Source: Branchiostoma floridae
Lineage: Eukaryota; Chordata; Leptocardii; Amphioxiformes; Branchiostomatidae
Reading direction: 5' to 3'
Length of the DNA stretch: 64,000 nt
Assembly (NCBI RefSeq): GCF_000003815.2
Contig: NC_049985.1
Location: 17,956,074 to 18,020,073 of the forward strand
The position numbers were made by a program, and so were the translations under genes. Under the pieces are notes generated by a model, which ran no database searches, was not told where the DNA came from, and saw only the letters and a program-made list of their open reading frames with translations. The number at the start of each line of letters is the position of its first letter. Within the stretch, counting starts at the first letter, position 1. Positions 1 to 64,000 of the stretch are shown here, piece after piece.

Positions 1-1163
1 CTTTTTCAGCGTTATAACCCACGTCATATTTGCCACGTGAATGTGTGGAGCCAGGCAGGTCAGAGTCAGGTTGGTACCGATGTACTTCACGACTGAATCG
101 CCAGGTGTCTCTACGATGACGACCTCAGGCCAGGGAATACCACACGCCCTTCCTCTCCATCCCGGGCGGCACTCACAGGCACCGTTATAGCCATGGCAAC
201 GGGCACCGTTCTTACAAACACATGACTTGTCACAGTACACACCGTACAAGCCCTCAGGACATCCTGTAACGTTGTACTGGATTGTGTTCCAGATTGAGTA
301 CACCAACCGTTTGGGTAAACCCAAAGTGCCTGCGTCTACCGTGAAGTTATCGCCACACCGTACCCAGTATGGCGATGTTGACCAGATCTCATCCAACTCT
401 ACTGCAATGACGTAGCCACTTTCCTCCGTTTGGAGTCCGTTGCGTACCCACTGGGGCAAGTCGCCATCGAGCGACAAATCAAACAAAGTCACCTTTCCCT
501 TTTCCCTCCACCGCCTGTCGTAACACATGAGCGGCCCTTGAAGCAAAGCGAACTTCCAACCGTTGTCAGATTGTCTAAGCACGCTGAAAGCGAATCTTCC
601 AGAACAGTCACCATTCAAGACGAAGCTAGCGGTGGTGTTCCTCGGTTTAAGGTGCTGAAGATCGTCTATGCCATTGAATACAGTACGACCCCCGCCCCGT
701 CCTCTGTCCAGAAGGACCGTAGGTCATTGTTCGTTATAGGAGGGTCTGCATGCTCTTTTCCGTGAGGCGTAGGCAACCTATTTTTATTTCCCGTAATTCG
801 TAGGGAAAACCATCTTATCTACGTAATTCGTAGCGAGGCGACCAAATTTAGCGTCATTGCCTTCCTTGATTTAGCGTAAAACGTGGGGGGTTCTTCTGAA
901 TTCAGCGTAATTCGTTGTCGGAACCCCCCATGCTGACCCTCTTATAGAACGGCGGGTATCCCGGCACGTCTAGCACAACGATGACGAGGGTCACGAACAG
1001 AACGTTCTTGTTCCCGGTGTTGGCCAGCTTCACCGTCAGGTTGTACCGCTGCTTCACCCTGTAGTCCAGCGGAGCCGCCACCACCAACGCCCAGTCCTCG
1101 GCACGAACCCCGAACCGCCCCGTACCGTCGCCTGCGGTGATGTTTACTGACCAGAAAGTTACT
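1..1163 (-). pseudogene. Tie-like / cadherin-EGF-Ig receptor ectodomain, damaged partial copy
   Basis: Minus-strand reading gives one long coding stretch that leaves the window at base 1. From 1163 down: a cadherin-like strand (LVVAAPLDYRVKQRYNLTV, then VPGYPPFY), a lectin-like segment, an EGF-like module (240-135; CVCKNGARCHGY, then CECRPGWRGRAC), and the start of an Ig-like domain (NLTLTCLAP, ending MTWV at the edge). EGF followed by Ig with NGARCHG resembles Tie-type receptor tyrosine kinases of lancelets, but no kinase lies in the window. Damage: the 5' end stops abruptly at about 1163, where the copy at 60675-61083 continues to a signal peptide. A 202-bp MITE (740-941) splits the frame. 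With the MITE removed the frame is continuous except for one TGA (about 724-726), probably a former Trp codon. It may be the decayed end of a gene to the left. The receptor family is inferred; the EGF and Ig signatures are seen. Confidence 0.6.
740..941. mobile_element. 202-bp MITE inside the Tie-like exon
   Basis: Ends are near-perfect inverted repeats (GAGGGTCTGCATG at 740, CATGCTGACCCTC at 929-941; 12 of 13 match). The 6-bp direct repeat TTATAG flanks it at 734-739 and 942-947. The empty site is visible in the paralogous exon near 60693, which reads straight across. A second copy of the body lies at 24497-24690. No coding capacity. Confidence 0.75.
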
Positions 1164-1654
1164 TAAGTAATATAGTAAAGTCCTACAAAGGAATGACAAA
1201 AACTTTGATACCTTTTCAGTACAGTTATATTAACATTTATCGGTTACAGTCATGCCCGGAAACGCCAACAACTCGTTAAAGTACATCATTGTATCTGTGA
1301 CTTGGGCAGGTCAGCCTATGTTGAAAGATAATGTAAATTTATTTGTACAACTATTTCATTTAAAAAAGTCTCAAAGTCTCACCCTGCACAGCCAGATAAA
1401 ACCTATTAGCAGTATCAGTTCTACCATCATCTTGTTTTCCATATCTTTCCATATCTACAATTTTGGTTCTTACAACCGATCATTGATTTTCTTCCATCTC
1501 ACTCATCTTTTTTCTGCGTCGAGCTCAATCAATGTATGACACGCTTCTTCTGTAATCATTCCATATAATGAGATGATATGGCAAGACATACTGGGAGTGA
1601 TGATTATACGATGATTCGTGACAACTAACGCGTCACTCTAATCATGGAAGGCAC
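1164..1654. other. 3' flank shared by the NTase-TPR genes
   Basis: No gene seen. The block carrying 'acgccaacaactcgtta' and the text just below the stop codon recurs downstream of genes B (about 11950-12585), C (27230-27853), D (52145-52624) and E (61960-62581). It was part of the duplicated unit and probably contains the 3' UTR. Confidence 0.55.
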
Positions 1655-3583
1655 TCATGCATTTTTTAAGATATTTTGCTGTATTTTTACAACGTCGGGA
1701 TGTTCCGGTCCATAGATAATTTTCATCATCTGTACTGACTGTTTAAAGTAACTCAGAGCTTTACTCTGATTGCCAAGGTCACGCCAACATGTTCCGATGT
1801 TATTAAATGAGATAGCAATGTCGGGATGATCTGTTGCTTTGCCATAGATAGCTTTCGTCATCTTTAATGACTGTTCGTAATACAAAATAGCTTTCCTCTG
1901 ATCGCCAAGTTCACTCCAACATGTTCCAATGTTGTTAAGCGATGCAGCAATATGGGGATGTGCTGTTGTTTCCCCATAGATAGCTTTCCTCATCTTCAGT
2001 GACTGTTCGTAATACCTGATAGCTTTCCTTTTATCGCCGAGGTCAATCGAACAGTTTCCAATGTTGTTAAGTGATCCAGCAATTTCGGGATGTACTGATG
2101 TTTCGCCAAAGATAGCTTTCATCATCTCCAGTGACTGTTCGTAATACCTGATAGCTTTCCTCTGATCGCCAAGGTCACTCCAACAGTTTCCAATGTTGTT
2201 GAGTAAAGAAGCAATATCGGGATGTGGTGTTGTTTTAATATAGATAGCTTTCATCATCTCCAGGGACTGTTCGTAATACCTGAGAGCTTTCTTAAAATCG
2301 CCAAGGTGATTCCAACAGTTTCCGATGTTGTTGAGTGATCCAGCAATAACGGGATGTGCTGTTGTTTCGCCATGGATAGCTCTCTTCATCTTTATTGACT
2401 GTTCAAGATAAATGAGGGCTTCACTTTGGTCGCCAAGGTGACTCATACAGAATCCAATGCTTTCAAGCAATGCGGCAATGTTGGGATGCTCTTTGCTTTC
2501 ACCATGTAAAGTATTTTCAACTGTGAGTGCCCGTCTGTAGTAGCCCATCGCTTTCTCAAACTCACCACGATTTTGTAACACCATTCCTAACTCGGAAAGT
2601 ATTTCCAACTGTTTCTTCTCGTCACTGCCTGCCTCTTCCAGAGCCGCTTCACACTGACGTAGGGATGCATCTAGATACAATAGCTGTCTTGTAATTCGGG
2701 CCCTCGTTAGAGATGAGTTATCAAATATTGCGTTATGAAAGATCTTTGTCGTTCGACTTTCCTTATAAACTGTATGAATAATACATGTTTTTAACGGAAT
2801 GGCAGTATAGTAGTACCTGAACAGCATTTTTGAGTCAGGTATGTAGAAAACTGACGGAACGAACGTGTCATCCATGTCATGTTTATCCAGTTCGACTTTC
2901 ATCTCAGTGAGAGGAGACAGTCTGTCCTTTTGTCCTCCGCTGGCGATGTACGTTCTTAACCGCAGCTCCGCCGAGATGCTGATCAGTACAGTCAAGTGGT
3001 GGGCATCTTCCTGACTAATCCGTTGTTTCTTCTGTAACTCCTGTACAATTCCCCACACACTGGGAATCGCAATACCACAGCAGATACTCAGCACGTCGAC
3101 GGCTACGCTTGGGAAGCGGTATATTTCTTTTTTGACATCCATAAGCTGCCCCGTCGGCTCAACATTTTCTAGTTGCTGAATATTATCACTCAGTACTAGC
3201 AGTGCTGACAGCCGTGACAAAGAAGCTGACAGCCGTGACAGAACAGGGGAAGGATCTACGCTTATGTTGACTCTCCCCGTATACTCATCCACCAAAGACT
3301 CGTCTCCTGTTAAGTAGGTCACCCGTCTGAGGATGTCTGACAGATGATAGCCTTCCGCCAGGGCGATGTGCAGATGTTGATACTTCGCTAATTGAGCAGG
3401 AGTCTGGATTAGACTCACGGGATCCTTGGTTCTGGTTTTTTCTCGTCCAAAGGGAGTCTTAGAAGCCCATGGCATGAAGCCGTCGAAGGCGAAGCCGCGA
3501 GGTGTGACGGAGTCGAAGAACCAGTTTTTTTTCTTCTGGTCTTCCGAGAGGAAGTCGTTGAGTGACGGGATGGCCATGGCCGG

Positions 3584-3740
3584 GAATTAGGAGTGGTCTT
3601 GCACAAGCGTGGTGAGTTTGAGAAAGCAATGGGCTACTATCGACAGGCACTCAGAGTTGCAATGACTGTGTATGGAGAGAGCACTGTGCACTCAGGCATC
3701 GCCCTATTGCTTGGAAATATTGGAGGATGTTGTATTAACC
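3584..3740 (+). other. 157-bp inverted patch copied from gene B
   Basis: These bases equal the reverse complement of 14175-14331 in gene B at every position I compared. They encode the first TPR of B (HKRGEFEKAMGYYRQAL) on the plus strand inside minus-strand gene A. Short homologies sit at both joins (GAATT; AACC). The displaced stretch corresponds to about 156 bp of B (15297-15452), so the swap is nearly length-neutral. Confidence 0.9.
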
Positions 3741-4477
3741 CGATGAAAGCGTACTTACACGGAGGAGGACCGAATTTTGCAATACATTCATCGGTCAGTA
3801 CTAGGATGAACTTCTGTCTGTAATTGTGATACCTCTAAACAAAGTTCTTGACAGCGTCAGCTCGTATGATTTCTACTTCTCTCACGACGGGATCGTCTTC
3901 ATCATACTGATAAGGGTTGTGTTCCTGATGATTTGTGTCTAGCTGAGATTTTACACGGGCGCGCATGTTAGCCAGTTCCTTTATGTGATCTAACGCGCTG
4001 CTGTACGGGCACGGTTCACAGTCTATGCTACAGGTGTTCCTAAGAAACTGCCTTTCTGTTTCTTGCAGCCTTGTTACCATGTTTTGTTTGTCTCCATCTG
4101 TCCGTGCCATGGAGGCGTTATACAGAGCTGCTGCCTGTGTGAATTTCCTACCTTCTCCTGTCCGCTTGCCTCGCTCGACGTAGACGTCACCCAACCTGCA
4201 CAGGCAGTCGGCTTCTCTAGCCTTGTCGGGTTTATAGCGATCTGTACGTATGGAGTTGAAAAAGTCAAATTCTAAAGTCCTATTACAAAAGCACCATATA
4301 TAAGTATATCATTATACTCTATACATAGCACGGGCGTGCTCACGTGGAAAATAGAAGAATAAAGAAGTCAAATGCAGATCTCTCTATGAAAGTGATGAGA
4401 AACTTAATCTTTATTATGGAGGAAAGTAGTTTCTTTAAATTATCGTGGAAGCTCATTTGTGTAAACTAGTAGTAAAC

Positions 4478-4690
4478 ATAGTACAATGCTAAACTTTCTT
4501 CCAAACAAACGTAAAATTTTCAACGACCACAGTCGTTTTTCTTCAGGACCAATACTGATGACCAATCAAATCAGTTGACTTTCAATCACTCGCTAGTTTA
4601 CGTTCCGAAGTAATTGATTCGTCATCAGTATCGTTGAAAAGCTGATCCGTTTGTACTTTTGTTTTGGAAGAAAGTTTAGCTTTGTACTAT
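4478..4690. repeat. Inverted-repeat MITE-like element in intron 3 of gene A
   Basis: The left arm 'atagtacaatgctaaacttt' (4478) pairs with the right arm ending 'tagctttgtactat' (4690), with further pairing through the 'cttccaaa' / 'tttggaag' segments. Paralogous introns lack the insert: the flanking 'aaagtaggctcttt' is continuous near 56490. Exact ends and target duplication are not clear. Confidence 0.55.
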
Positions 4691-4945
4691 AGGCTCTTTC
4701 AAGTGCCATTTGCAACTTGACTATACCTATTTACCTGCATTAATGTAACTTCAAACTAGAAGACTAATCATAATTAGACGGCGTATGCACGGTAAGCGCA
4801 TAACACGATAGACAGTGAACAAACCGTGAACCAGCTTCAGGGCGGCTGCCAGGTTCTGCTCTGCTGCGTCCAGGTCTCCATTTCCCAAGTCACGGTCTGC
4901 CGTCTGGAGGTACCTGTGGTAGGAGCTGAAATAAACAAAACAAAC

Positions 4946-5157
4946 TACTCTCCAAGCAGAGGTTCGGCTCCAGCTGTTTTTTAACGTTTTTTGGTCTTTT
5001 TTATCGGGCTTTCTATTTTGTCACTTTTTTTTGCTGTGTCCGGCCAAAACACAGCAGGTTTTGACACAGCAAGATAAAATACAAAATAGAAAGCCCGATA
5101 AAAACGACTAAAAAAATGTTTAAAAAAAGCCGGAGCCTAAGCTCTGCTTGGACAGTA
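4946..5157. mobile_element. 212-bp hairpin MITE with 9-bp target duplication
   Basis: Terminal inverted repeats are TACTCTCCAAGCAGAG at the left and its near complement (CTCTGCTTGGACAGTA) at the right. The arms continue imperfectly for about 80 bp around 'atcgggctttctattttgt'. The direct repeat AAAACAAAC flanks it (4937-4945 and 5158-5166). It lies only about 20 bp from the acceptor of exon 3 of gene A. A 9-bp duplication would fit a MuDR- or Merlin-like superfamily. Confidence 0.75.
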
Positions 5158-5166
5158 AAAACAAAC

Positions 5167-6484
5167 CATTTTTCCTCGGTTTAACGGACTTTATCAATGG
5201 ATTGAAATGAATAAATCATCATCATTTATATTTGTTAAGATGTCATTCCCTCGTGGCCTCAAAGTTTGATACGGGCTACCCCACCAAACGGGCTTTCATC
5301 AAATAGTTAGAACGCATTTCGCGTGCACATGCAGCGTCACTGACAAAAAGTATCGGTCTGACGTAAAGCTTCTAGGTTCATCTCCTACAGTTTTGGATTA
5401 CATTTAACGTTAGATACGAAAAATTTACATGAAACACTCATTTAAACTACTTCAGCATCACGATAAATCCACAGTAAAAAGAAACGGCTCCCGATCCGCG
5501 GTACTTCTTGAGGAATGACAGAATCTCCTCTACATTATTCTCAAGATACACACACAAGGGGATCAAGGCCATTCAAACAGAACCAGTATTTTCATCACAT
5601 ACATGTGTGGCTGGTGCATTTCGTCATTGATGGCGTCGCTAGAGGGCGCAGTTGAGAAGGGAGAGAAGTGGTCCTTCGTCCCATGTTGTCGTTCCGTACG
5701 TGCTGACCTCTATGAACCAGACAGGAGCCAGAAATGATTAACATGTTGCGTACGGGTTGACCTCAACATGAACCGATAAGAGGTCATGAATGATTAACAG
5801 CTGGCAATCACATGTTTTTAAGTTATTCTCGTCCAAAGTTTGAAAGGAAATGGGCTCCCAGACAGTTTCAAACTCACAGCACTTACTCTCTGCCCCAAGG
5901 GCTATCTACAACACAAATATCACGCCCACAACATGTCCAGAAAACGAGATATCATAAATGGAAGTTCCGCTGCAGCACCTTAGCAAGCCGCTAGGGAGCC
6001 CATTATCGAACTTGACCCTTCATATGGAGCCAAAATTAACATTTTTGATCAGCTGTAGCATTTGCATTCTTTAATCATGCTTGGTTTCAACACATTATCA
6101 CAAAACTGGCCTAAAACTTACCCATATTGAGACGTCATTACCATATCTATTATAGCCCCAGACCCGAAAATACCCATATAGAAAATACCACAATACCAAA
6201 ACAGCCAGCACTCAGTCAGCGAACGACATCCAGCTATCCACCATCCCGCGCTAATTTCCGCAGACTTTGACTTTCTAAAATTTCTCCTGTGACGATGGCA
6301 GCAAATTTCGTGAGGAAGTTTGGGGGGGCGGGCGAAATATAATCCTCATTGAAACAATGGCATGACTTTGACTATATATGGAATGGCTTTCCTTAAAGCG
6401 GAAACGTTTTTGACCGTTAGCAATACTTTTGTTCTTTCACGTTCTTTTCCTACTAAAACGTAAAAGCCACAATAGATCGCTCAC
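5167..6484. other. Intron sequence of gene A around exon 2
   Basis: Apart from exon 2 (5709-5603; residues RSARTERQ, then DHFSPFS, then SSDAINDEMH, ending at donor AT|GTATGT) I see no gene. The text at 6230-6260 and 6360-6420 shows nothing recognisable. Confidence 0.4.
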
Positions 6485-7186
6485 CTTGGTTTTAGTTGTG
6501 ATGATTTCTTGTCTAATTTTTGCTGTGTACAGCAAGCGGTGAACAATGGCAACTGCTCCCTGTACGTTGTGACACCGCGCAAGAGCCTTGTTGTACAGAG
6601 CGGAAGCACTGGTCACGTTTCTAGTGTCAAGAGTTTCTGTTCCCCTTTTCAGGTACACGTCACCGATACATTTCAACGCTTCTGTTTCTAACATGCTGTT
6701 GTCGTTCACTATTGCCTCTACCATCAACTGTGCGTATCCAACCAGCACAGATTCCGTGTTACCACCGACAGCCCGTTTCTTGTCCAGGACTTGAAATTTT
6801 CCAGCCACCTTTGCAGGTGTAACCGTCTCTTTGTCTTCACTTGACTGTACCTTACCCTGTGACCCCTTTGACGACACCCCTTGTAAAAGCCTTTCCGTGT
6901 ATTCGTATCGGTGTTCTATACCTTCTCCCTGATCCCGATGGTCACACCGGACCACAGCAGCCACGTAAAGCGCCAAGGCCATGTTGAACTTCCCTACGTC
7001 ATTCCCGAGTATTCCCTTCTCCAAGTTCACGTCGCCCAGACTTTTGAGCAGCTCCACTTCCGCCAACCTGTCCATGTCAGGCATGGCGTCCACCAGGGCA
7101 CGGAGGTAGCCTGTCTCCGCACGGGCTAGTCCGTACCTCCTGCCCTTCGCGTCCGCCTCACGGAGTTTCTCACAGACCCTCAACAT

Positions 7187-7316
7187 GTCGTATATCTACT
7201 AAGAGAACACCAGGTCCTGTAAAACCGCTTATCTTCACTATTATAGCACCCCGTGTCAGCTTTGTGCGCGAGTCACCACAAAAGCGGAAGTCCCCACGTG
7301 TGACGTCACCTGTTAG
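7187..7316 (-). promoter_or_regulatory. Probable promoter region of gene A with CRE-like site
   Basis: A perfect TGACGTCA (7301-7308), preceded by CACGTG, lies 115 bp upstream of the exon 1 ATG. The same block ('gaaagcggaagtcccca', then the CRE) is 91 bp upstream in gene C (32941-32948). It is 115 bp upstream in D with one change (TGACCTCA, 58582-58589). Gene B lacks it. Conservation among paralogues may only reflect shared duplication. Confidence 0.4.
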
Positions 7317-7484
7317 TCAGGGAAGTCTGGGAAGGGGGATTCCCCGTTTGGAAGGTTCCATTGACAAGTGGTAGACGAAAGATGGGTGACTTTTGTCTAA
7401 TAGTCCACTATAGCCTTTAAATACTATGACTTGAGGGAATTTTCGAAAGGAACTTTCGAAAATGAGGACGCTATAACGTAGTAT

Positions 7485-7510
7485 TGAGTTTCCCACAGAC
7501 CCTCCATGGC
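7485..7510 (-). pseudogene. Stray copy of the exon 1 start upstream of gene A
   Basis: 'gtttcccacagaccctccatggcg' repeats the complement of the exon 1 start codon region, with a small deletion. It lies about 310 bp upstream of the real start. Equivalent fragments lie at 33120-33147 and 58750-58777. Confidence 0.6.
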
Positions 7511-7658
7511 GAAATTGTGCTACGAAACAGATTTCTGTAATAAACATTGGCACACTTCTACACCTTGACTAGCTTTTAGCTTTATTATATGAATGATATG
7601 AAATCCAAGTTCAATGTCGTTTAACATGAATGAATGTGTGTTTACCATTGTTCCGCAG

Positions 7659-8669
7659 GTGTGTTCTATCTGGATGCCCGTTGACCCCGTTCCCATGGAG
7701 ACGTGTGTGCAGTTCGTGCGCGGGTCGCAAGGCTGGGGCTGGTTCTACCCCAGGAAGTTCGCCACCACGCTCAACTACAGTCTGACGGGGGCCGACACAG
7801 GCAGCAAGACTTTCCGGGATGTCCCGGATATAGACGGGGACAGGGACAAGTACGATATTCTCACCTGGGACGTGCAGGTATGTTTCACCTGGTCATGTCA
7901 TGATTGATATACATGTACATGCATGCATATATAAGACACGTGCACGATGCGCCGTCGTTTTTCGTTATTTCTTTCTATTCTATTTAAAGACGTTCAAACC
8001 ACGTGACGAGACGTAATGTCTCGCGGTCTAAGGTATAGGTTATTCGACACTGAGGAAGGCCGAAGTTTCTTGGTGTCGCTGGAACTCAGTTTAGCTGTTT
8101 ACAATGTGACGTTGTTTATCTATTTGTTCATTTGTTTGTTTGTTTGTAGCCCGGAGACTGTATCGTGTTCCACATGAAGACCCTACACGGCGCGCCCGCC
8201 AACCCGTCCCTGTCTCTGCGCAGGCGCGTGGTCTCCACACGGTGGGTGGGGGATGACGCCGTGCTGGCCGAGAGGCCGTGGGAAGTCTCTCCGCCAATCA
8301 CAGGTGAGTTTGGGAAGTCTCTCCACCAATCACAGGTGAGTTGGGGAAGTCTCTCCGCCAATCACAGGTGAGTTTGGGAATTCTCTCCACCAATGACAGG
8401 TGAGCTATCTTGATGTCACTGGAGTTTCGAGTCGGCGTTTGTCCCCTTTGCGTCGGAGAAATGTGGAGAAGTTTCAAGAGAATTTCTCAGGTGGAATGAA
8501 TCTATAAATATTGTACATAGCGTTTGTCTTCTCTGTCACGCCCAGTGGAAGTGTGGAGCTCTTCAGTGAGCTGAACTTACCATTTTATTTTCTGTCCTCC
8601 TCAGGAGGTCTTACGTACGGCGACAAGATGGCGTGCGACACCTTCCCGCTCATTTGGAAGAGAGACTGA
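7659..8669 (+). pseudogene. Orphan 3' exons of a phytanoyl-CoA dioxygenase-like gene, copy 1
   Basis: Three exons matching exons 4-6 of the gene at 24209-34498: 7659-7877 (219 nt, VCSIWMPVDPVPMETC to LTWDVQ), 8150-8303 (154 nt; FHMKTLHGAP with the second iron-binding His, then RRRVVSTRW with the likely 2-oxoglutarate Arg) and 8605-8669 (ends LIWKRD and TGA). All frames are open and all splice sites consensus. No 5' exons with the WHHDQ iron motif lie between the left edge and 7659, where instead the Tie-like fragment and antisense gene A sit. It is either a remnant or the end of a gene whose start lies to the left. Divergent neighbour: gene A, whose start lies 473 bp away. Confidence 0.75.
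8280..8405 (+). repeat. 32-bp minisatellite of splice donors, copy 1 (about 4 units)
   Basis: The unit 'ggtgagtttgggaagtctct' plus 'ccgccaatcaca' begins at the exon 5 donor and repeats about four times. Each unit contains a consensus CAG|GTGAGT donor and a CCAAT box. Units degenerate toward 8405. Confidence 0.85.
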
Positions 8670-9184
8670 GACTGACAAACTTTCTATCACTACGTCATCT
8701 CCAAGCAGATGTTTGAAGTAATGCCGTCGTTCCGTAATTTTTATTGCAACAATTGATGAGAAGACGTGATGACGACACACTCATGCCCATAGCTTATGTT
8801 CATGTCGTCGTCAAAACAACGGACATTACAAAAGTATACAGTGTATCTCCAAGCAGATGTTGGGAGTGAGGATCAAAATGCCGTCGTTCCGTATCTTTTT
8901 ATTGCAACATTTAATGACAGGACGTGATGCCAACAAAACAAAAGGGCATCATAAAGGTACATTGAAACAAAAGCAGACACACAAAGCGCTAGAATGACTA
9001 AATTTGAGATAAAAGTGATACTTACAAGATTTGTTGATAGGGTATGTAACAAAAACGATATTTGTATACAAGTATATTTATATGCAGGTCTCGTATTTTA
9101 TTGATTTTTTAGTGTTTAACTTGATTATAACAAATAGCTATGATAATTCCGAAATATTGATAACAATAAAACAACTCTCCAAGG
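8670..9184. other. PhyH copy 1 downstream flank
   Basis: No gene seen. The text after the stop ('tacgtcatctccaagcag') recurs after the other two PhyH copies and is partly duplicated within this flank (8697 and 8848). It probably contains the 3' UTR. Confidence 0.4.
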
Positions 9185-9760
9185 GTGGCCAGTGTAGCAC
9201 TGTTAGACTGCGTGTAAGAGTCACCATTATGTACACCTGCCCTTATATGGAATATCTGCTGTAAGACCGGTGTAGCAGACTGTGTGTGAGAGTCATCATT
9301 ATGTACACTTGCCCTTATATGGAATATCTGCTGTAAGACCGGTGTAGCAGACTGTGTGTGAGAGTCACCATTTTGTACACCTGCCCTTATATGGAATATC
9401 TGCTGTAATACCGGTGTAGCAGACTGTGTGTGAGAGTAACCATTATGTACACCTGCCCTTATATGGAATATCTGCTGTAATACCGGTGTAGCAGACTGTG
9501 TGTGAGAGTAACCATTATGTACACCTGCCCTTATATGGAATATCTGCTGTAAGACCGGTGTAGCAGACTGTGTGTGAGAGTCACCATTATGTACACCTGT
9601 CCTTATATGGAATATCTGCTGTAATACCGGTGTAGCAGACTGTGTGTGAGAGTCACCATTATGTACACCTGCCCTTATATGGAATATCTACTGTAGGACC
9701 GGTGTAACAGACTGTGTGTGAGAGTTACTATTTTGTACACCTGCCCTTATAAGTCAAACA
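9185..9760 (+). repeat. 72-bp satellite array, about 8 units
   Basis: Unit 'accggtgtagcagactgtgt', 'gtgagagtcaccattatgta', 'cacctgcccttatatggaat', 'atctgctgtaag'. Units vary by a few substitutions and by 2-bp changes in the GT run. Seven further blocks occur in the window. At 72 bp the complement stays open and yields spurious 24-residue repeat frames. Confidence 0.95.
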
Positions 9761-10330
9761 CGTAAATGAATAACGTACCTGGGGTCAATAACCCTTGACA
9801 CAGTCACGGCTATTACTTCAGACAAAGGGAGACTTGAACCAGCGACTGTGAATGGTACTGCAGTCAAACGGCTGGGTTTTCTATCTCGTTAATCGGTAGA
9901 GTCGTTCTCACAACTTTCTTGCCATCTAAGACGACCTGTCTGTTGGGCAACGTTACATAGTAGTATATCTATAATACTAATACGTCCGTGTACGTGGGTA
10001 AATACAGCATATCAAAAAGTGGATACAACGTGTCCGCATAAACCATGTTTGGAGTGTAGATCTCTCTCACTCACATGTCCCACACACGTGCATTATCTGC
10101 GCGTCATACCTGAATAAATAGCACTGACAGCTTTGTGTACGAGTTGAACAAAAGCTCGGACTGAATTTTAAATGTCGGTCACAGTAACTCGGGCATTCCT
10201 TATCCCGCGACCTGACGTTGTTTGCCCGGTACCAAAGTCCAGTTGTTGTGCTAACTTGAAGGCAGCGAAAATTCTGCATTAAAAGCTGCAATCTACACAG
10301 CGTACGGATGGCGACAGGGGCTAGAAACGT
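9747..10330. repeat. Segmental repeat adjoining the satellite, copy 1
   Basis: Begins 'cccttataagtcaaacacgt', contains 'acccttgacacagtcacggc' and 'agctttgtgtacgagttgaa'. Homologous to 23268-23870, 40531-40985 and 41311-41590. No gene seen. Confidence 0.7.
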
Positions 10331-10800
10331 GAGAACCTACGTTTTATGTCCTGTTCCTTATATGTTAATTTCCTCATTACCTCTCTGTCGTTGTATAGAA
10401 CGTTCAGTACGTAACTTCCTGTAACTGTAAGGGCGCGGTTATATAGGTCGTGCGATCGTCGTACGATTTTGATGCCATAGGATTTTCAAGAAGGCCGTGA
10501 CATTGACATGGATCCAAAACAGCATTTAGTTTACCAATACAGTTGAACTTTGCAGGAGATTTACATTTTTGACCTCCAAAATGCACAAAGTTTGCGATCG
10601 CACTACCTATGTGGCCACGCCCTGATACCCCTGTCACATTATTCACGATCTTCGGGCATATCGCTGGAAGATTGGCCATATTCAATATCAACAGAGGGTT
10701 TCGCGTATTTTTACCTGAAAACCGTCCTTGTCACATATAAGCCATACATGTACAATTGTTGTGCAATAAATTTATCATTATAAGCGAGACTCGGACGACT
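10331..10800. other. Spacer
   Basis: Part of it ('gtcgtacgatttt...gatgcca') recurs at 41945-42080. No coding signal seen on either strand. Confidence 0.35.
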
Positions 10801-10810
10801 GCCGCAGACT

Positions 10811-10965
10811 CGTCGTCCGATCGATTTTCGCCAAATGTGACGGGTGTAACCTACAGGTGTGAGCATCGCCCTCGCAGACACAGCTATTGGTGATTCCGTG
10901 TTTGCATGACGCATTTCAACTATACTACCCCCCTCACATGTAGCGAAAATCGATCGGACGACGAG
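10811..10965. repeat. Inverted repeat / MITE fragment
   Basis: The arm 'cgtcgtccgatcgattttcg' at 10811-10830 is repeated in inverse at 10944-10963, extending to 'tcacatgtagcg'. The same arms form the element at 41724-41918, where the arm order is reversed, so this may be the facing ends of two elements. Confidence 0.6.
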
Positions 10966-11079
10966 ACTTCGAGCTCTAGGGCACAACCCGACGTACGTGC
11001 AATTTGTCAGTACGTTTTTGCGGAGGCCACGTCCGCCACGTATTTCTGAAAACGTTCAGGCTGTACAGGGCAGGCGCGT

Positions 11080-11585
11080 CGCCCTGATGAAAGCTATTAA
11101 TGGCGCCCGTACTGTCAGGTACAGTCGGTGAATCCGCAGCCCGATGGCACACAAAGTTTTGCTTGCACGTTAAATTCTACGGCGTGTCTGCGTGCTCAAA
11201 AATCCGTCGGATTCCCTACGAGTTTGTGCTGAGGCGGTACTTACCACTTACGGATCCCAAAAGATTGCCCAGGTTTTGGCATGTAGACAGCACGTATTTG
11301 CGGGTTGTGCCCTTAGCTTAACGGAGTCACGTCTGTCTGAAATGTTGTCTAACCAGTCGGTAATTACCGGAGGCACCGAACTTTCGAACTATCACCGCCC
11401 TATCGCTGACGTGGGAGGCGACGAACAATGAGGTCGATAAACATCATGTGACGTCACCGCAGGGTGTTTGGCCCAGGAGCCAGAGGTCCTGGGTTCACAT
11501 CCTGCCATGTTACCGATGTTGTACCCTTGGTAAGGCCTACGTCACATTTCCTAATCGGGACGGCCGGGCTGTTTGTGGAAACGAA
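11080..11585. repeat. Dispersed repeat with SINE-like 3' part, copy 1
   Basis: Homologous to 26080-26600 over its length. The last part ('aggtcctgggttcacatcct', then 'taaggcctacgtcacatttc') also occurs at 42140-42265, 45125-45190 and 61728-61860. It contains a tRNA-like B box (GGTTCACATCC) preceded by an A-box-like TGGCCCAGGAG, which suggests a tRNA-derived SINE. The A-B spacing is short. Confidence 0.5.
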
Positions 11586-12585
11586 AATGTAAGGTTTGTG
11601 CAGATAGATATGCACAAGGCATGCTGTTTATTTATTTTTGGTCCTTGGTTTGATCTTTCGCCTAGCAGTCAACACCACAGCGCATCCAAGACTAAAAATA
11701 GGCAAAGAATTGCTCATGTAGTACCAGGGTCAACCACCAGGAGGCCCAAAGTCGACCTTCATCGTCAAGATCGATCGTCCTACCTACAGAAATTACTAAA
11801 AGAAAATCTCAATCCTTTCAGTTCTTAAGATATATCTCTAGTCTCAAAATAATACCTCCATCTTGAAAAGCGTAACAACAATAAAAACGATGATGATGTT
11901 GACAAGAAAGAGGTTTCTTTTACACATAAAGCCGCAAGTTCTCTTCGAACTGACGTCAGGTTTTATTTCGATATAAACAGGAGCAGACAGTTTGCCTGCT
12001 TGCATTTATGGATGATATGTTGTCAACTAAGATTGTTGAACAGTCTGTCAATATTTGTGAGCCAATGCAGATATTTCCCTCCTCGTCTTGTCTAAGACAT
12101 AGAGTGAAGAAAAGTAACAGAGTAAACTCCCACGAAGAAATGACAACAAGCAAGGTAACTTTTCAGTACAGTCATATTGGGGTTAGCTACATAACAGTCA
12201 TGCTCGGTAATTGCAGTTTCTAGAAACGCCAACAACTCGTTAAGTACATCATCTGTACCTGTGGCTTGGGTAGCTCAGCCTATGTTGAATGACGATGTGT
12301 TTGCATAACCAGCTCACTCCATCAGTGTATCAGTTCAGCCACTGTCATCATTGATGGATTTCCATATATTTCTGTATCTACAATGTTCTTACAACTGATC
12401 ATTGAATTTCGTCCATTACACTCTTTCTATTTGCTTCTTAGAGCTCAATCAAAACTCTCAAATGGGTTGCTTCTTTTCTAATTATCCCATATAGTAAGAT
12501 AATGAGACAAGACAAGTTTGGGATGTTCCATAGTGTCTCCATAGTTATATGACAATTGGTGATAACTAACGGCTTTAAGTTTAAT
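11586..12585. other. Spacer and 3' flank of gene B
   Basis: No gene seen. 11950-12585 is homologous to the flanks below the other NTase-TPR genes ('cagtcaatatttgtgagcca'). Confidence 0.45.
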
Positions 12586-15500
12586 CTAATCACGGATGGC
12601 ATTCCTACATTTTCGGATGTTGTTCTGTATTTTTACAACGTTGGGATGTGCCGACTCATAGATAGCTTTCATCATCTTTACAGACTGTTCATAGTAACTC
12701 AAAGCTTTACTCTGATCGCCAAGGTCACACCAACATGTTCCAATGTTGTTAAGTGATGAAGCAATATCGGGATGTGCTGTTGTTTCACCATAGATAGTTT
12801 TCATCATCTTCAGTGACTGTTCGTAATACCTGATAGCTTTTCTTTTATCGCCAAGGTCAATCCAACGGTTTCCAATGTTGTTAAGTGATTGAGCAATATC
12901 GGGATGTGCTGTTGTTTCTCCATAGATAGCTTTGTTCATCTTCAGTGACTGTTCGTAATACATGAGAGCTTTCCTCTTATCACCAAGGTCATCCCAACAT
13001 GCCCCAATGTTGTTAAGTGATTGAGCAATATCGGGATGTGCTGTTGTTTCACCATAGATACCTTTTCTCATCTTCAGTGACTGTTCGTGATACCTGATAG
13101 CTTTCCTCTTATCGCCAAGGTCACTCCAACGGTTTCCAATGTTGTTAAGTGATTTCGCAATATCGGGATGTGCTGTTGTTTCACCATATATAGCTTTCAT
13201 TATCTTCAGTGACTGTTCGCAATACCTGATAGCTTTCCTCTGATCGCCAAGGTCACTCCAACACAACCCAATGTTGCCGAGTGAGTAAGCAATATCGGAA
13301 TGTGCTGTTGTTTCGCCATACATAGCTTTCCTCATCTGCAGTGCCTGTTCGTGATACCCAATAGCTTTCCTCTGATCGCCAAGGTAACGAAAACAGTTTC
13401 CAATATTATTAAGTGATCCAGCAATATCGGGATGTGGTGTTGTTTCCCCATAGATAATTTTTTCCATCTTCAGTGACTGTTCGTGATACCAGATAGCTTT
13501 CCCTTTATCGCCAAGGCCACTCCAACATACCCCAATGTTGTTAAGTGATGAAGCAATTTCGGGATGCGCTGTTGTTTCACCATAGATAGTTTTCTTCATC
13601 TCCAGCGACTGTTCGTAATACTTGATAGCTTTCCTCTGATCGCCAAGGTCACTGCAACAGTTTCCAATACTGTTAAGTGATTTCGCAATATCGGGATGTG
13701 CTGTTGTTTCACCATAGATAGCTTTCATCATCTTCAGTGACTGTTTGTAATACCTGAGGGCTTTCTTCTTATCACCAAGGTCATACCAACATCTTCCGAA
13801 GTTGTTAAGTGATGCAGCGATATCAGGATGTGCTGTTGTTTCGCCATAGATAGCTTTCATCATCTTCAGTGACTGTTCGTAATACCTGAGAGCTTTCTTC
13901 CTATCACCAATGTCATACCAACATCTTCCAATGTTGTTAAGTGTTGCAGCAATATAGGGATGTGCTGTTGTTTCGCCATAGATAGCTTTCATCATCTTAA
14001 GTGACTGTTCGAGATACCTGATAGCTTTCTTCATATCGCCAAGGTCACTCCAACAGTTTCCAATATTATTAAGAGACGCAGCAATATAGGGATGTGCTGT
14101 TGTTTCCCCATAGATAGCTTTCCTCATCTTTAGTGACTGCTCGAGATAAATGAGGGCTTGACTTTGGTCACCAAGGTTAATACAACATCCTCCAATATTT
14201 CCAAGCAATAGGGCGATGCCTGAGTGCACAGTGCTCTCTCCATACACAGTCATTGCAACTCTGAGTGCCTGTCGATAGTAGCCCATTGCTTTCTCAAACT
14301 CACCACGCTTGTGCAAGACCACTCCTAATTCGCATAGTATATCAAACTGTTTTTCCTCATCACTGCCCGCCTCTTCCAGAGCCGCTTCACACTGACGTAA
14401 GGATGCATCTAAATGGAATAGCTCTTGTGTAATACGGCCCCTTATTAGCGATGAGTTGTCAAAGATCGCGTTTTGAAACATATTGGTCCACTGATTTTCC
14501 TTTGCAAATGTATCAACAATGCATATTTTTAATGGAATGGCAGTATAGTAGTACCTGAAAAGCATTTTTGAGTCTGATATGTAGAAAACTGACTGAACGA
14601 AAGTGTCATCTACATCACGTTTATCCAGGTGGGTTTTCATCTCAGTGAGAGGAGACAGTCTGTCCTTCTGTCCTCCGTTGGCGATGTACGTTCTTAACCG
14701 CAGCTCCGCTGAGATGCTGATCAGTACAGTCAAGTGGTGGGCGTCTTCTTGACTGATCCGCTGTGTCTTTTGTAACTCTTCTATCATTCCCCACGCGCTC
14801 GGGATCGTTATACCGCAGCAAATACCCAACATATCAACGGCTAAGCTGGGGAAGCGGTATATTTCTTTCTTGACATCCAGGAGTTGCCCTGTTGGCTCAA
14901 CGTTTTCTAGTTGTTGAATATTATCCCTCAGTGCTAGCAGTGCTGGCAGCCGTGCCAAATCAGCTGAACGATCTACGTCTTCAACTCGGCCCGTATACTC
15001 ATCTACCAAAGACTCGTCTCCTGTTAAGTAGGTCACCCGTCTGAGGATGTCTGACAGGTGATAGCCTTCCGCCAGGGCGATGTGCAGATGTTGATATTCC
15101 GCTAACTTATCAGGAGTCTGGATGAGACTAACAGAAGGTTTGCTCTTGGTTTCGTCTCTTCCGAAAGGAGTCTTAGAAGCCCATGGCATGAAGCCATCGA
15201 AGGCGAAGCCGCGAGGTGTGATGGAGTCGAAGAACCAGTCTTTCTCTGGGTCTTCTGAGAGGAAGTCGTTGAGTGACGGGATGGCCATGGCTGGGAGGAT
15301 GGTTTCCCCAAGGTTGATGACTTTTAGATGTAAGTAGTGTGTGAGGTTTAGGAAGTACCTCCGTGTATCATCATCATCCTTCCCTTCCTCAATCAGAATG
15401 GCGAACTCCAGGTCAGAGTACGGCGTGACCAGTTCTGTGGCTTGTGAGCCCAACCCGATGAAAGCGTACTTACACGGAGGAGGACCAAGCTTTGCAATGC

Positions 15501-18339
15501 ATTCGTCTGTCAGTACTTGGATTAACTCTTGTCTGTCAGCTGTGATCCTCTTGAACAAGTTCTTGATAGCTTCAGCTCGTTTGATCTCTACTTCTCTCAC
15601 GACGGGATCATCTTCATCATACTGATAAGGGTTGTGTTTCTGATGAATTGTGTCTAGCTGAGATTTTACACGGGCGCGCATGTTCTCCAGTTCCTCTATG
15701 TGATCTAACGCGCTGCTGTACGGACACGGTTCACAGTCTAGTTTACAGGTGCTCCTAAGAAACTGCCTTTCTGTTTCTTGCAGCCCTGTTACCATGTTTT
15801 GTTTGTCTCCATCTGTCCGTGCCATGGAGGCGTTATACAGAGCTGCTGCCTGTGTGAATTTCCTACCTTCTCCTGTCCGCTTGCCTCGCTCGACGTAGAC
15901 GTCACCCAACCTGCACAGACAGTCGGCTTCTCTCGCCTTGTCGGGCTTATAGCGATCTGAAAATAGAAAATTTTTAAAGTCAAAATACTACAGTCGTGTT
16001 CCACGGTTACTGTATATAGGCATATCAATATACTCTATAGATAAAAACTAACTTGGAAAATGTGATAAGAATGAAGTCCAATACAGGTCTATGAAAGTGA
16101 TCCTTTAGTTTAGAGGAAATTAGGCTCTGTAAAGTGTAAATTGAAACTTAACTTTACATATTCAAGTGCATTTAATCAACTTCAAACTAGAAGACTAATC
16201 ATAATTTGACGGCGTTTGAATGGAAAGTGCATAACATACCGTGAACCAGCTTCAGGGCGGCTGCCAGGTTCTGCTCTGCTGCGTCCAGGTCTCCATTTCC
16301 CAAGTCGCGGTCTGCCGTCTGGAGGTAGCTGCGGTAGGAACTGAAATAAACAAAACAAATCATGTTCTTTTCATTTAAATGGCCTTGTTGGTTGCAATGA
16401 AATTGAAATGAATGAAGGAATTTGTGCTTTTCATGATGTCATTCCCTGCCGGCTACAAAGTTTGATACGGGTGCTCCGGGGCGGTCTATATTCTACGGTG
16501 TACCACGGGCTACAATATGTACGTATACCACATGGGCTTTTATCGAATAGTTAGAAAGCATTTCGCATGCATATCAAGCGTTGCTGACGAAAAGTATCGG
16601 TCTAAGTCATGATTTGAAGCTTCTTGGTTCGCGATGTTTCGCGATGCATTTAAATTCGGGAAATTTACATTAAACACTCATTTGAATTATCATAACAATA
16701 AGAACAAACAGTTAACACGAACATTTCCAAGCGTTTTCAGACTTTTGCGGCTCCGGATCCCCGGTATTTCTGAAGAAATCACAGAATCTCCTTTAGATTC
16801 TTATCAAAATACATAGAAATGGGTATCTAGTCCATTCAAAGGAACCATTCCCTAGCACTTACATACGCATATCGTCATTGATGACGTCGCTAGAGGGCGC
16901 GGCTGAGAAGGGAGAGAAGTGGTTCTTCCGGCCACTCACGTCGTGTTGTTGCTGCGTACGTGCTGACCTCTATGAGAAGAGAAAAGGAGTCATGAATGGT
17001 GGGAAATCGTATTATCCTCAACAAACTCAAACTCAACTCCAATGAACAAATAAACTTTGACCTCACATGGCCCGTGGAACTCCAGAGCAAAATTATAGCT
17101 GGCGTTACTAGTACTGGCTATGTTCAATACAATGCAATCTCTACAACTGGATATTGTATATTGTTTACCTGAATGTCATTGGGTAAAGAGGTAGGAAGAT
17201 GAAGGTTTTCCAAATCAGGTCACACTTTGTACCCATACCCCCCCCCCCCCCCCGATAAAGTTTCGCAACACAACAACCGGCGTTGGAATATTTAGTTAGT
17301 CATAATATATGTATCATTTATCACGTTTCTCGACAACCCAGATAAACAGGAATTGTGATAAGCAGTTCGTTGTTGACACGTTGGTGCAGACTAAAAGGGT
17401 CCATGTAAATTCCACCAAGGACTCATGACATCTTATGTCAACAGTTTGCAAAGATGTGAAGTCAAATATGTACGACACCCGTCGATAGTAATGTAAGCGG
17501 CACTTTGAACATTAACAGCAAATATGTAAGGATCAAACAACGGTTCAAACAATCAATCTGGTACATATTTTTTCTCACACAGTATTTTAGTAACTAAAGG
17601 CACCTGTTGATTGTAGACTTAGACTGCAAGAATAAATTATGTATAACCAGCTCATTCCTTTCAAAGTATCGTAACGGTTAAATTCCCATATGGAGCCAAA
17701 ATCAGCCTTTCTAATTAGCTATGTTTTATCTAATTATGCCTGCTTTTCACACATTGTCAAAAAACCTATGCCGTACTGAGACGTCATTACCTGATTAGCC
17801 CGAAAGCAGAGAAATCTCCATAAAGTCACCCACAACACCAACATAGTCAGCGTACAACCTACCGGGTATCCACCACCACTTGCTAATTCCCGCAGTGATT
17901 TGTTCTTAAAGCCTACGGGCGCGACGCAAGCCATGAGCGGGGGGGGGGGGGTGTATTGCTGACTGGATTCTCATCATGTTCAACACCGATTGCTGGGGGG
18001 ACCTGGGGAGAATTCTGAAATACACCCCCCCCCCCATGCCATCGCCACTGGTCTTTGTTTCCATACCCATCTATGATTTTACCAACGTTAGGGACCCGAC
18101 CCATTATGTGTTAGAATGCTGCTATGCCTGCCTGTTATAACTGTGGCCGTCATTGAAACTATATGGTGGTAGTGGGGCAAAGTTCGTCGTTTGGTCAAAA
18201 CCTTGCCTGTACCCACAGACAAAACAAGTGAGAAGCCGTTCTTGAAATGTTTTCTCACCGTGTCCACAAAAATACAAAACAAACAAAAAAACACTGCCCA
18301 GACCATAAAATAAAATATTTCAATAGAGCGTGTAGAAAC

Positions 18340-18404
<65 letters not shown>

Positions 18405-19234
18405 TCATATATGTATGTATGTAGGGAATTGCTTTATTTTACTGAAGCAAAAAAACGTTTTTGCAATACTCCAGTTATCGTTACAATATTTTCTTTCCCT
18501 AACAGAGGTCAAAATAGATACATGTAGCTCACCTTGATTTTTGTTGTGGTGATTTCTTGCCTGATTTTTGCTGTGTGCAGTAAGCGGTGAACAATGGCCA
18601 CTGTTCCCTGCACGTTGTGACACCGCGCCAGTGCCTTGTTGTACAGAGCAGAAGCTCTGGTCAAGTCTCTAGTGTCAAGAGTTTCTGTTCCTCTTTTCAG
18701 GTACACGTCACCGAGACTTTTTGTCGCTTCTGTTTCTAACATGCTGTTCTTGTTTACTATTCCCTCTACCATCAACTGTGCGTATCCAACCAGCACAGAG
18801 TCTATGTTACTACCGGCAGCCCGTTTCTTGTCGAGGTCTTGAAACTTTCCTGCAACCTTAGCAACTGTAGTCGTCTCCTTGTCTTTTGTTGGCTGTTCCT
18901 TACCTTGTGACCCCTTTGAGAACACCGCCTGTAAAAGCCTCTCCGTGTATCTGCATCGGTGTTCTATACCTTCTCTTTGATCGCGATGGTCACACCGGAC
19001 CACAGCAGCCACGTAAAGCGCCAAGGCCATGTTGAACTTCCCTACGTCCTTCCTGAGTCTTCCCTTCTCCAAGTTCATGTCGCCCAGACTTTTGAGCAGC
19101 TCCACTTCCGCCAGCCTGTCCATGTCAGCCATGGCGTCCACCAGGGCACGGAGGTAGCCTGTCTCCGCACGGACTAGTCCGTACCTCCTGCCCTTCGCGT
19201 CCGCCTCACGGAGTTTCTCACAGACCCGCAACAT
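12586..19234 (-). CDS. NTase (GlnD/DUF294-like)-TPR protein, gene B, intact
   Basis: Exons: 19234-18533 (702 nt), 16969-16863 (107), 16340-16240 (101) and 15956-12586 (3371), with consensus donors (GTGAGC, GTAAGT, GTATGT) and matching phases; 1426 residues. Order: TPR-like modules in exon 1 and at the start of exon 4 (GDVYVERGK); NTase core at residues about 465-495 with LGPPPCKYAFIGLGS and SDLEFAIL, the hGS-x10-DhE signature of the pol-beta superfamily; GFAFDGFMPWASKTPFG as a possible third carboxylate; a DUF294_C/GlnD-like helical segment about 660-760 (LLDVKKEIYRFPS, AELRLRTYIA); then 12 TPRs of 44 residues (YGETTAHPDIA, SLNNIGNCWSDLGD) from about 845. No HD or ACT domain follows, unlike bacterial GlnD. 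No signal peptide or membrane segment, so probably intracellular. Substrate unknown; nucleotide transfer is inferred from the motif. Confidence 0.85.
16981..18532. other. Intron 1 of gene B
   Basis: No gene. Contains homopolymer C (17239-17256), homopolymer G (17939-17951), a C run near 18025-18034 and an AT microsatellite. Confidence 0.5.
18343..18402. repeat. (AT)n microsatellite
   Basis: About 28 uninterrupted AT dinucleotides within intron 1 of gene B. Confidence 0.95.
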
Positions 19235-19303
19235 GGCGTTGTTAGGGGGAGAGAAGTGGTCCTTCCGTTGTCTCATGTCTTGTTGTTGCATACGCGTTGA
19301 CCT
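19235..19303 (-). other. Exon-2-like piece fused in frame upstream of exon 1 of gene B
   Basis: 69 nt reading RSTRMQQQDMRQRKDHFSPP then NNA, directly joined to MLRVCEKL. It resembles exon 2 of the family (RSARTQQQ, DHFSPFS) and keeps an acceptor (TAG) at 19304-19306. It also supplies upstream in-frame ATGs, so the protein could start at 19291. Because family exon 1 ends in phase 0, an upstream exon could splice to it. Confidence 0.7.
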
Positions 19304-19306
19304 CTA

Positions 19307-20175
19307 CGTTAAAAAGTCATGAATTAGCAAGAGGTGAACAATTGTATTTTTTTTTGTAAATCGCAATTTAGAACTTTCAAAGATAAAGAGCTAAATGGTT
19401 TCATATAAACCCCCTTCCCTTCAACATTACATCATCAGCCAGCCGATAGTAAAGTTCAAAGGTTTTATGGCCCAAACTAAAGCTTCGTAAATAATTGTCA
19501 AATAACTCGTAGCCTATTACTTTAGTTCACATACAATTCAATCTCTACAACTGGATAAAAACGGAAATTTACTTCCGGACGTTTGGAGTGACAGAAGAAG
19601 CGATAGACACTCATTTTGTAGCAATCATGGTTCAGAGAATTATTGGCAGATTGCAATGACATTTTGTATATATTAGGTAGGTTTGGGGAATAAAAAAGAT
19701 CAAATTAATTTGAACCTTTTATCGGCTTTCCTTGGTGCTGCAGCAAAATTTCATTTTACCGTATATTTTTTTCTGAAAATGCTGTTGTTCTGACTTTTTT
19801 ATGGTAACGTAATGATAGATTCTGAATATCCTCCACCAGACGTTCCTACGGGGGTACGGAGATATCTAGATAGTAGAATTCTGCAAAAAGGAAATTGGCC
19901 AGGGGGGTCAGTGCGTCCACCATAAGGTTTAAATTCATCGGCTGGCCAACTCCTTCGGTTGGAAAACTTTCCTGGCAAATTGTTCTCTCTATTAAAGCCA
20001 GCGTAGTTAATCTGGAACAGACTAGCCTAAGGCTAAGACGTCGACAAGAAGTGATGTTGGTGTAAGTCCCATAGCAGTTTGTTCTGGAACTGCAGGACGT
20101 TTTTGCGGAAAATTTTGGTTGAGTTTGTTGTTGATTTTGATAGTTTTTGTTGAATGTGTAGTTATTGCTCTGCAG
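19307..20175. other. Spacer between gene B and PhyH copy 2
   Basis: No gene seen. The CRE-containing block found upstream of A, C and D is absent here. Confidence 0.4.
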
Positions 20176-20645
20176 GTGTGTTCTATCTGGATGCCCGTTG
20201 ACCCCGTTCCCATGGAGACGTGTGTGCAGTTCGTGCGCGGATCGCAAGGTTGGGGCTGGTTCTACCCCAGGAAGTTCGCCACCACGCTCAACTACAGTCT
20301 GACGGGGGCCGACACAGGCGGCAAGACTTTCCGGGATGTCCCGGATATAGACGGGGACAGGAACAAGTACGATATCCTCACCTGGGACGTGCAGGTAAGT
20401 TTCACCTGGTCATATCATTGTCAATATACGTACATACATAAGACTAAAGAACTGCGCACGTTGTACCGTCGGTTTTCTAATTGGTTTCTCTTCTAAGACG
20501 TTCAGACCAAGACACGTGACAGTAATGGCTAAGTGATTGGTCATTCAAAATAAGGAAGTAAGAGTTTCTTCGTTGAGCTGGAACTCAATTGGCCTGCTTA
20601 CAATGTGACGTTGTTTAGTTGTTCATTGTTTTCTCATTGCCGTCA

Positions 20646-20886
20646 GCCCCAAGACTATCGTGTTCCACACGAAGACCCTACACGGTGCGCCCGCCAACCC
20701 GTCCCTGGTCCTGCCCAGGGTTGTTTACTGTGTGACGTAGTTTGTTTGTTTGTTTGTTTGTAGCCCGGAGACTGTATCGTGTTCCACATGAAGACCCTAC
20801 ACGGCGCGCCCGCCAACCCGTCCCTGGTCCTGCCCAGGGTTGTTTACTGTGTGACGTAGTTTGTTTGTTTGTTTGTTTGTTTGTAG
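20646..20886 (+). repeat. Tandem half-copies of PhyH exon 5 (two extra units)
   Basis: Units of about 121 bp begin near 20646, at 20765 and (the real exon) at 20887. Each starts with CCCGGAGACTGTATCGTGTT (the first is degenerate) and reads into 'cctggtcctgcccagggttg' and 'tttactgtgtgacgtag' instead of continuing the exon. A TTTG run and TAG acceptor precede the second unit and the real exon. The half-exons have no obvious donor. Confidence 0.85.
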
Positions 20887-21017
20887 CCCGGAGACTGTAT
20901 CGTGTTCCACATGAAGACCCTACACGGCGCTCCCGCCAACCCGTCCCTGTCTCTGCGCAGGCGCGTGGTCTCCACACGGTGGTTGGGGGATGACGCCGTG
21001 CTGGCCGAGAGGCCATG

Positions 21018-21365
21018 GGAAGTCTCTCCACCAATCACAGGTGAGTTCGGGAAGTCTCTCCGCCAATCACAGGTGAGTTTGGGAAGTCTCTCCGCCAATC
21101 ACAGGTGAGTTGGGGAAGTCTCTCCGCCAATCACAGGTCAGTTTGGGAAGTCTCTCCGCCAATCACAGGTGAGTTTGGGAAGTCTCTCCGCCAATCACAG
21201 GTGAGTTTGGGAAGTCTCTCCGCCAATCACAGGTGAGTTTGGGAAGTCTCTCCGCCAATCACAGGTGAGTTTGGGAAGTCTCTCCGCCAATAACAGGTGA
21301 GTTTGGGAAGTCTCTCCGCCAATCACAGTTGAGTCTGGGAATTCTGTCCGCCAATCACAGGAGAG
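21018..21365 (+). repeat. 32-bp minisatellite of splice donors, copy 2 (about 11 units)
   Basis: Same unit as at 8280, here the longest of the three arrays. Most units keep CACAG|GTGAGT; unit 4 has GTCAGT, and the last units degenerate to GTTGAGT and GGAGAG. Confidence 0.9.
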
Positions 21366-21534
21366 TGAACCTGTAGATACTGCTAAGGTACATGTTTGTT
21401 TGTGTCTGTTTTCTCTGTCACGACCAGTGGAGGAGTTGCTGAACTGACCACATTCTTTTTTTTCCACAGGAGGTCTTACATACGGCGACAAGATGGCGTG
21501 CGACACCTTCCCGCTCATCTGGAAGCGAGACTGA

Positions 21535-22070
21535 ATTATTGTTTATTGTCTCTGTGTTATTGTGACAACTTTTTATTACTACGTCATCTCCAAGCAGGTG
21601 TTGGGAGTAATGCCGTCGCTCCGTAATTTTTACGCCAATAATAGATGAGAAGACGTGATACCAACACACCCATGCCCATAGCTTATGTTCGTGTCGTCAT
21701 AAAAACAAAGGGCATTATAAAAGTACATCAGATTGAATAGAATGTAAGAAGAATGATATTTGTATACAGGTAAATTGTATGCAGGTCTCGTATTTTTTTA
21801 ATGTTTAACTTGATCATAACAAGTAGCTATGATAATTCTGAAATACTGAAATACTGATCACAATAATACAACTGTGCAAGGGGGACAAGAAGCGTAAAAA
21901 CGTATCTCTCGATCACCATTTAACAATGAACTATCTCTCTAACCAGATGAAATGAATCAAATATCGTAGCGTATAAAAGGTATACTAAATCGACCCAGAA
22001 TGTAACAAAGGCTACAAAGACAATAGTTATCTAAAATAAAGTTATGCGTTACATTGAATGTTTGATGCAA
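21535..22070. other. PhyH copy 2 downstream flank
   Basis: No gene seen. Homologous to 8670-9184 and 34499-35064. Confidence 0.45.
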
Positions 22071-23268
22071 GACCGGTGTAGCAGACTATGTGTAAGAGTA
22101 ATCATTATGTACTCATTCCCTTATATGGAATATCTGCTGTAAGACCGGTGTAGCAGACTGTGTGAGAGTCACCATTATGTACACCTGCCCTTATATGGAA
22201 TATCTGCTGTAAGACCGGTGTAGCAGACTGTGTGTAAGAGTCACATTATGTACACCTGCCCTTATATGGAATATCTGCTGTAAGGCCGGTGTAACAGACT
22301 GTGTGTGAGAGTCGCCATTATGTACACCTGCCCTTATATGGAATATTTGCTGTAAGACCGGTGTAGCAGACTGTGTGAGAGAGTCACCATTATGTACACC
22401 TGCCCTTATATGGAATGTTTGCTGTAAGACCGGTGTAGCAGACTGTGTGTGAGAGTCACCATTATGTACACCTGCCCTTATATGGAATATCTGCCGTAAG
22501 ACCGGTGTAGCAGACTGAGTGTGAGAGTCACCATTATGTACACCTGTCCTTATATGGAATATCTGCTGTAAGACCGGTGTAGCAGACTGTGTGAGAGTCA
22601 CCATTATGTACACCTGCCCTTATATGGAATATTTGCTGTAAGACCGGTGTAGCAGACTGTGTGTGAGAGTCACCATTATGTACACCTGTCCTTATATGGA
22701 ATATTTGCTGTAAGACCGGTGTAGCAGACAGTGTGTGAGAGTCACCATTATGTACACCCGCCCTTATATGGAATATCTGCTGTAAGACCGGTGTAGCAGA
22801 CTGTGTGAGAGTCACCATTATGTACACCTGTCCTTATATGGAATATCTGCTGTAAGACCGGTGTAGCTGACTGTGTATGAGAGTCACCATTATGTACACC
22901 TGCCCTTATATGGAATATTTGCTGTAAGACCGGTGTAGCAGACTGTGTGAGAGTCACCATTATGTACACCTGCCCTTATATGGAATATCTGCTGTAAGAC
23001 CGGTGTAACAGACTGTGTGTGAGAGTCACCATTATGTACACCTACCCTTATATGGAATATCTGCTGTAAGACTGGTGTAACAGACTGTGTGTGAGAGTCA
23101 CCATTATGTACACCTGCCCTTATATGGAATATTTGCTGTAGGACCGGTGTAGCAGACTGTGTGTGAGAGTCACCATTATGTACACCTGCCCTTATATGGA
23201 ATATCTGCTGTAGGACCGGTGTAGCAGACTGTGTGTGAGAGTTACCATTATGTACACCTGCCCTTATA
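22071..23268 (+). repeat. 72-bp satellite array, about 17 units
   Basis: Same unit and orientation as 9185-9760, with 70- and 72-bp variants. Ends at 'cccttataagtcgaacacgt', as do the arrays at 9.7 and 40.5 kb. Confidence 0.95.
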
Positions 23269-23870
23269 AGTCGAACACGTAAATGAATAACATATCCTGG
23301 GGTCAATGACCCTTGACACAGTCACGGCTGTCGCTTCATTAAAAAAAGGCAGATTTTTGTTTGAACATTTATTTATTAATGAAAGCTCAAATCAGCCTGC
23401 AGGCCGCTTTTCATTGAGGTCATGTGGGAAGAGGGTCAAATAAAGTATATAACAGACATACAGACTTGAACTAGCGGCTGCCAATGGTGCTGCAGCCAAA
23501 CGTTCGGGTTTTCTATCTCGTTCATCGGTAGAGTCGTTCTCACAACTCCCTTGCCGTCCATGACGACCTGTGTCTGTTAGGCAACGTTATACAGTAGCAC
23601 ATGTACATCCATATTACTGGTATATCCGTGTGTAAATACTGCATATCAAAGTGGATACAACATGCCTGGATAAACCATATTTGGAGTGTAGCACACTCTC
23701 ACTCACTCGTCCCACGCACGTGCATTATTTGCGCGTCATACCTGAATAAATAGCACCGACAGCTTTTGTGTACGAGTTGAACAAAAGCTCAGAATGAATT
23801 TTAAAAGTCGGCCACAGTAACTCGGGCATTCCTTATCCCGCGATATGACGGATTTTGGAGCACGCAGACT
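23269..23870. repeat. Segmental repeat adjoining the satellite, copy 2
   Basis: Homologous to 9747-10330, but with about 120 bp of extra sequence near 23340-23460. It ends just before the upstream region of the PhyH gene. Confidence 0.65.
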
Positions 23871-24208
23871 TTACGTGCTAGACTAGTACAGATCCGTGAG
23901 GCCAATAGGAAACACGGTCCCTGCTCCAAGTACAGTTTTCAGTATTGTGTAACGCGGATGTACGCGGGACGGCAAGTGTGGCATATTACAACGCCACACA
24001 ACGGACACAGTGTTGCAGATATTAAACCTCCACCAGTTTCATTTCATCCTGGGAGGGTCCAGTTATAGTGTGTGTACAAACAGACTTAAGGTTCAGTATC
24101 AATATCTCCTAGAGGCGGCCCGCTTGCGCCCGTGTACCGGCCTGTGACGGCGTCTGAGAGAGAGCCAGCTGCGTAGGTAAACATCCCGGTCAGGACGACA
24201 ACAACAAC

Positions 24209-27200
24209 ATGGCGCACGCCGTGGATCCGGAGGTCCTGCGGGAGTACCGAGAGAACGGCGCCGTGTGTCTCAGGAACGTCTTCTCCCAGGAAGGGTAAGG
24301 TGACAGACGTCTCCTGTGTCTCACAGCCCCGGGCACGTCCCGACTCCGTTCTGTTCCGCCCCCCTCCCCCGTGTTTAAGGTTAAAGGTCCGACGATTATA
24401 AGTCACGACCTGACTTATGTTTTGGTTTATAAAGGCAAGGCGGTTAAAAGGGATGTCAGAGACAAAGGACTGGGATTGAAGTTACGACAGCTTCAGTCTG
24501 CATGCTCTTTTCCGTAAGGCGTAGACAACCTATTTTTATTTCCCGTAACTCGTAGGGAAAACCATCTTATCTACGTAATTCGTAGCGAGGCGACCAAATT
24601 TAGCGTAATTGCCTTCCTTGTTTTAGCGTAATATGTAGTTTTTTTTTCTGAATTCAGCGTAAATCGTTGTCGGGACCCCCATTCAGACCCTCCTACCTGG
24701 CAGAAGACTGACTCTCTGACTCTAATCTAGAGGTAAAGTTGGCTGTACAGTAGCGTACTGTACGGTACTGTCACAGTGTGCGTGGCAACGTTACCGGTTA
24801 TGCACGTAAAAATATCGATATAAACAAATATCGATATAAATTTATTTATTTGGGAAGGAGGAGTTCCACGACCTCATACCTCCGCCAGATGACTTGAACC
24901 CTTACGACTGACGCATTGTAAATGTTTCTCATTGACTATGCAAATTGTAACGCTTGTTCAACTTTATCTACGGAGTGACCTAACATCCGTTGTTTGTTTT
25001 TCTAAACGGGGAGATAAGGAATAGCAAATCGGCCGGTGGTCTCAAGCTGCTATATTTTGACTATATCATAATTTGAAACCAGTCAGTCGACTTGATATCT
25101 CTTAATATCCCGTTTTAAAAACACGAATACATGTTACCCCACCGATGAAATTGGACTAAGGTTTTACACATTTCATCAGTCAAATTCTCAACCCTAATTA
25201 CAAAGTTATACAAAGAAATCAAAGTCTTATCTAAGCCCCTTTGTAGCATAACTTCATTGAATATGTAAGAATAACAGAGCAGTGGTTTGTAAAGCTAGAC
25301 CATATGAAGGTAAACACATGTATATGTTACCTTTCTAGTTTACATTTATCGCTGCTGCTCTCTCCACGCCAGGTATCGAGAAGAACAAGACCCACCCGAG
25401 CCGCTACAGCGAGAGTCTGGTGGGGGAGGGCGGGCCCGGGGCTTATTTTAACGACTACTGCAACTGGCGGAGCATCCCGGAGTTTCAGGACTTTGTATAC
25501 AACAGCCCTGCTGCGCACATAGCCGCCCAGCTCATGGACTCACAGGTAAGACCTGGCTTTGGTTGGGATATGAAAGCCAGTGTAAGGAGAAAAATCCCCC
25601 CCCCAGCACATTTACTATCTGTGTTTGTATCTAGCACTGTAAAAATAAGTTACTAAAATGAGTTCAGTGTTACATTACCCTTGTCTGTCGAAATGCATGT
25701 AAGAAATATCAATATCGAAGTGTCTCGCTGTCTTAATTTTGTTCTTTCTCGCCATGTTGAATTATGAGGATACATTACTGATACCATGCCACGGATGAAT
25801 AGATACTATCAGATCATAGACATCTGCTGTAATTTTCAGACGGCCATTTTCTACCACGAGCACGTCCTGACGAAGGATCCGGGGACGTACAAGACCACGC
25901 CCTGGCACCACGACCAGTCCTACTATCCCGTGGACGGTGACAAGGTAAGGGGACTAATTTTCGAACTTGTCGAAGAACTTTAATCAAAGAAAGTGCGAGA
26001 GCCCAGTTGTCAAATAACAGACAAGGCGTTAAAACATTTTATATAGACAAATCTCCAACTAATGGCGGCTGTACAGGACAGGCGCGTCTCCCGAACTGGC
26101 ACGTACGCTGGGGGGGGGGGGGGTGTTCGAATCCGCAGCCCGATGGCACACAAAGTCTTGCCTGCACGTTAAGTTCTACGGCGTGTCTGCGTGCTCCAAA
26201 ACCCGTCAGATTCCCTACGAGTTAGTACGGAGGCGGTACTTACCACTTACGGATCCCAAAAGATTCCCCAGGTTTTGGCGTGTAGACAGCACGTATTTGC
26301 ATGTACGGCGGGTTGTGCCCTTAGCGTAACGGAGTCACGTCTGTCTGAAATGTTGTCTAACCAGTCGGTAATTACCGGAGGTACTGAACTTTCGAACTGT
26401 CAAAGACCCACCGCTGACGTGGGAGGCGACAAATGAGGTCGATAAACATCGTGTGACGTCACCGCAGGGTGTTTGGCCCAGGAGCCAGAGGTCCTGGGTT
26501 CAAATCATGTCATGCTACCGATATTGTACCCTTGGTAAGGCCTACGTAACATTTCCTAATCCGGGCCTGGGCGGGCTGTTCGCGGAAATGAAAAATTAAA
26601 GTTTATGCAAATAAATATGCACAAGGCATGCTGTTGAATTATTTTGGGTCCGTTTCTTCCGACTTCCGACCAAGGATGGAAGGGGTTCCTCCTACCCCTG
26701 TCTCGTGCGTCATGCCCGAACATGCCCCTAAGGCCTTTCAATGCTACTAGCCGCAGCTAGGTACTCATTTACACCTGAGTTAAGTGAGAAAAGTCGTGTA
26801 GAGCTCCTTTCCCACGGGCCCCAAATCGGTGGTACAGCGGGATTCGAACTCAGACCTCTTGGGCCGGAGCTCAATGCGCTGCCGATCGCGCCCCTCGATC
26901 ACACTCATCTCCTTTATTTCACCTAAAAATCAACACAGCACGTCCGAGATCAAAAATACCGGTAGGCAAAAGGTGACTCCTGCAGCACCGAGGTCAACCA
27001 CCAGGAGTCCAAAAATTGACCTTCACCGTCAGGATCACCACACCTACTAAAATTACGATTAAAAATATCGTAATTCCTACAGCGAGGTCTCAAACAATAC
27101 ATTCATCTTCATAAGTGTAATAATGATAAAAACGATAACGATATTGACAAAAAAATATGTTTGCTTTACACATGAAGCCGCAAGTTCTCTTCGAACTGAC

Positions 27201-30200
27201 GTCAGGTTTTATGTCGATATAGAGAAGAGCATACAGTTTGCCATGGGCATGGCTTTAGTGGCACACTGATATGATGCATTTATGGGATGCCATGAAATGT
27301 AAAGTAAGGTTATTAAACAGGCAGCCAATATTTGTGAGCCAATGCAGATATTTCTCACCCCCTCTTGCCTAAGACATAAAGTAAAGTCTTAAAGTAATAG
27401 ACTCCAACTAAGAAATGACGACAAGCGAAGTGCCTTTTCGGTACAGTTATATTAGGGCTTGTAGATAACAGTCGTGATCGACAATTGAAGTTTCAGGGAA
27501 CGAAATTAACTCTTCATTGTATCTGTGGTTTGGGTAGCTCAGCCTATGTTGAATGACAAAGTACTAGTATTTGTATAACTTGTTCACTCAACACAGCCAG
27601 TTTTTAAATTCAGCAGAAGTATCAGTTCATTCACTGTCATCGTCTTGGACACTTATTGGTTTTTCATAGCTTTCACTATCCACAATGTCGGTTCTTACAA
27701 CATTGATTTTCCTCCATCTCACTCTTTCTATTTGCTGTGTAGAGCTCAGGCAATACTCCTAACTGACTTGCTTTCTTTGTAATTATTCCATATAATGTAA
27801 TGATATGGCAAGACAAATTTGTGACGTAGTTTATACGGTTCAACGGCTTTATTCTAATCACGGAGGGTACCCCTACATTTTTTAATGTTTTGATGTATTT
27901 TTACAACGTTGGGATGTGCCGGCCCATACATAACTTTCATCATTTTTACTGACTGTTCAAAGTAGCTCAGAGCTTTACTCTGATTACCGAGGTTATTCCA
28001 ACAGCCTCCAATGTTGTTAAGTGATGCAGCAATATCGGGATGCGCTGTTATTTCACCATAGATAGTTTTCTCCATCTTCAGTGACTGTTCGTGATACCTG
28101 GTAGCTTTCATCTTATTGCCAAGGTCACTCCAACAGTTTCCAATGTTGTTAAGTGATTGGGCAATATCGGGATGTGATGTTGTTTCACCATAGATAGTTT
28201 TCCTCATCTTCAGTGACTGTTCGTAATACCAGATAGCTTTCCTCTTATCGCCAAGGTCGCTCCAACAGCTTCCAATGTTGTTAAGCGATCCAGCGATATC
28301 GGGATGTGATGTTGTTTCGCCATAGATAGCTTTCATCATCTTGAGTGACTGTTCGTAATACCAAATAGATTTTCTCTTATCGCCAAGGTCACTCCAACAG
28401 TTTCCAATGTTGTTAAGTGATGAAGCAATATCGGGATGTACTGTTGTTTCGCCATAGATAGATTTCCTCATCTTTAGTGACTGTTCGAAATACCTGAGAG
28501 CTTTCCTCTTATCGCCAAGGTCACTCCAACAGTTTCCAATGTTGTTAAGTGATGAAGCAATATCGGGATGTACTGTTGTTTCGCCATAGACAGCTTTCCA
28601 CATCTTCAGTGACTGTTCGTAATACCCGAGAGCTTTCCTATTGTCACCAAGGACAAGGTCACGCCAACAGTTTCCAATGTTGTTCAGTGATGAAGCAATA
28701 TTGGGATGTGCTGTTGTTTCGCCATAGACAGCTTTCCACATCTTCAGTGACTGTTCGTAATACCCGAGAGCTTTCCTATTGTCACCAAGGACAAGGTCAC
28801 GCCAACAGTTTCCAATGTTGTTCAGTGATGAAGCAATATTGGGATGTGCTGTTGTTTCGCCATAGACAGCTTTCCACATCTTCAGTGACTGTTCGTAATA
28901 CCCGAGAGCTTTCCTCTTATCGCCAAGGCCACTCCAACAGCTTCCAATGTTGTTCAGTGATGAAGCAATATTGGGATGTGCTGTTGTTTCGCCATAGACA
29001 GCTTTCATCATTTTCAGTGACTGTTCGAGATAAATGAGGGCTTCACTTTGGTCGCCAAGTTTACTCCTACATAATCCAATGTTTGCAAGCGATGAGGCGA
29101 TGCAAGTATTCTCTTTGCTTTCTCCATAAAGATTATTTCCAACTCTGAGTGCCCGCCTGTAGCAGCTCATTGCCTTCTCAAACTTACCGAGCTTTTGGAA
29201 GACCTCTCCTAACTCGAAAAGTATTTCAAACTGTTTCTCCTCGTCACTGCCTGCCTCTTCCATAGCCGCTTCATACTGTGGAATGGATGCATCTAAATGG
29301 AAGAGCTCTTTTGTAATTCGGCCCCTTGTTAGCGATGAGTTGTCAAAAATTGCGTTCTGAAATATTTTTTTCCTTTGACTTTCTCTTCCAACTGTCTCCG
29401 CAATGCATGTTTTTAATGGAATGGCAGTGTAGTAGTACCTGAACAGCATTTTTGAGTCAGGTATGTAGAAAACTGACTGAACGAAAGTGTCGTCTATGTC
29501 ATGTTTATCCAGTTGGGTTTTCATCTCAGTGAGAGGAGACAGTCTGTCCTTCTGTCCTCCGTTGGCGATGTACGTTCTTAACCGCAGCTCCGCTGAGATG
29601 CTGATCAGTACAGTCAAGTGGTGAGCATCTTCCTCACTGATCCGCCTTGTCTTCTGTAACTCTTCGATCCTTCCCCACACACTGGGAATCTCGATACCAC
29701 AGCAAGTACTCAACACGTCGACGGCTACGCTAGGAAAACGGTATATTTCTTTCTTAACATCCAGAAGTTGCCCCGTTGGCTCAACATTAGCTAGTTGCTG
29801 AATATTATCCCTCAGTACTAGCATTGCTGACAGTCGTCCAAGATCAGCTGAACGATCTACGCTTCTGTTGACTCTGTCCGCATATTCGTCCACCAAAGAC
29901 TCGTCTCCTGTTAAGTAGGTCACCCGTCTGAGGATGTCTGACAGGTGATAGCCTTCCGCCAGGGCAATGTGCAGATCTTGATATTCCGCTAACTTTGCAG
30001 GAGTCTGGATGAGACTAACGGGATCCTTGGTTCTGGTTTTGTCTCTTCCAAAAGGAGTCTTAGAAGCCCACGGCATGAAACCGTCGAAGGCGAAGCCGCG
30101 AGGTGTGACGGAGTCAAAGAACCAATCTTTCTCTGGGTCTTCCGAGAGGAAGTCGTTGAGTGACGGGATGGCCATGGCTGGGAGGATGGTTTCCCCAAGG

Positions 30201-33200
30201 TTGATGACTTTTAGATGTAAGTAGTGTGTGAGGTTTAGGAAGTACCTCCGTGTATCATCATCATCCTTCCCTTCCTCAATCAGAATGGCGAACTCCAGGT
30301 CGGAATATGGCGTGACCAGTTCTGTGGCCTGTGACCCCAGCCCGATGAAAGCGTACTTACACGGAGGAGGACCAAGCTTTGCAATACATTCATCTGTCAG
30401 TACTTGGATGAACTCTTGTCTGTCAGCTGTGATCGTCTTGAACAAGTTCTTGATAGCTTCAGCTCGTTTGATCTCTACTTCTCTCACGACGGGATCATCT
30501 TCATCAAACTGATAAGGGTTGTGTTCCTGATGAATTGTGTCTAGCTGAGATTTTACCCGGGCGCGCATGTTGTCCAGCTCCTTTATGTGATCTAACGCGC
30601 TGCTGTACGGACACGGTTCACAGTGTATGTTACAGGTCTTCCTAAGAAACTGCCTCTCTGTTTCTTGCAGCCTTGTTACCATGTTTTGTTTGTCTCCATC
30701 TGTCCGTGCCATGGAGGCGTTATACAGAGCTGCTGCCTGTGTGAATGCCCTACCTTCTTCTGTCCGCTTACCCCGCTCGACGTAGACGTCACCCAACCTG
30801 CACAGGCAGTCGGCTTCTCTGGCCTTGTCGGGCTTATAGCGATCTGTAGGAATAACGTCGAATGATATCAGGATTAGTCAAGCTGCATTCTGCTGTGTTC
30901 TATCGCTATATTGAAGGCTAATGTTTTAAGTAGCAAAAATATGGACAAGATTTATTGTACAAATAACATTTCAATTTGTAATTTCAATAATATCAATATT
31001 ATCTAACAAATATAACACGTAAAGCTTAACAAAACAAAACAAAACCTGACATAATACTGGAGATTATAATTTTAATTTGTTTGGGTACTCGGCTGCAACA
31101 GTAGCTTCAAATAAGACGACGTGTTATGATTATATGATAATGTATAACAGACCGTGAACCAGCTTCAGGGCGGCTGCCAGGTTCTGCTCTGCTGCGTCCA
31201 GGTCTCCATTTCCCACGTCACGGTCTGCCGTCTGGAGGTACCTGTGGTAGGAGCTGACCGAGAAAACAAACGTAATGTGGTAGGAGCTGAAACCGACCAA
31301 ACAAATCATTGTCTGCTCACTTTAACGGACTGAAATGATTTTGAATGAAAAGAGCAGTCCTCATGAATCCATCCATTGAAATTAAAACAACAAAACAACT
31401 ACTTTCTCCTTCCTTAAACGGAAATGAGTTCTGCGAAGAAGTAAAGAGAATCTTTTATGCATCCATCTATTCGTATCGGTACATTAATTGCTCTGTCAAA
31501 ACAGTTCTTCTTGAAATCGTTGTAAATCAACAGTATACACAAAAAAACATTAAGAAAATGCCCAAAACAACGAATGAGCACCAGCCTTCCCTGCACCTAC
31601 TTGTAACGTCGGCACATTTCGTCATTGATAACGTCGCTAGAGGGCGCAGCTAAGAAGGGCGCGAAGTGGTCCTTCCGCTCTCGTTGTCGCTGCGCGCGTT
31701 GGGAATGACAGGAAGTCATGTACATGGAACACAGGTCATTCATTAGAAATAGATGAATAAATCAATGAATAAATCATTCAGTCATTAAATAAATAGATGA
31801 ATAAATGAATGAATGAACCAACCCCAAACTCAGATTATTACATTAGTTTTGCATACGGTGCGAATAAAACGTCACCCTGCTTAACTCAGAAATTAAAAGG
31901 AGTCGGAGTCCAGCGTGTGTCGTGTTCGTTGCAGGTACGTCACCGGTGATTAATGTAAAGTCGTTAACGAATTGTGGAACTTCCCATCAACCCCCGATGT
32001 CTGTTTTGACACTAATTAGGTAATTGACCTCAATATTTACATAATCTATGCCTGGTGATGTGATCTCACAATTTACTTCCAATGGTAATAATGATTATTA
32101 GTAGAAATGTAGACATGATTTTTCATGTAGTGAAATATTGCTGCTTTTATCACTCACCTTGTTTCTAGTTGTGATTTCCTGCCTGATTTTTGCGGTGTGC
32201 AGTAAGCGGTGGACAAGGGCAACTGTTCCCAGTACGTTGTGACACCGCGCCAGTGCCTTGTTGTACAGAGCGGAAGCCCTGGTCAAGTCTCTAGTGTCTC
32301 TAGTTTCTGTTCCTCTTTTCAGGTACACGTCACCGAGACTTTTCATCGCTTCTGTTTCTAACATGCTGTTGTCGTTTACTATTCCATCTACCATCAACTG
32401 TGCGTATCCAACCAGCACAGAGTCTGTGTTACCACCGGCAGCCCATTTCTTGTCCAGGACTTGACACTTTATAGCCACCTGTGCAGGTGTAACCGTCTGT
32501 TCAGTTGACTGCTCCAGACCCTGTGGCCCCTTTGACGACACCCCTTGTAAAAGCCTCTCCGTGTATTCGTATCGGTGTTCTATACCTTCTCCCTGTTCCC
32601 GATGGTTACACCGGACCACAGCAGCCACGTAAAGCGCCAAGGCCATGTTGAACTTCCCTACGTCCTTCCCGAGCCTTCCCTTCTCCAAGTTCACGTCGCC
32701 CAGACTTTTGAGCATCTCCACTTCCGCCAGCCTGTCCATGTCAGCCATGGCGTCCACCAGAGCACGGAGGTAGCCTGTCTCCGCACGGGCTAGTCCGTAC
32801 CTCCTGCCCTTCGCGTCCGCCTCACGGAGTTTCTCACAGACCCTCAACATGGCGGACGGCTAAGAGAACACCTGTAAAACTGCTAATCTTCACCTTGCAT
32901 TAGCTTCGTGAGTCACCACGAAAGCGGAAGTCCCCAGGTGTGACGTCATCTGATAAGCGGGGGAGTCTGGGATGGGGGATTCCCCATTTGGAAGGTTCCA
33001 TTGACAAATGATAGAGGAAAGATGGGGGACTTTCGTCCTATTGTCCACTATAGCCTCATATGACTTGAAGGAATCAAAATTACTTTCGAAAATGAGGACG
33101 CTTATTAACGTTTTACGTGAGTTTCTCACCGACCCTCAACATGGCGGAATTGTGCAAAGAAACGGATGTCTGTAATAAACATTGGCACACTTCTACACCT

Positions 33201-34498
33201 TGACTAGCTTTTAGCTTTATCATATGAATGTAAAGAAATCCAAGTTCAATGTCGTTTAACATGAATGAATGAATGAAAGTGAACCATTGTTCTGCAGGTG
33301 TGTTCTATATGGATGCCCGTTGACCCCGTTCCCATGGAGACGTGTGTGCAGTTCGTGCGCGGGTCGCAAGGGTGGGGCTGGTTCTACCCCAGGAAGTTCG
33401 CCACCACGCTCAACTACAGTCTGACGGGGGCCGACACAGGCAGCAAGACTTTCCGGGATGTCCCGGATATAGACGGGGACAGGGAAAAGTACGATATCCT
33501 CACCTGGGACGTGCAGGTATGTTTCACCTGGTCAAGTCCTGATCGATATACATGTACATGCATATATAAATGCATACAAATATAAGAAACGTGCACGATG
33601 CGCCGTCGTTTTCTGTTCTAAGCTGTTCTGACCACGGCACGTGACGTCTCGCGGTCTGAGTGATTGGTCATTCGAAACTGAGGAAGGCCGAAGTTTCTTG
33701 GTGTCGCCGGAACTCAGTTTAGCTGTTTACAAGGTGATGTTGTTTATCTATCTATTTGTTTGTTTGTTTGTAGCCCGGAGACTGCATCGCCCACGAACCC
33801 GTCCCCGGCCCTGCCCAGGGTTGTTTACTGTGTGACGTAGTTTGTTTGTTTGTTTGTTTGTAGCCCGGAGACTGTATCGTGTTCCACATGAAGACCCTAC
33901 ACGGCGCGCCCGCCAACCCGTCCCTGTCTCTGCGCAGGCGCGTGGTCTCCACACGGTGGGTGGGAGATGACGCAGTGCTGGCCGAGAGGCCCTGGGAAGT
34001 CTCTCCGCCAATCACAGGTGAGTTTGGGAAGTCTCTCCACCAATCACAGGTGAGTTTGGGAAGTCTCTCCGCCAATCACAGGTGAGTTTGGGAAGTCTCT
34101 CCGCCAATCACAGGTGAGTTTGGGAAGTCTCGCCGCCAATCATAGGTGAGTTTGTGAAGTCTTTCAACCAATCACAGGTCAGTTGGGGAAGTCTCTCCAC
34201 CAATCACAAGTGAGTTTGGGAAGTCTCTCCACCAATCACAGGTGGGCTATCACTGGAGTTTCGAGTCGGCGTTTGTCCCCTTTGCGTCGGAGAAATGTGG
34301 AGAAGTTTCAAGAGAATTTCTCAGGTGGAATGAATCTATAAATATTGTACATAGCGTTTGTCTTCTCTGTCATGGCCAGTGGAAGAGTGGAGCTCTTCAG
34401 TGAGCTGAACTGACCATGTTCTGTCCTCCACAGGGGGTCTTACATTCGGCGACAAGATGGCGTGCGACACCTTCCCGCTCATCTGGAAGCGAGACTGA
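24209..34498 (+). CDS. Phytanoyl-CoA dioxygenase-like Fe(II)/2OG oxygenase with gene C nested in an intron
   Basis: Exons: 24209-24294 (MAHAVDPEVLREYRENGAV), 25373-25545 (IEKNKTHPSRYSESL), 25840-25944 (TAIFYHEH, then TPWHHDQ with the HxD iron pair), 33298-33516 (VCSIWMPVDPVPMETC), 33864-34017 (FHMKTLHGAP distal His; VVSTRW likely 2-oxoglutarate Arg) and 34434-34498 (ends LIWKRD). Exon 1 ends in phase 2 and exon 2 needs phase 1, so a small exon of the family's EWVDKL-type helix is probably missed between 24295 and 25372. The order of HxD, H and R is that of PhyH-family oxygenases, which hydroxylate a small or acyl substrate; the actual substrate is unknown. The 7.35-kb intron 4 (25945-33297) contains all of gene C on the other strand. 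No clear targeting signal is seen. Confidence 0.8.
24497..24690. mobile_element. Second copy of the 740-941 MITE
   Basis: About 190 bp, similar throughout ('gcatgctcttttccgtaagg' to 'ttgtcgggacccccattcag'), inside intron 1 of the PhyH gene. Its left terminus is less well kept and no target duplication is obvious. Confidence 0.7.
26080..26600. repeat. Dispersed repeat with SINE-like 3' part, copy 2
   Basis: Homologous to 11080-11585 ('gaatccgcagcccgatggca', 'gtcctgggttcaaatc'). Contains a G13-type homopolymer near 26110. Lies in the long PhyH intron. Confidence 0.55.
26601..27853. other. Intronic spacer and 3' flank of gene C
   Basis: No gene seen. 27230-27853 is homologous to the 3' flanks of the other NTase-TPR genes. 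Confidence 0.45.
27854..32850 (-). CDS. NTase (GlnD/DUF294-like)-TPR protein, gene C, intact and nested
   Basis: Exons: 32850-32158 (693 nt), 31689-31601 (89), 31253-31153 (101) and 30843-27854 (2990); phases match, 1290 residues. Same architecture as gene B: MLRVCEKLREADAKG start, three GDVY/LE-type TPR modules, NTase motif (KYAFIGLGS, SDLEFAIL), GFAFDGFMPWASKTPFG, DUF294_C-like region (LLDVKKEIYRFPS), then nine TPRs. Repeats 3 and 4 are identical 46-residue units with an extra Val-Leu (RDLVLGDNRKAL). Exon 2 is shortened at its 5' side because the family acceptor is lost and GCAG lower down is used. Intron 2 ends in a duplicated acceptor. Intron 3 donor is GTCTGT, weaker than in the paralogues. 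The whole gene lies antisense inside intron 4 of the PhyH gene. Confidence 0.85.
28583..28858 (-). repeat. Perfect 138-bp tandem duplication in the TPR array of gene C
   Basis: Two adjacent units look identical base for base. Both contain the 6-bp insertion that turns 'ccaaggtcacgcc' into 'ccaaggacaaggtcacgcc'. All other units are 132 bp. Confidence 0.85.
31254..31286 (-). other. Duplicated splice acceptor before exon 3 of gene C
   Basis: The acceptor plus first exon bases (CAG|CTCCTACCACA) occur twice, 33 bp apart. Using the upstream site adds 11 codons (SYHITFVFSVS-like) with no stop and no frame change. Confidence 0.7.
31735..31815. repeat. (GAATAAAT)-type microsatellite in gene C intron 1
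   Basis: Degenerate tandem 'gaataaat' and 'gaatgaat' words. A similar run lies at 57345-57400 in the same intron of gene D. Confidence 0.8.
32851..33297 (-). promoter_or_regulatory. Probable promoter region of gene C
   Basis: Perfect TGACGTCA at 32941-32948, 91 bp upstream of the ATG. A stray exon 1 start fragment lies at 33120-33147 (minus, reading MLRVGEKL). The region is intronic to the PhyH gene, and exon 4 of that gene begins at 33298. Confidence 0.4.
33773..33863 (+). repeat. Extra degenerate half-copy of PhyH exon 5
   Basis: Starts CCCGGAGACTGCATCG after its own TTTG run and TAG, has lost the middle of the exon, and reads into the shared 'ctgcccagggttgtttactg' before the real acceptor at 33861-33863. 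Confidence 0.75.
34000..34245 (+). repeat. 32-bp minisatellite of splice donors, copy 3 (about 8 units)
   Basis: Same unit as at 8280 and 21018, starting at the exon 5 donor of the complete PhyH gene. A reading frame continuing past the first donor stops in the third unit. Confidence 0.9.
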
Positions 34499-35064
34499 GA
34501 CTGACAAACTTTCTATCAATACGTCATCTCCAAGCAGATGTTGGAAGTAATGCCGTCAGTCCATACTTTTTAGCGCAACAATTGATGAGAAGACGTGATG
34601 ACGACACACTCATGCCCATAGCTTATGTTCGTGTCGTCATCAAAACAAAAGACTTTACAAAAGTACATAGAAACAAAAAAGACAAGCAAAGCACCAGAAG
34701 TAATGTGAGATAAACAGCAAAGCTGCCAAACTCATATAGAATTTAAGAAAAATGATATTTGTATACAGGTAAATTGTTTGCCGGTTCCGTATTTTATTGA
34801 TTTTTTATTCTTTAACTTGATCATAACAAGTAGCTATGATAATTTTGAAATATTGATAATAATAATACAACTGTGCAATGGCGGTCAGAAGCGTAAAAGC
34901 GTATATATCGATCACCCTTTAACAAGGAACTATCTCCTTAATCCACATGAAATAAATCAAATAAAGCAGCATATTACATATATACTACATCGACCTGGAA
35001 TGGAACAAATGCTACAAAGACGATAGTTATCTAATATAATGGTTTGCTTTGAATTGAATGTTTT
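34499..35064. other. PhyH gene downstream flank
   Basis: No gene seen. Homologous to the flanks after PhyH copies 1 and 2; probably contains the 3' UTR. Confidence 0.45.
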
Positions 35065-35414
35065 CTGTAAGACCAGTGTAGCAGACTGTGTGTAAGAGTA
35101 ATCATTATGTACTCATTCCCTTATATGGAATATCTGCTGTAAGACCGGTGTAGCAGACTGTGTGTGAGAGTCACCATTATGTACACCTGCCCTTATATGG
35201 AATATCTGCTGTAAGTCCGGTGTAACAGACTGTGTGTGAGAGTCAACATTATGTACACCTGCCCTTATATGGAATATCTGCTGTAAGTCCGGTGTAACAG
35301 ACTGTGTGTGAGAGTTAGCATTATGTACTCCTGCCCTTATATGGAATGTTTGCTGTAAGACCGGTGTAACAGACTGTGTGTGAGAGTCACCATTATGTAC
35401 ACGTGCCCTTATAT
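35065..35414 (+). repeat. 72-bp satellite, about 5 units
   Basis: Same unit as elsewhere. The array is cut inside a unit at TTATAT by a LINE fragment and resumes at 36201. Confidence 0.95.
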
Positions 35415-36200
35415 CTGTATCTGTATCTGTATCTATATAGCCAGTATAACCGCCATTCGGCGTAACACACCAGCTTCGCAGGCACGCGGCGCGGCAGCAG
35501 CTGGTTATATTACACTGAACGATCCGTGCACACCTAACTTTTGCACATCTGTCTGCAAGCGTTCTTTAAAACTATCCAGAGAAGATGCCCCTACTGTACT
35601 TGGCGATAACAAATTCCAATCTACGATAGTTCTGGGAAAATACGAATATTTGAACACATCAATCCTAGCTTGGAAACTCTGGTACTTGAAGTCATGGCTG
35701 TTTCTTGTTCTTTTTTGAGCTGGTATTAGATACTTATCAGTTGGTACGTCCACCAGCTTATTGGTCATTTTGTACATCATGCAAAGTCTGGACATTTTCC
35801 TTCTGTCTTCAAGTGATGTCCACTGTAGATCTGTTTTCATTTTGGTAACACTAGCATCCCTGTTGTTAGTTGTTTGTACAGAATCGGGCAGCTTGGTTCT
35901 GTACCCTTTCAAGTTTATCTTTGTCTTTCTTTGTATACGGATCCCATACTGTTGCAGCATATTCAAGGTTAGGTCTTACCAGTGACGTGTATGCAAGTGA
36001 TTTTACCCTGGCTGGGCATGCCCACAAGTTACGTTTGATCACTCCCAATGTCTGTTTAGCCTTGGTTGTTATTTTGTTAACATGCACACCCCACTTCAGC
36101 CCAGTTGTTAACGTAACACCTAGGTATGGGTGGCTTTTTGTGGTTGCTAATGTCTGACCACAAAACTGGTAAGGGGACACATTTGGTGTGCGTTTGTTCG
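35415..36200 (-). mobile_element. CR1/L2-like LINE 3' fragment (reverse transcriptase C-terminus)
   Basis: The minus strand encodes the C-terminal part of a non-LTR reverse transcriptase: YLGVTLTTGLKWGVHV, RPNLEYAATVWDPY, then in another frame YSYFPRTIVDWNLL. The two frames overlap near 35866-35966, so a frameshift separates them. The 3' end is a short tandem (CAGATA)n instead of poly(A). The 6-bp repeat TTATAT flanks the insert (35409-35414, 36201-36206). The 5' part is missing, as usual for such insertions. Confidence 0.85.
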
Positions 36201-36386
36201 TTATATGGAATATCTGTTGTAATACCGGTGTAGCAGACTGTGTGTGAGAGTCACCATTATGTACACCTGCCCTTATATGGAATATCTGCTGTAAGACCGG
36301 TGTAGCAGACTGTGTGTGAGAGTCACCATTATGTACACCTGCCCTTATATGGAATATCTGCTGTAAGACCGGTGTAGCAGACTGTA
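36201..36386 (+). repeat. 72-bp satellite, about 2.5 units
   Basis: Continuation of the array at 35065. Interrupted again in 'gcagactg' by the elements that follow. Confidence 0.95.
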
Positions 36387-36670
36387 TCCTATTTGTCCTG
36401 GTCATCTATCCGCCCTCCGTTATAAAGTGATGGGGAATCGTCGTCTGGAGCCTGAAGTCACCTATGCGCTGAGACGACCGCCTAAAAGCGGGCGTCTAAT
36501 TCCGCGCAAAGCAGAAAAACTTACCGAGGGCTGGGCGGGTGGGTCGCTTCAGGCTCCAGACGTGGTCGGAGGGCGGCCTGATGACTGACGAGATGCCTCT
36601 AATCTGCATATTTATACAATGGATGGATCACGTGTCTAACATCCGGGCGAATAGGCGACCAGAATAAATA
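36387..36670. mobile_element. Short copy (284 bp) of a TIR-type DNA element
   Basis: Starts TATCCTATTTGTCCTGGTC and ends GACCAGAATAAATAG. These ends are imperfect inverted repeats of about 30 bp and are shared with the longer element that abuts it at 36671. The interior is a hairpin ('gtctggagcctgaag' and 'cttcaggctccagac'). Confidence 0.65.
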
Positions 36671-39492
36671 GTATCCTATTTGTCCTGGTCATCTATCCGC
36701 CCTCCGTTATAAAGTGATGGGGAATCGTCGTCTTCCGCCTTTGCCCTCTCTGGCTTCAGAGCCTTTCCTTTCCTGTCACCTAATATCTTCCTCCGAAGAC
36801 ACTCTCCTAAGATATCTTCTCACTCCTTTTCCTGTTCACTCTTTCAAATCATCTCCTAACTTGTCCCTCTCTCAACTTCCCATCCTTATCCTCGCTCTTT
36901 CACATTTCTTCTCCCCTTACTCATCTTATCCCTTTCTTATTCCTCTCGAGTTGTCACCCTCACTTCATCTTGCCCTTCTCTAGACTTTATCGCTACGTAA
37001 AACCAAACATTCCTAAGTATTCTCTCTCGTTTACCCAACGCTAATCTACCCACTCTAATCTTACACATCGGTCAAACCATGAAGAGAAAACCAAACAAAA
37101 CTGAACCGTGCTCTGCACTGCATCCGGTAAATCAGCGCTGTGCGATACAAAATCATTTGTGCACAAACGCACGTCAAGCTGCTCACCTCTGTCCTCTAAG
37201 CCCGTTTCCCGCGCACACTCATTAGCCAGGCCTCAGTCCGGCCCAGGACCTTACGCGTTTCCGCCTAACAAGTCATCCAGCCTTCCGCGGAAACCCATCG
37301 CACTGGATTAAGTCACAAAAGTAGGAAAAAAACGTACAATACTTCTCGGATCCTCCAGCTTTCCGCGGAACCCCTTCGCACTGGATGTCGTCACAGTGTG
37401 TCACGAGAGAAACGTGAACAATTTTTTTTTTCGGATCGCCCAGCTTTCAGCGGAAACCCGTCGCGCTGGAAGTGCCACACCGGCTAAAAAACAACTACAT
37501 ACTTTTCGGATCATTCAGCTTTCCGCGGCACCCCGTCGCACTGAATGATATGCCATCGTACTGAGAAAAGATACACCGTCTTACACCTTCTAGAATTCCC
37601 GCAATGGAAAGACGTTAGAAACGAGCGGATAAGTCGACTTGTTAATCACAAGGACGTCAGGCTAAAACAGGGTTACTCGAGTAATTCCGAACAATCCAGC
37701 ATTCCGCGGCACCCCATCGCACTGGAAAACGACATTTCAAAAATCAAGAGAGGAAAGGGGGAAAAACTGCCTAACAGGGAAGCAAAAAAGACTCACAGTC
37801 CGTTCCTTGAGCTGCCGGTGAAGTTGGATGAGCTGGCGGGCTGGGCGGTGTTAGGGACCGGAGCGCCGGCCAGGCCTGATCCTCAAAACTGCTGTTCCTC
37901 AAAGCGCTGCGTCCTGAGGCCACCTCCTCGGATTCCCCGGTATCTGTTTTCAACAACTTTAAAGAGTAAAAGAAACAAGGTTTACAACAAAAACATCACA
38001 GCCTAACAGGTTCCTGGCGTGTCTTGACTCCTCTCTGCTGCTGTTGCTTGTGCCACCGAAAGGTCCCATGGCCGCACATCTGGCACGTGCATCTGGCGAG
38101 TTGATGGTGGCGCGTCCCGGAACTGGGCGGTGGTGTGTCCCGCGCATTCCTGTGTCGGAGGGGGAGAGCGTCAGACCTGTATGAACAACACGTGAACCAT
38201 GAGACAGTGGGAAGGGACGGGTGCCGCCCAGCCCCCCACAAGCGGTCTAGGGTGCCGCGTACGCGGTTAGGACTGGGCCACGCGTGTCCACAACTCAGCC
38301 ATCACGCCTTACAGGTGCACACTCATACACATGCAAACTAAAACAATGGTAGCAGACAACCCCATACACAGCCTCGACGTTCAAACTAGGAATGCAAAAG
38401 AAAAAATTCTACCTGGCCAGAAGACGGAAAAGACACCCAAATCGTACCAACTGCAGCCTTCCAAGCTCAGATGGGTTGGCTGAACGCTACGCCAGGCTCT
38501 CCCAGAAGGGTGACATGTAATCCTAAAACAAAAGAACCAAGGGGGGTCGCCATCTTGCCTCCTGGATCATGCCATTGTCGTCCTCTGTTCCTGCCTGAAA
38601 AATTCACGGAAATCAGAAAATGACATAAAATCTGGAAACTCGTTCTGCTCCACGCCTCAGCATTAAATGCCAACACCCACAGCTTTCTTGCGCAAAGGAA
38701 TAGAGTGCTAGTGGATACCAAAACATAGCGAGGACAAAAGAATTCCGGAGAATCACCAGCTCGCCATGTGGGCACCAACTATCTGCTTGGAGTGGCTGTC
38801 GGGTCCTGCTCGGAAAACATACATAAGGTCACGAAATCACACAACAATCGCTCAGCTCCACGCGGAGCCAAAACGCCAACGTGAACTAAAAGCGTCCTAA
38901 ACTCGACCAGGCCTAGGATAAAAGGGAAGAAACTGTAAAACGAGAAAAAAGGTGCAAGGCAGCCGTCCTCTGCACCAGGCTCTTTCCTGCCCCGCCGCTC
39001 AGAAGCTCATACATACGAATATGCGATAGAAATGCAAATTAGAACGAACAGCCGGCACTCAGAAATTCCAGGCATGCTAGAAGAAAATCACAACCGGCGA
39101 GAGAATATATCAAGAAAGGTCGCTCCGAAGCTCTGAAATACGCAACAATACACGAAAAGAAATTTTAAAATACGGGAGAAGCGCAGAAAATGTACCGACC
39201 GACCACTGGAAACCGACACCAAACCTTCCGTGGGAAGAACAAACGTCGACCTGACGGTAACCACGCCGTGGCAGCCGGAGTCCTCGGGTTGCCTCGTACC
39301 ACCCTGCGGCGCCCAAACGCAAATCTTGCCGCCGCGGGAAGTTTTGTCTGCTTTGCGAAGGAGCCGTCGCTTCAGCTCCAGCCGTTGTTGGAGGCGGCCT
39401 GATGACTGACGAGATGCCTCTAATCTGCATATTTATACAATGGATGGATCACGTGTCTAACATCCGGGCGAATAGGCGACCAGAATAAATAG
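36671..39492. mobile_element. Long copy (2.8 kb) of the same element, no recognised transposase
   Basis: Shares about 60 bp at the left end and about 100 bp at the right end with the 284-bp copy. The longest open frame (37545-38006, plus) has no family I recognise. A minus-strand frame at 38241-37996 contains CTCQMCGHG, possibly a zinc-binding loop. It contains five stem-like repeats (37275-37726). Satellite flanks it on both sides and no clear target duplication is visible. Probably non-autonomous, or it carries captured sequence. Confidence 0.6.
37275..37726. repeat. Five dispersed 32-34-bp stem-like repeats
   Basis: Copies at 37275-37308, 37354-37385, 37439-37470, 37513-37546 and 37695-37726. 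Core TTCCGCGGNACCCCNTCGCA is bounded by complementary arms (ATCCAG with CTGGAT in copy 1). Copy 4 has changed both arms together (ATTCAG with CTGAAT). Copies 2-4 follow 'tcggatc'. Confidence 0.75.
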
Positions 39493-40540
39493 TGTGTGAG
39501 AGTCACCATTATGTACACGTGCCCTTATATGGAATATCTGTTGTAATACCGGTGTAGCAGACTGTGTGAGAGTCACCATTATGTACACGTGCCCTTATAT
39601 GGAATATCTGCTGTAAGACCGGTGTAGCAGACTGTGTGAGAGTCACCATTATGTACACCTGCCCTTATATGGAATATCTGCTGTGAGACCGGTGTAGCAG
39701 ACTGTGTGTGAGAGTCACCATTATGTACACCTGCCCTTATATGGAATATCTGCTGTAAGACCGGTGTAACAGACTGTGTGTGAGAGTCACCATTATGTAC
39801 ACCTGCCCTTATATGGAATATCTGCTGTGAGACCGGTGTAACAGAATGTGTGTGAGAGTCACCATTATGTACACCTGCCCTTATATGGAATATTGGCTGT
39901 AAGACCGGTGTTGCAGACTGTGTGTGAGAGTCACCATCATGTACACCTGCCCTTATATGGAATATCTGCTGTGAGACCGGTGTAGCAGACTGTGTGTGAG
40001 AGTCACCATTATGTACACCTGCCCTTATATGGAATATCTGCTGTAAGACCGGTGTAACAGACTGTGTGTGAGAGTCACCATTATGTACACCTGCCCTTAT
40101 ATGGAATATCTGCTGTGAGACCGGTGTAACAGAATGTGTGTGAGAGTCACCATTATGTACACCTGCCCTTATATGGAATATTGGCTATAAGACCGGTGTT
40201 GCAGACTGTGTGTGAGAGTCACCATTATGTACACCTGCCCTTATATGGAATATCTGCTGTGAGACCGGTGTAACAGAATGTGTGTGAGAGTCACCATTAT
40301 GTACACCTGCCCTTATATGGAATATGTGCTGTAATACCGGTGTTGCAGACTGTGTGTGAGAGTCACCATTATGTACACCTGCCCTTATATGGAATATCTG
40401 CTGTGAGACCGGTGTAACAGAATGTGTGTGAGAGTCACCATTATGTACACCTGCCCTTATATGGAATATCTGCTGTAAGACGGGTGTAACAGACTGTTTG
40501 TGAGAGTCACCATTATGTACACCTGCCCTTATAAGTCAAA
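39493..40540 (+). repeat. 72-bp satellite array, about 14 units
   Basis: Continuation of the 35065 array. A higher-order pattern shows: blocks 'ctgtgagaccggtgtaacag' plus 'aatgtgtg' alternate with 'ttggctgtaagaccggtgtt', suggesting amplification of multi-unit blocks. Confidence 0.95.
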
Positions 40541-40985
40541 CACGTAAATGAATAACGTACTTGGGGTCAATAACCCTTGACACAGTCACGGCTGTCGCTT
40601 CAGACGAAGGGAGACTTGAACTGGCGGCTGTCAATGGTACTGCAGCCAAACGTCCGAGTTTTCTATCTCGTTCATCTGTAGAGTCGTTCTCACAACTTCC
40701 TTGCCGTTTAAGACGACCTGTGTCTGTTGGACAATGTTATATGTATCCATATAACTGGTACGTACGTGTGTAAATACTGCATATCAAAGTGGATACAATA
40801 TCTCAGCATAAACCATGTTTGTAGTGTAGCTCACTCTCACTCACTTGTCCCACACACGTGTATTATCTGCACGTCAAACTTAAATAAATAGCACTGACAG
40901 CTTTGTGTACGAATTGAACAAAGCCTCAGACTGAATTTTAAAAGTCGGTCATGGTGACTCGGGTATTCCTTATCCCGCCATCTGA
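40541..40985. repeat. Segmental repeat adjoining the satellite, copy 3
   Basis: Homologous to 9747-10330. Broken at about 40990 by a LINE tail, after which part of it is present again (41311-41590). Confidence 0.65.
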
Positions 40986-40989
40986 AGGT

Positions 40990-41310
40990 ATTTGCCCGGT
41001 ACTAGAACTAACCAGAATAGAAGACTGTCTCTTGCTGGCCATGTAGCACGTCATGAGGAGATGGCTGTCAAAGTTCTCCTCTGGGAACCTGACGCGAAGA
41101 GAAAAGGGGGGCAACCAAACCTGACACTCACGAAAGTATTGGAGAAGGAGGTCGGTCTAAAGGACTACAATTTGCCAGCTGCCATGAGAGATACATGGTC
41201 GGACATCGTTAATGGCACCTCATATGAGAATGAACTGTGGTACCACTTCGGTGGTATCGCTAATGGAGATCCTAATAAAACAAACAAACAAACTAAACTG
41301 AACTGAACAA
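40990..41310 (+). mobile_element. Non-LTR retrotransposon 3' tail
   Basis: Plus frame reads RRLSLAGHVARHEEMAVKVL, then PDAKRKGGQPNLT, then the closing AMRDTWSDIV. This is the characteristic C-terminal tail of RTE-like endonuclease/reverse transcriptases. It ends in an A-rich 'aaacaaacaaacaaac' tail. Heavily 5' truncated. Confidence 0.75.
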
Positions 41311-41590
41311 CATGTCTGCATAAACCATGTTTGGAGTGTAGTTCACACTCACTCACTCGTCCCGCGCTCGTGTATTATCTGCACGTCATACCTAAATAAA
41401 TACCACTGACAGCTTTGTGTACGAGTTGAACAAAAGCTCAGAGTGAATTTTAAAAGTCCCTTCCCTCATCGGGCACGGTAACTCGGGTATTTCTTATCCC
41501 GCGATCTGACGTTGTTTGTCCGGTACCAAAGTCCAGTTGGTGCAGTAAACTTGTAGTCAGCACAAATTCGTTATTAAACGCTGCAGGCCA
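41311..41590. repeat. Segmental repeat, second partial copy after the LINE tail
   Basis: 'gcataaaccatgtttggagt' to 'gtttgtccggtaccaaag' repeats the text at 40805-40995 and 10030-10240. The host sequence was therefore duplicated around the LINE tail. Confidence 0.6.
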
Positions 41591-41723
41591 CCCAGCGTAC
41601 GGATGGACACGGAATCTCTAAACGTGAGAACCTCAATTTTATGTACTTTTATCTATACGCTAATTTCCTCAGTAACCCTCTGTCGTTTATATAGACCGTT
41701 TAGTACGTAACTTTCTGTAACTG

Positions 41724-41918
41724 TAATACCTCCCTCATATGTAGGGAAAATCGATCGGACAACGAGTCTGCGAGCTCTAAATTACGAGGAAGCATGACAC
41801 TAATGCCGACCAAGAAATGGCAGAGTTCCCCTCTTCCCATCAGGGTCATGCCTCCTCGTAATTTTGAGCTCGCTGACTCGTCGTCCGATCGATTTTCGCT
41901 ACATGTGAGGGGGTATTA
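41724..41918. mobile_element. 195-bp MITE with long inverted arms
   Basis: Left end TAATACCTCCCTCATATGTA pairs with right end ACATGTGAGGGGGTATTA. The arms run about 75 bp, through 'aaaatcgatcgga' and 'tacgagga', and leave a loop of about 40 bp. The related arms at 10811-10965 belong to the same family. Confidence 0.75.
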
Positions 41919-42119
41919 GGGGCGCAGTCACATAGGTCGTGCGATCGTCGTACGATTTGATGCCATGGGATTTTCAAGCAGGCCGTGACAGAACCAACCA
42001 CAGACATGGATCCAAAACAGCATTTTGTGTACCAAGACAGTTGAACTTTGTAGGAGACGTACATTTTTGTCCTCTAAAATGCATAAAAGTAGCGATCGAT
42101 TAGCACTGAACTTGGAAAA

Positions 42120-42265
42120 TTAGATCGATAAACATCTTTTGACGTAACTGCAAGGTGTTTGGTTCAGGAGCCAGAGGTCCTGGGTTCACATCCTGTCATG
42201 CTACGAATGTTGTACCCTGGGTAAGGCCTACGTCACATTTCCAAACCGGGGCGTGGCCGAACAGC
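42120..42265. repeat. SINE-like dispersed repeat, copy 3
   Basis: 'ttcaggagccagaggtcctg' then 'ggttcacatcctgtcatgct' and 'taaggcctacgtcacatttc', as in the 11.5 and 26.5 kb copies. The B box is GGTTCACATCC. Confidence 0.5.
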
Positions 42266-42290
42266 TTTCGGGAGCAAAAAAAATGATATA

Positions 42291-43160
42291 CGAGGGGTGA
42301 TCAATAAGTTCTCGGCCTAACTCAGAAATAATAAGCACAACTCAAATTTTGAGGCACAACTTTATAGTATGAAGCCTTTTATCATTATCCTCCAAATTAC
42401 AAATCATTGGAGTCATTACTTTCCAGGCATTCGTTTTATGCAAATTAGAAGGTAAGTGGCGAGAAAAAAGTGATGTGAATTGTGATCAGACATGTGTGGG
42501 TCGAGTTCCCCATGCCGTAAATTAACAAAAGACATTGTCAAAATGTTTGATAATCATTCTCCTCCTATTTCAAGCAAAAAGAATTGGGTGACTGACTTCC
42601 AGCAGCGCAAGTTCGATCGCATACCTCAGGTCAGGTCAATTGTCCCATTTTTTTCCGTTCTCCCTTACCTAACATTACTGGGTGTCGCCTGCAAAGTAAT
42701 GATCACAATAATTTGAATTTTGGTACAGATTTATATAAGACGTTATACTTGACATCTATGCTTCGAAATCTGAGCTGTGCTTATTATTTCTCCGCAAAAC
42801 CGAGGACTTATTGATAATCCCACGTACTTGTATAAAATTTTATATAAATGTGTACCAAAATTCAAATTATTGTGATCATTATGTTGCAGGTAACACCCAG
42901 TAACGTTAGGTAAGGGATAACGAAAAAAAGTGGACAATTGATCTGAAACCTGAGGTGTGCGGGTCAAATTGTCTGATCACACTTCACCCTTCTTTTTTCT
43001 CTCCACTTACCTTCTAATTTGCATAAAACGAATGCCTGGAAAGTAATGACTCCAATGATTTGTAATTTGGAGGATATTGATAAAAGGCTTCATACTATAA
43101 AGTTGTGCCTCAAAATTTGAGTTGTGCTTATCAGGCCGAGAACTTATTGATCACCCCTCG
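42291..43160. mobile_element. Palindromic mariner-type element with TA target duplication
   Basis: Ends CGAGGGGTGATCAATAAGTT and its complement, flanked by TA at 42289-42290 and 43161-43162. Inverted arms run nearly the full length (42291-42475 with 42975-43160; 42611-42740 with 42840-42970). A plus frame at 42492-42660 reads KLTKDIVKMFDNHSPP then KNWVTDFQQ, resembling the N-terminal HTH of mariner transposases. It is not functional. Centre near 42790. Confidence 0.8.
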
Positions 43161-43162
43161 TA

Positions 43163-44140
43163 ACATGCATTGGCATAATACCGGTAGGTTTACTGCAGTT
43201 TCTCAAGCGACATTAATTTGGCATATGATCAGCGCGTCTTTTTTCTTCAGTTAACTGTCGATATTAAAGCTTACTTTTGTCACTAATGTTTTGTATCTTT
43301 TTTTGTTTATCTTGTCCTGCTGAAAACGAAATATCGCAATCGTAACACACCGCGAAAATCCACCAAGAACGGGCGTGTGCTCGGGAGGGGGTGGAATAAT
43401 ACCGGCTGGAAGAAACTCGGCACAATTATTTTGCCGTTATTTACATTTATACATCCTCTTTTGTTCCTTCCTTTTCTGTTAGTAATTGCATAAAATGTAA
43501 ACCTGCATAGGCATACAAAAAGTCATGAGAAAACGGACGTATACTGACAAGAATTTTCATCTAATTTTGGTCCGTCACAACCGCTACGACGTAAAACTTT
43601 ACTGCTTGCGTAGATATAAAAATTCGCGGGAAAATGGCGCTGTACGTTCCATTTTGCCCGTTCAGCCGTAGTGCGGGCTATCATGCAACGGTTCTTCACA
43701 CTTTTACACGAGTTGTAGATCACCAACAGAAATTCAAGATTGCTGTTGAATTATGCTCGTCTTGTGCCGTGTGCACGTGTGATTATTATCTATAAATCCG
43801 GCGCTGAACGTGACAATGTGTTCGTTCCACGACGAGCTCGCCTGCCCCGAAAAAGAACTGAAAACGTTTGGCCTTGTTGTTTTCGAATGCTTTGTTATCG
43901 ATGCTTTGTAAATGATGTATTGGACACCTAGATGTCTGAAGTGTGCATACCTAAGAAATAACTATTGTTGCATGTGTAGATCTCTTTAAATTCCATTATT
44001 TTTAATCTACCGGTATAATTCTTACTACCGGTATTATGTCAATGCATGTTAGAATACATCAAAACACAAAAAATGTCAAAATAAGATCCATGGGCATGAT
44101 TTGTGTATATTTCTATGCATACATTTTGATTTTTCGTTTC
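43163..44140. other. AT-rich spacer, no gene seen
   Basis: No repeat, coding or RNA signal that I can support. Confidence 0.4.
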
Positions 44141-44144
44141 TTAA

Positions 44145-45090
44145 CCCTATTCAGACCGGGGGGGGGGGTTGAAGCCTGCGCCAACTTTGATGTCTTATAA
44201 CGCCAGAACGGCTTACGCTAGAGCCACCAAATTTGGTGAGTTTTATATTGTTAGCAACAAATTTGGAGAGTTTGACAAATTTTCCATTTTTCGTGTTGCC
44301 ATGGCAACCATTTGTTTACAGGCGGTTTTGCCAAAAATCACTATTTTTGGTTCTAACAATGTATTTTTCAAATTTATTTTTTATATTACTGCTATTTTGT
44401 TACAAAAATAAAATCTTATATTATTTAGCATATCTTCCATGATCATATATGCATAAATTATGCTAATTTGATGACGTCATCAGCCCAAAATCCAAGATGG
44501 CGGACCGTACGGCCAGATGAAGAATAACAAGCTAACTACCCCTTAAAATGTGTAACTACCTGGTATTTTTTATCAAAAAACATCTAAATGAATGTATTTA
44601 GACTATTTCCATTGCATTTTGTGATTATTTGTTGCAAAAAAAGTATTTTAAAAATCTAAAGGTGGTGGATATAATTTCGGAGCCCAACCGGTATCTTAGA
44701 TGTGCATGACGTCATTTTATGACGTCATTTTGACGTCATTGATGTTGCTATTGGCAACAAAAGTCGTAACAAACATTATCCTTCTATCATCATCACTTGC
44801 TGTTACATCTTTTTGAGCAAAACTTGAAGTTTTCTGACAATACCTTATTTCATGGGTCCGGCCGATACAATCAAAATGATGACGTCATAATTACGTCATA
44901 TTACGTCATCGTAACGTCAAGCCTCATATACTTGTCAGATATTATGTCTATATCATTTCCTAAAAATTTGGTGTATACACGACACGTCGTTGAAGAGTTA
45001 TAGGTCTTAGAAGTGGAGGGCCTCAAACCTCCCCCCCCCCCACCCCACCCCCCCGTCCAGGGATGACCAAAAAAGCCTGCCTGAATAGGG
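44145..45090. mobile_element. 946-bp piggyBac-type MITE with TTAA duplication
   Basis: Inverted ends CCCTATTCAG and CTGAATAGGG, flanked on both sides by TTAA (44141-44144, 45091-45094), as piggyBac elements are. Homopolymer G and C runs lie just inside each end. There is no transposase. The interior carries a cluster of TGACGTCA-like words. Confidence 0.85.
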
Positions 45091-45094
45091 TTAA

Positions 45095-45262
45095 AACATC
45101 CGGCCGGGCCCCGCTTTGGAAATGTGACCTAAGCCTAAGGCCTACGTCACATTTCCTACCCGGGGCCTGGCCGGGCTGTTTGCGGGAAAGAAAATTCAAA
45201 GTTTATGCCGATAACTTGAAGTTTTTTGGTCCGTTTTATGTTAAACGGGAGCAGTCAGTTTC
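45095..45262. repeat. SINE-like dispersed repeat, partial copy 4
   Basis: 'taaggcctacgtcacatttc' followed by 'ctacccggggcctggccggg', as at 61815-61860. Confidence 0.5.
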
Positions 45263-45997
45263 TTACTTAGACACAGTCTGTTACACCGGTCTTACAGCAA
45301 ACATTCCATATAAGGGTAGGAGTACATAATGGTGACTCTCACACACAGTCTGCTACATCGGTCTTACAGCAAACATTCCATATAAGGGTAGGTGTACATA
45401 ATGGTGACTTTTACACACAGTCTGCTACATCGGTCTTACAGCAAACATTCCATATAAGGGCAGGTGTACATAATGGTGACTCTCACACACAGTCTGTTAC
45501 ACGGGTCTTACAGCAAACATTCCATATAAGGGTAGGAGTACAAAGTGATGACTCTTACACACAGTCTGCTACACCGGTCTTACAGCAAACATTCCATATA
45601 AGGGCAGGTGTACATAGTGGTGACTTTTACACAGTCTGTTACACCGGTCTTACAGCAGATATTCCATATAAGGGCAGGTGTGCATAATGGTGACTCTCTC
45701 ACACTGTCTGTTACACCGGTCTTACAGCAGATATTCCATATAAGGGCAGGTGTACATAATGTTGACTCTCACACACAGTCTGCTACACCGGTCTTACAGC
45801 AGATATTCCATATAAGGGCAGGTGTGCATAATGGTGACTCTCTCACACTGTCTGTTACACCGGTCTTACAGCAGATATTCCATATAAGGGCAGGTGTACA
45901 TAGTGGTGACTCTCACACACAGTCTGCTACACCGGTCTTACAGCAAATATTCCATATAAGGGCAGGTGTGCATAATGGTGACTCTCTCACACTGTCT
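45263..45997 (-). repeat. 72-bp satellite in inverted orientation, about 10 units
   Basis: The complement of the unit seen elsewhere ('acaccggtcttacagcaaac'). Continues at 51854 after the CACTA-like insertion. Confidence 0.95.
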
Positions 45998-46124
45998 GTC
46001 ACTGTGCGAAAGGGTGTCATTTCCGGACGTTTCTATGTTTGTATACATCCGGATCGGGACCGTTTCTGGATATATCCGGACAATATCCGGACGAAATCTG
46101 ACATGACTCCCCTGCGTTTTCGGA

Positions 46125-46490
46125 AAATTTCAGGAGTCCGGAACGGGACCATTTAATTCCTGCCGCATATCCGGATTTCCAGTAATGGAACGTTTTCGGA
46201 CTCTTTGGAGACAAACCACGTTCCGAATATTTCGTATATATCCGGATAATTTCAGAAGTCCGGAACGGGACCAAATAATTACGTCTCATATCCGGATTTC
46301 CAGTAATGGAACGTGTTCGGACTCTTTGGATACAAATCACGTTCCGAATATTTCGTATTAATCCGGATAATTTCAGGAGTCAAGAATGGGACCATATAAT
46401 CATGTCGCATATCCGGATTTCAAGTAATGGAACGTTCTAGGACTCTTTGGAGACAAAACACGTTCCGAATATTTCATATTTTCTGAGCTC
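46125..46490. repeat. Subterminal tandem repeat of the CACTA-like element (3 units of about 120 bp)
   Basis: Units begin 'aatttcaggagtccggaacg' at about 46127, 46248 and 46368 and contain 'catatccggatttccagtaa' and 'cgttccgaatatttcgta'. Confidence 0.8.
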
Positions 46491-47035
46491 GTTCGGGGCT
46501 ATTACGCCCCGGAAAGGTTGCATAAACTTAAGATATACTGAAACATCATAGGAACAATACAACACATTATTTCAGAATATCCAGTAACTTTACGATCATG
46601 CTAAATAGCTAATATTTAACGTTTCCTGTCCGTTTTAACCCCGAAAATGCTAACTCGGTAAGGCTACATTTTGTGAAAGCTGTTCAAAGACTTTCCTGTA
46701 TAAATCAGATGACACAAGTATCACAACAAATACATTATGTGGAGGAACAGATCATGTTAACGTCAAGGGGCAAATCAATATACATTTGTCTCTTAGTCCT
46801 ACCAAGGAAGTTTTAGCTCATTACAACCTCATTGGTCTTCACAAAAAGTGAAGCTCGAGTGAAGCCAAAGTTAAACAGTTCACTGTCAGATCCAATAATA
46901 TCAAGCCCAAGTCAATAACATCATAACAAAACTGATCAGTTTAAATGTACAATATCAAATGTACAGTATCCGATACAAGTCTAACATTATAAACCATACA
47001 ATCAATATTCGTAGGATAAAAATGTCATTACGAAA

Positions 47036-48398
47036 TCAGTACGACAGTCCATTTTCAAGTCCTCTATAAGTCCGTATCGTGTTGACTGTGGAATCATCGT
47101 CCGGGGCGCCCTCTTCTGCGTCTTTGTGGTAGTGGACGATCATTGGCGACGGAAGATGCTCTGGCAAGACCCCGCAATATCGACGGCACGTCTCGAGGAC
47201 AGTCCGCTCCATTGCATAGTCCAGGCACCGTCCGTCTTCAGAGTAGAAACAGTTCTGGCAGGATACAACGGTTACGGGCACAGACTGTCGTAAGTGTTAC
47301 CAGGAGGTAGGCCTCGGTCGTCGGCATGCCAGGACAGGCGATTGGGAAACAGAGGCTCAGCGGCTGGAATGGAAAAAAACGGCTAGTAACTGCCCCGAAC
47401 CCATGAACGGTACATGTAAAATTATTCAAACAACACGGCCATAAAAATCACAGCAGGACAAGACGGGGACAAAGGCAGGAATCTGGAGTCGGCTATCATC
47501 AAAGGGCGCGGGCCACACAGATGGCACAGATAAGGACCCCCAGAGAACGAATGGAATTTTATATGCACACAATCACATTGGTCCTAGTGAGGAGATTACA
47601 GTTTCTCCTTGGTTCTATTAAAGATTTAGCCAGCCAAAACAACAGGACAGGAAAGTTTAGAAGCAGCCGTTACGGCACATACAGCACAAAATAATATGAG
47701 AATTTAACTAACTATGGAACGGGCAATTTGTAAACAAGCCGGGGATGACACGCGGGGTTCCAGCTGAAAGAGATGTGATCTATCATACAACAATCTTTAC
47801 AAAGAGATCACACTACTAATTATTAAATACACAAAACACTAGGAAGGGATAACAGACATTGCTGACAGACATATACGGAACTAAGAACGGTATTCTGCTA
47901 TGTATATACAATCTATGTACTAGAGAGCTACACCACTCACTTCTTGGTCCGGTAGCGGCTAGCGGCAGCGGCAACTGAGATTCAAATCTAGTTTCAAACC
48001 TAACTGCTGTCACCAGCTGGTCTACTATTGGTCTAGTCAAGTCATGTGACTTCCTAATATAGTCTCGTTACCTAAGGACTCCTCCAGATGGTTCCAAGCA
48101 AGTTAGTGTCATCCATCATGCCTGTTTCACGGAAACACGTGGCATTGTGCATTATTTTTGTGAATAAATGCATCATGTACTTACCAGTTTCAAAGTTGTA
48201 CACAGCAGCAAACGCTGTGGCGCGGTGTAGGCTGTTATCTGCAACGACTGCCCCAGTAGGCGCACCGTTGACATGCCAACGTACTAGTCTGCTCGGCACT
48301 TTGCACAGCTTGCATAACCGCTTTACGAGTAAAGTTGCCTCGTGATATTGTCCGGATATGGACCATTCCCACACAGCAACGCTGGTATTCAATATCAT
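47036..48398 (-). CDS. Possible coding exons within the CACTA-like element, unrecognised
   Basis: Two short frames stand out. 47281-47036 reads MPVTVVSCQNCFYSEDGRCL and later TCRRYCGVL, a Cys-rich pattern. 48398-48190 reads VPSRLVRWHVNGAPTGAVVA and NSLHRATAFAAVYNFET before a good donor (G|GTAAGT). Neither matches a family I know, and the intron structure between them is unclear. They may be remnants of the element's own genes. Confidence 0.25.
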
Positions 48399-48795
48399 GA
48401 GTGACTTTTTGTCATGATATTGTCCGGATATGGACCTATCTCAAACTACACCGCTGGTGTGGAGTGTTTTGACTGAACTTTTTCAAGATATTGTCAGGAT
48501 ATGGACCTATCCTAAACTGCACCGCTGGGGTGGAGTGTTTTGATTGAACTTTGTTCAAGATATTGTCCGGATATGGACCTATCCCAAACTGCACCGCTGG
48601 GGTGGAGTGTTTTGACTGAACTCTGTTCAAGATATTGTCCGGATATGGACCTATCCCAAACTGCACCGCTGGGGTGGAGTGTTTTGACTGAACTTTGTTC
48701 AAGATATTGTCCGGATATGGACCTATCCCAAACTGCACCGCTGGGGTGGAGTGTTTTGACTGAACTTTGTTCAAGATATTGTCCGGATATGCAAA
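48344..48795. repeat. 72-bp minisatellite inside the CACTA-like element, about 6 units
   Basis: Unit 'gatattgtccggatatggac', 'ctatcccaaactgcaccgct', 'ggggtggagtgttttgactg', 'aactttgttcaa'. Unrelated in sequence to the intergenic satellite despite the same length. Confidence 0.9.
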
Positions 48796-48965
48796 GAAAC
48801 AATAATGCTTGACTCATAATTGTTACCATCGTAAAGATTGCTTTCTGTGTCATTTGATTGTAAATGTCGATGTCAGTATATTTGCACATGTATATGGAAG
48901 CTTAAGCTTCAATTACCAGAAAATTAAAGAGTAAACATACATTGACATCGGGCATACTCGTTGTA

Positions 48966-51025
48966 GAATAATGAATGAAGACCTTTATTGCACATTTTTG
49001 CCCCACTGGGCTAAGTACAGGTCACACGGTAAGAATCACATATATGTAACAATGGAAACAATCATACACATCTATATATGCAGATGTGCGTCTAATCTAT
49101 TCTATGACATTCGACTTCCTCTCGCTTCTTGGTAATTGCATAAATGTAGCTAGCTGTATGGTTGGTTAGAGTTGGTTTATCAAAAGCTGTCAGGAATGTA
49201 AATTTCTCTTTACTGTTCAAGTGTCTAAAGTGGGGATATTTACTTAACACATAGTCAAATAAAATGTTCCTATCGCTATTATACAAAGGGCAATCCATAG
49301 TAAAATGTACTTCATCTTCTACTTTCCCTAAACTACAAAATTGGCATATTCTTTGCTCTAGAGGAGTGTGGTTATGTCTTCCTAATTCGATTCGTAATTT
49401 GTGGCAACTGATTCTTAGTTTTGTGATGGTAGATCTGTGGCGTACATTGGCAATCTTCAGATATTCTTCTTCTTTATAATATTGTTTTAATAGTCTGTAT
49501 GTTCGTAGTTTGTTTTTTGCAGTCGCAACTCTTTTATCGTTGTGGATTTCATATAGAAAGGTCTGGAAATAAATATCTTTTAAACGTTGATAGATTGATG
49601 AAATAATTTGAGGTGTAATTGAGATTGTTGACTGGGCGTTTTGCCAGACGAAAGCATAGCCACATTTCTCTAGAGTGTTGCGTACATCAGAGGCCCAACA
49701 TTTAGCACCTGATGCTTCTAAATCCATTTGGCACAAGAGAGCATCTGCTTGAAGGCTGTCAGCTGGCACATTCTTGCTAAGACGAATGAAATACTTGATG
49801 GTATTTAGGGAGGCCTCCAGATGAATGGGGTACCTCCCTAGTTCTGCCTGTGCTGCGAGATTACTAGCTGTTTTGGGGATATTGAGTGAATATTTACAAT
49901 GTTTTAGGTGTACAGATTCAATGGGACAATTTTTGGGACTTTTGAGAGTTCCCCATATTTCGGACCCATAAAGTAATATAGGTTTAATACAAGAGTCGAA
50001 AAGCTTGTTTTTAACAGCTAGTGGGCAATCGGCTTTGTCAAGTGATTGCCTGATACTAAACAAAGCTTTTAGGCCCTTGTTTCTTAGATGTTTGTTGTTG
50101 GCCTTGAAGGTGCCAGCTGTACTTACCACTGTACCTAAATAACAATATGACATAACAATTTCAATTACATTACCATTAAACAAAAAGAAACAATTCTTTG
50201 GTAATCTACCTCCCTTGGTGAAGACAATAATCTTAGTCTTTTTTAAATTCACCTTCAGGTTCCAATGTTTACAATACCTTTCTAATCTAACTAGACATGA
50301 TTGCAAGCCTTGTTGAGACTCGGAAAACAATACAAGATCATCTGCATACAAAAGACACGGTACTTTCCTATTGTGTAAACTAGGAGAGTTGCAACAAATA
50401 TCATCAAACTCAGAGGTTATATCGCTAATAAATAAATTAAACAAAGTTGGACTTAAATTACAGCCTTGTCGGACCCCACAGTTAGTTAAAAAAGGCGCTG
50501 TAAGGCCGCCGTTGGTTTTAATGCAATTTGTAGTTTTTGAGTACATGTTTTTTAATGTCTTTAAGAATTTTCCTCCTATTCCAAGGTTGTTAAGTTTGAA
50601 AAATAGACCTGCTCGCCAAACGGAGTCAAAAGCTTTGCTGAAATCTACAAAACATGCATAAATTTTTGCATTTTTGCTTAGGTATTTGCTGACTAAAGTG
50701 GTTAACACAAACAAATTATCAGATGTTCTAAAATTTTTCCTAAAACCGGCCTGTTGAGGTTTGAAAAGGCTGTACTGTTCTGCATAATTGACAAGACGAT
50801 TGTTTAAAATAGAGGTGAATAATTTTCCTAAGCAACTAATGATTGATATTCCCCGGTAGTTATCAGGGAGTGAGGTATCGCCAGATTTATGTATGGGTAC
50901 GATATGGCTGAGGGACCAATCGTCGGGAAAATAACCGTTCTGTAAGCAGGAGTTAAATAGGTGTAGTAATGGGTTCTGTAGGATTTGTTTACCGCATTTC
51001 AACATTTCATTTGTTACCATGTCGT
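48966..51025 (-). mobile_element. 5'-truncated LINE with near-complete reverse transcriptase domain
   Basis: One open frame of 642 codons (51020-49092) encodes a non-LTR reverse transcriptase: FPDDWSLSHIVPIHKSGD, ACFVDFSKAFDSVWR, VRQGCNLSPTLFNLFISD and the catalytic LLYADDLVLF. It ends with a Cys/His motif (RICQFCSLGKVEDEVHFTMDCPLY) split here as RICQFC, then HFTMDC. No endonuclease remains upstream. The 3' end carries 'aataaaggtcttcattcatt', without a long poly(A). The intact frame suggests recent insertion into the CACTA-like element. Confidence 0.9.
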
Positions 51026-51853
51026 TAATGACGTGTATTTGACAAGATAGGAAACCTTTTTAAGGATACCCAACAAAACAATCTCAGATTCATGTATGAC
51101 AAGAAAAGTAATTTGTTAACCATTAAGTTGTCCGAAAACTGATCTCTGGAATGTTTCTGTTTTGGACATCTGTCGTAAATGGAACGGAATATGAATTCGG
51201 AAGGAGCGAAAATTTCGGCAAAAAAATGCAGTCTTATTTGTTCAGATGCGCAGTAAAACAATCACCGATTCACAATTCACGTATAGAATACCTTTATCGG
51301 TAACGGTCAGAATATGCTAACTTCGAATCTGTCCTAAAACTAATCCATGGAATATCTGTCGCGGATATGTCTCGTAAATGGAAAGAAAAGAAAATAGTAT
51401 GAATTAGAAAACATGAAACGTCCCTGACACGTATTCGGAAGAACGGGAAAATCTATCCGTCCGGGCATGTGCTGAAACATTTCATGACTCATGATATTCT
51501 GAGACATAATGAATTGAAAATGTCATCTGACAATGGCCCAGAAATAATGCACATCATGCTTCGTGCAAACTCCTAATTTGTCCGGGTATTCCTTATCGAA
51601 ATATATGGACCTTGGATATGTAAAGAATGTAGAACATATCACGTATTCAGAGGCAAGAAACGTCAATGGTGCGTATCTTGAAAAGCAGGAAAGTCTTATT
51701 TGTCCGGATACATAACAAGACAATTCCTGACTCATGATATTTCCAGATATGGGAAATATTGAACATCGTGCCCGGACACAGTCCGAATATTTAGCATGTC
51801 CAAAAATATGTCAACTCCGACTTTGTCCGGAAATCACACCCTTTCGCACAGTG

Positions 51854-52140
51854 TGTTACACCGGTCTTACAGCAGATATTCCATATAAGGGCAGGGGTAC
51901 ATAATGGTGACTCTCACACACAGTCTGCTACACCGGTCTTACAGCAGATATTCCATATAAGGGCAAGTGTACATAATGGTGACTCTCACACATAGTCTGT
52001 TACACCGGTCTTACAGCAAATATTCCATATAAGGGCAGGTGTACATAATGGTGACTCTCACACACAGTCTGCTACACCGGTCTTACAGCAGATATTCCAT
52101 ATAAAGGCAGGTGTACATAGTCATGGCTCTTACACACAGT
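51854..52140 (-). repeat. 72-bp satellite, inverted orientation, about 4 units
   Basis: Continues the array at 45263-45997 beyond the CACTA-like element and abuts the 3' flank of gene D. Confidence 0.95.
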
Positions 52141-52624
52141 CAACTAACTTAAAGGTTGTTGAACAGTCAGCCAATATTTGTGAGCCAATGCAGATATTTC
52201 CCTCCTCGTCCTGTCTGGGACATAGAGTAAAGGAAAGTAACAGAGTTTAATTACTCCTACGAAGAAATGACAACAAGCAAGGTACCTTTTCAGTACTCAT
52301 ATTGGGGTTTGGTAGATTACAGCCATGCTCGGAAATTGAAGTTTCTGGGAACGAAAACAACTATTTAAAGTACATCATTGTATCTGCGGTTTGGGTAGCT
52401 CAGCCTATTTTGAATGACAATGTTTTTATACAACCAGTTCACTCAAAACCGCTAGTTAAACCGTAGGGGCAGCATTGGTCCGTTCACTGTCGTCGTCTTG
52501 ATGGTTTTCCATATTCTTCGATACCTACACTGTCGGATCTTACAACTGATCATTGGTGTTCTTCCATCTCACCCATGTATACTGACATTATACGGCAAGA
52601 CAAACTGGTGTCTCCATAGTGAGT
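52141..52624. other. 3' flank of gene D
   Basis: Homologous to the 3' flanks of the other NTase-TPR genes ('cagccaatatttgtgagcca'). No other gene seen. Confidence 0.5.
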
Positions 52625-55600
52625 TTAACTTGATTCCTGTTTGCCCAAACTAACGGCTTTACTCTCATCATGGAGGGCATTTCTGCATATTTGTATGCTG
52701 TACTGTATTTGCGCAACTCTAGGATGTGCCGGCCCATAGATATATTTTATTATCTTTACTGACTGTTCCAAGTAACTAAGAGCTCTACTCTGATCACCAA
52801 GGCCACTCCAACATGCCCCAATGTTGTTAAGTAATGAAGCAATATCGGGATGTGCTGTTGTTTCGCCATAGATAGCCCATTCCATCCTCAGTGACTGTTC
52901 GAAATACCTGAGAGCTTTCCTCTGATCGCCAAGGTCACTCCAACATTTTCCAATGTTGCCAAGTGATGCAGCAATGTTAGGATGAGGCTTTGTTTCCCCA
53001 TAGATAGCTTTCCACATCTTTAGTGACTGTTCTTGGTACCTAATAGCTTTCCTCTTATCGCCAAGCTCATTCCAACATTTTCCAATGTTGCCAAGTGATG
53101 CAGCAATAATGGGATGTGCTGTTGTTTCACCATGGATAGCTTTCATCATCTTTAGTGACTGTTCGTGATACCCAATAGCTTTCCTCTTATCGCCAAGGTC
53201 ACTCCAACATGTTCCAATATTGTTAAGTGATGCAGCAATTTCGGGATGTGCTGTTGTTTCTCCATAGATGGCTTTTATCATCTTCAGTGACTGCTCGTGA
53301 TACCTGATAGCTTTCCTCTGATCGCCAAGGTCACTCCAACAGTTTCCAATGTTGTTAAGTGATCCAGCGATATCGAGATGTGCTGTTGTTTCACCATAGA
53401 TAGCTTTCATCATCTTCAGTGACTGTTCGTAATACCTGATAGCTTTTCTCTTATCGCCAAAGTCACTCCAACAGTTTCCAATGTTGTTAAGTGATGACGC
53501 AAAATCGGGATGTGCTGTTGTTTCACCATAGATAGATTTCATCATCATCAGTGACTGTTCGTGATACCTGATAGCTTCCCTCTTATTGCCAAGGTCTCTC
53601 CAACAGTTTCCAATGTTGTTAAGTGATCCAGCAATAACGGGATGTGCTGTTGTTTCGCCATAGACAGCTTTATTCATCTTAAGTGACTGTTCGTGATACC
53701 TGATAGCTTTCCCCTTATCGCCAAGGTCACTCCAACGGTTTCCTATGTTGTTCAGTGATGAAGCAATATCGGGATGTGCTGTTGTTTCCCCATAGATAGC
53801 TTTCATCATCTTCAGTGACTGTTCGTAATACATGAGAGCTTTCTTTTTATCGCCAAGGTCACTCCAACAGTTTCCAATGTTGTTAAGTGATGTCGCAATA
53901 TAGGGATGTGCTGTTGTTTCACCATAGATAGCTTTCATCATCTTCAGTGACTGTTCGTGATACATGAGAGCTTTCTTTTTATCGCCAAGGTCACTCCAAC
54001 ATTTTCCAATGTTGTTAAGTGATGACGAAATATCGGGATGTGCTGTTGTTTCACCATAGATAGCTTTCCTCATCTTCAGTGACTGTTCGAAATACCTGAT
54101 AGCTTTCTTTTTATCGCCAAGGTCACTCCAACAGTTTCCAATGTTGTCAAGTGATGTCGCAATATCGGGATGTGCTGTTGTTTCACCATAGATACCTTTC
54201 CTCATCTTCAATGACTGTTCGAAATACCTGATAGCTTTCCTTTTATCACCAAGGTCACTCCAACACTTTCCAATGTTGTTAAGTGATAAGGCAATATTGG
54301 AATGTGCTGTTGTTTCACCATAGATAGCTTTGTTCATCTTCAGTGACTGTTCGTAATACCTAATAGCTTTCCTCTGATCGCCAAGTTCACTCCAACATGC
54401 TCCAATGTTATTTAGTGATGCAGCAATATGGGGATGTGCTGTTGTTTCACCATAGATAGCTTTCTTCATCTTCAGTGACTGTTCGTAATACCAAATAGCT
54501 TTCCGCTGATTGCCAAGGTTCATCCAACACGATCCTACATTTCCAAGTAACGAGGCGACGTTGGAATTCTCTTTACTTTCTACATATAGACTTTTTCCAA
54601 CTGTGAGTGCCCGTCTGTAGTAGCCCATCGCCTTCTTAAAGTCACCGCGCTTTTGCATGACCTCTCCTAATTCGAAAAGTATTTCAAACTGTTTTTCCTC
54701 GTCACTGCCAGCCTCTTCCAGAGCCGCTTCACACTGACGTAAGGATGCATCTAAATGGAACAGCTCTTGTGTAATTCGGGCCCTCGTTAGAGATGAGTTA
54801 TCAAATATTGCGTTATGAAAGATCTTTGTCGTTCGACTTTCCTTATCAACTGTATGAATAATACATGTTTTTAACGGAATGGCAGTATAGTAGTACCTGA
54901 ACAGCATTTTTGAGTCAGGTATGTAGAAAACTGACTGAACGAAAGTGTCCTCTACGTCATGTTTATCCAGTTGGGTTTTTATCTCAGTGAGAGGAGACAG
55001 TCTGTCCTTCTGTCCTCCGTTGGCGATGTACGTTCTTAACCGCAGCTCCGCTGAGATGCTGATCAGTACGGTCAAGTGGTGGGCATCTTCCTCACTGATT
55101 CGCTGTGTATTCTGTAACTCTTTTATCATTCCCCACACACTGGGGACCGATATACCACAGCAGATACTCAACACGTCCACGGCTACGCTAGGAAAACGGT
55201 ATATTTCTTTCTTGACATCCAGAAGTTGTCCCGTCGGCGTAGCATTTGCTAGTTGCTGAACATTATCCCTCAGTACTAGCAGTGCTGACAGTCGTGCCAG
55301 ATCAGCTGAACGATCTACGCTTTTACTGACTCCGACTATGTACTCATCCACCAAAGACTCGTCTCCTGTTAAGTAGGTCACCCGTCTGAGGATGTCTGAC
55401 AGGTGATATCCTTCCGCCAGGGCGATGTGCAGATCTTGATACTTCACTAACTTTGCAGGAGTCTGGATGAGACTAACGGGATCCTTGGTTCTGGTTTTGT
55501 CTCTTCCAAAAGGAGTCTTAGAAGCCCATGGCATGAAGCCGTCGAAGGCGAAGCCGCGAGGTGTGACGGAGTCGAAGAACCAATCATTCTCTGGGTTTTC

Positions 55601-58467
55601 CGAGAGGAAGTCGTTGAGTGACGGGATGGCCATGGCTGGGAGGATGGTTTCCCCAAGGTTGATGACTTTTAGATGTAAGTAGTGTGTGAGGTTTACGAAG
55701 TACCTCCGTGTATCATCATCATCCTTCCCTTCCTCAATCAGAATGGCGAACTCCAGGTCGGAGTACGGCGTGACCAGTTCTGTGGCCTGTGAGCCCAACC
55801 CGATGAAAGCGTACTTACACGGAGGAGGACCGACTTTTGCAATACATTCATCAGTCAGTACTTGGATAAACTCCTTTCTGTCAGCTGTGATCCTCTTGAA
55901 CAAGTTCTTGATAGCTTCAGCTCGTTTGATCTCTACTTCTCTCACGACGGGATCGTCTTCATCATACGTATAAGGGTTGTGTTCCTGATGAATTGTGTCT
56001 AGCTGAGATTTTACACGGACACGCATGTTGTCCAGTTTCTTTCTGTGATCTAACACGCTGCTGTACGGGCACGGTTCACAGTCTATGTTACGGGTGTTCC
56101 TAAGAAACTGTCTTTCTGTTTCTTGCAGCCTTGTTACCATGTTTTGTTTGTCTCCATCTGTCCGTGCCATGGAGGCGTTATACAGAGCTGCTGCCTGTGT
56201 GAATGTCCTACCTTCTCCTGTCCGCTTGCCTCGCTCGACGTAGACGTCACCCAACCTGCACAGACAGTCGGCTTCTCTAGCCTTGTCGGGCTTGTAGCGA
56301 TCTGTAGGTAGGAAGTCGAAAACGTCAAAATTCTACAGTAGTATCCCACCGGTACTATATATAGGTATACGAATATACTTTTAAAAAATACCACTGGCAC
56401 TGGCGTCCTAATATGGACAATGCAATAAGAATGAAGGTCTCTTTATAACTGTGAAAGTGAAGACAAGACGAGATAATATTAGTATAGAGGAAAGTAGGCT
56501 CTTTAGAATGCCATTTGAAACTTCACTATACATGTTCAGCTGCACTAATGCAACCTCAAAATAAAAGATTAATCATAATCATAATCATAAATATAAATAG
56601 ACGTTTACATGTAAAGCATATAACACACCGTGAACCAGCTTCAGGGCGGCTGCCAGGTTCTGCTCTGTTGAGTCCAGGTCTCCATTTCCCAAGTCACGAT
56701 CTGCCTTCAGGATGTAGGTGCGGTAAGAACTGAAACAAACAAAAAAAGATGTTCTCCTCGCTCGAAAGGACTTTATGATGTCATCAAACTAAAATTTCTT
56801 CAGCGAAGAGAGCTATCCATCCATTCATTATATATTGTTCCATCAAAACTAAAAACATTGTAAATCAACACTATACACAAAACAGTAAGGAAATCTGCAG
56901 ACATGCATGTCTAGCTAACGTGTTCAGCTTTGATGCAAAGCTTCAGTTGATGAAAACCTCATTATGAACGATCCATTTACACCTTAAAACACTCGGCACA
57001 TTGCACAAAGAAACAACGGGAGGTCACTAACGTTTCATCGTCAGCTCGTGCGGCGTTCTTGGGTTCCGGGCCACTGAAGAAAAATAACAGGATGTTATTC
57101 AGAATTACATTTATTCTTCAATCAATAAGTACTGAAAGTGGTCAAAAACAACGAATCAGCACCAGTCTTCACTGTGCGTACCTGTAAAGTCTGTGCATTT
57201 CGTCATTGATGACGTCGCTATAAGAAGCTGAGAAGGGAGAGAAGTGGTCCTCTCCTCCTCTCACGGCTTGTTGTCGTTGTGTGCGTGCTGGCCTCTTGGG
57301 GACCGACAGGAAGTCATGTGCATGGAACACACATTCATTAGGAATGGATGAATGAATTGATTGATCAATCATTGAATAAATAAATAAATGAATGAATGAA
57401 GCAACACCAAACTCAGATTATTACTCTAGTTTTGAAATGTCATTAACACACAGTGCGAATAAAGTTGCTAACAATACGTCACCCTGCTTAACTTTGTGTT
57501 GTAATTTCTGCAGGTACGTCGACGGTGATTTATGTAAAGCTGTCAACGACTAGTGGAAATTGCTATCTAACCCAGTATTCGTTTTGACATTAATTATGTA
57601 ATTGTTTACATAATTACGTCACTAATTATGTCGCTAATTATGTAATTGACGTCAACATTTACATAATCTATGCCTGGTGATGTTCACCTTTAACTAACAC
57701 ATTCTATCATTTTCCACAATGGCAAACAGCTTTGATTTTTTATGTAGTGAAATATTGCTGCTTACATCACTCACCTTGTTTCTATTTGTGATTTCCTGCC
57801 TGATTTTTGCGGTGTGCAGTAAGCGATGAACAAGGACAACTGTTCCCTGTACGTTGTGACACCGCGCCTGTGCCTTGTTGTACAGAGCAGTAGCTCTGGT
57901 CAAGTTTCTAGTGTCTTCCGTTTCTGTTCCTCTTTTCAGGTACATGTCACCGAGACTTTTGATCGCTTCTGTTTCTAACATGCTGTTGTCATTTACTATT
58001 CCCTCTACCATCAACTGTGCGTATCCAACCAGCAAAGAGTCTGTGTTACCACCTGCAGCCCGTCTCCTGTCCAGGTCTTGGAACCTTATAGTCACCTGTG
58101 CAGGTGTAACCGTCTCTTCAGTTGGCTGTTCCTTACCTTGTGACCCTTTTGACGACACCGCTTGTAAAAGCCTCTCCGTGTATTCGTATCGGTGTTCTAT
58201 ACCTTCTCCCTGCTCCCGATTGTCACACCGGACCACACCAGCTATGTAAAGCGCCAAGGCCATGTTGAACTTCCCTACGTCCTTCCCGAGTCTTCCCTTC
58301 TCCAAGTTCACGTCGCCCAAACTTTTGAGCAGCTCCACTTCCGCCAGCCTGTCCATGTCAGCCATAGCGTCCACCAGGGCACGGAGGTAGCCTTTCTCTG
58401 CACGGGCTAGTCCGTACCTCCTGCCCTTCGCGTCCGCCTCACGGAGTTTCTCACAGACCCTCAACAT
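52625..58467 (-). CDS. NTase (GlnD/DUF294-like)-TPR protein, gene D, intact, longest TPR array
   Basis: Exons: 58467-57775 (693 nt; an in-frame ATG three codons upstream at 58476 is possible), 57294-57182 (113), a probable extra exon 57073-57032 (42), 56729-56629 (101) and 56301-52625 (3677). 1541 residues with the 42-nt exon, 1527 without. Domains follow gene B: TPR-like modules, NTase motif (CKYAFIGLGS, SDLEFAIL), DUF294_C-like region (LLDVKKEIYRFPS, AELRLRTYIA), then 14 TPRs of 44 residues, the most in the window. The C-terminus is extended past the usual end (ALHDESKAVSLGKQESS). The D of the SDLE pair and the preceding GS are kept, so catalysis is plausible. The PhyH 3' exons that accompany A, B and C are missing here. 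Confidence 0.85.
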
Positions 58468-58581
58468 GGCGGACATCTAATAAGAGAACACCTGGTCCTG
58501 AAAAACTGCTAGTCTTCACCGGTATAGGACCCCGTGTCAGCTTTGTGCGTGAGTCACCACGAAAGTGGAAGTCCCCAGGTG

Positions 58582-58589
58582 TGACCTCA
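58582..58589 (-). promoter_or_regulatory. Degenerate CRE-like site upstream of gene D
   Basis: TGACCTCA, 115 bp upstream of the ATG, at the position of the perfect TGACGTCA in genes A and C, within the conserved 'aagtccccaggtg' context. Confidence 0.3.
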
Positions 58590-58749
58590 CCCGTTGGGCG
58601 GGGGCGTCTGGGGAGGGGGATTCCCCCCTTATGGGAAGGTTACATTGACAAGTGAGAGACTTTCGTCTTACAGTCCACTATAGCTTTATATGACTTGAAG
58701 GATTTAAATGTACTTTGGAGAATGAGGAGACTATCATGAAGGTGGTATG

Positions 58750-59023
58750 AAGTTTCTCACAGACCCTCAACATGGCGAAATTGTGCTAAGGAACGTCTGT
58801 AAAACTCCTTACCCCCACGGACGCCGGTCTCCGTGTTAAGTTTCGGCACCTGACCTGAACAAAGGCAGTTGCCACACACTGCCATGGCAACATTACGTCA
58901 TCGGTTAGTTCAAATGTCACGGCGTCAATAGGCCAAAGCTTAACTGATACATGTAAACATATCAGGTTACCTCCGCACGGGCTAGTCCGTACCTCCTGCT
59001 TCTCACATACCCTCAACATGGCG
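58750..59023 (-). pseudogene. Two stray fragments of NTase-TPR exon 1 upstream of gene D
   Basis: 58777-58750 repeats the start MLRVCEKL. 59023-58971 repeats the start plus the later RYGLARAE-coding segment, with an internal deletion of about 23 bp, giving MLRVCEKQEVRTSPCGG. Both are far too short to function. Confidence 0.7.
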
Positions 59024-59458
59024 AAATCCTACGTACTGTGCTAAGGGACGGTAACGAAAAGTCCTTATATCCACGGGCACCGGACTTCTTGTTGGCTTAA
59101 TGCGCCTGACAAAAACTGGTGTCAGATATCTCTTTTCAACATTTAACCTCATTTGTCAGTTCAATGGTGAAAGGTTCACTAGTACACCACGCAAATACCG
59201 AAACATATCAGGTAACCTGAACAATAGTAATAGTAATAGTAGTTTGGGCACGGTACAAGCTGTAAAGACGCTTCTGTACATGTCAGTGAGTCAGAAACTG
59301 TGATAAATGGTAAACGAATATGTCAAGTTTGAGACTGTATGAGTCGGATTACGATGTTGTTCTTTCGAGCTGAATGAATTATGTTACCACCAACTGCTGT
59401 GCGTAGGCTGCAGTATGGTGACATCCGCTGGGGTCAAATAAAAGGGCTTTTAAAAGAC
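59024..59458. other. Spacer, no gene seen
   Basis: The PhyH exons expected at this relative position in the duplicated block are absent. Confidence 0.4.
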
Positions 59459-60391
59459 CCTGCCCTTATATGATATGGAATATCTGCTGTAAGGCCGCTG
59501 TAACAGACTGTGTGTAAGAGTCACCATCATGTACACCTGCCCTTATATGGAATATCTGCTGTAAGACCGGTGTAGCAGACTGTGTGTGAGAGTCACCATT
59601 ATGTACACCTGACCTTATATGGAATATCTGCTGTGAGACCGGTGTAGCAGACTGTGTGAGAGTCACCATTATGTACACCTGCCCTTATATGGAATATCTG
59701 CTGTAAGACCGGTGTAACAGACTGTGTGTGAGAGTCACCATTATGTACACCTGCCCTTATATGGAATATCTGCTGTAAGACCGGTGTAACAGACTGTGTG
59801 TGAGAGTCACCATTATGTACACATGCCCTTATATGGAATGTTTGCTGTAAGACCGGTGTAGCAGACTGTGTGTGAGAGTCACCATTATGTACACCTGCCC
59901 TTATATGGAATATCTGCTGTAAGGCCGGTGTAGCAGTGTGAGAGTCACCATTATGTACACCTGCCCTTATATGGAATGTTTGCTGTAAGGCCGGTGTAGC
60001 ACACTGTGTGTGAAAGTCATCATTATGTACACCTGCCCTTATATGGAATATCTGTTGTAAGACCGGTGTAGCAGACTGTGTGCGAGAGTTACCATTATGT
60101 ACACCTGCCCTTATATGGAATATCTGCTGTAAGACCGGTGTAGCTGACTGTGTGTGAGAGTCACCATTATGTATACCTGCCCTTATATGGAATGTTTGCT
60201 GTAAGTGTGAGAGTCACCATTATGTACCCCTGCCCTTATATGGCATATTTCCTGTAAGACCAGTGTAACAGACTGTGTGTAAGAGTCATCATTATGTACC
60301 CCTGCCCCTATATGGCATATTTCCTGTAAGACCGGTGTAGCAGACTGTGTGTGAGAGTCACCATTATGTACACCCGCCCTTATATGGAATG
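59459..60391 (+). repeat. 72-bp satellite array, about 13 units, running into the gap
   Basis: Same unit, with several shortened units ('gctgtaagtgtgagagtc' near 60200). Its true length is unknown because the gap follows directly. Confidence 0.95.
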
Positions 60392-60491
60392 NNNNNNNNN
60401 NNNNNNNNNNNNNNNNNNNNNNNNNNNNNNNNNNNNNNNNNNNNNNNNNNNNNNNNNNNNNNNNNNNNNNNNNNNNNNNNNNNNNNNNNNN
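60392..60491. other. Assembly gap (100 N)
   Basis: Exactly 100 undetermined bases, a conventional placeholder length, located at the edge of a satellite array. Confidence 0.99.
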
Positions 60492-60674
60492 CTTTCATCC
60501 GTCATTCTTAGTTCCTGTGAACGCCCCCCCCCCCCTACCAGCTGTCAGCCAATCAGAGAATAGTCTTTCCGTTTTCAAATGCTGTTTCGCATGTATAAGG
60601 GTACTGGTCTGTATGTGTAGGTTTACGGTAGATGCTAAGGTGTAGTGAACCGTCGTCTTGGATTTCTGAGGACC

Positions 60675-61083
60675 GGGGTTTCGCACCGTTTGTTATAGAA
60701 CGGCGGGTATCCCGGCACGTCTACAGAACGTTCTTGTCCCCGGTGTTGGTCAGCTCCACCGTCAGGTTGTACCGCTGTTGCACCCTGTAGTCCAGCGGAG
60801 CCGCCACCACCAACGCCAAGTCCTCGGCACGAACCCCGAACCGCCCCGTATCGTCGCCTGCGGTGATGTTTACTGACCAAAACGTTCCGTTGTTGTCTTC
60901 CTCAGAACTAATTATAACGCTGGCGTTGAGAAAATCTCCCAGCCGCACCACTGTGCTGCCAACTGCCACATCCTCGCGTATTTTGACATTTTCACCCGAA
61001 ACGAAAAGATTTTGATAAGCCTGGAAGCCAGACAGCAGCTCGGACAGCAGAAATACAATGCAGAACACAGCACGGGACGCCAT
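60675..61083 (-). pseudogene. 5' exon of the Tie-like/cadherin ectodomain gene, frameshifted copy
   Basis: ATG at 61083 opens a signal peptide (MASRAVFCIVFLLSELL, cleavage likely after FQA), then the cadherin-like strands GTFWSVNITAGDD and LVVAAPLDYRVQQRYNLTV. Compared with the copy at 904-1163, a 25-bp deletion just after NTGDKNVL brings in TAG at about 60721; beyond it the old frame (VPGYPPFYN) is still readable to about 60690. The EGF and Ig parts are absent, and the gap lies a little further on. The two copies carry complementary damage. Confidence 0.65.
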
Positions 61084-61116
61084 GACTCATGTTGGTACAG
61101 CAATGGCTGTCTGTTA

Positions 61117-61200
61117 CCACGTAGCGTGCGTAGTCCAGTGGTTAGCTTCCCTGCCTCTGGAACTAGAAGTTTGAATCCGGCTGTGTCGCTCACCCGACAT
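61117..61200 (+). mobile_element. tRNA-derived SINE head
   Basis: A-box-like TAGTCCAGTGG at 61131-61141 and B-box-like GTTTGAATCC at 61169-61178, 27 bp apart, as in a tRNA promoter. The acceptor stem does not pair convincingly, so a SINE or tRNA relic is more likely than a functional tRNA. Confidence 0.5.
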
Positions 61201-61213
61201 GCTTAGGTTGTAC

Positions 61214-61341
61214 TAGCCTCCATAGCTGCAGGGCCGGCAGTCAGAAAAGGCCAGCAATCAGCGATCCAGTTCAAAAAGAAATGGCCAGCAAAAGTGTGTT
61301 ATGAGCCAAAAAAGGCCCCAGAGAGCCTGCTATGGAGGCTA
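61214..61341. mobile_element. 128-bp MITE with 13-bp TIRs and 9-bp target duplication
   Basis: Perfect inverted ends TAGCCTCCATAGC and GCTATGGAGGCTA. Perfect direct repeat AGGTTGTAC at 61205-61213 and 61342-61350. No coding capacity. The duplication length suits MuDR- or Merlin-like transposases. Confidence 0.85.
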
Positions 61342-61407
61342 AGGTTGTACGACATGCACCAGGCAGAGTGTTTGAAGTCCTACGACACAGTCAGATGGGG
61401 GCAAAGA

Positions 61408-61646
61408 GAAGAATATGCACAGTATTCCGACCTGACACAAAATGGACGACAACGTTCGAGCTCTCAGCCATAATTACGGTGATGATCTGTGACGGAGTCA
61501 TTGTTGTCGAACCTGTCGGGGCAAGGTAGAGTAGAATATGTACAGTACAGTAAATATATTCTGACCTGAGACAAAATGAACGACAACGTTAAAGTTCTCA
61601 GCTTTCGGTGATGATCTGTCACGGAATCATTGTTGTCGAACCTGTC
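61408..61646. repeat. Tandem duplication of about 115 bp
   Basis: 'ggtgatgatctgtgacggag' and 'tcattgttgtcgaacctgtc' in the first unit recur with about 10% change in the second (61530-61646). Confidence 0.8.
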
Positions 61647-61727
61647 CGTAATTACTCCAATGAACTTTCCAAAGGTCAATGACCTGCCGCTGACGTGGGA
61701 GGAGACAAATGAGGTCGATAAACATCG

Positions 61728-61862
61728 TGTGACGTCACTTCAGGGTGTTTGCCCCAGGAACCAGAGGTCCTGGGTTCACATCCTGCCATGCTACCGATGT
61801 TGTACCCTTGGTAAGGCCTATGTCACATTTCCTACCCGGGGCCCGGCCGGGCTGTTTGCGGG
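61728..61862. repeat. SINE-like dispersed repeat, copy 5
   Basis: 'gtgtttgccccaggaaccag', 'aggtcctgggttcacatcct', 'taaggcctatgtcacatttc', matching the copies at 11.5, 26.5 and 42.1 kb. Confidence 0.5.
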
Positions 61863-62581
61863 AAGGAAAAAACAAAGTTTATGACGATGACTTGAATTAT
61901 TTTGGTCCATTTTATGTTATTGTTGTGTTATACGGGAGCAGACAGTTTGCCATGTGCTCAGGTTTACTAGCACACTGCTTGTATTTATGGATGATATGTC
62001 GTCAAATAAGGTTGTTGAACAGTCAGTCAATATTTGTAAACCAAATTATTTCCCTCCTCGTCTTGTCTAAGACATAGAGTGAAGAAAAGTAACAGTCAGA
62101 GTAAACTCCCACGAAGAAATGACAACAAGCAAGGTAACTTTTCAGGTTAGGTAAATTACAGTCATGCTCGGAAATTGAAGTTTCTGTGAACGCCAACAAC
62201 TCGTTAAAGTACATCATTGAGGTTTGGGTAGCTCAGCTTATTTTAAATGACAATGCTTGTATACAACCAGTTCACTCAACACTGCCAGTTTAACTGTAGG
62301 AGTAGCATTCGTCCATTCACTGCCATCGTCTTGATGGTTTTCCATATCGTACATTGTCTACACTGTCGGTTCTTACAGTACCACTGATAATAGATATTCT
62401 TCCTTATCACCCATGTACTTGCTGCGTACAGCGCAATCAAAGCCTTTAAAAGACTTGCTTCCTTTATAATAACTCCATATACTGAGAAGATATGGCAAGA
62501 CAAACAGGCTTTGTTCCTATTCGGGGCCCGTTGTTTCCATCGTTAGTTTATCTTGATTGATGTTTACAATAACCAACGACT
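61863..62581. other. 3' flank of gene E
   Basis: Homologous to the 3' flanks of genes A-D from about 61960. No other gene seen. Confidence 0.5.
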
Positions 62582-64000
62582 TTACTCGTTCCGGGCGGCA
62601 TTCCTACATATTCGAATGTTGTGCTGTATTTTTGCAACGTCGGGATGTGCCGGCCCATAGATAGCTTTCATCATCGTTAATGACTGTTTCAAGTAACTCA
62701 GAGCTTTACTCTGATTGCCGAGTTTATTCCAACAGGCCCCGATGTTGTGAAGTGATCCAGCAACATCGGGATGTGCTGTTGTTTCGCCATAGATAGCTTT
62801 TATCATCTCCAGTGACTGTTCGCAATACCTGAGAGCTTTCCTCTGATCACCAAGGTGAATCCAACAGCCTCCAATGTTGTTAAGTGATGAAGCAATATCG
62901 GAATGTTCTGTTGTTTCCCCATAGACAGTTTTCATCATCTTAAATGACTGTTCGAAATACCCGAGACCTTTTTCTGATCGCCAAGGTCGCTCCAACATTT
63001 TCCAATGTTGTTGAGTGATGACGTAATAGCGGGATGTGTTTCACCATAGATAGCTTTCTTCATCTTCAGTGATTGTTCAAGAAATTTGATAGCTTTCCTC
63101 TTATCATCAAGGTCACTCCAACAGTTTCCAATGTTGTTAGTTGATGACGCGATATTGGGATGTGTTGTTGTTTCGCCATAGATAGCTTTCATCATCTTCA
63201 GTGACTCTTCGTGATACCTGAGAGCTATCCTCTTATCGCCAAGGCTATTCCAACAGTTTGCAATGTTGTTAAGTGATTCAGCAATATCGGGATGCACTGT
63301 TGTTTCACCATAGATAACTTTCCTCATCTTCAGTGACTGTTCGTAATACCTGATAGCTTTTCTCTTATCGCCAAGGTAGCTCCAACATGTTCCAATACTA
63401 TTTAGTGATTTAGCAATATTGGGATGTGCTGTTGTTTCGTCATAGATAGCTTTCATCATCTTTAATGACTGTTTGTGATACCAAATAGCTTTCCGCTGAT
63501 TGCCAAGGTTCATCCAACACGATCCTACATTTCCAAGTAACGAGGCGACGTTGGGATTCTCTTTACTTTCTATATATAAATTATTTCCAACTGTGAGTGC
63601 CCGTATGTAGTAGCCCATCGCCTTCTTAAAGTCCCCGCGCATTTGCATGACGTCCCCTAATTCGAAAAGTATTTCAAACTGTTTCTCCTCGTCACTGCCC
63701 GCCTCTTCCAGAGCCGCTTCAAACTGAAGTAAGGATGCATCTAAATGGAACAGCCGTTTTGTAATTCGGCCCCTTGTTAGAGATGAGTTGTCAAAAATTG
63801 CGTTTGGAAATATCTTTGTCCTTTGACTTCCCTCTCTAACTGTATCAATGATACATTTCTTTAATGGAAAGCAGTATAGTAGTACCTAAATAGCATTTTT
63901 GAGTCTGGTATGTAGAAAACTGACTGAACGAAACTGTCGTCTACGCCATCTTTATCCAGTTGTGTTTTCATCTCAGTGAGAGGAGACAGTCTGTCCTTCT
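62582..64000 (-). pseudogene. NTase-TPR paralogue E, partial at the right edge, two frameshifts
   Basis: 3' part of exon 4 only. From the edge: end of the DUF294_C-like region, FRYYYTA, the linker (DNSSLTRGRI, AALEEAGSDEEKQFEIL), then seven 44-residue TPRs and the usual end (GPAHPDVAKIQHNI). A 1-nt deletion near 63868-63871 (paralogues read GGAATGGCAG, here GGAAAGCAG) brings in an early TAA. A second 1-nt deletion near 62964-62977 splits TPR 5 from TPR 6. Both lie in otherwise well conserved text, so a recent pseudogene or sequencing errors are equally possible. The NTase motif is outside the window. Confidence 0.75.

What the first reader, a model, noticed from the sequence alone, without database searches (positions are those of the whole stretch)
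1655..64000. Tandem cluster of metazoan GlnD/DUF294-type nucleotidyltransferase-TPR fusion genes
Seen: five paralogues in one orientation, each (where complete) with LGS-x10-DLE, a DUF294_C-like helical segment and a C-terminal TPR array. Known: GS-x(9-13)-[DE]h[DE] is the metal-binding signature of pol-beta-type nucleotidyltransferases, and bacterial GlnD adds HD and ACT domains, which are missing here. Inference: a family of intracellular enzymes whose TPR arrays choose a partner and whose NTase modifies a protein or makes a nucleotide product. Copy-number growth, pseudogenes and variable repeats resemble immune-type gene families, but nothing in the sequence shows an immune role.
Basis: partly seen in the sequence, partly recalled or inferred. 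Interest (0 to 1): 0.85.

Follow-up and report, generated by a model that had tools for sequence, protein, structure and literature searches.

The report
Huge lancelet AMPylase-like enzyme family
A lancelet-like animal genome carries at least 142 copies of an enzyme gene joined to a protein-binding repeat array, and its nearest relatives found here belong to bacteria that live inside cells, which points to an unstudied animal system, perhaps for defence.

Summary
Five tandem minus-strand genes encode a DUF294-type nucleotidyltransferase, a helical domain and a TPR array with a 44-residue period. Three are intact, one (A) has lost the catalytic motif, and one (E) is frameshifted and leaves the window. 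Each of the four genes whose start lies inside also has an upstream exon with two more repeats.

The host genome holds at least 142 places. The 19 sampled rows form one clade with catalytic residues kept. The core is under purifying selection, while TPR ligand-contact positions of the window genes diversify (pN/pS 1.68 against 0.42).

Best reading: AMPylase-type enzymes whose TPR arrays choose protein targets, probably in host-microbe conflict. Activity, target, immune role and direction of transfer are not shown. My ten searches of the held library found no description of the family.

The parts
1655..4241 (-). Gene A, large exon, degenerate: N-terminal repeat and linker (frame 3835-4308), then loss of the GS...DLE segment, then helical domain and TPR array (frame 1655-3586)
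   Evidence: genome place C7:17958691-17959695
6437..7195 (-). Gene A upstream exon frame: two N-terminal ~75-residue repeats
   Evidence: tblastn 82% to gene D's exon; donor AAG|GTGAGC
12586..15956 (-). Gene B large exon: third N-terminal repeat, NTase (GS-x10-DLE), helical domain, TPR array (12 units by my pattern)
18509..19303 (-). Gene B upstream exon frame, two N-terminal repeats
27854..30843 (-). Gene C large exon: third N-terminal repeat, NTase, helical domain, TPR array (7-8 units by my patterns)
32098..32859 (-). Gene C upstream exon frame (donor GT at 32157), two N-terminal repeats
52625..56301 (-). Gene D large exon: third N-terminal repeat, NTase, helical domain, TPR array (14 units by my pattern)
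55541..55795 (-). Gene D catalytic segment: G171-S172, D183, E185 and candidate third carboxylate D255 (numbering of the 536-aa core)
   Evidence: invariant in 13 of 13 rows of A2 and 14 of 14 of A4, rows chosen because they carry the GS...D-x-E motif
56629..56729 (-). Gene D, probable short middle exon whose 3' end joins the large exon in frame; its 5' junction is not worked out (tentative)
   Evidence: stretch kept in the introns of genes A-D, 89-98% over about 112-115 nt in the A-C, B-C and C-D pairs; consensus splice sites
57775..58476 (-). Gene D upstream exon with two N-terminal repeats; start codon candidate at 58476
   Evidence: no Pfam family
62582..63885 (-). Gene E, end of helical domain and TPR array, frameshifted; gene continues beyond the window

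Best explanation
The window holds part of a large animal family of cytoplasmic protein-modifying enzymes. The core is a pol-beta-fold nucleotidyltransferase plus a HEPN-like helical domain, built like the AMPylase DrrA/SidM and the adenylyltransferase GlnE. Proposed working: metal ions held by D183, E185 and D255 with the GS loop bind ATP (or another NTP); the C-terminal TPR solenoid docks a chosen protein; the enzyme puts AMP (or another NMP) on it and so changes its activity. Duplication plus variation on the concave TPR surface lets copies take different targets, most plausibly microbial proteins or host proteins that intracellular microbes attack. SHOWN here: homology, architecture, retained catalytic residues in sampled copies, purifying selection on the core, copy number, kinship with families of intracellular bacteria, variation centred on TPR contact positions. 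INFERRED: catalysis, AMP as donor product, protein target, role in conflict with microbes.
Confidence: 0.5

Rival explanations
1. A second-messenger synthase: the NTase makes a cyclic or linear oligonucleotide when the TPR array senses a microbial ligand, as cGAS-like receptors and CD-NTases do.
For: Same superfamily signature; cGLR families are expanded in animals and some carry TPRs (PMC9980059, passages); NTP_transf_2 matched by 6 of 14 rows and Polbeta by 4 of 14 at E<=0.1.
Against: No Mab-21, OAS or SMODS model among the families listed for genes C (25 of 26 shown) and D (24 of 24) at E<=0.1; clear fold and profile matches go to protein adenylyltransferases. CD-NTases missing from a capped fold list is not a test.
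Confidence: 0.15
2. An adaptor or decoy: the NTase no longer works in most copies and the proteins act by binding through the TPR array, for example trapping a bacterial effector or guarding its target.
For: TPR contact positions vary most; some copies are degenerate (gene A; 3 of 20 fetched copies without a long motif-bearing frame).
Against: Catalytic residues kept in the sampled intact rows (19 of 19, but rows were picked by the GS...D-x-E motif, so only the third Asp is independent); NTase segment dN/dS 0.14, 0.39, 0.16.
Confidence: 0.2
3. A housekeeping regulator of metabolism (a PII or glutamine-synthetase modifier in the manner of GlnD/GlnE) that happened to multiply.
For: GlnE-like fold.
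Against: No HD or ACT domains; at least 142 places; patchy relatives concentrated in intracellular bacteria.
Confidence: 0.05
4. Bacterial contamination or an assembly artefact.
For: Close bacterial relatives; little-interrupted coding exons of about 3-3.7 kb.
Against: The places lie in chromosome-scale contigs of a 513 Mb assembly (17 of the contigs C1-C19), with upstream exons, splice sites and reverse-transcriptase elements around them; 19 sampled animal rows form one clade (100/99).
Confidence: 0.02

Closest known systems
NEX2 family of Neochlamydia (Chlamydiota; PMC4209131, passages read)
   Same: N-terminal repeat, DUF294 NTase, helical domain and C-terminal TPR array in the same order; 29% identity over 1177 alignment columns and 36% over 310 residues of the core; tandem copies on plasmid pS13; large lineage-specific expansion; dN/dS 0.29 reported there, 0.25-0.34 here
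   Different: NEX2 proteins mostly carry an N-terminal F-box and some an OTU domain (paper; F-box-like passes its cut-off in P0009); the window genes have extra N-terminal repeats instead. NEX2 acts, as far as inferred, as a secreted bacterial effector; this is an animal gene. The equation of the plasmid proteins with NEX2 rests on architecture, not on the paper's member list.
DrrA/SidM of Legionella pneumophila (AMPylase of Rab GTPases)
   Different: Only 13% structural identity; window copies below Pfam's SidM_N cut-off; DrrA has no C-terminal TPR array and adds a GEF domain and a lipid-binding domain (recalled)
GlnE (glutamine synthetase adenylyltransferase)
   Different: Two NTase modules and a bacterial target (recalled); no TPR
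GlnD / bacterial DUF294 proteins
   Same: PF03445 above cut-off
   Different: No HD or ACT domain; two Vibrio DUF294 proteins fall outside the family by a 100/100 branch
cGAS-like receptors; TPR-CHAT family of Acropora
   Same: Expanded animal enzyme families, some with TPR arrays (PMC9980059 and PMC12314368, passages)
   Different: Different enzyme families; no Mab-21 or CHAT model in genes C and D as listed

Membership tests
PF03445 DUF294 nucleotidyltransferase | HMM score above the curated cut-off | tested here: met
   28.2, 28.3, 25.0 bits against 21 in B, C, D; matched at E<=0.1 by 14 of 14 rows of A4
PF03445 DUF294 nucleotidyltransferase | Companion helical domain PF10335 | tested here: inconclusive
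   17.2 bits in C and 13.2 in D against 22.5; 8 of 14 rows at E<=0.1, best 6.2e-5; helical bundle predicted
GlnD | HD and ACT domains | tested here: not met
   Absent from the 24 of 24 Pfam families listed for gene D at E<=0.1
DrrA/SidM-type AMPylase | SidM_N (PF20879) above its curated cut-off | tested here: not met
   Window gene D 13.0 bits against 27; amphioxus paralogue L025 26.1 bits, just under
DrrA/SidM-type AMPylase | Fold of NTase plus helical domain | tested here: met
DrrA/SidM-type AMPylase | AMP transfer to a protein | not testable with these tools
   needs biochemistry
Chlamydial NEX2 | DUF294 in mid-protein followed by C-terminal TPRs | tested here: met
Chlamydial NEX2 | N-terminal F-box | tested here: not met
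   No F-box among the families listed for gene D (24 of 24) or the upstream exon P0004 (0 families)
cGAS-like receptor (Mab-21) or OAS | Mab-21 or OAS domain models | tested here: not met
   None among the 24 of 24 families listed for gene D at E<=0.1
cGAS-like receptor (Mab-21) or OAS | CD-NTase fold as best match | tested here: inconclusive
   Not in the 50 rows shown; absence from a capped list is no test
HEPN ribonuclease | R-x(4-6)-H motif in the helical domain | tested here: not met
   Missing at the aligned place in B, C and D; rough pattern found in 2 of 19 amphioxus rows and 12 of 35 bacterial rows

The most novel reading that the evidence does not exclude
A previously undescribed innate immune receptor-enzyme system of chordates: an effector-type AMPylase shared with intracellular bacteria through horizontal transfer, multiplied to at least 142 genes, with TPR solenoids that diversify under selection to recognise many microbial or microbe-targeted proteins and inactivate or flag them by nucleotidylation.
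Probability: 0.3. Interest if true: 0.95.

Novelty: new variant of a known kind. Interest (0 to 1): 0.8.

Why it matters
If right, one animal genome devotes well over a hundred genes to an AMPylase-type enzyme whose closest relatives found here are proteins of Chlamydiota, Rickettsiales and Amoebophilaceae, at least one group of which are tested secretion substrates. That would add target-directed protein nucleotidylation to the known tools of animal conflict with microbes, give a testable case of gene exchange between animals and intracellular bacteria, and explain a DUF294 annotation in an animal that otherwise reads as a bacterial nitrogen regulator.

Tried and rejected
GlnD reading: rejected as the best label (no HD/ACT, DrrA/GlnE fold). 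Contamination: rejected (chromosome-scale contigs, exons, one animal clade). Viral relatives: two scans of viral contigs gave none by tblastn. PADLOC: nothing for the window core; only weak, scattered hits for two bacterial cores. Solved relatives with the 5-row profile A1: none believable. A second AlphaFold job on a shorter core was poorer (pLDDT 63.7, pTM 0.66) and was not searched. Rooting the tree with two Vibrio DUF294 proteins left the base unresolved; animals plus Rickettsiales/Cytophagales/Alpha has support 77/37 only, so direction and donor are open. NCBIfam gave only TPR-driven and weak hits. A full intron-exon model was not completed: the middle exon fits the large exon in phase, but its 5' junction does not follow from the upstream exon's donor. 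The bacterial TPR control (pN/pS 0.74 and 0.73) is weak because synonymous change there is nearly saturated; only 5 of 253 and 1 of 105 unit pairs are 80% identical, and that single pair gives 1.20. Other animals could not be searched: no eukaryotic collection is offered beyond the window's own genome.

Rows dropped: for the tree, 15 loci had no usable core (L022, L023, L024, L026, L051, L052, L053, L056, L060, L062, L068-L071, L078) and 7 were duplicates, leaving 54 rows; L013-L020 were not given because L021-L028 cover the same places. For one search, 6 long-branch rows were removed and 2 Vibrio rows added (50 rows).

Literature: ten searches of the held open-access library; none of the listings showed an animal DUF294-TPR family; 15 papers hold 'DUF294' (listing only) and none holds 'PF03445'. 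Subscription papers are mostly not held; PMC2493400 (amphioxus immune repertoire) was not held. Papers were seen as search passages only: PMC3710099, PMC8195603, PMC4209131, PMC7159879, PMC9980059, PMC10732462, PMC12373286, PMC1261162, PMC5787515, PMC12314368.
Full report
OBSERVATION. The window (64 kb) holds long minus-strand frames at 12586-15987, 27854-30877 and 52625-56332, plus broken or partial copies at 1655-4308 and 62582-63885. Pfam finds DUF294 (PF03445) above its gathering score in the three intact genes and massive TPR matches; DUF294_C (PF10335) is sub-threshold. GS-x10-D-L-E is present in B, C and D. Gene A lacks it because unrelated sequence replaces that segment. Gene E is frameshifted and leaves the window. 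The TPR period is 132 bp; my patterns count about 5, 12, 7-8 and 14 units in A, B, C and D.

EXTRA ANATOMY. Genes A-D each have an upstream exon frame (6437-7195, 18509-19303, 32098-32859, 57694-58476) encoding two repeats that match a third at the start of the large exon (tblastn between 38-residue and longer stretches at 32-47% identity). None of it matches Pfam. A short middle exon is likely in gene D, kept in the introns of the other genes and in phase with the large exon, but its 5' junction is unresolved.

GENOME-WIDE FAMILY. The window lies at C7:17956074-18020073 of a 513 Mb assembly with 431 contigs. Size and chromosome count fit Branchiostoma floridae; this is recalled and not tested (one search is only a taxonomy look-up). 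A DUF294 search gives 119 places (150 of 262 candidates scored) and a core-protein search 85 rows (81 of 532 candidates scored); their union is 142 places on 25 contigs, including 17 of C1-C19. These are lower bounds. Of the 119, 99 lie in open frames of 800 aa or more (median 1069). The window's cluster is 9 places, one strand, about 133 kb.

RELATIVES. tblastn of the core against plasmids found four records: a Neochlamydia plasmid with 11 places (36% over 310 residues, E 2e-44) and three weak Vibrio DUF294 matches (E 0.07). Gene D and a Neochlamydia protein align colinearly, 29% over 1177 columns, E 8e-149 for the pair, much of it TPR. A genome-contig scan with two conserved peptides found 11 loci, all metagenome-assembled: Amoebophilaceae (2), Cytophagales (1), MAGs titled Rickettsia (3), Rickettsiaceae (1), Alphaproteobacteria (2), Chlamydiae (1), Gammaproteobacteria (1). 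Whole-genome searches at E<=1e-10, seeds included: 33 of 232 in the phylum of the chlamydial locus, 12 of 262 in the order of L003, 3 of 291 in the order of L002, one of them weak; with profile A4, 2 of 369 in the class of L012 (one seed, one E 1.3e-16) and 2 of 296 in the phylum of L002 (one seed, one E 1.8e-11). So the family is concentrated in groups known for life inside cells (that characterisation is recalled). The published NEX2 family of Neochlamydia has the same layout with an F-box, and a tested member carries a functional type III secretion signal, although only two members were predicted as secreted (PMC4209131, passages).

TREE. In a 54-row tree the 19 animal rows (16 of 20 fetched copies plus B, C, D) form one clade (100/99; all of 200 bootstrap trees), with end branches up to about 1 change per column, so the family is old in this lineage. 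With two Vibrio DUF294 proteins as outgroup (50 rows) the animal clade stays (100/98), the outgroup is split off at 100/100, and the deeper order is unresolved (77/37 for animals with Rickettsiales/Cytophagales/Alpha). Direction of transfer is open, and other eukaryotes could not be sampled.

SELECTION. Pairwise dN/dS of the core among B, C and D is 0.25, 0.34, 0.28, and of the NTase segment 0.14, 0.39, 0.16. For TPR units I used the seven positions named as most variable and concave in PMC1261162 (passages), fixed before the count though after a first look at per-position values. In 38 window units pN/pS is 1.68 there (bootstrap 1.21-2.79, 0 of 500 at or below 1) and 0.42 elsewhere; 1.62 and 0.43 for the 439 of 703 pairs at least 80% identical. 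Random seven-position sets reach 1.68 in 68 of 20000 draws. Entropy at these positions is high (p 0.0022 for 34 units, 0.0002 for 83). Against this: in 83 units from more distant amphioxus copies the ratio is about 1.02 with saturated synonymous change; units are not independent; Neochlamydia (0.74) and Amoebophilaceae (0.73) are weak controls.

READING. The anatomy fits an AMPylase-type core aimed by a TPR solenoid. Rough odds: homology and architecture near certain; active nucleotidyltransferase about 0.75; protein target about 0.5-0.55; role in conflict with microbes about 0.4. Expansion, birth-and-death with pseudogenes, diversifying contact positions and kinship with host-acting bacterial proteins fit a defence role, but no expression or genetic evidence is at hand. 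A parallel is the TPR-CHAT expansion in corals (PMC12314368, passages).

Noticed in passing
window 9205-9751, 22069-23268, 35065-35414, 39492-40533, 45271-45998, 51847-52141, 59473-60205: Seven arrays of one 72-bp tandem repeat scattered between the genes; the 45271-45998 and 51847-52141 consensus units are printed in the opposite orientation. One strand is open in a frame that gives a repeated 24-residue peptide. It may seed recombination between gene copies.
   Followed up: no
window 21016-21366 and 33993-34244: Two arrays of one 32-bp repeat unit.
   Followed up: no
window 49092-51059, minus strand: Reverse-transcriptase element (PF00078 E 3.6e-40, 655-aa open frame) inside the cluster.
   Followed up: no
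window 1-723, minus strand: Exon of a receptor-like gene with weak EGF-type matches and an apparent Ig-like start, running off the left end.
   Followed up: no
L001:3721-17946: Neochlamydia plasmid pS13: four neighbouring frames of the same family on one strand between cell-wall genes and an IS4 transposase; the first two look like two parts of one gene.
   Followed up: partly
L025, L027, L021, L028: Four deep amphioxus branches with a motif closer in letters to the chlamydial one (GS-x-AR-x-E-x-TP); L025 scores 26.1 bits against SidM_N's cut-off of 27.
   Followed up: partly
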